A DNA stretch of 64,000 nucleotides from Gongronella butleri. Taxonomy: Eukaryota; Mucoromycota; Mucoromycetes; Mucorales; Cunninghamellaceae. Positions within the stretch are counted from its first letter, which is position 1, and every line of letters begins with the position of its first letter. The notes beneath the pieces were generated by a model. That model was not told the origin of the DNA and made no database searches. It saw only the letters and a program-made list of their open reading frames with translations. The stretch covers positions 1 through 64,000 of the forward strand of contig JAIWZP010000051.1 in the NCBI GenBank assembly GCA_025201375.1, given 5' to 3'. Of the stretch, positions 1 to 64,000 are shown in pieces. Both the position numbers and the translations under genes were made by a program.

Positions 1-915
1 AGTCGATCCAAAATGAAATGGAGAGACCTGTCGTAAGTGACACGAGGTACACGCCCACAATGGCACCTCGGATGTCCGGTGGCGAGAGCTCACACATGTA
101 CCTGGCCAAAAAAAAAAAAAAACAAGAAAGGGATGCCTGTTAATAGAAAAAAATGACTGACACGTCCATGTTTGCTTACAATGGCCCGACGAAACTAAGC
201 GCACCGACACCAATGCCGCCAATTAATCGTCCAGCAATCATATGCCCAATTTGCTGAGACCCTGTTTGCTGATCACAGGCGCCAAAAAAAAAAAAGAGAA
301 TGAAAATCGGGCTTCATTTCTCAGATTTTCAACAATGGCCGTATAAGAATGCATACCAAGGTGCTTCCCGTGATAAAGATAACAAGAGCGACAATGGTCG
401 AGTACTTTCGCGAAATTTTATCTGTAATGGCGCCAAGAATATAGCCTAAAACCAAAGAGCCGGATTAAAAAATCACAAAATACGCGTTTTGGACTCTCTT
501 TTTGCCGTTCACGTGCATCCGACAAAACCGCCAATTTCAAGAATGGACACCAGCAGACCCTTCTCTGCACTTGACATGGGAAACTTTTCTTTGAAATGCT
601 GTGGTCACACAAAACAGGGGAGAAAAAAAAAAGCAGGTTATGCGCTGCTTTCAATCTCAGTTGTCATTTTGCTGAGCCTTGCCTGCATTTCTAATATGCT
701 CGAAATCACTCCTTGATCATCTGCGTGGGAGAAAAAAAAATAAGGGGTTTGCCATGAATTGCTCATAATGCGCGTCATTTACATCCAAAAAGCAAACCGC
801 CGACAGATGAGGTCAATGCTGTGAGTAAGAGGATGCGATTCTCTATCAGGCGCCTGACCACAGCGGGAGACTTGCGATTCGGATCGTCACCCACGCTTGG
901 TCGAAAGGTGATCAT
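1..915 (-). CDS. MFS sugar porter, copy 1 (partial, cut by window edge)
   Basis: N-terminal part of a major facilitator superfamily sugar transporter, a plasma-membrane hexose or related-sugar carrier. Exons seen on the minus strand: 915-783, 720-683, 598-about 520, 445-357, 268-180 and 101 onward past the window start. Joined, they give the first-helix motif GGLLFGYDQGVISS, then ISRKYSTIVAL, a GRLIGGIGVGALS helix and YMCELSPPDIRG, all matching the two downstream paralogues. The start at 915 is the ATG nearest the conserved block and gives an N-terminus of similar length to the paralogues. Two splice donors are odd: intron 2 begins GC (682-681), and intron 3 shows GA where a GT is expected (519-518). 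A weak in-frame GT exists a few bases earlier and would delete about four residues. The copy may be functional, mis-assembled or starting to decay. Confidence 0.85.
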
Positions 916-1237
916 GGCTGAATGCAGGTTTGCAGGCCGTGCTGCGAAAAAAAAAAGAGAAAGCAAAGGAAAAGAGAAAGAGAAAGAGAAAGAGAGCTTC
1001 ACGTCTGACTGATGTGGGAATCTGAGAATTAAGGCTCCCTTGTCTCGTGCATCCTCTGACAACATGGATGCACGCAGATGCACTGTTGAAAAAAGCTATT
1101 TGGTTAGTGAGTGGGCGTGGGATCAGGTCGGAGGGTGGCCTGAGTCTGCAGTGGGGCGGCAAACGCTCCAATGCACGGCACGGCAGATGAACAGCCTTTA
1201 TGACTAGCCAATTGCTCATGTCGGCTATGCATCCGGC

Positions 1238-1276
<39 letters not shown>

Positions 1277-1472
1277 GCCCCTGATGCACCATCATTGCAA
1301 CTAGTTTATCGCAGATTGACTGGTTCGCAGATCAAAAGAGTGACTCTCGGTAGTACACGGCACACTCAGTCGTCACAAGCCAATAATATTAAGAAATATA
1401 TAGAAAAAGAAGCAATTACAAATAACAAGGGTACTGGAAGGCAATGGACAGGCGGAGAAGCCGAATTAGCAT
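916..1472. other. Intergenic, sugar porters 1 and 2
   Basis: Spacer between two same-strand transporter genes; it should hold the promoter of copy 1 and the 3' end of copy 2. The only striking element is a 36-base A run at 1240-1275. I see no conserved coding frame. Confidence 0.6.
1240..1275. repeat. Poly-A tract, 36 nt
   Basis: Uninterrupted run of 36 A in the intergenic spacer. No retroposon body or target-site duplication is evident on either side, so I treat it as a homopolymer. Confidence 0.9.
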
Positions 1473-3633
1473 TTACGCCTTGATGCCGACAGTGGCCACC
1501 TCCAACTGCTCGACTTGATTTCGGATCTGACTTATTACAATTTCGTCCTCGTCAGCCGTGTTGCTGCCAAGTTCGCGGTCAATTTCTTCCAAAGATTTAT
1601 TTGACGTCTCTTGTGGATTGAAAAAAAAAAAAGAATCAGACAACGTTCGTAGTGCGCGGCGGAGTTGCGTGTATTACCAGGCACAAAAAAGAAGACAAAA
1701 AAGAAGGACAGCACGCCAAACCCGCCAAACATAAAGTACAAGGCAGCAGGGCTTGATTGAAGCATGGAGGGCGTGATGAAGCCAATGATAAAGTTGCACA
1801 ACTGAGAGAAAAGCAAAAAAAAAAAAAAAAGTCAGTGGCCGCACAGGTATCCTTTTTTTCGTTTTCTCTTTCTTTTTTTTTTTTCTAACCCAATGACTCG
1901 AGGAGCTGATGGCCATCCCTTTTGCTCGAACGCGCATGGGAAACAGCTCTGCGGGCAGAATCCATGAAAGTGGCCCCCATGTGAAGCTAAATACGAGAAC
2001 GTAAAAGTAAATCATGGCAATGCATGCCCATCCAGCGTCCAGGTGCTCAGGCCATGTCTGAGCGTATAAGCTGCTGAGGCTGCCAATGACAATCATGGCG
2101 CTGGCAATGCCTACAGAACCGCCAAGGAGCATGGGGCGGCGTCCGAGACGCTCAATCGAAAAAACAGCTGCAAGACAGCCAAATATCATGATGATGCCGA
2201 TGACTCCAGTCGCGAGCAATTTGGTCGAATTGCCGCTTTGACCCAGCGAGGCGACAATGGCTGGCGCATAATAGATAATGGCATTGATGCCGACAAATTG
2301 CTGGAAAAACATGAGAGTTGCGCCAATCATGACACGTTTCCACATTCCCTGGCGCAGCACATTGGCATAGCGGATAATTTCCCGGCGGCACGACAGCTTG
2401 CATGCGATCCACTTGTTGCTTGGTCGCGCCGTGGCTTCGGTGCCCATGGCCTCAATAAATTGCTGCTCTTCCATCTGATGTTCAAACATTGTCATCACCT
2501 TGATGTCCTTCCATTCGTCCTCAACGTCGTCTGTTTGGCGAAGACGCTTGAGCACTTGCATCGCCTCCTTCTCGCGCCCGACGTGCATCAGCCAGCGCGG
2601 ACTAAAAGGCAGAAACATGATGCCACCAAGCATAATCACACCATAGACAAGCTGCAAGATCAACGGCAATCGCCATGAAATGTCGCCCTGCGCGAAAAAA
2701 AGAAAATAAAGACGCGTCAAACACGTGTCGCGCCCTGCAATTCATTGTCCGCATCATACCACCAGCATGGCGCATCCATAGTCTGTCCAAAACGCGATGG
2801 CAACGCCAATAATCACGGAGAGAATGTAAAAAGTCACAATGCTGCCTCGAATCTCTGGAGGCGACAGCTCGCTTTGATACCTACACAATGGGGTTGCGTG
2901 AATATCATAAAAACGACCCAATTTTTTTTCTTACAAGGGGCCGATGACACTGAGTGCACCTATGCCAAAACCACCAATAAAACGCCCCACAAGCAAATGA
3001 ATCACCTCTTGCGCAGCCGATTGCTAATAAGAGCAAAAATAGATGTGAGTCTAGGCATTGGCGACGTGGCCAGTTGACTTTTTGATTTCTCGAGATAATC
3101 TTACAATGCTGCTGCCAATTAAAAATATCCCAAGAGCCACCAAAATCGAATATTTGCGCGAAATCCTGTCGGCCAGGGCGCCAATAAAATACGCTGAGGA
3201 CGAAAAGATTGAGCACGACGCCCAATACTTGTTTTTTCTTTATTTTTTTTACCTCCTGTCCAAGCGCCGAGTTCGAGTATCGACACGACAAAGCCATTTT
3301 CGGTGCTCGTCATTGGAAACCGGGCTTGAAAAGCCTAAAAAAAAAAATCGGCATGAATAGCCTGCTCGTAGCAGCCTTTGTCCGCCCAGAGAATTACAGG
3401 CATCTCCTGGATGCTGGAAATGACCCCCTGGTCATCTAAAATATGAAAAAGGAACGTGAATCGCAAGAATCAAGAGTAAATACCAAATTGCAGCACGTAC
3501 AACCAAAGAGCAGGCCGCCAATTGAGCTGATAAACGCAATGAACAGCAAGCGCGGATTGTTCATCAGGCTTTTGAGCACGGGCGGCGATTTCCCCTTGGC
3601 ATTTGCGCTTTTCTTCGTAGATACATCGAGCAT
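1473..3633 (-). CDS. MFS sugar porter, copy 2
   Basis: Complete 12-helix sugar porter, multi-exon. Starts MLDVSTKKS at 3633, ends ATVGIKA-stop at 1473. Motifs in order: GGLLFGYDQGVISSIQEM (helix 1), ADRISRKYS (loop 2-3), a PFSPRWL block where most sugar porters have PESPRWL, a long cytoplasmic loop, QQFVGINAIIYYAP (helix 7, canonical QQxxGxNxxxYY sugar-site motif), ERLGRRPML (loop 8-9), TWGPLSWILPAELFP (helix 10, both tryptophans present) and FIIGFITPSM (helix 11). The tail ETSNKSLEEID resembles the PETKGxSLEE end of fungal hexose transporters. All canonical binding residues I can check are kept, so a sugar/proton symporter is likely. The exact substrate is unknown. Confidence 0.92.
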
Positions 3634-4416
3634 GCTGACAAAAGAAAAAAATCAGAAGAAAGAAAGGGCAAAAGAAAAAAGAAAAAGTCAATCAGAGTCT
3701 TCCGAGCAAAAAAAAAAAAAAAAAAACGAAGGCACACGACGCGTAATCTGGGCGAAATCACATTCTGATCATGCGGGATTGTGCCAGAGGGGACCATCTC
3801 GTCCTTATTTTCCTTGGCGGCGCGTCTTTCAACGCGACATTTAACGTGGATAGATTTACAAAGATGGCTGCCCCTCTTTCCAAGCAAGGGGTGAGGGGCT
3901 GCGGGGGGACCCGCCGCAACCATTGGGTTCTCAACTGAGTTTCCACCCCTTTTTCGCCACGCCTTGCAGCAATTGGCCACGATTAGCAGTGTCGATAAAG
4001 CAAAAAGCACAAGCACGTCTAAAAAGAAAAAAGGAGGATAAAAAGGGACGCCACAGGTGCGACGGGGCCCGCATGGTAGCGCCTTTGTCGCGCCAATGCT
4101 GCCAAATGAAGCGGGATGGCAAATTTATGCAGAGAAATGCAAATCTATGCCCGCCTCTCTTTCTGTTTTATACTCTATTACTGCAAGACTCGACCGGCGC
4201 CCCTTGTTGAAAAGAAATTAAAGGGGCATCGCGCCCAATGGCCGCCTGCATGAATAAAAAAAATCAAAGACCCACCTTTTTTTCGTCTAGCAAATGTAAT
4301 TGGTTCATTTTACAGTTGAAAAGCAATACAAAAGAAAAGATAAAGATGCGGTATAGGATAATACAACAAAAAAAAAAAAAAAAGGAAGGCAATGGATGGC
4401 TAAAAATAATGAGGTT
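3634..4416. other. Intergenic, sugar porters 2 and 3
   Basis: About 780 bases upstream of copy 2. A- and T-rich runs and unrelated short open frames only. Presumed promoter of copy 2; no motif I can name. Confidence 0.5.
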
Positions 4417-6556
4417 TCATGCCTTGTATTCGACGGTGGCTTTCTCCAGCAGCTGGTCGACCTTGTCGCGTGTTTGTTTCATAAGAATCACGTCCTTGTC
4501 GGCTGTGCCACCACCAAACATGGCATCGACTTCCATTGCCGTTTTTCCCTTGGTTTCTTTTCAAAGTAAAAAAAAATATCGTGAGTGGCGAAATTCAGGC
4601 ACACGACGCGTTTTGCACGCCTTACCAGGCAGGATGAACAGCACAAAAAGGAACGAAAGCACGCCAAAACCTGCAAACATGAAAAACATGGCAGGGGGAC
4701 TCTTAGCCAGAATGGAAGGTGCAATGAAGCCCATGATAAAGGTGAACAGCTGCATTGTAAAAAAAGAAAAAAATATAAGCAACATATCGCCCAATTGACG
4801 CTTTTGCATTGATTTTTTTTTTTTTTTTTTTTTTACCCAATGAGCCTGACGTGGCAAAAGATGGTGAAAAAAATGAGATCTTTGGATGAGTAAAGTGTCT
4901 TTTATCGTCATTTTCTTCATTTTGTGACTTACAGAAGTGGTGATGGCCATAGCTTTTGCTTTGACGCGCAAAGGAAAGAGCTCCGAGCCCACAATATACG
5001 GAATTGGTCCATAGGAGGTGCCAAAGATGTAGACATAGACGTAGATCATGGCGACACAGAGCCATCCCTCTGCTTGATGTTGCGGCCATGAGTGGCCAAA
5101 GAGGAATTGAAGCGTGCCAATGGTTGCCATGGAGAGCATGATGACGGTGGAGCCGGTCAAGAGGAGTTTGCGTCGGCCGAGCTTGTCGACGAGGAGCATG
5201 GCCGTGAAACAGCCCGAGATCTTGATGATACCTATGGCTCCCGTCGCGATTAATTTGGTATCTAAATTTGTTACACCGACGGTGTTGATGATGGACGGCG
5301 CATAGTAGATGATGGCGGCCGTGCCGAGGAATTGTTGCAAAAACATGAGTGTGCAGCCAAGAAGAACGCGTCGCCACATGCCTTGGCGCAGAACACTTGC
5401 ATAACGCACGAATTCCTTCTTGCTCCAGCGGCGCAACGAATTCAGCGCGCCTGGAGCGTGATCACGGGGCTTGTCCATTTCTTCCAATTGTGATTCTTCA
5501 ATTTGGTGCTCAAACATGGTCATCACTTTGATTTCTTTCCATTCCTCGTCGACATTCACGCCACGGCGCAATCGTGTCAACACGCGATAGGCTTCTTCCT
5601 CGCGGCCTACGTGTGAAAGCCATCGAGGACTGAATGGGATGAACACCACGCCGACCGCCATCAACACGGCAAACCCAATCTGAATAAGCAAGGGCAGACG
5701 CCACGAAATGTCACCCACCACATGTGATGTTGCAAAATCGATCCAAAATGACACCGCCACACCCGTGCTGACAGAAATCATGTACATGGCCACAATGCTG
5801 CCGCGCAGATCAGCAGGCGCAAGCTCTGATTGGTACCTACAAGCCAGAAAAAAAGGGGGGAACGGAAAAGGTGAATTTTTTTTCTGAAAACACGGGCAAA
5901 TTTACTTACAATGGGCCGAGCACGCTGAGCGAGCCGATGCCAATGCCTGCAATGAAGCGTCCGACGATCAATTGGTTCACGACAGGAGCGCTGACTTGCT
6001 AATAACCCAGAAAAAAAATGAGATTTTTGTCTTGTTTTTCCAATTTTTTCACATTACCAGGCTGCTGCCCAAAAGAAAGATGGCCAGCGCGACCATGATT
6101 GAGTATTTTCTCGAGATAGTGTCGGCAATGGTGCCGATAAAGTAGGCTGCGCGGTAAAATAAAACAAAAATAAGTAAAAAGGAAGAAGTAAATTGAGTCG
6201 ACGTGTCTTTTTTTGCAATTGGCATTTTTATAGTCTTACTGCCAAGAAGACCACCAATCTGCAGAATGGAAACCACGAGTCCGTCTTCCGTGCTGTCCAT
6301 GGGAAAGCGCTCCTTGAAAGCCTAGCAAGAAAAGAGATGTCAAAAATGGAATGTGCCATTTTTTTTGCATAAAATCACTTACCGGCATCTCCTGGATGGA
6401 TGAAATGGCACCCTCGTCATAGCCAAAAAGAAAGCCACCAACACTGGCCACCAAGGCAACCAGCAGAAGCAACGGATTTGACAGCAATCGCTTGATGACC
6501 GAGGGCGACTTGACAAGCTCCTCAGGAGCGTGATTTTGCTTTGAATGATCCAGCAT
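4417..6556 (-). CDS. MFS sugar porter, copy 3 (diverged substrate site)
   Basis: Third tandem paralogue. Starts MLDHSKQNH at 6556, ends ATVEYKA-stop at 4417. Shares exon layout and GGFLFGYDEGAISSIQEMP, DTISRKYSIM, PFSPRWLSHVGREEEA and DKLGRRKLLL with copy 2. The helix-7 motif reads QQFLGTAAIIYYAP, so the usual Asn is Ala. Helix 10 reads SYGPIPYIVGSELFP, so both usual Trp residues are Tyr and PAE is GSE. The 3' end includes a 9-nt microexon at 4837-4845 encoding Ala-His-Trp, flanked by normal GT and AG sites; copy 2 has the same three residues inside a longer exon. The last exon gives ETKGKTAMEVDAMF. Fold and topology look intact, so it is probably a transporter with changed specificity, or a sensor-like protein. 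Confidence 0.9.
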
Positions 6557-7760
6557 TCTTGTAATGAAGAGATAGTACAGGGAATGGAATGAGAAGAAGA
6601 GAGGGTTGTTGTAATAAAAAAAAAAAGGTCGTAAAACGATCACGACGCGCTCTTTTTATATGCATTTTAGTAGGGGGAGGAGAAATGCACGTCGGATCGA
6701 ACCATCCTTGTTGGGATTAGGGTCCAGACTTTGTGACAAGTGACAATCACTGGCAATTTTATTGCCATGTAAGGAAAAATAAAAAAAAGGGACCGCGATG
6801 CATCCATGGGGATGGAGAGCGAGCGACATTAATGAATTTTACCATTTTTGATGAAAGAGAAGGGTAGAAACTGCGTTGAGCCATGCTGCAAGCCGATGAT
6901 GCGGGCCTTGCCACGAGAACATGGCAGCTCTGGGAGAGAGAGGGTCGCGGTGTATGTGATCTAGACTGCAGGTGCAGCAAGAAAAAAAAATAAAATCAAG
7001 GAGAAATGAACATTGCTGCATGAATGCGCCAATACTGTCACTGTTTTCAGCCAGTGCTGTCGCCTCCTGCCTTTTTCTTTCTCTACGTTTTCTTTTTCGA
7101 GACTAGCCTACCAACAAGGGATCGGCAATGATGCGCATTTCATACAAAAACCACATCCAGACCGCGCAATGGGCCTAGATTTGGTCTCTCTATGCCGCTT
7201 TCTTTGCCACGTTCGGTCGACTCCTTGTCAGTGGCAGCGGGACATGCGTGCCGTGAGGTGCGTGGGGGGTGTGGAAGAGCACAAATTGGTACATCTGCTC
7301 GGGTTAAATCGCGGGTCGATCGTTAATGGGCTCTCAATAATCAAGGGCAGCCATTTTGAAATGGACTTGTTGCCATCTGACTCTTCTGCACGCCATTGAG
7401 AAGGATGGAGCGCGGATCTATGTGGCATGGCGTGCATGAGGGCCCGTTTGCCTCGATTTTAAAGAAAAAAATGAAAAAAATGAAAAAAAAGCCAAGCTCC
7501 TGCACTTTTTGATTGGCTTTTCGACGTGTTGTCGCCTCCGTTTTCTCTTGCATGACACGATCTCGTGTAACCATGCACAGGGTCCTAGAGCGTGCGAACA
7601 GATGCCATGGAAAGCTGGTTTCTGCCTTTGGCCATCTCAACTGGGACTCCACTCCTCACATTGCATCTCACACTGAAATCCATTCGCAAGATCAAAAAGA
7701 AAAATAGGCATTTCATTGGTTCAATTCTAAGATGGATACAATTTACAAAAAAAAACAATT
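6557..7760. other. Intergenic, 1.2 kb
   Basis: Upstream of sugar porter copy 3 and downstream of ATP12. Contains a TTTTTATATGC stretch near 6652-6662 that could serve as a core promoter for copy 3. No open frame shows conserved motifs or plausible exon structure. Confidence 0.5.
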
Positions 7761-8931
7761 CTACAACTTTTTGTGCATGACGGCCAAGGCGACAGAGCCC
7801 AAAGTCTGGCGCATATATTCTCGATCAACATCGTGGCCTGGTCATTAAAAAAGATGCAATTGAGTGCTTCCATTCGTGCATTTTTGCTTTTTTTAATTGT
7901 CTTACTGTCTTCGACCTCGCCCCATCGCTCCATCTGCGCATTGGATTCGACCTGGGCGGCCTGGGCAGCATGTTCAACGGAGATGCCATGCTTGATGAGG
8001 GCGAGAGCGATCAAGAAGCTCTTGGAGGACATGACGGCGCGTTCAAACGCGGCCAATTCGAGATTATCCATTTCTTCGACGACGGTGCGCAGCTTTTGCT
8101 TTGTCTCCTCGGGCTGCTGGACAGCAAAGATGTCGGTGGTGGTCTTGATCTCGACATTGTACTTTTGAGCGACCCAATCAATCACAGGCGTCCAATATTT
8201 GTCTTGCAGCTTGACAAGCTGTTCAGGGAAATCCTCGTGATAACAAGTTGCATCCGTGTCGAAATACGTCATCAGCTTGTCGATCACAGCAGGTCGGATG
8301 TCCTCGATATTGTGCGCGGGGTTCAGACCGTCAATTGCGCGCGACAACACCGACGTCTTTTTCGAAAAAAAAATAGAAAAAAGCGTGAGATCAAGCAATA
8401 AATGATACCCAATGCTCCCTCTGCGCTCGTATTTCGTCTCCACTCGTCTCCATTCTTCTCAATGGCTCCCAATGGCCTCCAATGGCGCAGCATCCACACT
8501 TACCAAAGGCAATGTATGAGGTTTGAGCACCTTCGTCTGGGCATCCCACTCGGCGGCGGTCAGCAGGGCCAGGTAGCGTTGCTCAGGAGCCAAAGTGAGC
8601 ACATTCTTGCTGGGCGTGCGCAAATTGCGGTGGTCCAGCTTGACCGTGATGCCGCCTGATGGGAAAAAAAGAATAAATGGCATGTTTTAAAGCCTGCAGC
8701 TGCATTTTATGCATACCTTGCTCCTCGCTGATTCCGGCCTTCTTCCAAAAGCGCTGCATCGTGCGCTCGGCACCTAGAAATTCGAGTTAGATCGTGCGTC
8801 CTGTTGACAAAAAACGACAAAACCCGGGCTTACGTTGAGTATCAGCCTCTTGGCGCACAGAAGAACAGCCAGAGAATAAGCGCTTGCACAGGGACGAGCG
8901 CTGCGTGCGCAGGAGACGTGGCGCGATCATG
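7761..8931 (-). CDS. ATP12: ATP12, mitochondrial F1-ATPase assembly chaperone
   Basis: Chaperone (ATPAF2 family) that binds the F1 alpha subunit in the mitochondrial matrix before hexamer assembly. Five exons. Exon 1 starts MIAPRLLRTQRSS, a basic, Ser-rich, acid-poor leader typical of a mitochondrial presequence. Then come FWKKAGI and GGITVKLDHRNLRTP, the conserved ATP12 entry block, AAEWDAQ, a long exon containing DTDATCYH and DKYWTPVIDWVAQKY, and the C-terminal exon SHDVDREYMRQTLGSVALAV ending HKKL-stop. The order and spacing match the whole family, and the aspartate in AAEWDAQ is present. Start choice: the first ATG in frame with the presequence at 8931. Confidence 0.95.
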
Positions 8932-9164
8932 GTATATGATATTTTTCAAAGAAAAAAAAGAGTGAAAGAAGAGATTTGGAAGCAAAACAAGGAGGGATTG
9001 CCCCTTGTGTAGCGGGCTTTCAATCGCATGAAACGGCCAAAAAAGGAAGCCATCGCCACCCGACGAACACAGCTGGTGGAACGCCCATTTAGGGGCCTCC
9101 ATGGTGTGAAGCGTCGTCGTTCTCAATAGACAGCGTATTCAACGATTCAATTATACCATTATTT

Positions 9165-10228
9165 TTATTTGAAAACAGCCACTGTGGCTGGATGCTTTGC
9201 GCACACGGCCCCAATCACGTCTGACATGGTGACGACGCCAATCACTTTGCCGCTTTCGATAATCCAAACGCGATGCGTGTCCTTTTCGACCATCAGGCCG
9301 AGAATTTCCTTGACCGTCGCATCACGCTGCGCAACAATCGCCTGTCGGTGAATCGCCGTCTTTTAAATTCAATGGAAAAGAAAGAGGAAATCAGTGATTT
9401 CGCGCGATTTAGTAGCTCGCATTCGTTTGTTTTACCTTTAGGTAGTCCAGTGCGGGCAAATTGAGCAATTGCACCTTTTCAAGATTGGCCATGGGGACGT
9501 CCTCAAGGCAGAGATCACCGACGAATTGGCCCTGATCATCAAGAACGGGAATGCCGCTCAGATTTTCGGCAGCCATCTTGCGAAACACGTCGACAGCCGT
9601 CACGTCCTTGCCAATGACTGCCTTGATAAGATGGCCTTCCTTGAGCAGGCCCACCTTGTCGACGGACGCGTTCAAATCGATCGCAGATTGCACGCAATCG
9701 GGGTTGCGCGCCATATGCCGGATAATATCTGTCTGCGACAACAACCACGGGTGCTTGGATTCATCCATGGCATCCACCACCAGCGATCGATGCCCACCAT
9801 TGGCAAAGTAGCGCAGTGTCTACAAAAAAAAAAAAAAAAAAAAAAAAGCGTGTTAGGTGGAGAGATTTGTGTGTGGCCAAAATCCGGCATATTACATCCA
9901 AAAGCGTGTCTTGCTGGTCTGTCTTGTGTAGCCTGTAGCTCTCACGGTCGCTGTCCAGGCCAAGGACATTCTCAATGGGATCGGCGAGCGGGAATTTGGC
10001 CTTTTCAATGGTTGTTTGCTTGGCGACAAGATACAACAGGATATCAAAGAGGTTGACAATACTGACGACCGTGGCGCTATTGTGTGAGAAGAGCGGCAGC
10101 GACGTGAACTTGTGCGAGCTCATAAGCGTCAGTGCTGACTCGATACTGACCGTTGGACTGGCCGCGACCAGAGGCGGCTTGGTCTTGGCAAGACTGAGGT
10201 CAGACGGTCGTAGCTGCGTGATATCCAT
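9165..10228 (-). CDS. CBS-domain protein (Snf4/Sds23-like)
   Basis: 303 aa in three exons (10228-9896, 9819-9436, 9359-9165; lengths sum to an exact frame). Four CBS repeats can be traced: around SPTVSIESALTLMSSHKFTSL, around the LRYFANGGHRSLVV block, around GKDVTAVDVFRKMAAENLSG with IPVLDDQGQFVGDL, and around RDATVKEILGLMVEKDTHRV with WIIESGKVIGVVTMSDV. Tandem CBS pairs bind adenine nucleotides, as in the AMPK gamma subunit Snf4 and the phosphatase inhibitor Sds23. I cannot tell which family this is from motifs alone, and the N-terminus is shorter than in Sds23. It shares a 614-base upstream region with the divergent hydrolase gene. Confidence 0.85.
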
Positions 10229-10842
10229 AGTGCAAATAAAAAAGAAAAAAGAAATATAAAAAAAAGGGAGAGGAAGAGAAACACTCACGCCGAAACGAAA
10301 AAGGTGGGCTGATGAGAGAGAGACGGGACCTTCAAGCCCCGCGTCGCCTTTTGTCGTCGCACACAACCCATGCATAAACAAACAGGGAAACCATCTCAAT
10401 TGCATCTGCATGACATGCGTTGCATCCTTTTTTTCCGCGGGACACGTTCCAAAATGATGCTTTCCTGCAAAAAATGTGAGAATGCGCGCGTATTTTCTAT
10501 AATTTTTTTTTTACGAGCGGACCAACGGCCGCAGACAGCTGAGTCTCGCACGTGCGTGGGCCTCTGTTCAGTGCATTGCGAGGCATCATGAGCCAAAAAA
10601 AAAAAAATACGCGTAAATATCGTTTTCTGCGTTTTTGGGCGGTTTGCACGAGCGGAATCATGATCATGCCCATCCATGAACATTTTTTTGTGGTTAGGGA
10701 GAGAAAGCCTTGAGGCTTCTGGCATTTGACTTGGGCATTTGACTTGCTTGGGCAATGGGTTACACAGAATCCGAAATTGGAAGCGTAGCGGTGCAATTGC
10801 GACGAATGTCGATTTTCGTCTTCCTTTTTGCTCCTGGTCGCC
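10229..10842. promoter_or_regulatory. Divergent promoter region, CBS protein / hydrolase
   Basis: Both flanking genes start outward from this 614-base segment, so it must hold both promoters. Contains purine-rich runs next to the CBS-gene start and an A-run near 10595-10607. No named binding site recognised. Confidence 0.5.
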
Positions 10843-11669
10843 ATGTCGACGGCCACTACATTGCTAGAAACAGACGACGGGAGTGTCGAAACACGTGTCA
10901 GCTACCGGCATACTAATGCTCCAGTGCGCGCTATCATCATTTCACACCCGTACGGCCCTCTTGGCGGCAATATGCAAAACAACGTTGTCGTGGCCCTGCA
11001 CAAGGCGTTTGCACAGCTGGGCTACGTCGCGGTGAGCTTCAATTTCAGGTAATTTTAGCATTGCACACCTTTTTTTCCATGTTGCTGCGACGTGGTTTGG
11101 CTTATTTTTCGTCTTTTTCAGGGGCTCTGGGAGATCCTCGGGCAGGACGAGCTACACAGGCATCGCTGAGCAGCGCAATTATCAAGCCGTCGTGGACCAC
11201 GTGTTGAAACAATACCCCAATCTCAGTCATCTCTTCCTTTGCGTCCGTTTTGCAAAATATGACCAGAAAAGCGCGTCAAATAGTGCTAACTCGCGTCACT
11301 TTTTCCCTTTATTTTGCGTAGGGCTATTCTTATGGCAGCATGATCGCGTCGAGCGTGCGCGTTGAGTCTGTCCCAACATCACACATCCTGATCAGCTACC
11401 CATTGAGCGTGCGATGGGCGCTGGCGACGACTAAGAACGGCTATTTCAAGGAGAAAGTGGCAGAGCTGCTGGCGGGACCCGAGCGCACGTTGATCCTGCA
11501 CGGCACAAGTGATCAATTCACGGGTGCGAGCGCGTACGACTCGTGGCTGGCTTCCGTGGGTGACAATGTGGACCGCCGCATTGTTGATGGCGCCGATCAC
11601 TTTTGGTTTGACCGCGAGCCCGAGCTCGTTGATCTAGTTGTTCAGTTCTGTGAATCGCAAGCGAATTAA
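10843..11669 (+). CDS. Alpha/beta hydrolase
   Basis: 224 aa in three exons (10843-11048, 11122-11242, 11322-11669), sum exactly in frame. Start MSTATTLLETDDG. The N-terminal ISHPYGPLGGNMQN resembles the oxyanion-loop HPHPxxGGxMxN of small dienelactone-hydrolase-like and KANL3/TEX30-like proteins. The nucleophile elbow is GYSYGS (Ser in GxSxG), the acid is Asp in LHGTSDQFTG, and the base is His in DGADHFWF. All three catalytic residues are present and correctly ordered, so an esterase or peptidase-type hydrolase is likely. The substrate is not predictable. No signal peptide or membrane helix, so probably cytosolic. Confidence 0.9.
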
Positions 11670-14387
11670 AGCACCATTTCTCCAAGATTTGCAGGATCTT
11701 TGATCGAAACACGATTTCTTTGATATTCTTCAAGTTGCACTCTTCTCTTGCCCGGCAAATGCAATAAAAGAGAGAGACACACACATCTACCTTGATTGTC
11801 ATAGTGTCACTTTAAGAAGGGTTGGCAAGATCAATAAACGAAAAAAACCAAAACTCATGCAAAAAAAGTAAAGCTTGCTAGATTTGGCAATTGTTCGGCC
11901 ACAATGCACTATGCTCGGACTTCCTCGTTACATTTCGCGTCGTTGGGTCCCTCTATGCATGATGTTATTTTGAGGTTCTTGACGCATATCCTAGCCGAAA
12001 AAAAGACGGGTCTTAAAAAGCTGTTGCAGAGACAATCGTCATTGCGTGCCAGCTAGTGATTACGGAACCGTGAGCGTAGGCTCATTGGACGAGAAGACGT
12101 GAAATAATAGATTAACATGGCAGGTTTCTTTGTAGGTTGTAAATCCATGGACAAATGACCAAAATACAACAAAACGTTTTATTAACTTGGATGTTTTTGA
12201 CAGCATAAGACTAGAGGTAGCCAGAAGCATCTGCAGCAAGTTTTGTGCCTATCAGCACGTACGTTTCCAATCCATTAATCCATCAGAATATCGAAACGCG
12301 CTATACCAGGATTGCTAGCGACACAGTGATTTGATCTCTTTTAAATTTCGACCAGTTGACTCTCAATAACACTGAATCTATTACACATACATGTGCGAGA
12401 TAGGTTTGTTACGATCCCGGTGACTTTGCTACAGATAATGCATTTTCCATCATTTTACATGTCTATCACAGAAATGCACAACCCGACTGCCCGTAAATCA
12501 TGGGCATCCTTGAATGCTTACATTGGACATCAACTGTTTCAAGTCTGGGACGACCTGGACAAGTTCCACGGGAGAAAGGTCAAAAATGGTTAATTTTGCA
12601 ACTTGCCTTTATGCAACTTGCCCACCAGGCGCTGCAAATACCTGGAACGCGGTTAGCATGAAACGGCAAGCCGGAAAACACAGAGGCGAGTCATTTTTAA
12701 GCTGTCAAAAGAAAACGGAGAGCGCCACGCGCAAATCAAATTTTAGTCGTGGCAAAGCACCCAAACCAAAATTGAAAAATTAGGTTCTCAGAATGATCTC
12801 AAACTTACGCACAAGATGATCCGCAAGGAAAAAACACAAACAGGCCAAAAAAAGAACGCGGTCCAATTGCTCATTGACCAGTAACGAGTGATTTTAGATT
12901 ATTTTTCATATGCGATTTTCACCACAAAAACGCGTCGCTAAAGCCCCACCGACGCGTCCACCAGTAAGACGTGTTCCAGGGGCATACATTTGGTCGAGTG
13001 CAAGTGCGTGTAACTCGACGTCTGATGCGATTTATCTCGCGAGGAAAATGCACAGCCAAACTTTGCTTCATAGTAAAAATTAGCTGGAACTCGACTTTTT
13101 CAGTGATCACGGATACCCACGTACGCAGCCAGCCGTGCTCTTTCTAATGGTATTTATTTTCGAGCGCTGAGGCCGATCTCCATCGAGTTCGTCTTGTAGC
13201 AAAAATACGGAGCAAATTGCATGTTTCTCCCAAGCCAGCCAATGAACCACTGGTTTTTATCTGATTTCCTTCTGTGAATGAGGTGCGCTCATCATATAGT
13301 TGAATGGCGTGGCGATCTGAGGACCTAAATTTCATCGTTTTCAAAATCCTGACTGTGCCCCTTTGAAAATTTGCGATTTTTGAACATGGTTGTTGTGCGC
13401 CAGCCAGTGGCCACAGTGATGCAAGAGTGGACTCATTTGAACGAGAGAGCGCGGAACAGTCGGATCAAATGGCTAATTTCTTGGTAAATTATAAACTCAC
13501 TGAAAAATGGCCAGAAAACAATAAAAATGTCATTTTCGCCATTTTCTCGGCTAGTACTTGATCAAAATGCCAATTTTTACTGCGCAAGTTGAGACCATCA
13601 GGCGCGTAAAACGTCTTTTAATACGTCCACAACACATCTCATCTTATGAATAATGCGGCAATAACGTATCAGCAATTTAAATCGCATCAATTTAAAATTG
13701 TCGGCGCTGCAGTGAATCGATCAAGTGTGTCAAGGTCTCGAATGAAGCAGCTACATAATACGGCAAAGTAACATTGATTTGAGTATTGACTCTGTGCCGA
13801 TCTCCAAGAGCTATTCACGTTAAAATGCATTCAGCACAATTTCGGCTTTTATGAGGCCATTTTCTCCTCTTTTTAAAGCTGCTGGCTGATGAATAGACAT
13901 TTCACTCTCTCGTTTTTTTCCAACGAATATAACAGATCTACTAAAAAAAATGATCGTGCGAGTCAACAAGGGCCATAAAAAGCATAAATCTGTATTTTGC
14001 TGAAAATTCAGCATACCCGCTACTTGGAGAGTGCTTGGCTCGGTTCAATTGAAAGCCAGCGAGCACGACCAAGTTCTTGCGAGCCAGTAAAGCGGCATAA
14101 ATTGGTGTAGCAATGCGTGATGCTGCGCGTAAAAACAATTTATTACGAGTTCAGCGCTTGTGGATTGATTTTTATACTCTTGAGGTGCCTTTTTTCTTAC
14201 CCATCAAGGAGCCATCTATCCCGCGACCCTGCCAGGCGGCGTCATTGGGCGCAGAAAAAATGAAAAAAAATGAAGGACCGCTTTCCCACGGGCTATTGGT
14301 GCGCCTCGTCCCTTTTTTGGGTGTCACCTGTGCCTACATTTGGCATTTTTAGCATGACGTTTGCCTATTTCTCTTTTTCCTTTCTTC
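11670..14387. other. Intergenic, 2.7 kb, diverged repeats
   Basis: No gene recognised. From about 12030 to 13700 the sequence shares diverged blocks with 52870-53800 (see the repeat entries). The only open frame of note is a short minus-strand one at 13144-13344, part of that repeat. Confidence 0.6.
12810..13700. repeat. Dispersed repeat family R2, copy 1
   Basis: Shares ordered blocks with 52870-53800: a CAAT-rich block ending in GATTTTAGAT, the phrase GTGTAACTCGACG, GCGATCTGAGGACC, TGACTG near 13360, and a GCGCCAGCCAGTG / GCGCCATCTAGTG block followed by CTCATT..GAACGAGA. Divergence is high, so the family is old. A partial third match starts near 12040. On the minus strand both copies retain a short frame with KFxSSDRxAIQ. 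Boundaries are approximate. Confidence 0.55.
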
Positions 14388-14788
14388 ATGGCGATCAGCT
14401 ACATTACACGGAACGCCTATATTTCGGCGGCTCACCGCCTGCACTCGCCCGACCTGACCGACGAGGAGAATGCCGAAATTTACGGCAAGTGCAACCACCC
14501 CAACTTCCACGGCCACAACTATAAGTGTACGAAGCGAGCAGCAAGCGTTTGGTCCCCTCTGCGTCACTGACTCTCTCTCTCTCTTTTTTTTTTTCTAGTG
14601 GAAATTACCGTCAAAGGCTCAATTGACAAGAAAACCGGCATGGTCATGAACATGGTGGATTTGAAAGAATGCATCCAACAGGCCGTCGTGGTGCCATTGG
14701 ACCATAAGAACCTGGTAAGTGTCTTTTGTTTGCTTGCCCGGCTCAATTGGCAAGGCAAAGGTCTCAAAATCTCAAAATCATCGTGTTT

Positions 14789-14821
<33 letters not shown>

Positions 14822-15100
14822 TACAAAGGACTTGGATGTTGACTATTTTAAGGGGCACCCAAGGTATGGTACAGATGAAAAATTGAAAGATGAAGCGGCG
14901 CAGCAGCGAGGAAAGAGGATCAAGTGGCCTTATTCTAATTTTTATATAGCACTGTGGAGAATGTGGCCGTGTTTGTATGGAACAATTTGCAAGTGTCGCT
15001 AAAGGAGAATCAATTGAAGCGTAATACTCACGCCGAGCTGTATCGCGTCAAGGTGCACGAGACAGAGCACAATTCGGTGGAGTATTTTGGCGAGCAATGA
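14388..15100 (+). CDS. 6-pyruvoyl-tetrahydropterin synthase
   Basis: Converts dihydroneopterin triphosphate to 6-pyruvoyl-tetrahydropterin, step two of tetrahydrobiopterin synthesis. 146 aa in four exons (14388-14526, 14599-14714, 14829-14863, 14950-15100), normal family length. Visible motifs: AAHRLHS with the first zinc His, GKCNHPNFHGHNY with the catalytic Cys and two further zinc His, MVMNMVDLK, PLDHKNLD with the catalytic Asp/His region, and a C-terminal STVENVAVFVWNNL and VHETEHNSVEYFGE carrying the pterin-anchoring Glu. All expected residues are present. The third exon is only 35 nt. The intron before it has a pyrimidine tract of about 30 T. Confidence 0.96.
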
Positions 15101-15334
15101 AGGTTTGCCTCCTCTCAAAACATAGAAATCTCGATTTCCACCAACGAGTGGAAAAGGAGTGAGCAATACCCAATTCTTATGCAAAATAAAGGAGAAGAGC
15201 GTGGCTTTGCCAGGGCATTCGGACCGTCGGACTTTTTGCCAGAAAAAAATTTTGCCCATTCAAAGAAGCGAGGTTTGTGCCTTGTTTTCATTTTCTCTCT
15301 TTTCTTCCTCTTTCTTTCACTCTTTTTCGTCAAC

Positions 15335-16128
15335 ATGTAAGTCGAGTCGCTAGCACACGCCGTCCACAGCTCGTTTTCCGCCTCGAAAAGACGAAAACAA
15401 AACGCATTGGATTTGTTTTTATACGTTTCTTGCTCGCTTTTGCTCATTTTTTGCACCATTTCTTTTTTACTTCAGGGTCAACTTGAGCATTCAAAAGCGC
15501 CTTGCTGCCTCCGTCCTCAGCTGCGGTCAACGCAAGATCTGGCTTGACCCCAACGAGGTCACCGAGATCTCCAACGCCAACTCTCGTACGTCTTCGCCCA
15601 TGTTTCCCCAAAACAACCTTTTTTTCTACCCAATTAGCCGCAAAGCACTTTTTTTTCTGATGGTTTTTTTCTCTTTTTTTCCATTCTATAGGCGCCAACA
15701 TCCGCAAGTTGGTCAAGGATGGTTTGATCATCCGCAAGCCCGAGATTGGTGCTTCGCGCCAGCGTTTCCGTGAGCGCCTCGAGGCCAAGCGCCTCGGTCG
15801 CCACATGGGCCATGGTAAGCGCAAGGGTACTGCCAATGCTCGTATGGGCAAGCAGACCCTCTGGATGCGCCGCATGCGCGTTCTCCGCCGTCTTCTCCGC
15901 AAGTACCGTGAGGCTGGCAAGATCGACAAGCACTTGTACCACAACCTGTACCTCAAGTCCAAGGGTAACGGCTTCAAGAACAAGCGTGTCTTGATGGAGT
16001 ACATCCACAAGGCCAAGGCTGAGCAAATCCGTGCCAAGAACCTCGCCGAGCAAGCCGCCGCCCTCCGTGCCAAGAACAAGGCCATGCGCGAGCGCCGCAA
16101 GGTTCGCAACGAGGAGAAGACCGCCTAG
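15335..16128 (+). CDS. RPL19: 60S ribosomal protein L19 (eL19)
   Basis: 182 aa component of the large cytosolic ribosomal subunit. Exons: 15335-15336 plus its 5' UTR, 15476-15585 and 15692-16128. The start codon itself is split: the first exon ends ...AT before GTAAGT, and the second begins with G, giving ATG GTC AAC TTG AGC (MVNLS). The body carries the family hallmarks [43 protein letters not shown] (here ..ARMGKQ) and the long basic C-terminal helix ending NEEKTA-stop. The C-rich, T-poor codon use (CTC, GTC, CGC) suggests high expression. The region between PTP synthase and this gene is only 234 bases. Confidence 0.97.
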
Positions 16129-16406
16129 ATCCATCCTTTCATCTCTGGACCTCTTCCTGCTCAATAAAAAATCATGCATTCATCATGTTTTTTGCTCTTT
16201 TTTCGTTTTTTTGGCATTACTTTTTTGCATTTTTTTGTTGGAAATGCAAGGTATAAAGGGCACAATTGGCGGCCCTGGATTTATTCAGGCATGCAAGGTG
16301 AGAGGTGTGGTAATAATACAGTGGTCGAGTTGAATAAAAAAAAAAAGGAGAATCGGTAAAGAAATTACAATTTGGACGCGCTGCGCCGCTGACAAGAGGG
16401 CCAATT
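16129..16406. other. Convergent intergenic spacer
   Basis: 3' flanks of RPL19 (plus) and the seven-helix gene (minus). An AATAAA at 16162-16167 is a plausible RPL19 polyadenylation signal. Confidence 0.5.
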
Positions 16407-18278
16407 TCATTGTCTTGGTGTGGATGATTGCGAGGAAGGTTTCAGGAACGACATGTCATCGTTACCAATCAGGGTTTGCGCGTCAATGCCGGCCCATGAT
16501 GAGAAATAGCCCGGGTAAATGGCCTGCGGCGTTTGTTCTTCCAATGTGGACGCGTCGCGCGCCGAGTTTGAGCTTTGTGCAGGCTGAAGCGCCGCCATTG
16601 GCTTGATAAAATTAAGACGATGCGTCGACGATGAGAAGATGTCGTCATCCCCCATGTACGTGAACCGGCTGTCCTTTGGAAACACTTCAATATGGATCGG
16701 CTTTTTTGCGCTGCGCTTTTTGAACTCGACACGAGGGTATTCCGTGTTTTCTTCGCCCACCGTCAGGATTGCCATCCCTGTAATCAGCTTGGGGCTGTGT
16801 AAAACAAGTGGGAAAAAGCGGGAAAAAACACCGTGAATAATCGTTTTGCTTTTCTTTTTTTAAAAAAAAAGAGTGACTTACTAGACAAAGACGCCGCCGA
16901 GGATGATGGTTGAGACGGCGGGGCCGACAAAGTTGATGAAGCCCGAGAAGAGCATGGCTAGGATGTAATTGGTGGTGATAGTCACACGCACACTGGCGTA
17001 AACACTAGCTATGACGCCCATCCCCCACAAGGCGAAAGCACCGGTCACCACCGTGATTTTCACCTGAATTGGATAACAAAAAAGACGTGTCAAATCTTCA
17101 TGCCCATCACAAGCTCCCTGTTGAGGCATTGGCTCGTGCTCGTCCATGGAATTTACCTTGATTGCGCTCGTATGAAGTTTTGTGGCAGTGACGCGCACGT
17201 TTGAATGGACAAGAATAGGATCACTCATCAGGGTGAGAAGGCGGCGGCCAAAAATGATGGTCAGGGAGCCGAGTACCACAGTGTATACGGTGGCTGTATA
17301 ATAGCCGACGCGCAAAAACGTGTAGGCCATGTCAATGTTGCTCTGGGCCGCAAAGACGCCCGACCCAATGGAACCCAGATTCATAAAAATCACGGGCGCA
17401 ATGTTGGCGCCGAGCGACACGGCGTCCACAAAGCGCGGCGACGTCACCCAAGCCTCGTACAAGATGCGATTGCTCTAAGAAAAAGCAAAAATAGTGTGAA
17501 TATACCCGCTCTCCTTTTATTTTATTTTATTTTATTTTTTTTTTTTTTTTGCAAACTCACTGTCAAAAGAGTCTGAGAGACGCCGAATACGTAGCACGTG
17601 AATGCAGAAAAGGCAAAGACCCAGCACAAATCAAAGATGACTGGAAAAAAAAAAAAGGTGGCTCGTGAGCCCAAATGATCAGATGACGACGAGGTTTTCT
17701 AGTGTCTCCATCCAATTTTTTTTTTCTCAATGGGACATGCAACAAGCTGAATTCGCTTACAAAGTCGAAGAACGGGCGATTGGCCTGCATCGCTGATGAC
17801 AATGGCGGCGTGAATGATGCGGACTAGAGGGTTTGATGCGCAATTTAAATTAGGTTTCTTCTGTCTCGCTCAGCCCGTCGGGCTCCATGTCCTTACTGAT
17901 ATTAAAGAGGATGCCACAAACACACATGGCCTCAATTGGTTTTGGCCTTGGCAAGCCATCCACTAGCACAAACACAGGCTGTTTTTGCACAACAATACGC
18001 CAAAGCAGCAACAAGCCCGCTAGTTGAAAAAAAAAAAAGAAGAGTTGGATCAGCTTTTCATGGCCAATTGAGACGTGTTACTGTAGCGCGCATGTTTTTT
18101 TTTATTTACCCGTGGATACTCCAAGTGCCGACCAGATCATCCCAATCCAATTCATATAATAAAAGGGAGACGATTCGATGCAATTGTAGATGGTGATTCG
18201 ATAATCGCAGTGCAGCTCGCCATCGTCGCCTAGTATCCTCCAAAAGGTTGTCGTGTTAAAAGTGCCAGGGTCATTCAT
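16407..18278 (-). CDS. Seven-helix membrane protein, paralogue A
   Basis: Multi-exon gene for a polytopic membrane protein with seven predicted helices, no family name recognised. Starts MNDPGTFNTTTFWRIL at 18278, ends SSTPRQ-stop at 16407. A short N-terminal ectodomain with CDYRITIYNC precedes helix 1 (FYYMNWIGMIWSALG). Later blocks: RPKPIEAM before helix 2, VRIIHAAIVISDAG, DLCWVFAFSAFTCYVFGV, NRILYEAWVTSPRFVDA, helix 4 to 7 segments and a Ser/Pro-rich cytoplasmic tail of about 120 residues. Topology resembles a G-protein-coupled receptor, but no diagnostic GPCR motif is seen. Paralogue B lies divergently 2.3 kb away and aligns throughout the membrane core. The tail is shorter than in B. Confidence 0.85.
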
Positions 18279-20614
18279 TCATGCAAAAAAAAAAAAAAAA
18301 AAAAAAAAAGGATCACTTTGGAGGGGACACGAAAAGAAGAAGAAAGAGTTGAAAAAAAAAAAAAAAAAAACTTGTTGGTCCACTCACACGCACCCTTTTC
18401 TCGGCCGCGCTAGGAGTTTTCTCATTTTGCGTGCCTGATCCGCAGAGGTGGATTTTTTTTACCCGCCCTCCCAAGCCTTTGTCGCACAAGTAGAGGGCGC
18501 GCCATTCCTTAATCGGGGACAATTCCACGCAAGGTGTAAGCATCCGCGCTTGAATTGGCAAGCGCCAATGAAGAGCGCTTCGTGTCACCTCATCCATGGA
18601 ACACACACTGAGCACATCACAATAGCACCCCAATTTCTGCGCGCACCTCGGCACAAATGCCATTGCCATTTGCGCGGCATCACCCAAGCGCGCTCCGTCG
18701 TGGCCTGTCACGCGTGATTTTTACCCCACACAGTCGCAAAACCTTGATCTCGCTTTTTCTTTTTTTTCCCATTGCACGTTGCACATATTGATGGACCATT
18801 CCATGAATACCCAACAAACGTCATTCCATCTCACCTTTCTCCCTCTGTCGTGCGCATTTCTACAATGTAAGACAGAATCCTAGACGAGGTTTGCCTTTCG
18901 TTTTTAATTTGTATCGCGGCATCAGCCCTCTAATTCTCAGCAGCACATGGTGGATGGACAAAAAAAATAGGCTGATGCCATTCTCTGAACCAAAGAAATC
19001 TCGAGTTTGTGCAATACACTTTGTACACATGCGACTTTTGGCACCACTGGTGCGCCAAACCGCGCGCGCGGCCCCGTGACGACCTTTGCACTCGCACACA
19101 CTCTCACTACAATAAGGTGCGGCCATGGAATATGGCCGTGAAAGAGAGCAATTGCATGGAAAACAGGTCAAAAAGTAGTTTACTTTCCCAAAATGAGAAA
19201 ATTGAGGCGCGACCTCTTGTTTGAAAGTTGATGATGGTCGGTCAAAATGCGACTCGCAACATGATGCGCGCCTTTTTACTAATATAGCACGTTGCAACAT
19301 CACGTAAAAGATCTCGTAGCTTGAAAATCGTGCCTTTTGATTGAAAATCGATTCAGCAGATAATAATCAGGATCTTCAAAAAGACAAAGAGCGCCAAGAA
19401 ACGCTTGCACTTGAACGCTGACCCAATACTCGGTAATCCGTCCGAGGAAATTCGAGGCGACCGATTGGCACGTGCGATCAATCAAGCATTCCCGCCACCG
19501 CCAGTCCGTCTAATTCTGCCGTGCGGGTTATCGCAAGGTTCACATTACGTACACGCGCTAGGTGATACAAAGTGGGGTGAATTGGCACATGCAAATGATG
19601 CGATGATGGACTCGCTTGGCTTGGCTAGAACAGTGAAGCCATTTTCCGCTTGTGCATGATGAACGAGCAGCCCAAAGGAGCCTTTTCACCGCTATTTTTT
19701 TTATCGATGACACTGCATCTCCATTCATTAGTGAAAAGGGTAGGTCAATTATGACCGCACATGAGTTTGCAGCTTGGCATGTTGTTTTTGATTTTTTTTT
19801 TTTTTTGTTTTTGCATTGCCAAGAGCGATTGATGGGCATCCTGCCTATATGGATTGGGGTTCAGCTGGCATAAAAAGAACTTGTTTCATGGAACGATTGC
19901 GCGTTCTTGCCATGAAAATGCACTGCAGAAAAGATGCATCGCGCTGGATCGTGCTGCATGTTGCCAATTGTGCCTTGGAGGCTCCACGTGTGTAGCATTA
20001 ATGCAAGGGACGGTTTCATTGCCGTTGGCTGTAATGAGCAACAAGAACGTGTCATTCATTTCTTCGTGGATCGCGCCACTTTTTTTTTTTTGTTTTTGGT
20101 GCATCGACCACGAGGCTTTGAGCACTTGTATTAAAAAGTGATCAAAGCGCGCGCTACAAGAGAGCGAGCATTGGCCGTGGGAGTGTTGCAAGAGCCGTGC
20201 ATGTGTTTTTTTGTACATGTGTGGATGTATTATGTGGGGAGACAACACGTGCGTGCGCGGTGGCAATGGGAAAACCAGGGCAGTTGGGGGGGGGGCAAAA
20301 ATGGTAGCTTTCAACGCTGCCAAGTTTGGCGTGAACGTTGAAAAACGGTGGGGATGAGCCTGTGATTCGCACAGGCTGTGTTGCATGATTTGCGCTGTTT
20401 CACTGAGCTTTTTTATCACCTTCCTCTTTTGTCGCGCATGCTAGCGATGGTGGAAATAAACCGAAATGGGAACCAGTCATTTTGGCGCGCACAGGCACCG
20501 AGACGTGAGAGCGACACCGTTTGACAGAAAAAAAAAAGGCACCAACAGAGTCTTCGTTTCGTTTTTTCTCTTCTTTTTCGTGTTTTTCTCTATTTTTGTA
20601 TTATATTCTTTGCT
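18279..20614. other. Divergent spacer between the seven-helix genes
   Basis: 2.3 kb between the starts of two paralogous genes pointing away from each other, so it carries both promoters. A and T runs and a CA-poor, mixed sequence; a G9 tract lies near 20288. I found no coding frame with recognisable motifs. Confidence 0.55.
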
Positions 20615-22650
20615 ATGAACGACCCGAGTAGCCTGGAAACCTCGACTTTTTGGCGTATCAACACGGGCGGCACTCTATCATGCGACTATCGACTCACTAT
20701 ATACGACTGTCAGGAACAAAACGCTTTTTATTATATGAACCTGATCTCAGTAATATGGTCAGGCTTGGCGACAATTGCCGGTAAGACTGAAAATGACGCG
20801 ACACCATCCAATTGCACACTCTGACTCTTTATTTGGCAGTCTGTGGGGCACTGTATCATCGCGTTGTCAACAGGGGTCAGCGCATCTTTGAAATGCATGG
20901 CCGCATGATCCGGCCAAAGCCAATTGAGTCTCTCGCAGCCTTTGCCATTCTTTTTAATCTTGGTAAATGGCTAGAGTTTAAAAAGAAAATGGCATGGACT
21001 CATCTGTTCTACTTTTTTTTTTAAAAAAAAAAAGTTCGAATGCTTCACAGCATCATTCTTGTCACGGATGTGGCTCAATGGCCTGTCTTTCGCACCATCA
21101 TTTTTGATCTGGCATGGCAAATGGGTTTCTCGGCATTCTCGTGCTACTTTTTCGGCGTCGCTCGTAATGAGAACAAAAAAAAAAAAAAGAAAGAGAGAGA
21201 GAGAGAGAAAAACAGGGCTAACGAGGCGTTTCCGTTGTACCTAGATACGTTGGGTGCCGTAAGTGATCAATATAAAAACTTGGGGAAGCGAGAGATGAGA
21301 TGAGATGAGGGTCACTCAAGCGCCTCCTTTTTTTTATTTTGGCTTAGAGCAACAAAGTGATTTACAATGCTTGGGTGCGCCGACCAGAGCTGGTGGATGC
21401 GTTTTGTGTGACGATCATGACTATTCCCTTTGTGCTGCCCACGATTTTCAATGTCATGTCGGGCGTATATGCTACACAGGGCGACACAGCACTTGCAGGC
21501 TTCTTTACAAGCGTGAATTACTACATCTGGATGTGTTTTGCCATTGGCCTGGGCCTTCTCGTCCTTTTTGCAGGCGTCAGACTTATTACACTGCTCGATG
21601 ATCATATGACATCGACGACAAACCACCGCGTCAATATCATGAAAATTAAGGCCGGCTCTGCAAAAGTAAAGAAAAACGCCTCATCCTTGGCAATGCTCAC
21701 CCTCATGGCTAATTTTTTTTTTTTTTTTTTGCAGGTAAAATTGACCGTGTTTTTTGGCTGTATGACAATTTGGAGTCTTGCGTTGATTGCCGGTCTTTAT
21801 GCTGCCGCGCGATACCAGATCACAATCAATTACTATTATGCTACAATCATTGCCGGTGTCGTCAACTTCATTGGCCCTGCTGCCACCACCACCATTTGCG
21901 CCATCATCCTCATCGAGTATGTCTTTTTTTGCTCTCTCTCTCTCTCTCTCTTTTGTTTCTTTTTTTTACGCGTTTACTCATTTCTTTTGTAGTCCCAGTG
22001 TGGTTTCCGCGATGGGCGTCTGGAGTTTTGGCACGTCTGATGGCAGCGACTCTCATCCGTCGCAATATATCAACAGCCATGTCCATGTGACTTCGTTGAC
22101 GAACCAGCAGCACCTCCAGCATCAGCCAATGGATCTGCAGACAATGACTCTTCAAAAAATTCTCGAGTCCGAGGTGTCGCACACCGAAGACGAAGAAATG
22201 ACACTGACCCCCGGGCTCGCGTACTCGGACATGGACAGCAAGACGCAACACACCCCGTTGTCCGTGCCCAGCAACTATTCGTTGAAGAATTACACGGAAA
22301 GTGTCTATTCAGAACAGCCAGCATCGCCACGCTCGCCCATCCGGCAGCAAAATCAGTCGGCATTGAGCTATCGCGATTCGTACTCAATGAGCCATGCTTC
22401 CGTCGACACATCGTTTCCCGTGAATGCGCCTGCGACCCCGCGGTCGCCGACGCTCAGCAGCAAAAATCCGCGTTCCCCGCGCCTTGTGCCCGACCGACCC
22501 ACGTCTCCTAAGATTCCTAGCGTTGAGGAGAACCGTCTGCAATACAACTATGCCATTGGTCAATTGAGGCTGCCCACACACTATGTTTCGCCAGACGAAA
22601 GGCGACGACAGGAACAAGAATCGCAACGACAGAGTAGAAACCGACACTAA
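20615..22650 (+). CDS. Seven-helix membrane protein, paralogue B
   Basis: 529 aa in seven exons (20615-20780, 20840-20962, 21035-21163, 21245-21258, 21348-21665, 21735-21916, 21993-22650), sum in frame. Starts MNDPSSLETSTFWRIN, mirrored by paralogue A. Helices: FYYMNLISVIWSGLATIA, ESLAAFAILFNLVRMLHSII, a DLAWQMGFSAFSCYFFGVA segment, AFCVTIMTIPFVLPTIF, MCFAIGLGLLVLFAGV, VFFGCMTIWSLALIAG and IIAGVVNFIGPAATTTIC. The C-terminal tail of about 210 residues is rich in Ser-Pro (SPRSP, TPRSP, SPRL, TSPKIP), a likely phosphorylation platform. Exon 4 is a 14-nt microexon; paralogue A encodes the same residues without the extra intron. Function unknown. A receptor or sensor is one possibility. Confidence 0.87.
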
Positions 22651-24068
22651 TGACCCTGCATTGCCTTTTTTTTGCCCCTTTGCTCTCCTCCACTCCCCAT
22701 CTGTAGTACCCTTTAGTAATGCTGGCCATTCAATTTCATTCCCTATGCCTCGCTCTTTTTCGCGTGACTTATTCCATTCCTTCTTTGCATCGTGAAAGAT
22801 GCCCTCCTCTTGGCTTTCAATGCCTTGCTGTCATTCATATTGTAAATACCATTTTACCTAGTAAATTAAAAAGTAAAGCAATCAGCCTTACACCCTGCTA
22901 GCCATGAAATTCTGTTTTTACTTTTTTTTTTTTCTCATGGTGCGCGGGCCACGACATGCTTCCCTACGCATCGACCATGCATGGGAAGCGGGTATTGAAA
23001 TTTACTGATCGCGTGGGTGTGCAGGGGCGAGCACCTTACCAGGCAGGTTGAACCTAACCCAAGGACTGTGTGAATTTTGCGCTTCCTGATTGTGAAGACG
23101 CGTGACACATGTGACATTCCCTTCCTGCCGACGCAAGCCGCACTCTCCAAGGCATTTATTTAATCGTACTTGGCCTCATCAGCCGCCTCTCAGTGCCCAC
23201 CAGTAAAAAAAAAAGATTAAATGACACCAATTGCTCATACGTACTGCGGCAGCCAATTGATACTTTTCTGGTTGCGATTGTGTGCCTAACACCGTACCAG
23301 TGTGCTGGTGCCAAATTACACTAGTTTCAGGAGGAAGAGAAGGGAGGTGCACAATGTGAACAGCACAAACTCGCAGCATGGGGGCACAGCAATCTTGGGG
23401 ACGAGACCATCCCATGACTTTCATTTCTCCCCCCCCCCGGAATTGCGGACGAATTGTGCGCGTAGCGAACAAGATTGCAATCCATCAATTCGTAAGGATG
23501 AACAAAAAATGTGACTGACAGGTGTGATGTGCTGTGCACGTCATCATGATACTGTTATTCATGACGACGGACGACGATCATCACCCCTTCTTTGCTCTTG
23601 CTAACCTAGCGATAACTTGAAATGAATGCAGGGTGGGGAAAACGTCAATCTGATACCATCATGACCTCGATCTTGCTATTTTATCATCCCCACGCCCAGC
23701 TTGGAAACAGATCCCCGCAGATCCGCGCGTAGCACTTTTTTTAGCATCTTGACTATGATAACGAGCCTCTTCATTAATGAAAAGCACCTTAATTTTAGTA
23801 GAAAAATGGTGACTAAAGTGTGAATCCCCGTGATTTCGACTATTTGAATTGAACACACCTGTTCCTCTATGAAAACTTCTCAAATGCAAATCCATTAGAC
23901 AGAGCACGTCATATGATTCAATTTCGCTTCATACCAGGGACGGCCACAACCCTATTATTAAAATGCTTGGTAAACGCCATTTTTCTCGTGGAAACACTCT
24001 TTCTGGAATCAAATTTCATGCAGTCAGAGCACAGCGCCATCTTGCATGCAGAAAATACTCTTCTTTTC

Positions 24069-24070
<2 letters not shown>

Positions 24071-24109
<39 letters not shown>
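24071..24109. repeat. Poly-A tract, 39 nt
   Basis: Run of 39 A ending in G, a few hundred bases before repeat R1 copy A. No sign that it is the tail of a retroposed copy. Confidence 0.85.
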
Positions 24110-24111
<2 letters not shown>

Positions 24112-24254
24112 CTACGGTGCATACGTAGAAAAAAAAAAGGTCTGACGGGAAGCAACCAAAACAATTGATTTTTTATCGAGAGTTTTGTGGTTTGTGTACC
24201 TTTTTGATGTTACGATACGTAGACCAACTTCTCGCTGGGCTTACCGGTATGAAT

Positions 24255-25380
24255 CATACATTTCAAAGCGCGTTTCTGTGGTGTCGCAGCGTGCTGCAAA
24301 AAAAAGCTCTGTCCATTCATCTTTCAAACACCAAAAAGCGCGTTTGTTAGACTTTACCGGCCTGATTGTGCCTCCAGAAATGTTTTTACAGCCTACCTGC
24401 CCGCCAACGAAAATTACGTCACGGCACGTACGGTACAACAGCAGCCAGATCATGCTCGCCACGGGTCGACCCGATTTTTTTTTTAGCCTGCAATTCCAAA
24501 AACCTCCAATTTGCCCTAAATTTTGCATTCATCTTGCCATCATCTGCATGGTTGACCCCGCTCAAAGACAGCTGCATCGCATCATGATTCAGCGCAAAAT
24601 TTGCAGCAAAAAAGCTGTTAAACCCCCTACGTACTGTAAGCGCTCCTCCAACGACCACCTTTGAAAAATTCAGGGGTCACTCAGGGGTCACACATTTCAA
24701 TCTCAGAAATGCCAAATTTGGGAAATTTCGAATTCCGAGTGATCAATGCATCCCAAACAGGTATCTCCGACAATTTGCTATTGGCAGACAAAATGACAGG
24801 TCGCCACAACTTTAAGAAAAATGCCCAAGGAGTGACGCATGAATGGCGATCGACTGAGAAAATTGTCTACTTTGGGCAAGATTTTTTTGCAAAAATTTAA
24901 GGTTTAACCCTTCCAAATTAAGATGATGGATTGCGTGGAATTTTTATTTTTATTTTTTACTTTATTTTATTTTTTATTTTTTCATACTGTTTACTGTATT
25001 TTTGTGCGCTGCTGAGGAGTGGGCAGCAGCAGCACCCCACCAGTAGCACCTCGCAGCAGCCTGGTCTTTGGTGAAAACGTGAAATGACCGATGCAAAATG
25101 TTTAACCCCAGCTAGCGCGCTGCAACCTGCAAGTCATCTCATTATTAGTTTACTGTATGATACAGTATGATAGAGCACCGTATTGTCGAGAAAATCGCGA
25201 TTAAAGATTTTGAATTTTAATAAAATAAAGTCTAAAAGTGAATTTTCTCTGCGAGTTTTAGTTATCCATGGATGAAGCAACTGGTCTCATTCGAAATACT
25301 GTAGAGATTCAATACTGTAGGTGCTTTCGACATGTTATTGTTGTATCATCATACATACTGTATGATACTGTAAAAGCGCC
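24255..25380. repeat. Dispersed repeat family R1, copy A
   Basis: About 1.1 kb, alignable by eye with copies at 34755-37220 and 61560-62930. Shared anchors include GTGCCTCCAGAAAT, CTGCATGGT.GACCCCGCTCAAA, AATTCAGGGGTCAC, GTGATCAATGCATCCCAAAC and CTGCAAGTCATC. Carries several TACTGTA words absent from the matching places in the other copies, for example 25297-25303 and 25313-25319. No terminal inverted repeats or coding frame common to all copies, so the element class is unknown. Confidence 0.75.
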
Positions 25381-25548
25381 GTCCTACAAAAGTTTCTGGA
25401 CTCTGGAGGCAACAAGCCAACAACAAGTCAACAACGAAAGGATTATCGTATTATGGTGTTTATTACGGTATGTACGGTAAGGCTGGATTTGCAAAAATCT
25501 GCATTTTGGGGTTTGAGAATTGAGATTCTTTACAACAAGACTACAGTA
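24632..25548. repeat. TACTGTA/TACAGTA cluster 1
   Basis: Nine exact copies by my count: starts at 24632, 24992, 25151, 25161, 25297, 25313, 25356, 25366 and 25542. Two near copies (TACGGTA) lie near 25445-25475. Each equals TA + CTG or CAG + TA, the three-base footprint expected after excision of a Tc1/mariner element with CAG ends. Confidence 0.8.
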
Positions 25549-25752
25549 CAACGTATTCAAGTTGGATGAGTGATTTCCTGGGCAACATACGTACGAGCGA
25601 CGGCAGATGAGAGCGTAAAAATATACCCTGCCAAAAAAGGGGGTCGGCGGGCATTGGAATTTGGCTGGTCAAAGCGGGGTTGTCAAACATTCGACCTTTT
25701 TTGTTCTTCAATTTCTTTGTTCCTCTTTCATCTCTCTCTGTTCACGATTGCT

Positions 25753-28700
25753 ATGCCACCCCAAGCCCTCTTCCGTTCGGAAGAGATGTCCCTGATTCAG
25801 ATGTATATCCCTATGGAAGTTGCACAACCGTGTATTGCCGCCATGGGGGATATGGGCATGGTGCAATTTCGAGATGTAAGGCAACGTTTCTTCTCCCCAT
25901 TCGCTTTTCCAGGGTCGATTTGCGACGCTCCCTTGCTTCAAGTCTGACAAACGCGTATTTTCTTCTTCTTCTTCTTTTTTTTTTTTTTTGCTAGCTGAAC
26001 CCCGAGGTGAATGCCTTTCAGCGCTCGTTTGTCAGCGAAATACGGCGTCTCGACGAAATGGAGCGCCAGTGCCGTGAGTTCTAGCCCTAAATTGGGTGAC
26101 ACGCGCCTAATTGACGACTCATACCTCTTTTGTCCTGGTTTTTTTTTTTATTTGCAGGGTACTTTCAACAGCAATTGCACCGTGCAGACATGGCATACCG
26201 CCCTGTCGTTAGCACGTCTGCGCGCGCACGCTCTGCATTAGAGATTGACAATTTGCAAGAAGTGCTGCGCGAGCATGAGACGCGCCTGGTGGAATTGACA
26301 GGCTCGTACGAGCAATTGCAGAATCGCTACCTCGAACTCACAGAGCTTCGCCACGTGCTGCGTGAGACGGCCGCCTTTTTTGAAGAGGTACAATGAAGCA
26401 TCGACGCGTCAAAATTGTTTGCTCACGACTCTCTTTGTGATTTTTTTCAGACCGAAGCAGCGCAAGCGCCGTTCCCCACGGACCAATTGGTGGACGACGC
26501 GGTGCCATTGCTCGACGACGACGAGGAGAACATGCAGTTTGAGATGAATCATCTGTCTGTTGGATTTGTGACGGGCGTCGTTGATCGTGCGAGTCGACGC
26601 ACGTTGGAGCGCGTCCTGTGGCGATCGCTGCGCGGCAACCTGTACATGAACGTGTCCGAAATTGACGAGCCCATCATTGACCATGACGATCAAGTCGACA
26701 AGGACGTCTTTGCCGTCTTTGCACACGGTACAGAGATTCTCAACAAGATCAGACGTATCTCAGACAGTCTCGGTGCCAAGCTGTACCCCGTGGACGCGTC
26801 CGAGGAGAAGCGTCGCGACCAATTGCTTGAAGTCACCTCGCGCATCGAAGATCTCAACAATGTACGACGAATCCCACCAGCGGAAATTGGCATTTGACTG
26901 ATTATTTTTTCTTTTTATTCGATTTTGTAGGTGCTTTCAACGACGAATCAGACGCGTCGCGCGGAGTTGATTGTCATTGCCGAGCACCTTAACTCTTGGT
27001 TGACCATCACCCGCAAAGAAAAAGCCATCTACCACACCATGAACCTGTTCAATTACGATGCTGGACGCAAGTGCCTGATCGCCGAGGGCTGGTGCCCCTC
27101 GTATGATATACCCTTGATTCAGCAGACATTGAAGGATGCGACGGTATATAAACTGGAGTCTTTGGCGGTCTTGCAAAAAAAGCCAGGGTTTGCTGATTGC
27201 GCGCGTCCTTTTTTTTTTCTTTTCTTTTTCTTTTTTTCTTTTTTATTCTAGGACGCGTCTGGGACGAGCCTGTCCGCCATTGTAACCGAGTTGCGCACCA
27301 ACAAGAAACCACCGACATACCAGCGCACGAACAAATTCACCGAATCATTCCAGGGCATCATCGACGCGTACGGCTATGCGCGCTACCGCGAGGTCAATCC
27401 TGGCATTTTCACTATCATTTCGTTCCCATTTCTCTTTGCTGTCATGTTTGGCGACATTGGGCACGGCTTTCTCATGTTCCTTGCTGGCCTGTACATGGTC
27501 TGGAACGAGCGCAAACTGTCTGCAAACACGGGCGAGGTAAGGGCTTGCAAAAAAAAAAAAAAGAAATGGAATATGAAGCGACTGACGCGTGTTTCTCCTC
27601 TTTTCTTTTCCCACTCAGATCTTTAACATGTTCTTTGGTGGCCGCTACATGATTCTGATGATGGGCGCTTTTTCAATCTTCACCGGCTTTATTTACAATG
27701 ACATCTTTTCGTTGTCGTTGTCCATATTTCAATCCGGGTTTGATTGGCCCACGAGCGTCAACAGCACGACCCAGGCGGTCCAAGGCGTACCCAATGGCCA
27801 TACGTACTTTTTGGGTCTCGATCCAGTAAGAAGAATTGCTATTGATGTGCCCCCGTCAGCCAAACTCATCTTTTTTTTTTTATTTTTGCTCGCGCGCTAG
27901 GCATGGCACGGCTCTGAGAACTATCTGCTGTTTACCAATCCTTACAAGATGAAGCAAGCGATCATTATTGGCGTGATTCACGTAAGAAAAAAAAAGACAC
28001 GTGTAGCCGCCAATGACTCGCGTTTTGCTTACTTTTTATCATTTTTGCTAGATGACCTTTGCCATCTGCTTGCAAGTGGTCAATCACATTCAATTCAAGA
28101 ACAAGATGTTCATTTGGCTCGAATTTCTGCCGCAATTCTTGTTCATGGAGAGCATCTTTGGCTATTTGGTCTTTTGCATCTTGTACAAGTGGAGTGTCGA
28201 CTGGTACGCGCGCGATGCCAGCGGCGAGCTCATCCGCAATGGCCCACCTAGTCTGTTGAACATGCTCATTTATATGTTCCTGTCACCCGGCACGATCCTC
28301 CCGGGCCAGCAGCTGTATAGTGGCCAGGTAAAGAAAGAGAAAAGAGAAAGAAAAAAAGAAGAAATGGCTGAAATGACTTTTTATTTCTTGATCCAGGCGT
28401 TTGTCCAAGTGGTGTTGTTGCTCATTGCAGTCGTGTGCGTTCCGTGGATGTGGTTTGCCAAGCCGTACTATCTCAAAAAGCTGCATGCATCGCATCAATA
28501 CACGTCCATTGCGGATGACGATCATTTTGCCGATGATCCCGAGCTGCAAGCCGAGGAAGATGACGAGATGGACGTCGATGTGCACGTTAGCAACCCTCAC
28601 GCACCCACGGGCGCCATTGACGACCCAGATGAAGAAGAGTTTGACTTTGGCGAAGAAATGATCCACCAGACAATCCACACGATTGAATTCTGCCTGAATT

Positions 28701-29113
28701 GCATCTCCAACACGGCATCATACCTCCGTCTCTGGGCTCTGTCTCTAGCCCACGCGCGTAAGTAAATTGTGGATGCCTCGTCATATGTCAATTTCTCACG
28801 CACGAGCCTTTTTTTTTTTTTTTTTTTTTACCATGCAGAGCTATCGAGTGTGCTTTGGGACATGACGCTCAAGAATTTGTTCAATTACTCGGGCATTTTG
28901 GGCGCCATTGGGCTCGTTGTCGGCTTTGCGGCGTGGTTTATGTTGACGTGTTTCATCTTGATCGGCATGGAAGGTCTTTCCGCCTTTTTACACACACTGC
29001 GTCTTCATTGGGTGGAATTTGACAGCAAATTCTATGCAGCGGATGGCTATCCGTTCCAGCCGTTTTCGTTTGCGGCCGTCCTGGCCATGGAAGACGACGC
29101 CCCACCCTCCTAG
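25753..29113 (+). CDS. V-type proton ATPase subunit a
   Basis: Largest membrane subunit of the V0 sector, 846 aa in eleven exons (25753-25875, 25995-26073, 26158-26387, 26451-26861, 26931-27143, 27252-27536, 27619-27825, 27901-27981, 28052-28327, 28397-28757, 28839-29113), sum exactly in frame. The N-terminal cytosolic half starts with [20 protein letters not shown] and includes coiled-coil arms. The C-terminal half has eight helices, including [36 protein letters not shown] with the essential Arg of the proton path, and the ending [22 protein letters not shown]. An acidic loop lies at 28500-28660. The family has Vph1 (vacuole) and Stv1 (Golgi) isoforms; I cannot assign which. Confidence 0.97.
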
Positions 29114-29771
29114 ACTCTTTTTTTTTTCTTTCTTGTAAATCCATTTAAATGCCTAGATTTCTTTTTGTTCCACAATGGCCCCCATCCACCCACCATCTCG
29201 CCCCATACATGACAAATATTGTTGAGCAAAGGATGGTGCGGAACAGGTTTCCAAAACACACGGGCTGCGGCGCCGGAGTGCAAGTTTGGATGTGGCAATG
29301 GTGATTTTGTCGTGTCACCGTCCAATGGCATGCCTATTTTTACATTGATAGGGCCGGATTTGGCAATGATTGGAAAGTGGGAGCGGGCCGGCGTTCCTGC
29401 AGCTTGTTCGAAAATGCACGGCTTTGTGTGTAATGTTGCACACACCGGGAAAAGGGGTGGCGATAGAGGGGCACGAGGTGATCTGTGCCATCAAAAACAC
29501 GCCCGATCGCGTCAGCTCGGATAAATCAGCGGGATGCACGATGAGATGATTCAGCATCAAGATGACCAAGCTAAGAAACTAGACGTTTTCGTTACTTTTT
29601 TATTTTTTTACGCCATGCGAGCATGAAAAGATGCAAACAGAATGTATTTTTATTGAATGGGGGAAACGATTGGGTGCGATAATGCAAGTGGGGTGGATAT
29701 GTACACATGGTGGGGTTATCAAGAATCAGAAAGGGGGGAAAAAAGCGAGGGGAAATCAAGAAAAGCCGGGT
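29114..29771. other. Convergent intergenic spacer, 658 bp
   Basis: 3' ends of V-ATPase subunit a and the CBM21 gene. Nothing else recognised. Confidence 0.5.
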
Positions 29772-31085
29772 CTAGATGTTGATTGAGACTGGGGATGGCG
29801 ATTCTGCAACGGGAAGGTTGGACGACGGCGAGCCATAGAAGCAATACTTGGCGATAAGGTCATTGTAGGACGCGGTGGCCATTTGAGTCGAGATATAGTC
29901 ACTGACGGGTGATGCAGGCGCCGATTTCGTCTCTGTAGGCTTGGGCGCCTTGGTTGGAACAGGAATTGCCATGGATTTGGTGGCGGCTGCGGTTGAAACA
30001 CCCTTTGGTGCGGCGGCTGCCTTGCTTGGAGCGACGACGGCGCTGTTGGTGCCATGAATGTTCACTTCTTGCTTTGCCTGTTGGAAAGATTGGCTAAAAT
30101 CGTAGCGCGAGGAGCGACGGGTGCGTGGCGGCTGCAATGGGGGCAATTGGAGCGAGTCAGTCTCGATCTGGGCAGCGGGCTCCTTGATTTGTTTCTTGCT
30201 TTGCTCAATTTTGTCTTCCACAATTTGGATTTGATAATTGCGGCTGTTGTTGTTGTCCCAATATTCGACCCAGCGGTTGTTCTCGTCGAGGACCGAGTAC
30301 TTGACGGCGAGATCCAAGGTGGCGCGGACGTGGCCATGATCGGCCAGCGGCTGCTTTGCGTCAATGGCGTAGCGCAAGGGCGAGGAAGGAGGTGATGGCG
30401 TCAAATCGATTTCGAATGCAAAGACGTCGAGCGCGTCGCGGCCATATTCATAGTGAGCGTCGATGTTCTTGACGGTCTGCCAGCCATCCAAGGTATAGTG
30501 GACATTGACATGTTTTTCAAAGCCAAGATTGCGGACAAGGACTTGACCGCGTACACACATGCCGCCGTCCAGCAGGCGCAAAGACCGTTTCAGGCGCACA
30601 TGGTCTTGTTGCTGCTGGAGGAAAGGGTATCGAATGGTGGGCCACTGGGAATAGACGACGCTGAAGGAAGGCTGCTGTGTGGATTGGAAACGAAGCACCT
30701 CACTTGGCGAATGCGTGCCATCAAAGACGCACACTTGCTCAAGATGCAATGGGTCGAATTTGACCGATTTTTGAGAGCGTGGTGGCGAGTGGCTGTTGGG
30801 TGAAACAGGCGCCGACACCGTTTGACGCAAGGACGACTTTAACTGGTGCACACGTTGGCTAGGCTGTGTTTGTTGCAGCTTTTGCACAAGCGTCGGGTCC
30901 AATGTGATATGCATAGCACGTCGTTCGTCTAGGTCCACGTCCTTGTCTTGTGGCTGCTGCTGCTGCTGCTGCTGTGGCTGCTGTGGCTGCTGCTCAGCAA
31001 AGGCCGCCGGTTTGTTTAGCTGGACTTGCCGGGTCCAAGTTGAATGGCCATATCGAGTGCTTCGAGGAAACACGGTGAAGGACAT
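29772..31085 (-). CDS. Glycogen-targeting PP1 regulatory subunit (CBM21)
   Basis: 437 aa, single exon, a notable contrast to its intron-rich neighbours. Starts MSFTVFPRSTRYG. A polyglutamine stretch (residues about 32-45) is followed by KSVKFDP, an RVxF-type docking motif for protein phosphatase 1. A CBM21 starch/glycogen-binding module follows: VLVRNLGFEKHVNVHYTLDGW, a DVFAFEIDLTP segment, ALKYSV-like LAVKYSVLDENNRWVEYWDNNNSRNYQI. This is the layout of Gac1 and the mammalian PPP1R3 family, which recruit PP1 to glycogen to activate glycogen synthase. The C-terminus is Ala/Pro/Ser-rich and low in complexity. Confidence 0.92.
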   Translation of the reverse strand: MSFTVFPRSTRYGHSTWTRQVQLNKPAAFAEQQPQQPQQQQQQQPQDKDVDLDERRAMHITLDPTLVQKLQQTQPSQRVHQLKSSLRQTVSAPVSPNSHSPPRSQKSVKFDPLHLEQVCVFDGTHSPSEVLRFQSTQQPSFSVVYSQWPTIRYPFLQQQQDHVRLKRSLRLLDGGMCVRGQVLVRNLGFEKHVNVHYTLDGWQTVKNIDAHYEYGRDALDVFAFEIDLTPSPPSSPLRYAIDAKQPLADHGHVRATLDLAVKYSVLDENNRWVEYWDNNNSRNYQIQIVEDKIEQSKKQIKEPAAQIETDSLQLPPLQPPRTRRSSRYDFSQSFQQAKQEVNIHGTNSAVVAPSKAAAAPKGVSTAAATKSMAIPVPTKAPKPTETKSAPASPVSDYISTQMATASYNDLIAKYCFYGSPSSNLPVAESPSPVSINI

Positions 31086-31494
31086 GAGGCAAAGGGGAAA
31101 AATGGAGTGTGTGTGTGTTGTACGTGAATTAGTGTGAGAGGAAAAAAAAAAAAAAGAGAGAAAAAAAAGAAAAAAAAATTGGGTGCCTTTTTAAAAGATA
31201 ACGTCCTCGTTTTGATGGGGCAAGATCTGCGCGCCAAAAAAGTGTGTGAGTGTGTAGAAAAAGAGAAACAGAGCGGAGTCTAGACCCAATGTTTTTCCCC
31301 CAGTCTCTCCACTTTTGGCCAAATCATCAGATGTTTTGCCAAACACGTCCATTGGACCTATCAACCGATCATCGCCCATCGCCGTGTCCATTCCGTGTCA
31401 CACAATATTTTTTTTTCATTCGTTGAAAAGGGAGACTAGGGGTGGATTGCAAGGGGGGGGCAAGAAGGGGGATCAAGGGAGAATCATCTATGAA
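31086..31494. other. Intergenic, 409 bp
   Basis: Between the CBM21 gene start and the epsin stop, both minus strand. Presumed promoter of the CBM21 gene, with a GT/CA-rich block at 31100-31135 and purine runs. Confidence 0.5.
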
Positions 31495-31854
31495 TCACAA
31501 AAAGCTGGAGGGCGTCGTCAATGGTGCAAAAGGACTGTTCGATTGGAATGGATTCTGCGCCTTTGGATTGGTCGCAGGACTTGTCGAGATGCCGAATGCC
31601 TAATGAATTTTTTTAAAGTTTAGATCTCCCCCTCGATAAACACTTTGATAGTGCACCCTTTTCAAACTTACCTCATCAAACTCGGATCGGTGTTGATGGC
31701 TATCTGCCGCTTGGGCCACCATGTTCGTATCTTCTTTGATAGAATTGGCAAACCCGGTCCCCCTGATTATCCAAATAGGCAAACAACAAGACATGAGAAC
31801 CAAAAGGCCATCGATTTCACGTCAACCTTCTTTTTCTGTCAACTCTAATCCCAA

Positions 31855-31890
<36 letters not shown>

Positions 31891-33987
31891 TACACCGGAA
31901 CACGCAGTGCACCCGTGTTGCCAAACGTATCAAGCCCGTCGTCACTGTGGAAGAACAAAAAAAAAAAAAAAAAAAGATGAACATTTGAGGCGCATTCTTT
32001 TTTGTCTTTTTTTGATCTTACCGATTGGCCAGCAAGGAATTGAGCTTTGCATAGCGGGGATCCTCCATCGGCTTGCTTGTCTGGTGCGACAGGAGGAAAA
32101 GCGCGGGGAAGTGTGGGTAGTTTGTTAGCAAACCAATGAACATTTGCTCTGATTTCTTTTGTTTCCCCGCTTTTCGGTGCCCGTTCCCTGGGATTTGTTG
32201 GGTTTTTACCATGTTTGCGGTGATGCTAGACTCGGCGGCGGTTGTCGTGGATGTGGAGAAGGGCGACGAGGCGGGGAACACCTGTGGAGACGAGGGGATG
32301 CTTCTAGTGGCCGTGGTGGCGGTCGATGCCGCGGCCTGTTGCTGCAATGTGTGCTTGTTCGTTTCCAATGACGCTGCAAAGAGCTCAAACGTCGATGGTT
32401 GCGGCTGCTGTTGTTGCTGCTGCTGCTGCTGGATTTGCTGTATCGACGCATGATCTGGCTGGGGCGACGCCGATTGGCCAAATGGATTGCGCGAGCCAGC
32501 CATGGGCGACGACGATTGCTGCTGTTGGAAGGGCGAATGGCTATTAAAGGGGCTCGGTGCCGACGTGTCAAAGGCGGATGCGCCAAACGGCTGCGTCGCT
32601 GCCTGTGAAAAGGACGAAAATGGCGATGGGGCGGCCTGTTGCTGAGATGGCATCATCGAATTGCCAAAGGCGGTAAATGGCGACATGTTAGCCGCCTGTT
32701 GCGATTGCTGTTGCTGCATCTGCTGTTGTTGCGCATGATCTTGCGCAAAAAAGGCAGAGGAAGGTGGTGCAAAGCCCGTGGGTTGCATAGAAACGAGTTG
32801 TTGTGACGATTGCATATATGGGTTGTTCGTGGTGGGTGGCGTTTGGAAAAAGGCCGCATCCGGCTGTTGCTGGGCCGGCCATGCAATCTGCAATGGCGCC
32901 GCTTGAGGCTCGGGTTGCGGCTGCGGCGCGAAAATCGCATCAAAATCGGACGACGACGTCTTTGGCTGCTTGTTGGCCTCCTGTTCGCTGAGCTGCAATG
33001 CTTGATTCAGCGCTTCGTCCTCACTATTACAAAAACAAGACGCGTCCGCATGCGCGCACGTGATTTAGATTTCGCGTCGTCCGTGCGTTTTTTTTTTTTT
33101 TTTTGCTCTTTTTTTCTATTTTACCCTTGACGACGCTTTCTTTCCTCCTCGTCGGCCAGCCGTTTGCTTTCCTCCAGTGCTCGATGCAGCTCATCGTCAT
33201 CTTCATCGTCACCGCCACCGCCATGGCGCTCGCCCGAGCCTTCTCCAGACACCTCATTGATATAATCGCCCACACCGGCCATTCGTTGGCGCATCTTTTT
33301 TCGCTGGCGCCGCTCCTCCTGTAGGCGATGGTCGTCTTGAAGCAAGTTGATAATATCCTTGGCTTTTTGTCGCACTGAAAAAAAATTGTCAAAAAATGGT
33401 TATTTTCTTCCTTGACGCCGCTTACCATTGGCGCCCACGTCCTTGCCGGTCTCATCAATGTGCTGGAAATCACGCAGAGTCTTGACAACGTAGCTATTCT
33501 CCCTTGCATAGACAATGACATTCTCGGAGCCGACGTGCAGGCAATAATCCAAGAGCAGCAGCGCCTGAACGATTGGAAAAAAAGGTTTAATTCTCGTTGT
33601 GCTACACCCCCTTTTTTTGGCCATCTCCCATTGACTCACCTTGAAGACGTGACGCCAATTTTTGCCCTTGTCGTTCAAGCGCTTGTCGATCATATCCATC
33701 ACCTCGATAAACTCGTGCCTACAATAATTTTATATATAAGTTGCTATTTACCAAGTGTCAACAAGGGTGTTTGCTTACTTGTTGTATGTCAACTGTGCTA
33801 TTTCATTCATCAGCGTACCACTGGGACCCCATGCATCGTTCGACGTCGCCTTGCGCACCTTGATTTGCACATCGCTAAAGCCTTTTGCGTAATTTTTACT
33901 ATATGGGCGAAAGAGTGAGCAATGCCATCGTTTCAATGCCTTATTTCAGACCCCTTACATGCTTCGGACGACGCCTTTGCCAGCCAT
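31495..33987 (-). CDS. Epsin (ENTH-domain endocytic adaptor)
   Basis: Clathrin adaptor that binds PtdIns(4,5)P2 and ubiquitinated cargo. Starts MAGKGVVRSIKNYAKGF at 33987. The ENTH domain follows (VQIKVRKATSNDAWGPSG, YNKHEFIEVMDMIDKRL, GKNWRHVFKALLLLDYCL, VYARENSYVVKTLRDFQ). Two UIM-like helices come next (DDELHRALEESKRLADEE, EDEALNQALQLSEQE). A long Gln/Pro-rich tail carries NPY and NPF motifs (RNPFGQS, QNPFQSN). I joined small 3' exons: PMEDPRYAKLNSLLANR, DDGLDTFGNTGALRVP, VGTGFANSIKED and the last exon ending PSSFL-stop at 31495. The split codon at 33968 restores the Ile of KNYAKGF. Most like yeast Ent1/Ent2. Confidence 0.93.
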
Positions 33988-35431
33988 CCTTTGCAACAGT
34001 AAAGAAAAAAAAAATGAACAAAAAAGAGCAGCAACAAAAAGGAAAGAGGAACGAGGGGCATTTTTTCTTTTTTTGGCTGCGGCCAATGTGCCTAGGCTCC
34101 GACGTCCACCTATCAAACGTCCGCCTCCTTGACACTAGTGTGTCGCTCATGGACAAACCTCACAGGAAGACAATCTCGCATTTTACGCGTGTACACTTCT
34201 TTTATCTGGTTGTTTGATGTCTCGTGGTGGTGTTGTGCCAAAGCCATGCCCCTTTAGCAGCCAGCAAAAAGGCAGAATGAGCCTGTCCGTCACCTTCAGG
34301 CACATCGGCGGCGCGTAAAAAAAAAAAGGGACGGCATTTTCCTTTTTAAAAATAAAAATGCTGCATCAGTCGATCACTTGCCCTTTGCGTGCATGCCTTT
34401 ACATATGATATTCAGAAGGCACGGCGAAATGCTGCATCATAGGCGCTCGAACCATGAGTTGTATTGGCCATCATTGGTGCTTCATGATGCACATCTGTGA
34501 GCCGACACCTATGATATCATACTCTATGATATCAAATCAAGTACAATATGATATGTTACTGTAATTCAAGCGTGCAGCAGTGTTGTGTGCTACAGTAATA
34601 CAGTAAAATCTTTCTTTTAAAAAGAACAGCCAACGAGCAATTGAGAAAACGCACCAAATAAAACACGATTTTCATCCGTTTTGGATTATTGCACACAAAT
34701 AAAGGGGTTTTCCGTTCATGTTTTGAACTCGTTGGACAGAAACTGACGCGTTGCTATCATTTCAATGCCAGAAGCATCGCGCTATATTGAACAAAAACTT
34801 ACACATTTATCTTTTAAACACCAAAGAGCGTGTTTTTTTTGGATTTTGCCGGCCTGCTGTGCCTCCAGAAATTTTTTTACAGCCTATCTGCTCGCAGGTG
34901 AAAGTTGCGTCACGGCTTAAACTACAGCCCAGTGCTCAAAACGGACCCGCTTGACTTTTTTTGGACTCGAAAATAACAAAAACTTGCTATTTGTACTATT
35001 TTGCATTCATCTAGTCATCTGCATGGTCGACCCCGCTCAAATGTACTGCATCGCATTCAGCGCAAAAATTGCAACAAAAACTTAAACTCCCAAAGCGTTA
35101 CGACCATGTTTTAAAAATTCAGGGGTCACACATTTAAATCCCAAAAACGGACAATTTCGAACTCCGAGTGATCAATGCATCCCAAACAGGTATCTCCGAT
35201 AATTTGCTATTGGCAGACAAAATGACAAGTCGCCCCGAAGTAAGAAAAATGGCCAAAGAGTGACGCATGAACGGCGATTGACTGAGAAAATTGCCTATTT
35301 TGGGCAGGATTTTTTTCAAAAATTAAGGTTTGACAATTCCAAATTAAGGTGGTGGATTGCATGGATTTTTTTATTTTTTTATTTTGCACATTTTTATGCG
35401 CTAATACAGTACTGTACAGTACTGTACAGTA
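33988..35431. other. Intergenic with repeat R1 left half
   Basis: Epsin promoter side (33988-34370), then an ATGATAT-rich patch at 34505-34555, then R1 copy B from about 34755. TACTGTA/TACAGTA words start at 34557, 34591 and 34599. Confidence 0.55.
35405..35431. repeat. Chain of five overlapping TACWGTA words
   Basis: Five words overlap by two bases each (starts 35405, 35410, 35415, 35420, 35425), alternating CAG and CTG cores. The last TA is the left target base pair of the transposon. A chain like this is what serial insertion and excision at a growing run of TA sites would produce; 10-base slippage is the alternative. Confidence 0.85.
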
Positions 35432-35461
35432 CAGTGCCCGGACAAAAAAAAGTTTCGCTCT
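35432..35461 (+). repeat. Left terminal inverted repeat
   Basis: 30 bases, exact reverse complement of 36736-36765. First three bases are CAG, which sets the expected excision footprint. Confidence 0.95.
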
Positions 35462-35610
35462 AACTTTAATTTTTTACGCGTTATTTCTTTTTTACGTGCT
35501 TCTCATCGGCAACAGTAACTAGATCTCTCAAAATTCATACAATGATCCTTTAATATCATACATACATAATAATTCATACAAAAAAGAGGGCGGGGTTGGG
35601 CAACTGGGGA

Positions 35611-36636
35611 TCACCACCGGGTGGGTGTGCCCTTGTTCTTGATGACTGCCTTCATCCTTCTGGGCATCGACTCGATGAGCCTGTTCCAGTCGTTGGGCTC
35701 AAACTCGTTCCAGACCTCCTTTAGAACCTCTCGAAACTCCCCCAACTCCATTCCCTCGTGAAATCGATCTTGAACGCGCGCCTTCATCTTTTTCCAAAGA
35801 TTTTCGATTGGATTGAGGTCCGGTGAGCTCGCGGGCCAATCCATCTTCTTAATCTTCTTTTTAGCAATCCATTGCTTAGACACGTTTGCACGGTGGATCA
35901 TCGCGCCATCTTCCATGAGTATGATGGTCCTTTTGCGCCCAAAAAACTTCTTCAAAGGTCCCTCATACACGACACGCACGTAGTCTTCCGCAGTCGACCT
36001 TGTGCTGCGGTCATTGGGCCCGTGTTTCTCGAATAGCGCGAGCTCCGTCTTTTTTCCATGCTGGATACCACCCCAAACCATTTGCGACGTGCGCCCGCTC
36101 TTAAACGTGGGGGCAAGAGAGTCCTGGTGGTCTGCTTCGTTAGCTGTGCGCCAGACACGGACGCGGCGAGAGTTCTTGCCGATTTCGAACGAGGACTCAT
36201 CGGTAAATAGCACTTTTTTCCACTCGTCTACCGTCCACTTTGCGTGTCTCCTAGCAAAAGCAAGTCGCTTTGCCGCCTGTGCAGTCGAAACGAAGGGTTT
36301 TCTCTTGGCAATACGCGAGTGTATGCCCATTTCATGCAGACGACGTCGAATGGTACGACTCGACACACTCATGTCAGACATGTCGCGAATCTGGTCAAGT
36401 GTTGCACGTCGCTCGTTGACTACAAGGCGTCGCAAGCGTCGCAGGTCCGCGTCTGAGAGCTTTTGTGGGCGCCCTGACCCCTCTTGGCGAGCGTAGTGGC
36501 CTCGTTCTGTACATCGCCTAACTGTAGATCTAACAGATTGTTCAGACACGCCGAATTGGCGAGCCAATTCCGCAGTCGTACAACCGTTGTTTCGAAGTGC
36601 AACGAGTTGTGCCTTTTGCGTCGTTGAGAGGACCAT
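35611..36636 (-). CDS. Tc1-like transposase (DD34E)
   Basis: 341 aa starting MVLSTTQKAQLVALRNNG; this ATG gives the family N-terminus, and the frame upstream is a poly-F read through an A-rich leader. First helix-turn-helix: LARQFGVSEQSVRSTV. GRPR-like linker: GSGRPQKL. Second HTH: ATLDQIRDM, then VSSRTIRRRLHEMGI. Catalytic core: VLFTDESSFE (first Asp), WGGIQ, IILMEDGAMIHRA (second Asp) and SSPDLNPIENLWKKMK (Glu). I count 34 residues between the second Asp and the Glu, the DD34E signature. The second Asp lies in EDGAMIH rather than the usual QDNAPCH. No stop or frameshift. Confidence 0.95.
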   Translation of the reverse strand: MVLSTTQKAQLVALRNNGCTTAELARQFGVSEQSVRSTVRRCTERGHYARQEGSGRPQKLSDADLRRLRRLVVNERRATLDQIRDMSDMSVSSRTIRRRLHEMGIHSRIAKRKPFVSTAQAAKRLAFARRHAKWTVDEWKKVLFTDESSFEIGKNSRRVRVWRTANEADHQDSLAPTFKSGRTSQMVWGGIQHGKKTELALFEKHGPNDRSTRSTAEDYVRVVYEGPLKKFFGRKRTIILMEDGAMIHRANVSKQWIAKKKIKKMDWPASSPDLNPIENLWKKMKARVQDRFHEGMELGEFREVLKEVWNEFEPNDWNRLIESMPRRMKAVIKNKGTPTRW

Positions 36637-36735
36637 ATTTTCACAAAAAAAAAAAAAAGAAAAGACCCAGCGAGCGACACCTGGCACCCAGTTTTATAGA
36701 TTTGAGCAAATGGCTGCGGACACTGAAAATTATGC

Positions 36736-36765
36736 AGAGCGAAACTTTTTTTTGTCCGGGCACTG
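36736..36765 (-). repeat. Right terminal inverted repeat
   Basis: 30 bases, exact reverse complement of the left repeat. The element ends in CTG and is followed by TA, which begins another TACAGTA word. Confidence 0.95.
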
Positions 36766-38275
36766 TACAGTAAGTAGAACAAGGTTCTGTTGGCTGGGCA
36801 GCAACCTGGTCGAGGTGAAAAAATGACCAATGCAAAAAGTTAAAATCTAAGCTAGCAGACGCTGCAAGTCATCCCATTAGATGCTTTACCCCACTGTTTG
36901 TTATCAAAACTGCAATAAAAATTGGGAGTTGATTAGACCGTTGCCGAGAAAATCGCGATCAAAGATTTTGATGTAAAAGTGAATTTTCTCTGCAAGTTTT
37001 GGCCATCCATCTGTATGATAAAATTGGTCTCATTCAATAGCTAGAGATTCAATAGTGATGCTTTCGACACGTTACAGTAAAAGCATCCTTGATTGTTGTC
37101 TCAGTTTTCGAGAAAAGTGCGTTCGAAAATTACAGTAATCCAAAGTTTGATCGACTTTTGCGAGCGTACAGTACAAAGTTCGTCCATCTGGCGAGCAAAC
37201 AATCTACTGTAAAAATGACACCCGAGTGTTGTGTCTCTTGCGATTAGTTCCAATTTCACCTATTCACCATGATCCTTGATCCACAAGATATTTCGAGACC
37301 CCGCGGTGCCAAATTTGTGAAAATAACGGCGTTTTGAATTCATCTGCAAAAGGACCAAGCTGATCTCTAATTTTAAGATTTTGTAGGAAATGAACGCCCG
37401 AAAAAATAGTAATGAGTAATCTAATGCATAGGTTTGACGAGGCGACACAACCATTTGTAGCCTTTAAGACTAGATTTGTGAAAATCAGGCAAAGATTGCT
37501 AAAATTATTGTAGACAACAGCGCAGCCTAATCACCCGCTGGTTTTTAACGTTTCTTTATATCATACAGTAAATTGATGTGCCAAAAAATTATCTGATGGC
37601 TACGGTATCATACTGTGACAACTCGACGAGGGTCAACTCTAACGCCTTAAAACGGGTTTCATGAGAAAGGTGTGACCGGATGTAGATGATGCCAGTGATC
37701 TATAAGTGTATAAGAAATAAAAGAGTTCTGGCAAAACATATCATACGCGACACCCGACACGCCCACACGCGAGACAAAAATGAGCTCTTTTTCATGCGAG
37801 TCGGAAATGTCGGATGAACGATCATGACTTGCTCTGCAGGAGAGCAGGACTGCAGCCATGCATGATTGTTCTTGCCCCCCGCCCCATTCATCAAATTCAT
37901 GCGCCTGATGCATTCCGAGCTCTTGGATATATTGGGATGCATCTGCAGCGCGTGTCTGTAGTCGCGTCTCTCAATGCAAAACTCACGCAGAAAAAAAAAA
38001 TCTAAAACTGATCATTTTTCGTCATCAACCAGCAGATGGATCATACTCATTTTTGCATTTTCCGTGGGGTTTTCATGCCATTTTTCTTGTATGCAAGTTT
38101 GGCGTCATTCTGGGAACGATTTTCGATTCGGATGGTCAAATGCCGTCCATCCGGTCGCGTGGTCCACGTGACCTGCTGTGCCTGGATTGCGATTCAAACA
38201 CCGGTCTTCTTGAAACTTCTTTTAGACTCTTTCGGGTCGCTTGTCTTCCTGTTACTTTCTTTTTTTTTGACAACC
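36766..38275. other. Repeat R1 right half and CHIP upstream region
   Basis: R1 copy B continues to about 37220. TACWGTA words start at 36766, 37073, 37131, 37167, 37205 and 37564. From about 37650 to the CHIP start, ordinary intergenic sequence with no gene recognised. Confidence 0.55.
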
Positions 38276-39675
38276 ATGGTGAATGCCGAAGCAGAGCGGC
38301 ACAAAGCCTTAGGTAAAAACAGGTTTTTATATAAAAAGCAGTGTCTACGACCACGCGTGTGAGTGTGAGCAGCCACTCATGAGGTTTTCGTGTCTAGGCA
38401 ATAAGTTGTTTGCGGAGCATCGCTATGACGATGCTATCAAGGAATACTCGACGGCTATTGTAAGTCGAAATTGGGGGAGGACTGCCCTTGACCAACAGGT
38501 TTGCTTATTATCTGCTAGATAAAGGACTCGACGGAGCGTATCTATTACACGAATCGTGCGCTGTGCTACTCCAAGGTAAGGATAGCCTCATTTTATAGCG
38601 GACACGTAGCTCAATGGGTCAATTTATTCTTTTTTTTTTTTTTTTTTTTGCCATTGGCAGCTCGAAAAGTATGAGCAGGTCGTTAGTGACAGCCGCAAGG
38701 CTATCGATTTGGATAATACCACAGGTAAGGCGCTTGCATGAATGCAGCGACGCCGAGAACCTTACGCGATTTCCGCTCTCCCCATTTTTTTTTTTTTTCA
38801 GTGAAAGCATTTTATTTGGTAAGACAAGGGACAATAGGCCGCCCCACACATTACGGCGTGATGACAACCCCATTCACACATTTTACGACCATGAGCAGCT
38901 TGGCCAAGCATTAATTGAATTGAAACAACACACGGAGGCGTTGTCAAAGCTGAAGACAGGTAAGATTTAACAGAAATGACGTGACCTGCGGGAGTAATTC
39001 TGTCTGACACGCTACTTCCTTTCTTTGATAGCCTACGAATTGGCAAGGCATCAGCGCGTCAAGTATGTAAACGACATTCTCCAAGCATTGTTGATGGCAC
39101 GCAAGCGCAAGTGGGACGATGCGGAGAGCGCACGCCTCGAACGCGAAAGTGAGTTGCTGCGGTACGTCAAGGGCCTCGTTGACGCGGAGCGAGCTCAGCA
39201 GTTGGCGCAGGTTGATGTTGGCGATGATGAGGAAATAGATGAAATCAATTACAATTCGGTAAGGGCGGGAAAATTGGCGCACCGGACGACGGCTGACGCA
39301 CTCTCGCTCCGCTTAGGACGCGCGCCTGGTGGCCATCCAAACAGTGTTTGAGCATTCCAAAGAGAATCTGATGCGCCGCGAGATCCCAGATGCTTATTTA
39401 GACAAGATCTCATTCAACATCATGCACGACCCCGTCTTTACGCCTGGTAAGACCTTTGAACGTGCACTTCGTTCGCCGTGAGCTCATTTTTTTCTCGCAA
39501 TCCAGATGGCATTACGTACGAACGTCAGAGCCTGATTGACAATTTTGCGCACAATGGCTATTTTGACCCTATTTCTGGCAACCCATGCACGGAAAAGGAC
39601 CTGATTCCCAATCGATCGCTGCGCGAGGCCATTGAAGATTTTTTGAAAGACAATGGATGGGCCGCAGACTATTGA
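38276..39675 (+). CDS. STUB1: CHIP-type E3 ubiquitin ligase (TPR + U-box)
   Basis: Co-chaperone ligase that binds Hsp70/Hsp90 C-termini through TPRs and ubiquitinates clients. 274 aa in nine exons (38276-38312, 38398-38459, 38519-38575, 38661-38724, 38802-38818, 38899-38959, 39032-39258, 39317-39446, 39506-39675), sum in frame. TPR region: ALGNKLFAEHRYDDAIKEYS, YYTNRALCYSKLEKYEQVVS, KAFYLLGQALIELKQHTEAL. A charged helical linker follows (RKRKWDDAESARLERESELL). U-box: DKISFNIMHDPVFTPDGITY, SLREAIEDFLKDNGW, ending ADY. Exon 5 is only 17 nt. Human CHIP is 303 aa, so the length is normal. Budding yeast lacks this protein. Confidence 0.96.
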
Positions 39676-39943
39676 GAGCCTTGTTTGATGCCGTCTTTAT
39701 CTTTCCCCTCTAAAACCTTGTATTTGTACCTCGATTGCATGCCATTCTTCTCATCTCAGCCCTGCTACAGTAATTTCCCCCCTTCCAAGAAGCGCCCCGC
39801 CAATGCCAAATAAAAAAAAATAAATAATTTACGTATTCTTACAACGAATAGAAGTGAGGAGCAAGCAAAATCGAGAGAGGGGAAGGTTGGCCACGAGATC
39901 AATTCATCTTTCTTTGTTGATGAATGATGAGGCGGGAGAGAGC
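39676..39943. other. Convergent spacer, CHIP / coronin
   Basis: 268 bases between two stop codons. Holds one TACAGTA word at 39766-39772 outside the three main clusters. Confidence 0.5.
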
Positions 39944-41921
39944 TCATTCTTCAGAAGGGACGGCGGCCGCTTCAGCCTCCGGGGTTGCATTGCCATTGCC
40001 CTTGGCCGTCAATTGCAGCTCAGCCATCTCGGTCTTGAGCTTTTCTAATTCGGTCTCGAGCACGCGAATCTTGACATCACGTTGGGTCACAGCATTCTTC
40101 AGATCATCGTTCTCTTTTCGAAGGTCATGGTACGCGGCTTGATACTATGATCATATAAAAAAGTCAGTCCAATGGTATGACGTTCCATGGTCTTGCGAGT
40201 GCGGTGTCCTTACGTCCTTTTCGTTCTTTGGTTCAGCCTTGGTGTCGTCCTTGGTGGACTCGGCCTGCTGGGTGGGCTTGAATTCCTTCTTTTCCTTGAC
40301 GCTGAAGCCGGCTTCCAAGTCAATGGTCTTGGGATTGGCGTCCTTGCCGCCGAGCCATTCATCTGCAGTCAATGCAGGCTCGTCGCTGATGGCCGGGGGG
40401 AAAATATCAGATTGGAAGGCATCCGACTAGAATGAAAACAAGGCGCGCGTAAGTCATTAATGCGTCAAAAGCGCGTTTTTTTTTTTTGTGTTTTTCATTC
40501 ATCGTACCTTGCGAGGCACCTTGAACGACACGGGCTCAATGAGCGTGGAACCCAGCTTGTACGCGCGGGCAACCTCGCACTCGTTGACATTGACGGCGCG
40601 CTTGGGCAAAAAGGCCATGCCTCGCTGGGGATCGCCCGATTTGTATTCGGACAAGAAGAACAACTCGTCGTTCTCGTATTCATAGTAACGGATCATACCG
40701 TCGCTGCGCGGAAATAGGGAAAAAAAAAAGACGTGAGCATGGCGCCGCGTGTCGCGCTTTTTTTTTTTTTTTTTTTTACCCCTTGCCGGCCAAATAGAGC
40801 ATCCTGGTATCAATGTCATAAAAGGGCATGATGACGCCGGACGAGGTATCCAAAAATTCGGACTTGATGGGCTTCTCGAGGTTGTTGACGTCCCAAAGGT
40901 TCAATTGGCGGTCGCTCATGCGAGAAAAGCCGGTGGTCGCAATGCGATCCTCGTCGCCGAGCCAGACGACGCGCGAGCCCTTGATGCCCTGATGGCCGCT
41001 GCCCTCCTGCACGATCTTGTTGCTGCGCACATCGATGATGCGCAGCTTTTTGTCGCGACATGTCGTGGCAATGAGCGAGCCATTGTAATTCCAAGCAAAT
41101 GACTGGATAATATCCGTGTGGCCCGTGATCTCCTGCTTCTCAAGCCCCTTTTCCACATCCCACAGCTTGATCGTCAGGTCCGTGCTCGTCGATGCAAGCA
41201 CATTCTCCGCCACAGGATGGAACGAAACATGGCCCACCTTGCTGCAAATCAAAAAAAAAAAAAAAAAGAAGAAAAGAATTGAGCCTTTTGCCATCCTATT
41301 TACTCTTTCACCCTTTTCACCCTCTTTTTTTTTTCTTTACCGCTGATGACCAGCGAGCTTAGCGACGGGGGCAACATGTTCAAGGTCTTCATCGTATTGC
41401 TCAGGGATATTCCAGATCATGATTTTGCTGTCCTCGGAGCCAGAGGCGATCACATAGTCATTGAAAGGGTTGAATGCCGTGTCCAAAACAGGTCCGGTGT
41501 GCCCCAGATATAAGGGATAGTTGTCGGGCAGCTTGCCTAAAAGAAAAGAGTGAGTTTCATCCTGCAGATCGCGTGCATCCGCTTTGCATGCCCTTTTTTT
41601 CGCTGCAATCGCGCACCTACCAAGGGTCGACAGCGGAATAACGGCAAAGGCGCCACCGCCAGACGCTTGCCAGTTCACAGACAGGAACAGCTACCATGAA
41701 AAATGAGCCCATTGATCCATTTTTGTCTCTTTTTTTTTTGGTTTTTTATCATTTTTGCGCGTTTCTAGACAATTCATTTTTTTTACCGGATTAACATCGA
41801 GCATGTTGGTGTCCCAGGCATTGTTGCTGACGCGAAGGTTGTCATAGCACTGGTCACGCTTGGAAGCGGTGCCGTAGACGTGACGGAACTTGGAGGGGCG
41901 CACAAAGCCAAACCGAGACAT
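39944..41921 (-). CDS. CRN1: Coronin (actin-binding WD40 protein)
   Basis: Actin-filament regulator of patches and endocytosis. Multi-exon, starts [17 protein letters not shown] at 41921, the near-universal coronin N-terminus. WD repeats follow: [33 protein letters not shown] with [91 protein letters not shown]-terminal extension follows ([12 protein letters not shown], then an acidic, Lys-rich unstructured part). A coiled coil near the stop ([20 protein letters not shown], then [17 protein letters not shown]) matches the coronin trimerisation helix. Stop at 39944. Confidence 0.95.
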
Positions 41922-42296
41922 CTATGATAGACGTGCCAGGCAGTGAGCGTGCAGTGTGTGGGACCGTGCCTCGCCTTACCTTGGTCTGATGAGAAATATG
42001 ATGAAAAAAAGGGAACAGGAAGAAAAAGGTAAAAAGGGAACATCCATCCACGCCAATGGGCCTACAATTTTCGATCCATTTGTCCTGAGACTCCGCCCCT
42101 TGGCTCCAGTTATTTTTTTTTCTCTCGTTGACCCAGCCCGCCATTTCTTTTCTGTGATCAATTTTTTGCAATTGAGCACTCAATTGGAGTCGTACGAAAA
42201 GCAATGCGTTTTTTTTTTAATAATTTCTATTGTGGATGATGATACGGGGAAGGTAAAAATTTACAAAAGTGAGAAAAGCGAGGAAGGGGGGGTGAT
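41922..42296. other. Intergenic, 375 bp
   Basis: Upstream of coronin and downstream of MRPL16. A T-run near 42209-42217; nothing else recognised. Confidence 0.5.
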
Positions 42297-42950
42297 CTAT
42301 TGCGAGGCAGGCGGGGTAGACGTAGTAGCTGGCGGGGTGGAAGGCGAAGGAGTGGCATTGTGCTTGGGATGGACGAAGCCTGCGCCGACAATGGGCTTTG
42401 TGCCTCGTTCGACCATTTCTGTCTTGACGGGCAATTTGTTGCTGACGAGGCGGAAGGCCTCCTTTGCGATTTCCTTGCGCATGCCGGCAATCTCAAAGAC
42501 GATGCGATTGATGGGCACGCGGCATGCCCAGTAGTCGAATGTGCCCTTGCCTTTGCCCATACGCACTTCATTGCCTTTGCTGCTAACAGGAATGTCTGGG
42601 AAGACGCGCATCCACAATTTGGAGCCCTTGACCGTCTTGATTTTGCGTTTAAGCGTTGTTTGGACAGCTGTCAGCTGGCGCGCCGTCAAACGAGCGCCCT
42701 CCTTGACGCGCAGACCATAATCGCCGAATTCGACCGTCGTGCCCTTGGTCGAGCCGCCCGTAGGGATGGGGATTTTGCCCTTGTGTGCCTTGCGGTACTT
42801 TGTGCGGCGTGGCGAGAAATTGGACGCAAAGCGCACCTGTTGTTGCTGCACAAGCGCCGTCACGGAAGCTTGTTGTTGCTGCATGGGCCTCAATTGCTGG
42901 AAAACAGAGGCCGTCGACTGCCAAAGGCGATTTTTGTAGAGTCCGAGCAT
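42297..42950 (-). CDS. MRPL16: Mitochondrial ribosomal protein L16 (uL16m)
   Basis: 217 aa, single exon. N-terminal presequence MLGLYKNRLWQSTASVFQ with a short poly-Gln patch, then the bacterial-type uL16 core: SPRRTKYRKAHKGK, FGDYGLRVKEGARLTARQ, LWMRVFPDIPVSSKG, VRMGKGKGTFDYWACRV, FEIAGMRKEIAKEAFRLVSN, KLPVKTEMV. The start at 42950 was chosen because the longer frame upstream is hydrophobic leader sequence without conservation. The C-terminus has a Thr/Pro-rich tail beyond the usual end. It belongs to the large subunit of the mitochondrial ribosome. Confidence 0.95.
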   Translation of the reverse strand: MLGLYKNRLWQSTASVFQQLRPMQQQQASVTALVQQQQVRFASNFSPRRTKYRKAHKGKIPIPTGGSTKGTTVEFGDYGLRVKEGARLTARQLTAVQTTLKRKIKTVKGSKLWMRVFPDIPVSSKGNEVRMGKGKGTFDYWACRVPINRIVFEIAGMRKEIAKEAFRLVSNKLPVKTEMVERGTKPIVGAGFVHPKHNATPSPSTPPATTSTPPASQ

Positions 42951-44960
42951 TGTCGTGTGCACGTCGAGTCTGTATGAGGGAAAAGGGGATATAGACGGTG
43001 TCGATCGACAGCTGCAAAGAGACGAAAAAGAAAAAGAAATAGAAAACGAAAACAAGGGCAAGAAATTGGGCCATTGGGCCAGAAAAAAAAAATGGAGCCG
43101 GACTACCTTGTCCGGCAATGTGCCTGGTCCAGTTCAATCCCCGCTGGATGCGGCACAATGGCGCGCGAGATGGCCGTGGCTTTTTTTTTTTTGAAATTTG
43201 CGCGTCGCATTGCGTCAATGCGCCATAGGCGCTCATTGTGAAGCCCTCGCGCCGTCAAGGTGCTTCTCAAGGTTCTTTGGAGGAGAAAGGGGAGACAGCG
43301 TAGGCAGAGAGGAACATATTCGGATATCAAAGGGGAGACTTGAAAAAAGGACAAGAAAGGGCATTGCATGGAAGATTCGTGGAAGCTATTGTAAGGATGT
43401 TCTTTTTTTTAGCGTGTCACCGTGAACATTGATGGCCCGTCGAGCCTGTCGAGCCTGTCGAGCCTGTTGTTGCCCAGCTGTGGAAGTACTTTGACAAAGC
43501 CAAAAATCTAACTTTATGCGGAAGTGCATTTATTTTTTTGGGGGGGTTGGTCTGGTGCGCCGAAAGAACGCGATCCCGGGCTCAGACCAGAGTGACACCG
43601 TCATGCCTTTCGAGGGTTGTCTTCTCAGATGCCACAAACCGTAGAACAAAAAGTAAAAAAAAAAAAAAGGTTGCGCTAAACTTTATCCACGATCGGCTCG
43701 TTCCAAGCACGAGGATTCCCATTATGACCAATTAGATCTTTTGGGAAGAGCAATGCATTGGTGGCTCGTGGGGCCAGTGGAATTCGCGTATGGACGGTGT
43801 GCGTGCGCGCTTGACCATCACCCCCAAAGAGTGCGACAATTGGCGTAGAGTAGAAAAAAAGGGGGCGTGCACGCTCCCCTTGATATCTAAAGATCTAAAA
43901 GTGCCACATCCCCGATTTTTATCGGATTGCTGGTGTCGCAAATTTTCTTTGTTTTTGCCCTTTTTTTTTCTCAATTCCTAATGATTTTCTTGGATTTCGT
44001 GCCAATATCACGCGTGTGCGTGGTTGTCCCTATTCGCGTACCACATGAGCAAAAAGGGGAACGACTGAACAACATTCATATTCGGCACAATGGGTGAATA
44101 GGATGCACCCATTTTAATAATGCAAGTTACACGAGCGTGAGGTTGGTTCAACCTGGTCTGCTGGTTTGCCTGTTGCCTTTTTCTTGGTGGATATCGTCCC
44201 ACTTTTTGCAATGAGGAACGAAAACAGGGGCGGCAGCGCCACGATAAAGCTGGCACGGGCCAGATCGCGCGATATACAAAAGAGGCCTATAGTCAATGTG
44301 TGAGAAAAAAAAGGCCCATTGTCTTCAGCCCGTCATTGGCAGGGTCTCAAATCAGAGTTGCGCGTGTTTTTCTTTTCGCTCTTTTTTTTTTTCTTGGAAA
44401 TGGTCGCGTAAGTTCACTTTGACCGCATTTGTCAGATGAGAAAGAAGGGGAAAGCAAACGCAGCACCACACTAGTTGCCTCTCATGGATGACTTTTGAGA
44501 TACAAGGAGGTGGTGCATCTTTTTCCGAGGCCATTGCGCCACTTTTACGCGAGTTCCAACAGTATTACAATCGCTGTTTGGCTTGAAACGGATTCCTTTC
44601 TCTTTTGGTCTTTATACACGCGCGCGTGTCGACGTGCGGATTTATTTTGATGTTATAAAACGAAATAAAGGCAATATATCAAGGCAATTGCCAAGACGCG
44701 TCACCAGACGCGCTAGAAACAGACTAAACAATACATAAAAAGTGCAAGAGAGATGGTGGGATAAGGAAAGGAGGCAAATGGGAAAAGGAGACCGATTGGC
44801 ATGACAATGGGGGGGGGTGAAAATGTACAGATACACAGTAGGCTTAGATGATAAAACAGCAGCCAACAGGCCAAAAAGAAAAAAAAATAAGCGAAAAAAA
44901 AGAGCGAGTAGCCGGAAATGTGAAAGTGTGGGAGAGTTGCAAAACCGTGATCCCTGGTGA
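42951..44960. other. Intergenic, 2.0 kb
   Basis: No gene recognised. A small tandem repeat of a 9-base unit, GTCGAGCCT, about three copies, lies at 43439-43468. Short minus-strand open frames near 44000-44300 have no recognisable motifs. Confidence 0.5.
43439..43468. repeat. Short tandem repeat, 9-base unit
   Basis: About three adjacent copies of GTCGAGCCT in an intergenic region; minor. Confidence 0.7.
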
Positions 44961-46060
44961 TCATTGACAGTCAAAGGCATAGACTGGTTTTACAGGCCAA
45001 TCTGGAGCCGATCGCAGCGAAAGTGCACCAGAATGCATGTATATTTCTGGACTAGCAGTAAATACACCATCTGCGGCAATTGCTGTTGGAGCAGGCATCG
45101 GCACGATAGGGACTAGCAGTAAAAAAAAAAAAGAGTACATAAGCGTGGCCTGTTCCATTGTTTTCTTGTTGCCAAATATAAAAAAAGGGGGGGAATGGGG
45201 GAAAAGGTGGGAAAAAAGGGGGGAAGGGGTGTGACCCGTGGCAAAAAGGCGCGTCATGGCCGCGTGGTCGGTCGTGTCATTGTATGATAATGGGACTTAC
45301 AAGCATAGTCAATGGTATCGTCTTCTTCAAAGCAAGAGCCGCGGCGGGAATCGGTTCCCATGGAATATGGTGATGGCACCATGGAGAACGAGGCGGACGG
45401 CATCATGCCGTTGCCATTGGGCATGCTAGGGACATTGGGGGCCTGTGTGGATGACATGGGAGGTGGAGGTGTGATATGGCCATCGGATGATTGTGACATT
45501 GGGAGCGAGGGTTGCAGCGGATGCTGCTGTTGCTGTTGTTGCTGTTGTTGTTGATTCATGTTGAGTTGCAAAAGAAGCCTCTTGTTCTCGCGCTGCAATT
45601 GCAAGATTTGGTATTGGTACTTGTCCTCGCGAGAGATGCTCTGGCGCACCCAATCGAGCGCCTTTTCGACGATTTGGCCTTTTGAAGGGCGACGATAATT
45701 TTGGAGGTTTGGCAGCGCTTCCGCCAGCTGCTGAAACTTGCCATTGAGCGTCTCGCGTCGAGCACGTTCAATAGCATTGTGCTCTGCTCGTCGCTCGGCT
45801 TTGGACAAAGGCGCTCTACGATTCAAAAAGAAAAAAAGGAGGGGCGTCAGTCATACCGAGATGGCGTCATTGACGCAATTCCACTCCCCCAGGCTGCTCT
45901 TTAAAGCTTACTTTTTCATAAACATGGCCGTGGGGGATCCGGTGCGGCTCTCCATGAGGAGACCATCGTGATCAGCAAGCATAGATGAGGAATGCAAGGA
46001 GGGATCAAAGGATCCGACACCAGGAGAGTGAATGGCATATATGGGCTCAGAGACTTGCAT
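44961..46060 (-). CDS. bHLH transcription factor
   Basis: Three exons. Exon 1 starts MQVSEPIYAIHSPG at 46060. Exon 2 carries the bHLH domain: KAERRAEHNAIERARRETLN (basic region with the Glu of the E-box-reading HxxxERxRR pattern, here HNAIERARR), helix 1 GKFQQLAEALPNL, loop, and helix 2 SKGQIVEKALDWVRQSI, running into a leucine-rich extension with a Gln stretch. Exon 3 adds PIVPMPAPTAIAADG, ending AFDCQ-stop at 44961. The basic region predicts binding to CANNTG E-boxes. No PAS or other partner domain is visible. Closest by pattern to fungal Esc1/Max-like factors; the target genes are unknown. Confidence 0.9.
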
Positions 46061-49000
46061 GATTTAGGGAACGAGAGACACGAAACGAGAGAATGGATGG
46101 CAATTTAAAGATGGGAAAGGAAAAAAAGAAAAAAAAAAGTAATCTGAATAAAAAGAGAAGAGACAAAAGAAAGAGAGACAAAGAGAAAGAAAGAAGGGAA
46201 AAAAAAGCAGAGAGAGCTATAAATGTCAAAAAATCGACCTGCTTCACACACGCTCAAGCCCACACGCATAAAAAAAAAAAAGCACTCCTAAGCTACTCAA
46301 ACAAAAATTTGACCGTGCGGGCCAATGGGATGAAACGTCTTTTGAACGTTTAGCAGAGAAATCGCTGATGAAAAAACCCGTGTGTGATGACATTTAGGAA
46401 GCCCCATGACCATCTCATTGTCTCTTTGTGATGGCGCCCTTTCAACCTTCTCGCTTGCTCCCCCCTCCCACCTCCTCCCCCCAATTTCTTTTGCCTTTTT
46501 TGCCACTTCGTACGATCTTACTTCAACAGGAACCTTCTATGTAAAAAAAAAAAAAAAAAAAAAAAAAAGGCCATTTGCTTATTCGAGACAGGCAACAACA
46601 CGACGGCATGCCCCCCTTCGATCGTCAGGTAATCAAAGGGGGAAGGAAAACAATTGAGAGCTTATCATTGCGCACACGCGCATCCCATGGTGTGCTCTGT
46701 CCTCCCGATCTATTATGATAGGGAACGATCAGAATACACACACACAAAAAAAAAAAAAAGATGTCGCGAAACGGGATCTAAGTGTCTTTTTGCAGCCCCT
46801 GTCTATCAAAAATAAGAATTGGGGGGTGGAGAGGCGTTTGAAAGATGAAGGATGAGTGGGAAGTTGGGGAGAGGGGGGAGAGGGGGGCAGACGGAAGGGA
46901 AGATAGATTGAGAACGCGAATCAAGAAAAAAAAAACAGTTACACAAATGCATTGAGGCCCTTTTGCCAGCTTTATCCGAGGCAGCAGTGGTGGCAGGAAT
47001 GGCGTGATGGCCAGGTGGGCCATGTCTTGACATTAGGAGCGCGAGAAGTGCATGAACTTCACCTGGAAGCTACATTCACACTCCGCCACGTTAGTGTAAC
47101 CAGGGCATGAGATGGTGACACCGGCCAATCAGGAAGGACGCGAAACCCGTATTGTGGAATTGACCCATGAGCTTTTGAACGCATTTGGCTTGCATATTTC
47201 ATGAAAAGGAAACAAAAAATAATTCCAGAAAGCAAGCGCGCAACGCAAGATCAGAAGCGGGCATTGCTACACAATTTAGACTGTGCGACGATGCGCTTGG
47301 TGCCACCCAATTCACGGCTCACTCGTTTTTTTGTTGTATTTTGCTTTCTTTTTTGTCATTGCTACTCACATGAATGAAAAATAGCGCCAAAAAGTCGAGT
47401 AAAAGGTAAAACCGAGATGACAAATGGGGTAACCGCGCAAAGTCCGTGCTCACGCTGAGTTTTTACTCCTGCTCATCCCCATTCCCATGCCTCGTTCTGG
47501 GTTCTTGGATGTCGAGGACCCTTTGGCCCGGAACGCCATTTCACATATGGTAATCCATCTGTTTTTAGTGGATTCCTGTTGATCAGCCCGACGAAACAAA
47601 GAAAAAAAAGCAAGAGGAGACGACAAAAAAGAGAAAAATCGGTCGATTCTCCCAAAGAGCGCTAATTCTTTTTACCGGTGGGCTTGTTGCTTTGCCAATT
47701 CCCAATCCACGCGTGCTAGCGTGTCCATTTTGTGGCTCGCCCCCATTGCCCCTGTCCCACACGTTCGTCAATCATGCGTAGGAAATCCCAACCTTACTAA
47801 ATTGCGCGCGTCATACCTTGGGGAAAGCGTGCGTCCCTTTTTTTTTTGTTTTTCTTTCTATATTAACGTTTTGCTATGCTGATAGCAAAGTTCAAGAACC
47901 CTGGCCATGAATCTCTGCTTCGAATTTTTTTTCTCACCCATAGTCCTTGGAAGAAAAAAAGCAAGGCCCAATTGGGTTAGAATCTTTACGATACTCGTAA
48001 GGCTGGTTTCAGATGCCAGCGGGTGCCCAATCGTTGAGTGACGACGGCTGATTCCGAGGAGAAGGGTCATCATCGATTTTTTTTTTTGACAGGGCGTGGG
48101 TGAGAGCGAAAAAAAAAAAAAAATGAGTGGGGGATCAGACAAAATTGAGCGGAATCGGCTGTGGACGTGCGCCTGGCATCCCCGCGCCCCAGCCGGTGAC
48201 CGTGTCAAACGTCCTTTTTCGCGCCCCGCGACGACATGTATAAAAAAAATATTAAGGGACGGCAGTGCCACCTCGGGCATGCACGCGACACCATGACAAT
48301 GGCATCCAATGGACGCCACGCAGCCATCCGCTATCAATTGGGCTTGCTAGCAACACCTCTTCTTCCGCTTCTCTTGTCGCCGGCCCCAATGGCTTTAAAG
48401 TTGAAGATCGTGGAAGCTGCTTTCATTGGTTGAAAGCACCGTTTCAAATTTTAAGAGCAAAAGCGATTAGACTCGGCCGCTTTGCCCCTGCCTTTGAAAT
48501 GAAAAAAAGGGGAGATCCCCATCCGTCAATGCATACGCCCCCATGTACATCAATGGCTGCTCTGGTGTACCCATGCGATTTTTTTTTCTACTTTTGCCCT
48601 TTTCGATGCGAGGGCCCTGACTATTTAATGGATCCGCCAGCTGAGTAAAAGCACCGCGTCAAGGCCTAGATCATACCTTCTTATCCCTCTTCCTTTCCCC
48701 CCCAAAAAAAAAATCGCGTGAGAAACGCAATTGATCTCGGAGGATGGCAGAAATGACGAAAAAAAAAAAAAAGAAAACAGTTCCATCTGATAGAAAGGGG
48801 GCGCAATTTCATCTCAGAGGAAACAAATTGAAATCAGCGAAGATCAGGTGCCTTGATTGTTTGACCTGGCAAAAAAAGAGGGGGTATTTTCGCTGGGTTG
48901 CGGCCTTTGCCTATTTTCACCCTGTAGGAGGCAACCAAAAAAGAAAAAAAAAGAGAGCAAAGATAAGATAAGCTTGCCACAGCTGCAAAGCGGGGACGCC

Positions 49001-49107
49001 GAGTCGACGCTTCTCTCTTTTCTTATATTGTTCGCAAGGGCAATATAAAGGCGCGTCTTGACAATAACGCTTGTATTTATTTCATTTTGTCAATTTTCAG
49101 CTCTATT
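46061..49107. other. Intergenic, 3.0 kb
   Basis: Upstream of both the bHLH gene (minus) and the nickel permease (plus), so a long divergent control region. Purine-rich block at 46100-46215 next to the bHLH start and an A run at 46541-46567. No coding frame with recognisable motifs. No TACWGTA words noticed. Confidence 0.55.
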
Positions 49108-49414
49108 ATGTCGCAAGGAAAAATTCAGCAGCTTGCTCTCAGGCACCTTTCGGAGCACTCGTTCGTGTACAAGATCTTTTTCGGCCCTGATCCCCGGCGG
49201 ATCCGGCCAAAAGTGCTTGTTCTCCTCGCTTTTCTTTCTTTGGTCAACGTCATTGTATGGGTCGTGGCCATAATCGTGTATCGCCCTTATCCGTCCATGG
49301 TCGGTACTGGTGCCTTGGCCTACACGCTTGGGTTGCGGCATGCCGTTGATGCAGGTAAAATGGGAGAAATCCGGGGAAATGCATGCGCCCCGACATGTCG
49401 GAATCATAATTTCT

Positions 49415-49478
<64 letters not shown>

Positions 49479-50679
49479 GATCATATCTCTGCCATTGACA
49501 ATGTGACACGAAAGTTGCTCAATGATGGAAAACACCCAGTGTGCGTTGGCTTGTTCTTTTCGCTTGGTCACTCAACAATTGTGTTCATCATGTCGGTCAT
49601 TGTTGCAGCGACGGCCAATGCGGTGGCCAATGGCGTCGACGATTTCTCCAAGATTGGCGGCATCATTGGCACGTCCGTGTCCATTGGTTTCCTTACGCTC
49701 ATTGCCATCCTCAATATCATTGTCCTTGTTGGTGTTGTGCGCACATTAAGACGATTGAAGCGCGAGGGCGTCTACTCGGAGCTCAATATTGAAGAGTTCC
49801 TTGCCACGCGCGGCGGTGTCCTTGGCCGCTTCTTTTATCCTGTTTTCCGTTTTGTCAATGCCTCGTGGAAGATGTACCCGCTTGGTTTGCTCTTTGGTCT
49901 CGGATTTGACACGTCAACAGAGATCATTCTTCTCGGCATCACGGCCGTCCAGGGTGCCGCCGGCATGAACATGTGGCTCATCATCCTCTTACCATTGCTC
50001 TTCACCTCAGGTAAAAAAAAAAAAAAAGGTCAATCGTTGAATGAAAACGCGTGTTTTGCGTAAAATCATTTCAAGACGCGTGTTTTTTCGCGTCAAAGCG
50101 CGTCGTGTCGCGTGGAATTGTATCAAAAGCACGACGTGTCGCGTGGGATCACGTGGGATCGCCTCGGACCAAGCTCACGTCTCTTTTTTCTTTTTTTCTT
50201 TTTTTTTTTACGCAGGCATGGCTTTGATCGACTCGCTGGACGGCATCCTGATGTTATTCACGTACACGTGGGCATACGTCAACCCTGTGCGCAAATTGTA
50301 CTACAATCTGACCATCACGATGATCAGCATTGCCGTGGCGGTCGTCGTGGCGGTGATTGAGCTGTTTTCTCTGATTGGCGAGGAACTGGAACTGGAGAAT
50401 GGCTGGTGGGAGTTTTGGTACACGCTGGCCGATAGTTTCGAGTGGATTGGCATTGTCATTGTCGGCGCATTCATTGTCACTTGGATTGTTTCGGCGCTCA
50501 TCTACCGATGGTGCGGTTACAAGGATCTTGAGAAGGAATTCGACGACAAGGCTGCAGAAACCAAGCGCGAGGTCGAAAACCAAGACACCATGGAGCAGGG
50601 CAAACCGGAAATCCTTGAAAAAATTGAGGTGCCCATGCCGACCGAGGGCTCGGGCGCCCACAACGAAAAACAAGGTTAA
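49108..50679 (+). CDS. nic1: Nickel/cobalt permease (NiCoT family)
   Basis: High-affinity nickel importer at the plasma membrane, which would feed urease. 413 aa in three exons (49108-49354, 49480-50010, 50216-50679), sum in frame. The start at 49108 gives MSQGKIQQLALRHL; upstream CAATTTTCAG may be a 5' UTR acceptor. Signature motifs: RHAVDADHISAIDN (helix II, the HX4DH metal site, split by intron 1), LGHSTIVF, LGFDTSTE and LFTSGMALIDSLDG, with about eight helices. The last motif differs from the common AGMxLxDTxDG by Ser for Thr. The tail is charged and cytoplasmic. Intron 1 contains a 59-T run directly before the acceptor. Intron 2 is 205 bases and CGCGT-rich. Confidence 0.95.
49417..49475. 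repeat. Poly-T tract, 59 nt, in intron 1 of the nickel permease
   Basis: 59 consecutive T followed by ACAG and the second exon. It serves as, or replaces, the polypyrimidine tract of the intron. Confidence 0.9.
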
Positions 50680-53600
50680 AAGTAGCTGCATCCTTGTTCG
50701 TGCAATTTCAAGCGCTCCAACACGCACACACCCTCCATCCCAACACCTATTTGCTAGAATCGTATTTCATCTCATTGTCTTCTGTTTACCATCCATTCAT
50801 ATCTAAAGATGCCTTGCAACGCCATTGGCGTCCATTTTACCTTTTTTTTTTTGTTTGATAAGACACTGTGCACCGAGTCTCCGGTGAGCCTGACCGAGGG
50901 ACACACGACCACGCGTAATCGAGATGACACACAAGGCCCGCATTCTTCCTGTTTAGTCATTTTTTTTTCTTCGGGGGACATGAACAATGAAATTTTTAAG
51001 GTTTACGCATTTTGAATGGACCTCGGCCAATCAAGATTTCATGAACAATCCAAGTAGAAGAAGAGAAACTTTTGAATCGCGATAATTTCCCCATTTCTCG
51101 GGCTGGCCCCATTGACTCATATACATTTTTTTTTCTTTCTGGAGATACTAAAGTTACGAAAGCGCGGCAGAATCTGCAATTCATGGCAACAGGAATGCTT
51201 GGCCGCGGCACAGATACATCGTGCTGATACGTTATTATGGGGGGAGGGGATTCAGCGCCAGGTCCTCGCTTTCTCAAAGACAATTTCGAAAAAAAACAAA
51301 GAGTCACCTTAGTCATTCGTTAAATGTACAAGCCGCGAGAATGGGAAGGATGAACATCGCAAGGTGGTGCCTGTCCTCCCCCACCACCCCCCACTTGGCA
51401 ATGGGCGCAGCTGCGGGCACAAATGGTTAACAAGCTCGACCAATGATTCACAAAAAAAGGGTCCAATATACTCTGTTTGTCGGAGAGGGGGGGTCAAGCG
51501 ATTATTTGTGAGCAAGGCACATGAACGCAAGTAATGGTCCACTCCCCTTTTTTCTCTCTCTCTCTCTCCCCCCCCCCATTACATGGCTGTCCGCTGACCG
51601 CGGACCGCAACGATTCTAGGCATTCTCGGCCGATCAAATGTTTGCGGAACCATTCAGCCACCTATTGGTCACTGCCCCGCTTTTAGGTAATCTATTACAC
51701 AGCCAATTGAATGTCTTGGCAGATCTCCCCCCAGTAGCTCTACTTTCCTCGGTGCACCTCTAGATATACGGCTAGCCCCCTCTTTTTCAAGAAAAAAAGA
51801 ATAAAAGATCAGGGGCAAGAAGCAACATGAAACTCCGCTTAATACGAGTGGTACTTTTTTTCTGATCGTTGGTTAGAAAAGGGAGTTGCAAGCAACCCAG
51901 GAGTCTGGCTACGTTTTAAAAGAGATGTCAAAGGAAAATTGGACGCATTTGGGGGTTGACTCCCCACGTTGCTCGAAAAGTTAGCTCTCAATTGGTGACT
52001 TTATTGTGCAATCCACAGGACACAAAACGAAGCGCGTGTCACGTACGAAGAAGGACCGAGTAGACGACATAAAAACAAAGACTGCGAAAAAAAAATTATC
52101 AATCACAGTTTTGTCAACAACAAGCTTATTGTCGCCAACCTCTTAATTCACAGAAAACACCCAACAGTCACCCGAATGGCTGCAGAATAGTTTTGGCTGC
52201 ACATCAGCCCAAGCGGTGAAAGGCCAATGTATCAAAAATCGCCGTATCGCACAAATTTGCGATATCTGGCGTTACATGGAGTCGATCTTGGCCAGTGTAT
52301 CATGTGCGCGTGTTTTCCTTCACTGACTCACAGGGCCCGCAAGCCCAGAAGCAGTCCCACTCCGTTCTCCTTTTTGTTTTTGACCACTTATTGGAAAAAG
52401 AACGAAAATCGTGATTGCGCGCTACACGGTGGCCACAGAGCCTCGGGAGAGCGGGCTCATTCAAAAGAGAACAAGTAGATTCATTAATTCAAAGGACAAA
52501 TGCCCCTGTCAGTGGTGAATTCAGCGAAGCATTTGCAAAACACAAAAAAAAAACACCATCTGCAATTTTCTCGGCAAACACCCGATCGGCGTCCATTTTT
52601 TGTGGCACAGTACGCGACCAGCATCATGTGTTTATTGTGCGGTATGCATCGAACGTCTTACATGAATCGATGAATAGTCGCTACGCGCGATTTGGCCCAA
52701 AAATACAAAAATCGTCTCCAACACGGTCAATTTGTCGCCTGTAGAGCCTGGAAACGCGTCCAAACGTGAAATGGCCAGCAGCAAACTCGAGTAAAATTCA
52801 ACCTACAGCGTCTCCGGGTTATTGGGGGCGCGCTGCACGCACATCAGAAAACTGGTCGTTTTGAGGCCGCGAGGAAAATTTGAAAAAGTGTGTTCGCAGA
52901 ACGACACCAAAATTACACACACGAAGAACGCCATGGCGAAACCAACGAAAATGACAAAAAAGAGTGGAATCCAAAAGCTGGTTGACGAGCAATGAGCAAT
53001 TTTAGATTTAATTTCAAAGGCGAAATTCAAGGGAAATACGCGTAATAGGGCTGCGCCAGCGCTTCCACGAGCAAGAGAGAAGCTGATTGCATGAATTTGA
53101 TCAAGATCAGGCGCGTGTAACTCGACGCTTGACGCGATTTTTCACACGTCGAAAAATATATATAATTTTGAAACCGCATTAAAAAATGGCAAAAAGTCAC
53201 TTTTTTCGAAGATCACCAGTGTCTTCGTACACTTCAAGTCGTGTTCTTTCTGATAATATAACTTCAGGTCGCTGTGATCAGTTCTCATCGAGTAGGCTTT
53301 GGGGTCAAAAATTGCACATTTTCGCCTAAAACGCGAAAACCAGTCAATGTGACTTTTGTTTTTTATTGCGTTTCTACTGGTCAAACGTAGTGATTTACCC
53401 TGTGGTTGAATGGCACAGCGATCTGAGGACCAAAATTTTGCCGATTTCAAATCCTTGACTGCACCTCGGGAAAATTCGTCATTTTCAAAAATCGTCATTG
53501 CGCGCCATCTAGTGCTAACAGTGCCTTGAAAGTGGGCTCATTGGAACGAGAAATCTTGGAAGAATTTGCTCCAAGATTAAATTTATTTGCAGCTTGTACG

Positions 53601-55134
53601 TAAATTACGAACAAACGAACAAAATATGATAAAAACGTTTCAACTTTGATATCCTCGACAATCACCTTAGTGATCGCCAGTATTTTTTAACGGCCAGCAT
53701 GAGACCAACGCTACCCCAAACCATCTGCAGCAAGATTTTACGCCCAACACCATACGCGTCCATAGACGATATATAGGATCAAAGATGCCAAACTTTGCGC
53801 CCACCATTCACCTGGTCCAAATTTGAGGCCACATGGGCAGACTCATCGGAAAAGGAGTATAAATATTATCATGGCGTTGGCTATGGTGTACTGAGCGCGC
53901 TACATCTCGAGGAAAGCGCGCACAATGAGCATTCAGACGCGTCATAATGGAGATCGATTACAATGGAGCGCGTTTGACGCGTCTAAACAACCGGGTAAGC
54001 ATTGGAGGACGCGACGGGTTGATAATGCAGTTTTTCTCGATAAGCTCCCCTGTTTCACCTGGCAAAAGTGGCGCTTCATGGCTCAACCTAACGCCCAGTC
54101 GCAAGACCATTCTTTTTGATATAAAGTAAAAGGCAATGCTAACCGGAAATGCAGACATCAGTATAAAAAAAATGAAATCGCATTGGAGCAGGCAATTGTC
54201 GATTGCGTAAAACATGCCAGACCCCAAGTGAGCGACCTGTCGCCTCAGCCAATCAAAGTGCGCGAGCCGCGGTCCCTTTTTAGAGCCGTCCAGATTCAGG
54301 GGCAACCCCTCAATGCACCCCAGTAAACGGCGGCCCTTCAACCCGCCGATCTGCCTCCCCACACGGTTTTTGCTCTCCAAGAGTGGCATGGGTCATCTCT
54401 AATATCACAGTCGCATCTTGCATGCCCCTGTTGCAGCTCATCATGTATTCTCTTTCACAAAAATTAAAACAAAAAAAAAAACAAAGACAATGGCGCTACA
54501 ATCGCTGGTAAAGTCGCCTCCCTTCAGTATGCGCGCGCTTCTTTCATCCTTTGGAGAGCCAATGATCTACTATTTGCATCCAGCTCTGGCGTCCATTGCT
54601 TTTTTTGGCGCTAAAAAGACCCATTTTCCAAGCCGTCGCGGATGAACAGGGTATTTTTCAGGGATGGATGCGCCGTGAGAGGTGAGAAAGAAAGGGTAGA
54701 CAAGTCGGGAGGTGAAGCCCCCTTATTCACTTAGCGTTGAGCCGCTCCTATTTGCTTTTTTTTCAGTGTTGGCAAATCCGGGTCTCCTGACGACCTCTCG
54801 CCTTGTCTTTGTTTCTACCCTCTCCTTGGGCACTACACTCACATCCTTGCACACCGCAAAAGAACGTGCTCGCTCTCTTTTTTGTTTCAAAACCTGGTCT
54901 CCCTAATTTTTGTTTGTCTGCTTTGTCTTTTGCTCTCTGTATCTGCCTTTTCACACTCTCATTCACACACACCATTGGCTTTCCCCTTATTTCAGGGCGC
55001 CCTACTTTTCCCCATTGAATGAGATGAGGGCATGAATCGCTATCTTTTGTTTTCCTTTCTTTTATCGTTTTTTTCGTTTTTTCTTTCTTTTTTTGCTTTT
55101 TCTCCACGCCCCCAGCAAAGCTCAAAGCAAGACT
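50680..55134. other. Intergenic, 4.5 kb, with repeat R2
   Basis: No confident gene. Repeat R2 copy 2 lies at about 52870-53800. A 51-codon frame starting MALQSLVKSPPFSM (54490-54645) has a plausible ATG and a hydrophobic stretch but no support. CA- and CT-rich tracts near 54780-55115 precede the coiled-coil gene. Confidence 0.55.
52870..53800. repeat. Dispersed repeat family R2, copy 2
   Basis: Collinear with 12810-13700; shared anchors are listed there. The minus-strand frame at 53142-53498 keeps KFWSSDRCAIQ, matching KFRSSDRHAIQ in copy 1. No terminal repeats seen. Confidence 0.55.
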
Positions 55135-56128
55135 ATGTTACACGTCCAAGAATCGATACCCCATAGCAACAGCCTGATCATCTCGCAGTTCCTCGCATCG
55201 GCGCAAAACGCCGCATCCGTCACGATCCCTGCCAGCAGCGTCCCCGCATCGCTGCAAATGGTCCAGCCGCAATCCTCGCGCTCAACCAAGGTCATTGAGC
55301 AGCTGCAGGAGAAATGGGAGAGGATACAAAAGGAAGTCGCCACAACGCGATCCCATGTAAATCCAAAAAAAAAAAAAAACAAAAAAAAAAAAACAAACAT
55401 TTCATCTCATTTGGCTTTTTTTTTTTTGACCTGAAAAGGTTGAAAGCACGAAGCAGGCCAAAGAGCAATTTGAGCGGCAGAATGCGTATTTTATCGATTC
55501 GAACCGGCAGCATCGGCACCAAATCCAAGATTTGATGAGTATGTTGGAAACCAAGGAAACGACGCTGCAAAGCACGAAGCGTACGTCGATTAATATGGAA
55601 TCGCAGGTCAAGACGCTCAAGGACGAGGCGATGCAGTCGCGGCAGCAATTGGAAGCGCTGAGGCGTCAAGAGCAGACGCTGGGCAAGGAAAGGGACAGGG
55701 CTGTTGCGAAAAAGGAGCAATGGGAGCAGCACCACCACGTGCTCGAAATGTCGCTTACGCACCTTGAGACGCGGCTGACGCGTGAGGTTGGATCGCTCCG
55801 CGACCAATTGGCGCTGGTGCAGCAACGCGTCCAGGCCATGACGCGTACGCACGATCAGCTAATCCGCATGGCCGTCTCAACATTGAAATTCCAGTCGGCA
55901 GAGCGTACAACGCACTACCAAACCTTGTCTGTCGCCTATGAGCAGTTGCAGGATCACCAGCAGCATTGGCTCCGCCAAATCCAGGGCCGCATTATGGACC
56001 TGTCTGTCGCCATTCGCCAATCGGGCTCCACCACCGACGAATTCCACTTGGCCTTCAATCGCTGCCGCGGTGAGGTCCACGGCCTCATCAGCAAAATAAA
56101 GGCCTACACTGCCATCATGGTCGAATGA
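55135..56128 (+). CDS. Coiled-coil protein (She3-like at best)
   Basis: 303 aa in two exons (55135-55356, 55439-56128), in frame. Starts MLHVQESIPHSNSL. The N-terminal 55 residues are Ser/Ala/Gln-rich; from SSRSTKVIEQLQEKWERIQK onward it is nearly all charged heptad-type helix (QAKEQFERQNAYFIDSN, MLETKETTLQSTKR, LEALRRQEQTLGKERDRA) to a short C-terminal domain (FNRCRGEVHGLISKIKAYTA). The STKVIEQLQ start of the helix recalls the RNA-transport adaptor She3 of fungi. That resemblance is from memory and weak. No enzymatic motif, signal or membrane segment. Confidence 0.75.
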
Positions 56129-56957
56129 ACAAAAAACAAGAAAAGAAAAAAAAGCCAATTGGACACTCCCTTTTCCCCCAGCTTCAGCAAAAAAAAAATC
56201 TCCCCTTTTCACCTTCCGTCCACAAAAGCACCCCTTTGTCCTTTTTTTTGGCTTTTTTTCGCCCCAACCCTCTCGCTCTCCTTTTTAATTCCTCTCGCAA
56301 AGATGTGACGTAATAAACGATACCATGCTGTTTATATTTGTGACTTTCAACATAAAAGAAAGAGCGAAGGTGGGACATCCCGGAACAGCCGGGTTCTGCA
56401 AATTCTTTGGTGCCGTTGCGCTGGTCGCCGACCCTGGGATCTGATAAGATGCACAAGCTGGGTTTCAATCACAGGTGTCACCAAAGGCACGCAATCCCGC
56501 TCTAAATGCGGGCCCCCATGCGCCGTTCACCCAATTTCCAATGGCCACACAAACATCTCATCTTTGGCAAAGTCTCTGCTGATCACTTTTTTGCGCTTTG
56601 CGTGGCGCGCCAAGCCTGTGCGCGCGTGCGGGCCCAGCCACAAGATGAAGCAAATGCTCTTCTTTTTCATCTCGGAATAAAAAAGCATCTCTTTTCTGCC
56701 TTGATCTTCTCTACTTTCTTCTCTTTGATTAATCTTGACACACTAGCACGTGAGCTGTAGCGTTGATCGGTGGATGCTGCTTAGATCAAGTGACACAAGG
56801 CATTGGATCTGATACCGCTATTTTATAATTTTCGCTGGTCGCCCTTTTTTTTTTTTTTTTGTTGCGACCTTCCCTTTTCTCTTTTTCTCTTTTTCCGCCT
56901 CTTTTCGTTCCTTCTTTTTCTTTCCTTTAAAAAATTTGCCCCCGTGATTCTTTGTAG
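56129..56957. other. Intergenic, 829 bp
   Basis: Between two plus-strand genes. Long pyrimidine-rich stretch at 56840-56935 leading to TTTGTAG directly before the next ATG, compatible with a 5' UTR intron. Confidence 0.5.
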
Positions 56958-58471
56958 ATGGCCGATGCATCTCCAAGCAGTGGGTTTGATACAGCATTGC
57001 CATGGTACGATGTCTTGGTCGCGGCGACATTCATCGTGGTCGCAGGTAAGATGCAATTGGAGGCAAAGGCGGCGAAAAGGGCGCCTTGCGCGGCACGTTT
57101 TTGCTTATTTTTTTTTTTTTTTTTTTGAAAATCCATCCTAGCATCCATCAGCTTCAGTCTCGGGCTGAAATTAGAAAGTCAGCTCATTGTTGCAAGTATC
57201 CGGTGCGTGGTCCAGCTCACGTTGATGGTAGGTAGCGGATGGCACTACTTGCGTAGTCGCGTGGCCAAACCAGGATATTGCGCAACATCCCAACATTTTT
57301 TTTTTTCGTCACCAGGGCTTGCTTCTCGAAGATGTTTTTCGAATCAACAATATGTGGCTCGTGCTATTTGTGACGAGTAAGTCGCGGCGGGCATGGATGA
57401 TTCTACAAAGCGTCCGACGCGCGCGACATCTCATGCTTTTGTTTTCTTTTTTTTTTGACAAAATCAGTGGTTTTTATCTTCCTCGGGTCTTATGAAATTG
57501 TGTACAATCGCACAAGGCACACGTTCCGGGGCATTGTGAGTCGGGTGTGCCTTAAAAATGGTGGCGGGAAAGAGCGCATGCATTAAAAATCGAGAAAGGT
57601 TGTCGGCGGCTTTATTGACTGGGGCACCCTCTTTTTTTTTTCGCTAGTTCCCTCGGATGTTTAGCCTTTTGGTGTTTTCCACAATGTTGATTGGCCTGCT
57701 CGGCATTGTCCTTGCGCTGCGCATCACCCCTTTTTGGACCCCTACCAAATTCATCCCCATTGTTGGCATGCTGCTCGGTAATTCCATGGCCAGCGTCACC
57801 ATGGCGACAGACGTGTGCCTTGGTCAAGTCAAGTAAGCATCAACACGCCCGAATCAAGATGGAAGAAGACAAAGAAAGAAAGAAAGAATGGCTGATGATG
57901 ATTTTATTGTGGTTTTTGTGATTTTGCTAGTCAGCACGCGCCCATGCTGGACACGTACCTTGCCATGGGAGCTTCTCGCTTCGAGGCGACGCGTCCGTTG
58001 GCGGTCGAGACGATTCGCATGGCCCTGTTGCCAATCATTGCACAGACGAGCGTCATGGGCCTCGTCAACATTCCAGGCACCATGGTTGGGCTCTTGCTCT
58101 CTGGTGCCGACGTCCACGACTCTGTCATCTATCAGCAGGCACTCATGTTCATGATCGTCGCCAGCTGCACCTTGGGCTCCATCCTGTCCGTTGTGGTATG
58201 TGATAAAAAAAAAAAAGAGGAAGAGAGGGTCGCGCACAACTCTCATCCTTTTTTTTTCTTTTTATTTTCTCGCCACATGTAGACGTGCATGCGCGTCCTT
58301 GTGGACCATCGTCACCGGCTGCAGTGCAACCAAATCAAGCCCAATGAGTCCATTATCATTGTCACACACGTGAAAAACTGGATTAAAGAGTGGCGACAGC
58401 GCACTTGGCGCGTCACCAAGCGATATACCAAGCTCGTGCAGCATGACATTGAGTTGTCTGCCGTGCCATAA
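56958..58471 (+). CDS. UPF0014 membrane permease (FetB/ALS3-like)
   Basis: 313 aa in seven exons (56958-57045, 57142-57227, 57316-57376, 57468-57535, 57648-57832, 57931-58195, 58283-58471), sum in frame. Conserved family blocks: SISFSLGLKLESQLIVASIR with VVQLTLM (helix 2-3), EIVYNRTRHTFRGI, IPIVGMLLGNSMASVTMA, LDTYLAMGASRFEATRP, IRMALLPIIAQTSVMG and LVNIPGTMVGLLLSGADV. Bacterial members (FetB/YbbM) pair with an ATPase in iron export; plant ALS3/STAR2 act in aluminium tolerance. No partner ATPase lies in this window. The C-terminal 60 residues are a basic cytoplasmic extension. TTTGTAG abuts the ATG. Confidence 0.93.
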
Positions 58472-60120
58472 AAAGGTCCATTACATTTGTACAATAAAAA
58501 ATTCATTCCCCTCTCTCACTTTTTATTATTGATTGCAATTTCCGTCCCTTTTGACCCTTATCAATGACAACATCCTTCAAAGGCTGTGCATGGTTCCGTT
58601 CAAACACGATACTGACAGCACCACGCGATTCTGAGCAATGTTGATACGACAGTGAAGATTTTGCACAAGCAGCTGCGCAATATCATAATTTTCATTTAAA
58701 ATACTCGAATTGCTCGGGAAGCAGCAAGGAATCTAGCGTTGCTCTGGGCAAGCAAATGATAATGCAACTTTGCGGCTCTCGAATGGCATTGGTTTTATTC
58801 CAGACTTCCAGCATAAGACGCGAGTAAAATTACGGAAACGCGATAAAACATGCATTTCGACATTTTTTGAAAATCGACCTCAAGGCCTATTGGCTCATTC
58901 TTGCACTGTGTTAAAGAGGTTGCAACAGACTTTCATTTGAGCTCACCCTTGCGGCACAACTATCATTAGATGGCAAGCAGCAGATAGAAAGAAAAAATAG
59001 GTCAAAATCCCTGGATGACACCCTGGCCAGCTCTCGAAAATCAAAAAATATCTATGGATTCCCACAAAACTTGGAGTGAAGCAAGGTCGCAATGTCCGCA
59101 ACAATGATGACTATGGCGCGACCGAGCAATCGTTATATTGGTTGGCGAGAAAATCGATAAAATGCCACTAAAAACGCCGTATTTTCAATCCAATGCCATG
59201 AGATAGACAATGAGCTTTTAACGGCTTGAAACGAAAATATCTCGCGCGTATGGATTGTGCGCACAAGTAAATGCCGGGGATGGCAAAAAGCGCGATTTGC
59301 ACGTGAAGGGCAACGCGTCGAAACGGCGTTTTTTAAACGTGAACTTCGACGCGTCGATACTCTAGATTTTACAGAATCACCGCACAAGCAATGCACACAA
59401 ATAGACATTTGGACTATTCTCTCTGGTAAAATGCCAACTGATCGGCTCTAGAGAGTTTAGCCGTCGAAGGACGGGCAGTCGAAACAAAGTTCTCCAGCTC
59501 ACTGAACCGCGATTTTTTCAAAATCTGCGTGAAAGAAACTCGTAAAATTTGCTTCATGGTTCATTACCCTTTGACGCGCACTTTCCCTCTGTGTTTGAGG
59601 ATGACCAGAGGAATTGAGTTTTGTTTTGCAAAAACCGGCGTGCTCGCACACAAATTTTCAAACAGGGATAGAATTGCAAATCACACGTCCTGAGACACGA
59701 AGAGCGACACTAATGAAAGCCTGCCTCCTATTCTTTCCGCTGTAACGAGTAGCGCGTGTAATTTCGGCGCCACTGTACGAATACGCGTCAAGTGCACGTA
59801 AAAATTGAAAATTTTGCTAGACGATTTTCACAAAATGGCGGCTTCACGGACAGCAGAACACTCTCATGTTCACTGCTTAATGCCGAGTGTCACAGCACCG
59901 CAAAGAATGTTATTGCAGGCATGGAAAAATCAAATTCCGACTTTTGCACTCACTTTCATTCGTTTTACTTTGATGACTCAACAACAATTAGCCATTTTCA
60001 ATCCGCGAATTTGCCCACGCTTCGGAGCTTTATTCGAGGGTCATTCAGCCATCGTTATTGGCCAGAAAATTTGAATTTGAGAAGATCCCTGTTTAACTAA
60101 TCAGTCGTGAGATCAAAAAT
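58472..60120. other. Intergenic, 1.65 kb
   Basis: AATAAA at 58492-58497 is a likely polyadenylation signal of the UPF0014 gene. The rest is low in recognisable features, with several ACGCGTC-type words (59310-59350) as in the R2 regions. No gene recognised. Confidence 0.5.
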
Positions 60121-60194
60121 GCCCTCTTAGCTCAGTTGGTTAGAGCGTGGTGCTAATAACGCCAAGGTCAGAGGTTCGACCCCTCTAGGGGGCA
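60121..60194 (+). tRNA. tRNA-Ile (anticodon AAT)
   Basis: 74-base cloverleaf without intron. Acceptor stem GCCCTCT pairs with AGGGGGC, discriminator A. D arm GCTC/GAGC, anticodon stem TGGTG/CGCCA with loop CTAATAA, T arm AGAGG/CCTCT with loop TTCGACC. A box TAGCTCAGTTGG and B box GGTTCGACCCC are intact. Anticodon AAT (inosine-modified in eukaryotes) decodes isoleucine. Confidence 0.97.
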
Positions 60195-60198
60195 TGTC

Positions 60199-60204
60199 TT
60201 TTTT
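60199..60204 (+). terminator. RNA polymerase III terminator
   Basis: Run of six T five bases after the tRNA 3' end. Confidence 0.85.
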
Positions 60205-60654
60205 GCTTTTTGAGATTCGAAAACGGAGAATCAACTTGCATTTTCACAGTTTTTTTGTTTTTTGGTCATTTTGCGCTTCCCGACAAGAATTTCTCTCTGT
60301 TTTTTTCTTTTTTTTTTTTTTGCCCAACGCTGCCATGGATTCCTGCTCTGTTTGCCGCGCTATGATTACGTTCTTGATAAAAAGCAGCTCAATCTTACAA
60401 AAAAAAAAAAATGTCGCTCTTCTTGTTCTCATCATTTTTACGAGGATGCCCTGTCTCAAAAAAATAAAGTTGGCGACGTCTCCTTTGATAATGGCGCGAT
60501 TCTGCCCTGCTTGTTTTGCATGAATCCTCCATTTTTTTTTTTTTTTTTTTGTGGCTCTGGACGAGATTCGCCAAAGTGCATACTGTAGTCCCTCCTTTTT
60601 CCTCTTGTAAAGAATAGTCGCGCGCCTCACCAGCTAGGCCATTTATTTTTACGA

Positions 60655-60663
60655 TATATAAAA
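60655..60663 (+). promoter_or_regulatory. TATA box of the small secreted protein gene
   Basis: TATATAAAA, 31 bases before the ATG at 60694. If transcription starts 25-30 bases downstream of the TATA, the leader is only a few bases long and would skip an out-of-frame ATG at 60687. Confidence 0.6.
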
Positions 60664-60693
60664 CCTAGCGTGAGCTGCAAACAATCATGGAAT

Positions 60694-60942
60694 ATGAAAA
60701 AAATAAAATTTCTTACAATTACTGGCGCACTTTTTGCAACAACCCAATATTTACTGGTTAAAGGCGCTGAACCTTGTTGCTGCAATGTAGTCGTTAGCGG
60801 GACAGATGACATGAGCCACGGAAATCAATGCACCTTTGACGGCATAGACTGTCTTGATTTCATGCAATACATTGCAACATGTGAGACGTATAATGGCTTT
60901 TCTAAAACTAGCGTCAATTGTACACTTGCTACCGGTGGATAA
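60694..60942 (+). CDS. Small cysteine-rich secreted protein
   Basis: 82 aa, single exon. Signal peptide MKKIKFLTITGALFATTQYL with positive n-region, hydrophobic core and a probable cut near VKGA. The mature part of about 57 residues has seven cysteines: a CCC triplet just after the cut, then single Cys in NQC, IDC, ATC and NC contexts. There is one N-glycosylation sequon (NCT). No family recognised. Size, signal peptide and Cys density resemble fungal secreted effector-like or surface proteins. A TATA box sits 31 bases upstream and an out-of-frame ATG at 60687. It lies 500 bases downstream of tRNA-Ile and next to the R1/TACWGTA block. Confidence 0.65.
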   Translation: MKKIKFLTITGALFATTQYLLVKGAEPCCCNVVVSGTDDMSHGNQCTFDGIDCLDFMQYIATCETYNGFSKTSVNCTLATGG

Positions 60943-61651
60943 AAAATGCACCCAAGCATCGTTCGTTCATCATGAACTATAGTATTTGGAAAGCCAAGTC
61001 AATGGGCTAACCTGTGACCTTCATGCCTCATCAAAATAATGACTTTTTTGGTACTTATGCGCAATTTTTATAATGTATATATGATTGTAAGAAAGTGAAG
61101 TTCATCTTAGTGATTTGGTGCAAGACGGGATCGAAGACGAAATGGTTATGATGTGGACTCTCATCCAAATGCTTGATCTTTTCGATTGGCATCGGGCCAT
61201 TCATGCAGCTTGGTGGTCAACACGCTATGCTTCTGTATCGTTGAATTTTCTCGCGTGAAGCTTGAAAGTAAAACTGGCATTATCATAACACTGGAAAAGG
61301 TCTGTCCGGTTTTGTATCATACTGTAGGCGGGGTTTTCCCTACAGTACCTACTGTGGATTCCTACGTACAAATGCAGCCATATTCAGAGGCTGTTTGTAC
61401 TGTAGCTCCTTTTTGTAGGTGCCTGGCTGTCACAACGATCAGTTTTTTAGCCAGAACGCGGCTGCTAAATTTCTTTGTAGCCTTCTTTGCAGGTACGAAT
61501 CGCGACAAATGCTGATGTTGATTTTTCATTGAGTGGTTCATTGATCCATGCGATTCACACTTTTTTTTGAAGCGCTTTTGGTGCTTTTTTATTACAGTAG
61601 TGATGCGCTGCTCACTTAAAGACGTACTGTAGACGTTGTAATGCTGTATCA

Positions 61652-61714
61652 TACTGTACAGTACAGTACAGTACTACAGATTTACAGTACACAAAATAAT
61701 TACAGTATACTGTA
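61652..61714. repeat. TACTGTA/TACAGTA chain, cluster 3
   Basis: Overlapping chain of four words (starts 61652, 61657, 61662, 61667), then words at 61683, 61701 and 61708. Densest single stretch after the transposon's own left flank. Confidence 0.85.
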
Positions 61715-62534
61715 CTAGAGCGCGTCACACTGCCTAAAAAACACAGACATTTACTTTTTAAAACGGCAAGGGCGCAACGCGTATTATGTACAGTATTTTT
61801 CATATTTGCCGGCGTGCTGTGCCTCCAGAAATTTTTTTACAACCAACTCGCCTGCCGACGAAAAATGCGTCATGGCGTAAACTACCTATGGCCCAGTGTT
61901 CAGGACGGACCCTCCCGATTTTTTTTTGTACTCGAAAATGCCAAAAGCCCAAAACCTCTTATTTGTTTATTATGCATTCATCTGTCCATCTGCATGGTCG
62001 ACCCCGCTCAAAAATAGCCGCATCAAATTCAGCGCACATTTTGCAACAAAAAAGCTTTAACCCCCAAAGCGCTACGACCACTTTTGAAAAATTCAGGGGT
62101 CACACATTTCAATCTCAGAAAATGCCAAATTTGGGAAATTTCGAACTCCGAGTGATCAATGCATCCCAAACAGGTAACTCCGACAATTTGTTACTGTATT
62201 TGCAGACAAAATGTCCGGTCGCCCCAACTTAAGAAAATGTCCAAAGAGTGACGCATGAACGGCGATCGACTGGGAAAAGTGCCTGCTTTGGTCAAGATTT
62301 TTTTTCGCCAATTCATGTTTGAGAAATATCAAAACGGAAATTTGGATTGCACGTGCGCTGCTGAAGTGCTGATGAGTGTCTGCAGCAGGCTGCTGGCGAA
62401 GTGATTGACCGATGCAAAAAGCTCAAAGCCTCAAACCCAAGCTACAGTAGCTAACGCGCTGCAAGTCATCCCAAGATTAGATGCTTTGACTCCCGCCCAT
62501 ATATTTTGTGAGTAAACCTGCAATACAGATGTAT

Positions 62535-62561
62535 TACTGTACCTACAGTACTACTACTGTA
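62535..62561. repeat. TACWGTA cluster inserted in R1 copy C
   Basis: Three words (62535, 62544, 62555) lie in about 40 extra bases between CTGCAATA and AAAATT, which are adjacent in copy B near 36915. Confidence 0.75.
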
Positions 62562-63694
62562 AAAATTATAAGTTGATTAGGCCGTTGTCGAGCAAATGCT
62601 CATTTGAGAAATTGTCCAAAAATAAACCGTTTTTTTCTGTCAGTTTTGATCATCGGATTGTGGTGATACAGCAGCAATCAGTAGGCTCATATCATAAGCA
62701 AGACAGTAACATGAAGAAATGTGAAGTATGATATTGTAGTGATGAATCAGCAGCTGCTTTTGACAAGTTACGTAAAAGCGCCGCGAAAAACCATCTTTTT
62801 CTTTGTCGAGAAAATTGAGTTTAAACATGATGGATAAAGCAAATATTCAAGCATGCAAAGGTTGTTCATCGGGTGTGCAAACAATTGAAAAATGACTCCT
62901 TTACTGTAATACAGTACCTACTGTAGAATCAAGCACCGTTCGAGGCAAGAGCCCCGTTTTGTCCTTTCAGGTGGCGAGGACTCCTGTATTTGTACTGTAT
63001 GCACAATCATGTAGCCCATCCATGCTCTCTTTTCTTCCTAATTTCTCGGCATTTGGTGATTCAATCACTTTCATACTGTATTTTAACACCCATTACAGAC
63101 AGTTTTACAGAGATACTGTACTCCCGCACTTTGGATCACTCTCAAATGGATAGATAAAAAACAAGGGCACGGCACATGTAAAATTATTTATTATTTATAT
63201 TTCCCAGCCAAAGTCTCATTTTACCCTACAGCCTCACCTTTTTTTCGTGATCTATCATAGACATGCCATCGATTTCATATTTTCAGAGATCATGTTACTG
63301 TAGATGTATTCTTTCATCACTTACTGTAATATCTAAAAATTTCCTTGAAAATTCAGCTCTGTAGACGCGAAACTTCAATTCTCGAAACGGCCATTATAAG
63401 GGAAACCGATGCACCGTATCATCATCCCTTCTTGCGCCGAATTTGAGGCGGATCTGCTACAATAGCTCCATCTCACGCAGGGCCAAAATTGGGTGTAATT
63501 GAAGCCTTACGCTCTCAATTCACGATTTTTTTGTTCTATCGGTGTGTCTGGCGGTGCCTGGCAGTGAAACGGCCTGAGAGATCGGAATGATGCCAAGATA
63601 TCATCGTACTGTATCAAGCCGCACGATAAGCCAAAAGCGCCCATTGAAGGAGATCGACGCACAAATCTTACGATTAGGCTGATGTCAAGCTTGT

Positions 63695-63726
<32 letters not shown>

Positions 63727-64000
63727 GGAGGCACCAAAGAATGAGGCTGGACGCCTTTTTGCTCATTGGTGAGAGTCAATTTTTCAAAGAGGCCCGAGGG
63801 CAACGGAGAAAAACAGCACAGTGGCGGCCGTCTGATCAGATTTGGTGTGCATGGCGGGCCATGTGTGGCAGCGGGATTGCCCTGATTGCGTGTTACGTGT
63901 CTCTGGGCGGCGATTTGAACTTGCAGCGGGCGACGCGTCGCCAATGGCATGTCTCGGAGCGTGGATTTTGCTGGACCGATGTGCGCACAAAGTTGATCGT

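Follow-up and report, generated by a model that had tools for sequence, protein, structure and literature searches.

The words TACAGTA and TACTGTA (together TACWGTA) clustered in this DNA can be read with good confidence as excision footprints of CAG-ended Tc1/mariner-type transposons, which are probably also preferred targets of CAGTG-ended families. The footprint part of this reading, considered by itself, is held with high confidence, and the further part, that insertion favours sites of the form TACWGTACWGTA, appears reasonably likely.

Probable footprint words and occupied sites

Exact TACWGTA words number 53 in the window (the whole 64-kb stretch analysed), whereas 100 dinucleotide shuffles gave 1.37 on average and 6 at most. 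The original prediction had placed nine, 14 and 27 words in three blocks and three words elsewhere (18079, 39766 and 60581), and a recount gave identical figures. In the window the words are concentrated in blocks that lie outside recognised genes (Table 1). Within the three blocks, which total 6.3 kb, the CAG class accounted for 50 of the 80 TA-NNN-TA words, followed by TCA (TATCATA/TATGATA) with 12 and CAA with 4; no other TANNNTA word was therefore equally common, and besides CAG only TCA was clearly raised. A DNA sample of 190 kb, consisting of the window, repeat loci and element flanks and array-rich through being chosen by repeats and elements, contained 570 words of the CAG class, the next two classes numbering 221 and 62.

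Table 1. Positions of the principal features within the window
Feature	Position	Strand	Description
Block 1	24632..25548		nine TACWGTA words, within and beside a dispersed-repeat copy
Block 2	34557..37570		fourteen TACWGTA words around the resident element, within a second dispersed-repeat copy
Five TACWG units	35405..35431		centres mixed A,T,A,T,A; last unit reaches the left TA of the resident element
Resident Tc1 element	35432..36765	-	1334 bp, CAGTG...CACTG, TA at 35430-35431 and 36766-36767
Transposase gene	35611..36636	-	341 aa; HTH_Tnp_Tc3_2 and DDE_3 above cut-off
TACAGTA directly right of the resident element	36766..36772		first TA is the target duplication
Block 3	61320..63613		twenty-seven TACWGTA words, within and beside a third dispersed-repeat copy
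Four consecutive TACWG units	61652..61673		centres T,A,A,A; a TATCA unit at 61647 precedes them
TACTGTA	62192..62198		alternate state in other repeat copies: TA (14 matches), CA (2 matches)

The genome-wide count that had been proposed was carried out on the plus strand of the 33.0-Mb assembly (110 contigs) and returned 16,213 TACWGTA words versus 6,355 for the pattern read backwards, the chance level being about 700 by our own scaling up of the window shuffle mean. The record of past jumps that had been foreseen is supported, its size being one of thousands and not hundreds. The host belongs to the Mucorales by protein similarity, as its mitochondrial L16 protein has its best named hits in Cunninghamella (74-76% identity) and Absidia (70%). 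TATSATA (TATCATA/TATGATA) formed a second raised class, with 9,529 words genome-wide versus 1,031 in the reversed control; examples in the window lie at 25156-25162 and 61647-61653. TACSGTA ranked third in the sampled DNA (62 words) and occurred 1,999 times genome-wide versus 9,577 for its reversed control, so that by this control there is no genome-wide excess of it. The raised TATSATA class, the sharing of a dispersed repeat by the blocks and the presence of elements inside footprints are all absent from the original prediction.

The resident element of Block 2 begins with CAG and ends with CTG between two TA dinucleotides, as had been claimed for it. It combines the TA duplication with terminal inverted repeats of about 30 bp (35432-35461 and 36736-36765) and a DDE/D transposase with a paired helix-turn-helix (HTH), the features by which Tc1/mariner elements are recognised, and its triad was assigned by motif as DD34E (D146, D243 and E278; the last two are separated by 34 residues). 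The genome contains nine copies that differ by 0-3 bases over the 1334 bp and all keep the 341-aa frame intact, and three further copies are 86% identical. Non-autonomous copies of about 1005 bp with long (418-bp) inverted repeats number at least 40 (40 of 200 candidates were scored) and are 98-100% identical to their query. The CAG-ended source presupposed by the original prediction is accordingly present in the genome, as nine autonomous and 40 long-repeat copies, and the CAG-ended families look recently mobile from the similarity of their copies. A target duplication longer than TA was considered and rejected, as the W to the left and the W to the right of an autonomous copy agreed, by eye, in only some cases, as would happen by chance.

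One dispersed repeat, whose conserved core measures about 300 bp and for which a first look gave 888 candidates in the genome (40 scored), occupies 24250-25600, 34780-37100 and 61780-62800 of the window. The three blocks hold copies of this repeat and are therefore not independent pieces of DNA. This repeat allowed the same site to be viewed with and without a word. Thirty-two copies were extracted, three of them from the window, and for each XYNNNXY word with matched 12-bp flanks the state of the other copies was scored. Other copies carried bare TA at 16 of 34 TACWGTA sites (about four of the 16 sitting in T-rich runs), at two of five TATSATA sites and at one of two TACGGTA sites, and at none of the 22 sites occupied by TA-NNN-TA words of any class other than TACWG, TACSG or TATSA. 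Words ending in TT were also often lost, these being located in T-rich runs, and words ending in GT, AC, AT or CT gave few losses, some of which were shifted readings of the same TACWG units.

An indel survey with no preselected word, based on pairwise alignments with left-normalised gaps and with low-complexity flanks removed, yielded 32 insertion alleles of five bases, a number that includes alternative placements of a single event. Exact TA-NNN-TA insertions made up 15 of them, namely TACAG (6), TACTG (6), TACCG (1), TACGG (1) and TATCA (1), and no further class occurred among the 15. Sleeping Beauty, which is likewise CAG-ended, leaves TACAGTA or TACTGTA at the donor site, as described in passages of PMC3432063 and PMC4378557, and the comparison of paralogous repeat copies suggests the same exchange of TA for TAC(A/T)GTA in this genome. 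The alternation of TA and TACWGTA at the same repeat site, the 15 surveyed insertions, the mixed W of the arrays and the intact CAG-ended copies all support the footprint interpretation with which the original prediction began; its attribution to a CAG-ended source stands, that to a single element does not, since more than one family contributes.

CAGTG-ended elements among the words

A search of the sampled DNA for CAGTG-type ends gave 57 distinct ends, and 30 elements were examined on both sides. TA directly preceded 56 of the 57 ends; 50 abutted TACWGTA, four CWGTA and two only TA (TACGGTA and GATTGTA), and one lacked TA. At least one TACWG unit was present on each side of 23 of the 30 elements, and the remaining seven comprised four with CACTGTA on one side and one each with TACGGTA, GATTGTA and no TA. 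A further locus (L049), flanked by GACTGTA and, at the opposite end, by CTATA, was kept outside both counts, its left terminus being different. Away from element ends only 73 of 8039 TAs (0.9%) have CWG on both sides, and as this background comes from an array-rich sample the contrast with 23 of 30 should be conservative. Scars therefore probably serve as preferred landing sites. None of the 30 CAGTG-ended copies was flanked by plain TA at both ends; these families alone therefore do not explain the approximately 13,700 single footprints.

The total number of units around a two-sided element was two, three, four and five or more in 8, 6, 4 and 5 cases, the numbers expected from CWG-TA-CWG positions in arrays being 7.8, 6.4, 6.9 and 1.8. 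The fit was moderate (p 0.08) with arrays beside elements removed (73 of 8039 TAs), and p was 0.63 when they were included (97 of 8306 TAs).

Three junctions of the form CACTG-TA-CAGTG (at loci L039, L081 and L082) join back-to-back elements through one shared TA, as if the end of one element had served as half-site for the next. At L081 (G000:C23) and L082 (G000:C55) different CAGTG-ended elements lie back to back, and the two junctions are identical over 42 bp; they may go back to one event, and the pair may be a composite mobilised as a whole.

The preference would disappear if the CWGTA beside the CAGTG ends belonged to the element, its true ends being CWGTACAGTG..., and if insertion took place at plain TA without regard to footprints. 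A single mechanism would then cover both the single footprints at plain TA and the flanking units, and TA is indeed found outside the flanking unit at 50 of the 57 ends. Copies that differ internally by 0-3 bases, however, have a different W at the same end, which places the unit outside the element. Furthermore, where elements lie back to back (L039, L081 and L082, the last two maybe one event) a single TA joins them and CWGTA is absent, CACTGTA or GATTGTA replaces TACWGTA in three examined copies, and 15 of the 23 two-sided elements exceed the minimum of two units. Longer ends are consequently regarded as unlikely.

It is also improbable that elements insert at plain TA and then repeatedly excise and reinsert in place, building units on both sides with no sequence preference, even though local hopping is known for Sleeping Beauty (described in part of PMC7827188). 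Only 6.3% of single footprints have gained a second unit, and under equal cycling few residents should then have units on both sides, yet 23 of 30 do; the TA shared with the CTG end of a neighbour likewise suggests a sequence requirement. Beyond two units the chance of one more (r) is about 0.43, and such array statistics agree with a preference for double footprints.

Structure of the arrays

Runs of one, two and three consecutive units numbered 16,213, 1,613 and 695 genome-wide, from which 14,600 arrays were derived, 13,682 of them single words. The centre base was balanced, as equal repair to A or T would have it (TACTG 295 and TACAG 275 in the 190-kb sample), and adjacent W pairs were AA 16, TT 16, AT 14 and TA 13. 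Triples of uniform centre (AAA or TTT) made up 130 of 695, below the 25% expected of random W (p 9e-5). Units of the TACWG, TATSA and TACSG types share one 5-bp register within arrays, which is the expectation if TA-targeting elements of different families visit one place. The units are not simply independent, however: neighbours of the TACWG-TATSA kind were commoner than unit frequencies predict (93 vs 65.8), those of the TACWG-TACWG kind being rarer (59 vs 84.8). This imbalance speaks against the footprint reading, as do the failure to find a source element for the raised TATSATA class and the absence of a genome-wide TACSGTA excess.

These figures leave very little room for the proposal that (TACWG)n is a pentanucleotide microsatellite, born and lengthened by replication slippage. 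Homogeneous runs do exist, and slippage may on that account play a small part: locus L076 (432-478; G000:C18) has one TACTG followed by eight homogeneous TACAG units, which looks like a secondary slippage expansion, and overlapping AAA triples occur on C18 and C19. Nevertheless, the tandem units are not generally homogeneous, uniform triples being fewer than random W would give; of the 14,600 arrays 13,682 consist of one word; TACWG, TATSA and TACSG units occur together in arrays; and single insertions are found at plain TA in repeat copies. By its mixed W alone the microsatellite reading is already largely refuted. A host motif, such as a protein-binding or methylation site under selection in intergenic DNA, would suit the clustering of words outside recognised genes, but is highly implausible, since substitution to a motif predicts neither the exact 5-bp insertions at TA in dispersed-repeat copies, nor the 5-bp register with two other word classes, nor the abutment of words on transposon ends.

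Proposed cycle, known systems and other element families

The standard Tc1/mariner reaction, as set out in part of PMC7827188, consists of a cut 3 nt inside the 5' ends that leaves 3-nt 3' overhangs. If the transposase of the present elements likewise cuts 3 nt inside each 5' end, as the known chemistry would have it, two CAG overhangs would pair at all but the central A-A position, from which repair would yield TACAGTA or TACTGTA about equally often. By the same rule each word class is predicted to have its own element with matching three end bases, TATSATA stemming from a TCA- or TGA-ended element.

The arrays could then have arisen in two stages. Generalist CAG-ended elements, for which a pogo-like element, short MITEs or earlier, less choosy relatives are candidates, would enter plain TA and leave single scars. 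Families of the CAGTG and CCGTA types would prefer a TA flanked on each side by CWG and would add a 5-bp unit on leaving, so that arrays and targets would grow together with each visit. The balance of the data leans towards a self-feeding loop of this kind, in which the families would build their own landing sites, double scars would be strongly preferred, and each visit would lengthen the array and multiply the targets; the loop would keep a mobile family in intergenic DNA, and the genome would record roughly 15,000 past excisions.

The footprint words are those of Sleeping Beauty, whose footprints were made experimentally in cultured cells or mice, whereas the present ones belong to a natural genome. 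Beyond what that system offers are the 16,213 words, the 5-bp arrays and the resident elements placed between words. With respect to target choice, PMC7827188 includes a report that bent or mismatched targets are in general more suitable for integration, and a passage of PMC7913693 has ZB, like Sleeping Beauty (SB), preferring AT-rich palindromic sequences. Insertion at TA with preferred surroundings is thus, as far as these passages go, common to Sleeping Beauty, ZB and the elements described here; unlike theirs, the preferred surroundings would here be the scars of excision itself, and the element would thereby create its own targets. Fungal Tc1-like DD34E transposons are alike in TA duplication, CAGTG ends, HTH_Tnp_Tc3_2 and DDE_3 domains and the DD34E triad, a named relative being found in Parasitella parasitica (43% identity), and differ in that an apparent preference for a TA lying between two CWG triplets is seen here. 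The approximately 1-kb non-autonomous copies resemble MITEs with long terminal inverted repeats in sharing terminal bases with an autonomous element; unlike such MITEs they have 418-bp terminal repeats and sit inside footprint arrays. Neither natural genome-scale footprints nor footprint-targeted insertion appeared in the titles and abstract openings searched, which does not prove their absence from print.

Transposon activity is usually gauged by copy number, yet cut-and-paste elements leave no copy at the old site, and only some dozens of CAG-ended copies were seen here versus 16,213 words. In this genome the words could provide a direct count of past excisions, which could also be mapped onto repeats whose age is known and classified by the element's three terminal bases. 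If preferred landing on footprints holds, a transposon would in nature be producing the sites at which it inserts, and such feedback could account for the persistence of an active family, with little harm, in a genome as compact as 33 Mb. The words also serve as a warning that short motifs and seeming microsatellites in intergenic DNA can be scars of excision.

Other families were encountered in the sampled DNA. After TACSGTA had ranked third there, CCG-ended Tc1 elements were found, which are the probable source of that word. One of them (L065:506-2135; G000:C1) is 1630 bp long, with 212-bp inverted repeats, a 339-aa frame and plain TA on both sides, and the family search placed it with the same score in at least nine places; two more (L077 and L078) both lie between TACWGTA words. 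A pogo-like element of the DDE_1 type, about 2.9 kb long and with CAGTAGGTTCTGG ends, is present in two copies (L074:311-3205 and L075; G000:C39 and C52), which are 98% identical and both contain in-frame stops. These ends were examined as a possible source of false words, 37 of 734 sampled words lying within 4 mismatches of 14 and only four of the 37 (two at L019 and two at L074) looking like real ends. Also present were two short MITEs, 226 and 197 bp in length. Plain TA was found at both ends of the L065 element, at three of four pogo-like ends and at three of four ends of the short MITEs, so that the CWG preference seems to belong to particular families.

Inverted-repeat scans, a boundary search and family searches revealed no TCA- or TGA-ended element for TATSATA in the sampled DNA. 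In the family searches the DDE_1 copy with complete ends proved to be CAG-ended, and the Transposase_1 search had no match in the genome and none in its control either. The 336- and 337-aa DDE_3 families showed no clear terminal repeats. A 1387-bp inverted-repeat structure with ends TACACTGACTGACAAAAG (L040:2853-4239) was observed directly beside the array next to a Tc1 copy.
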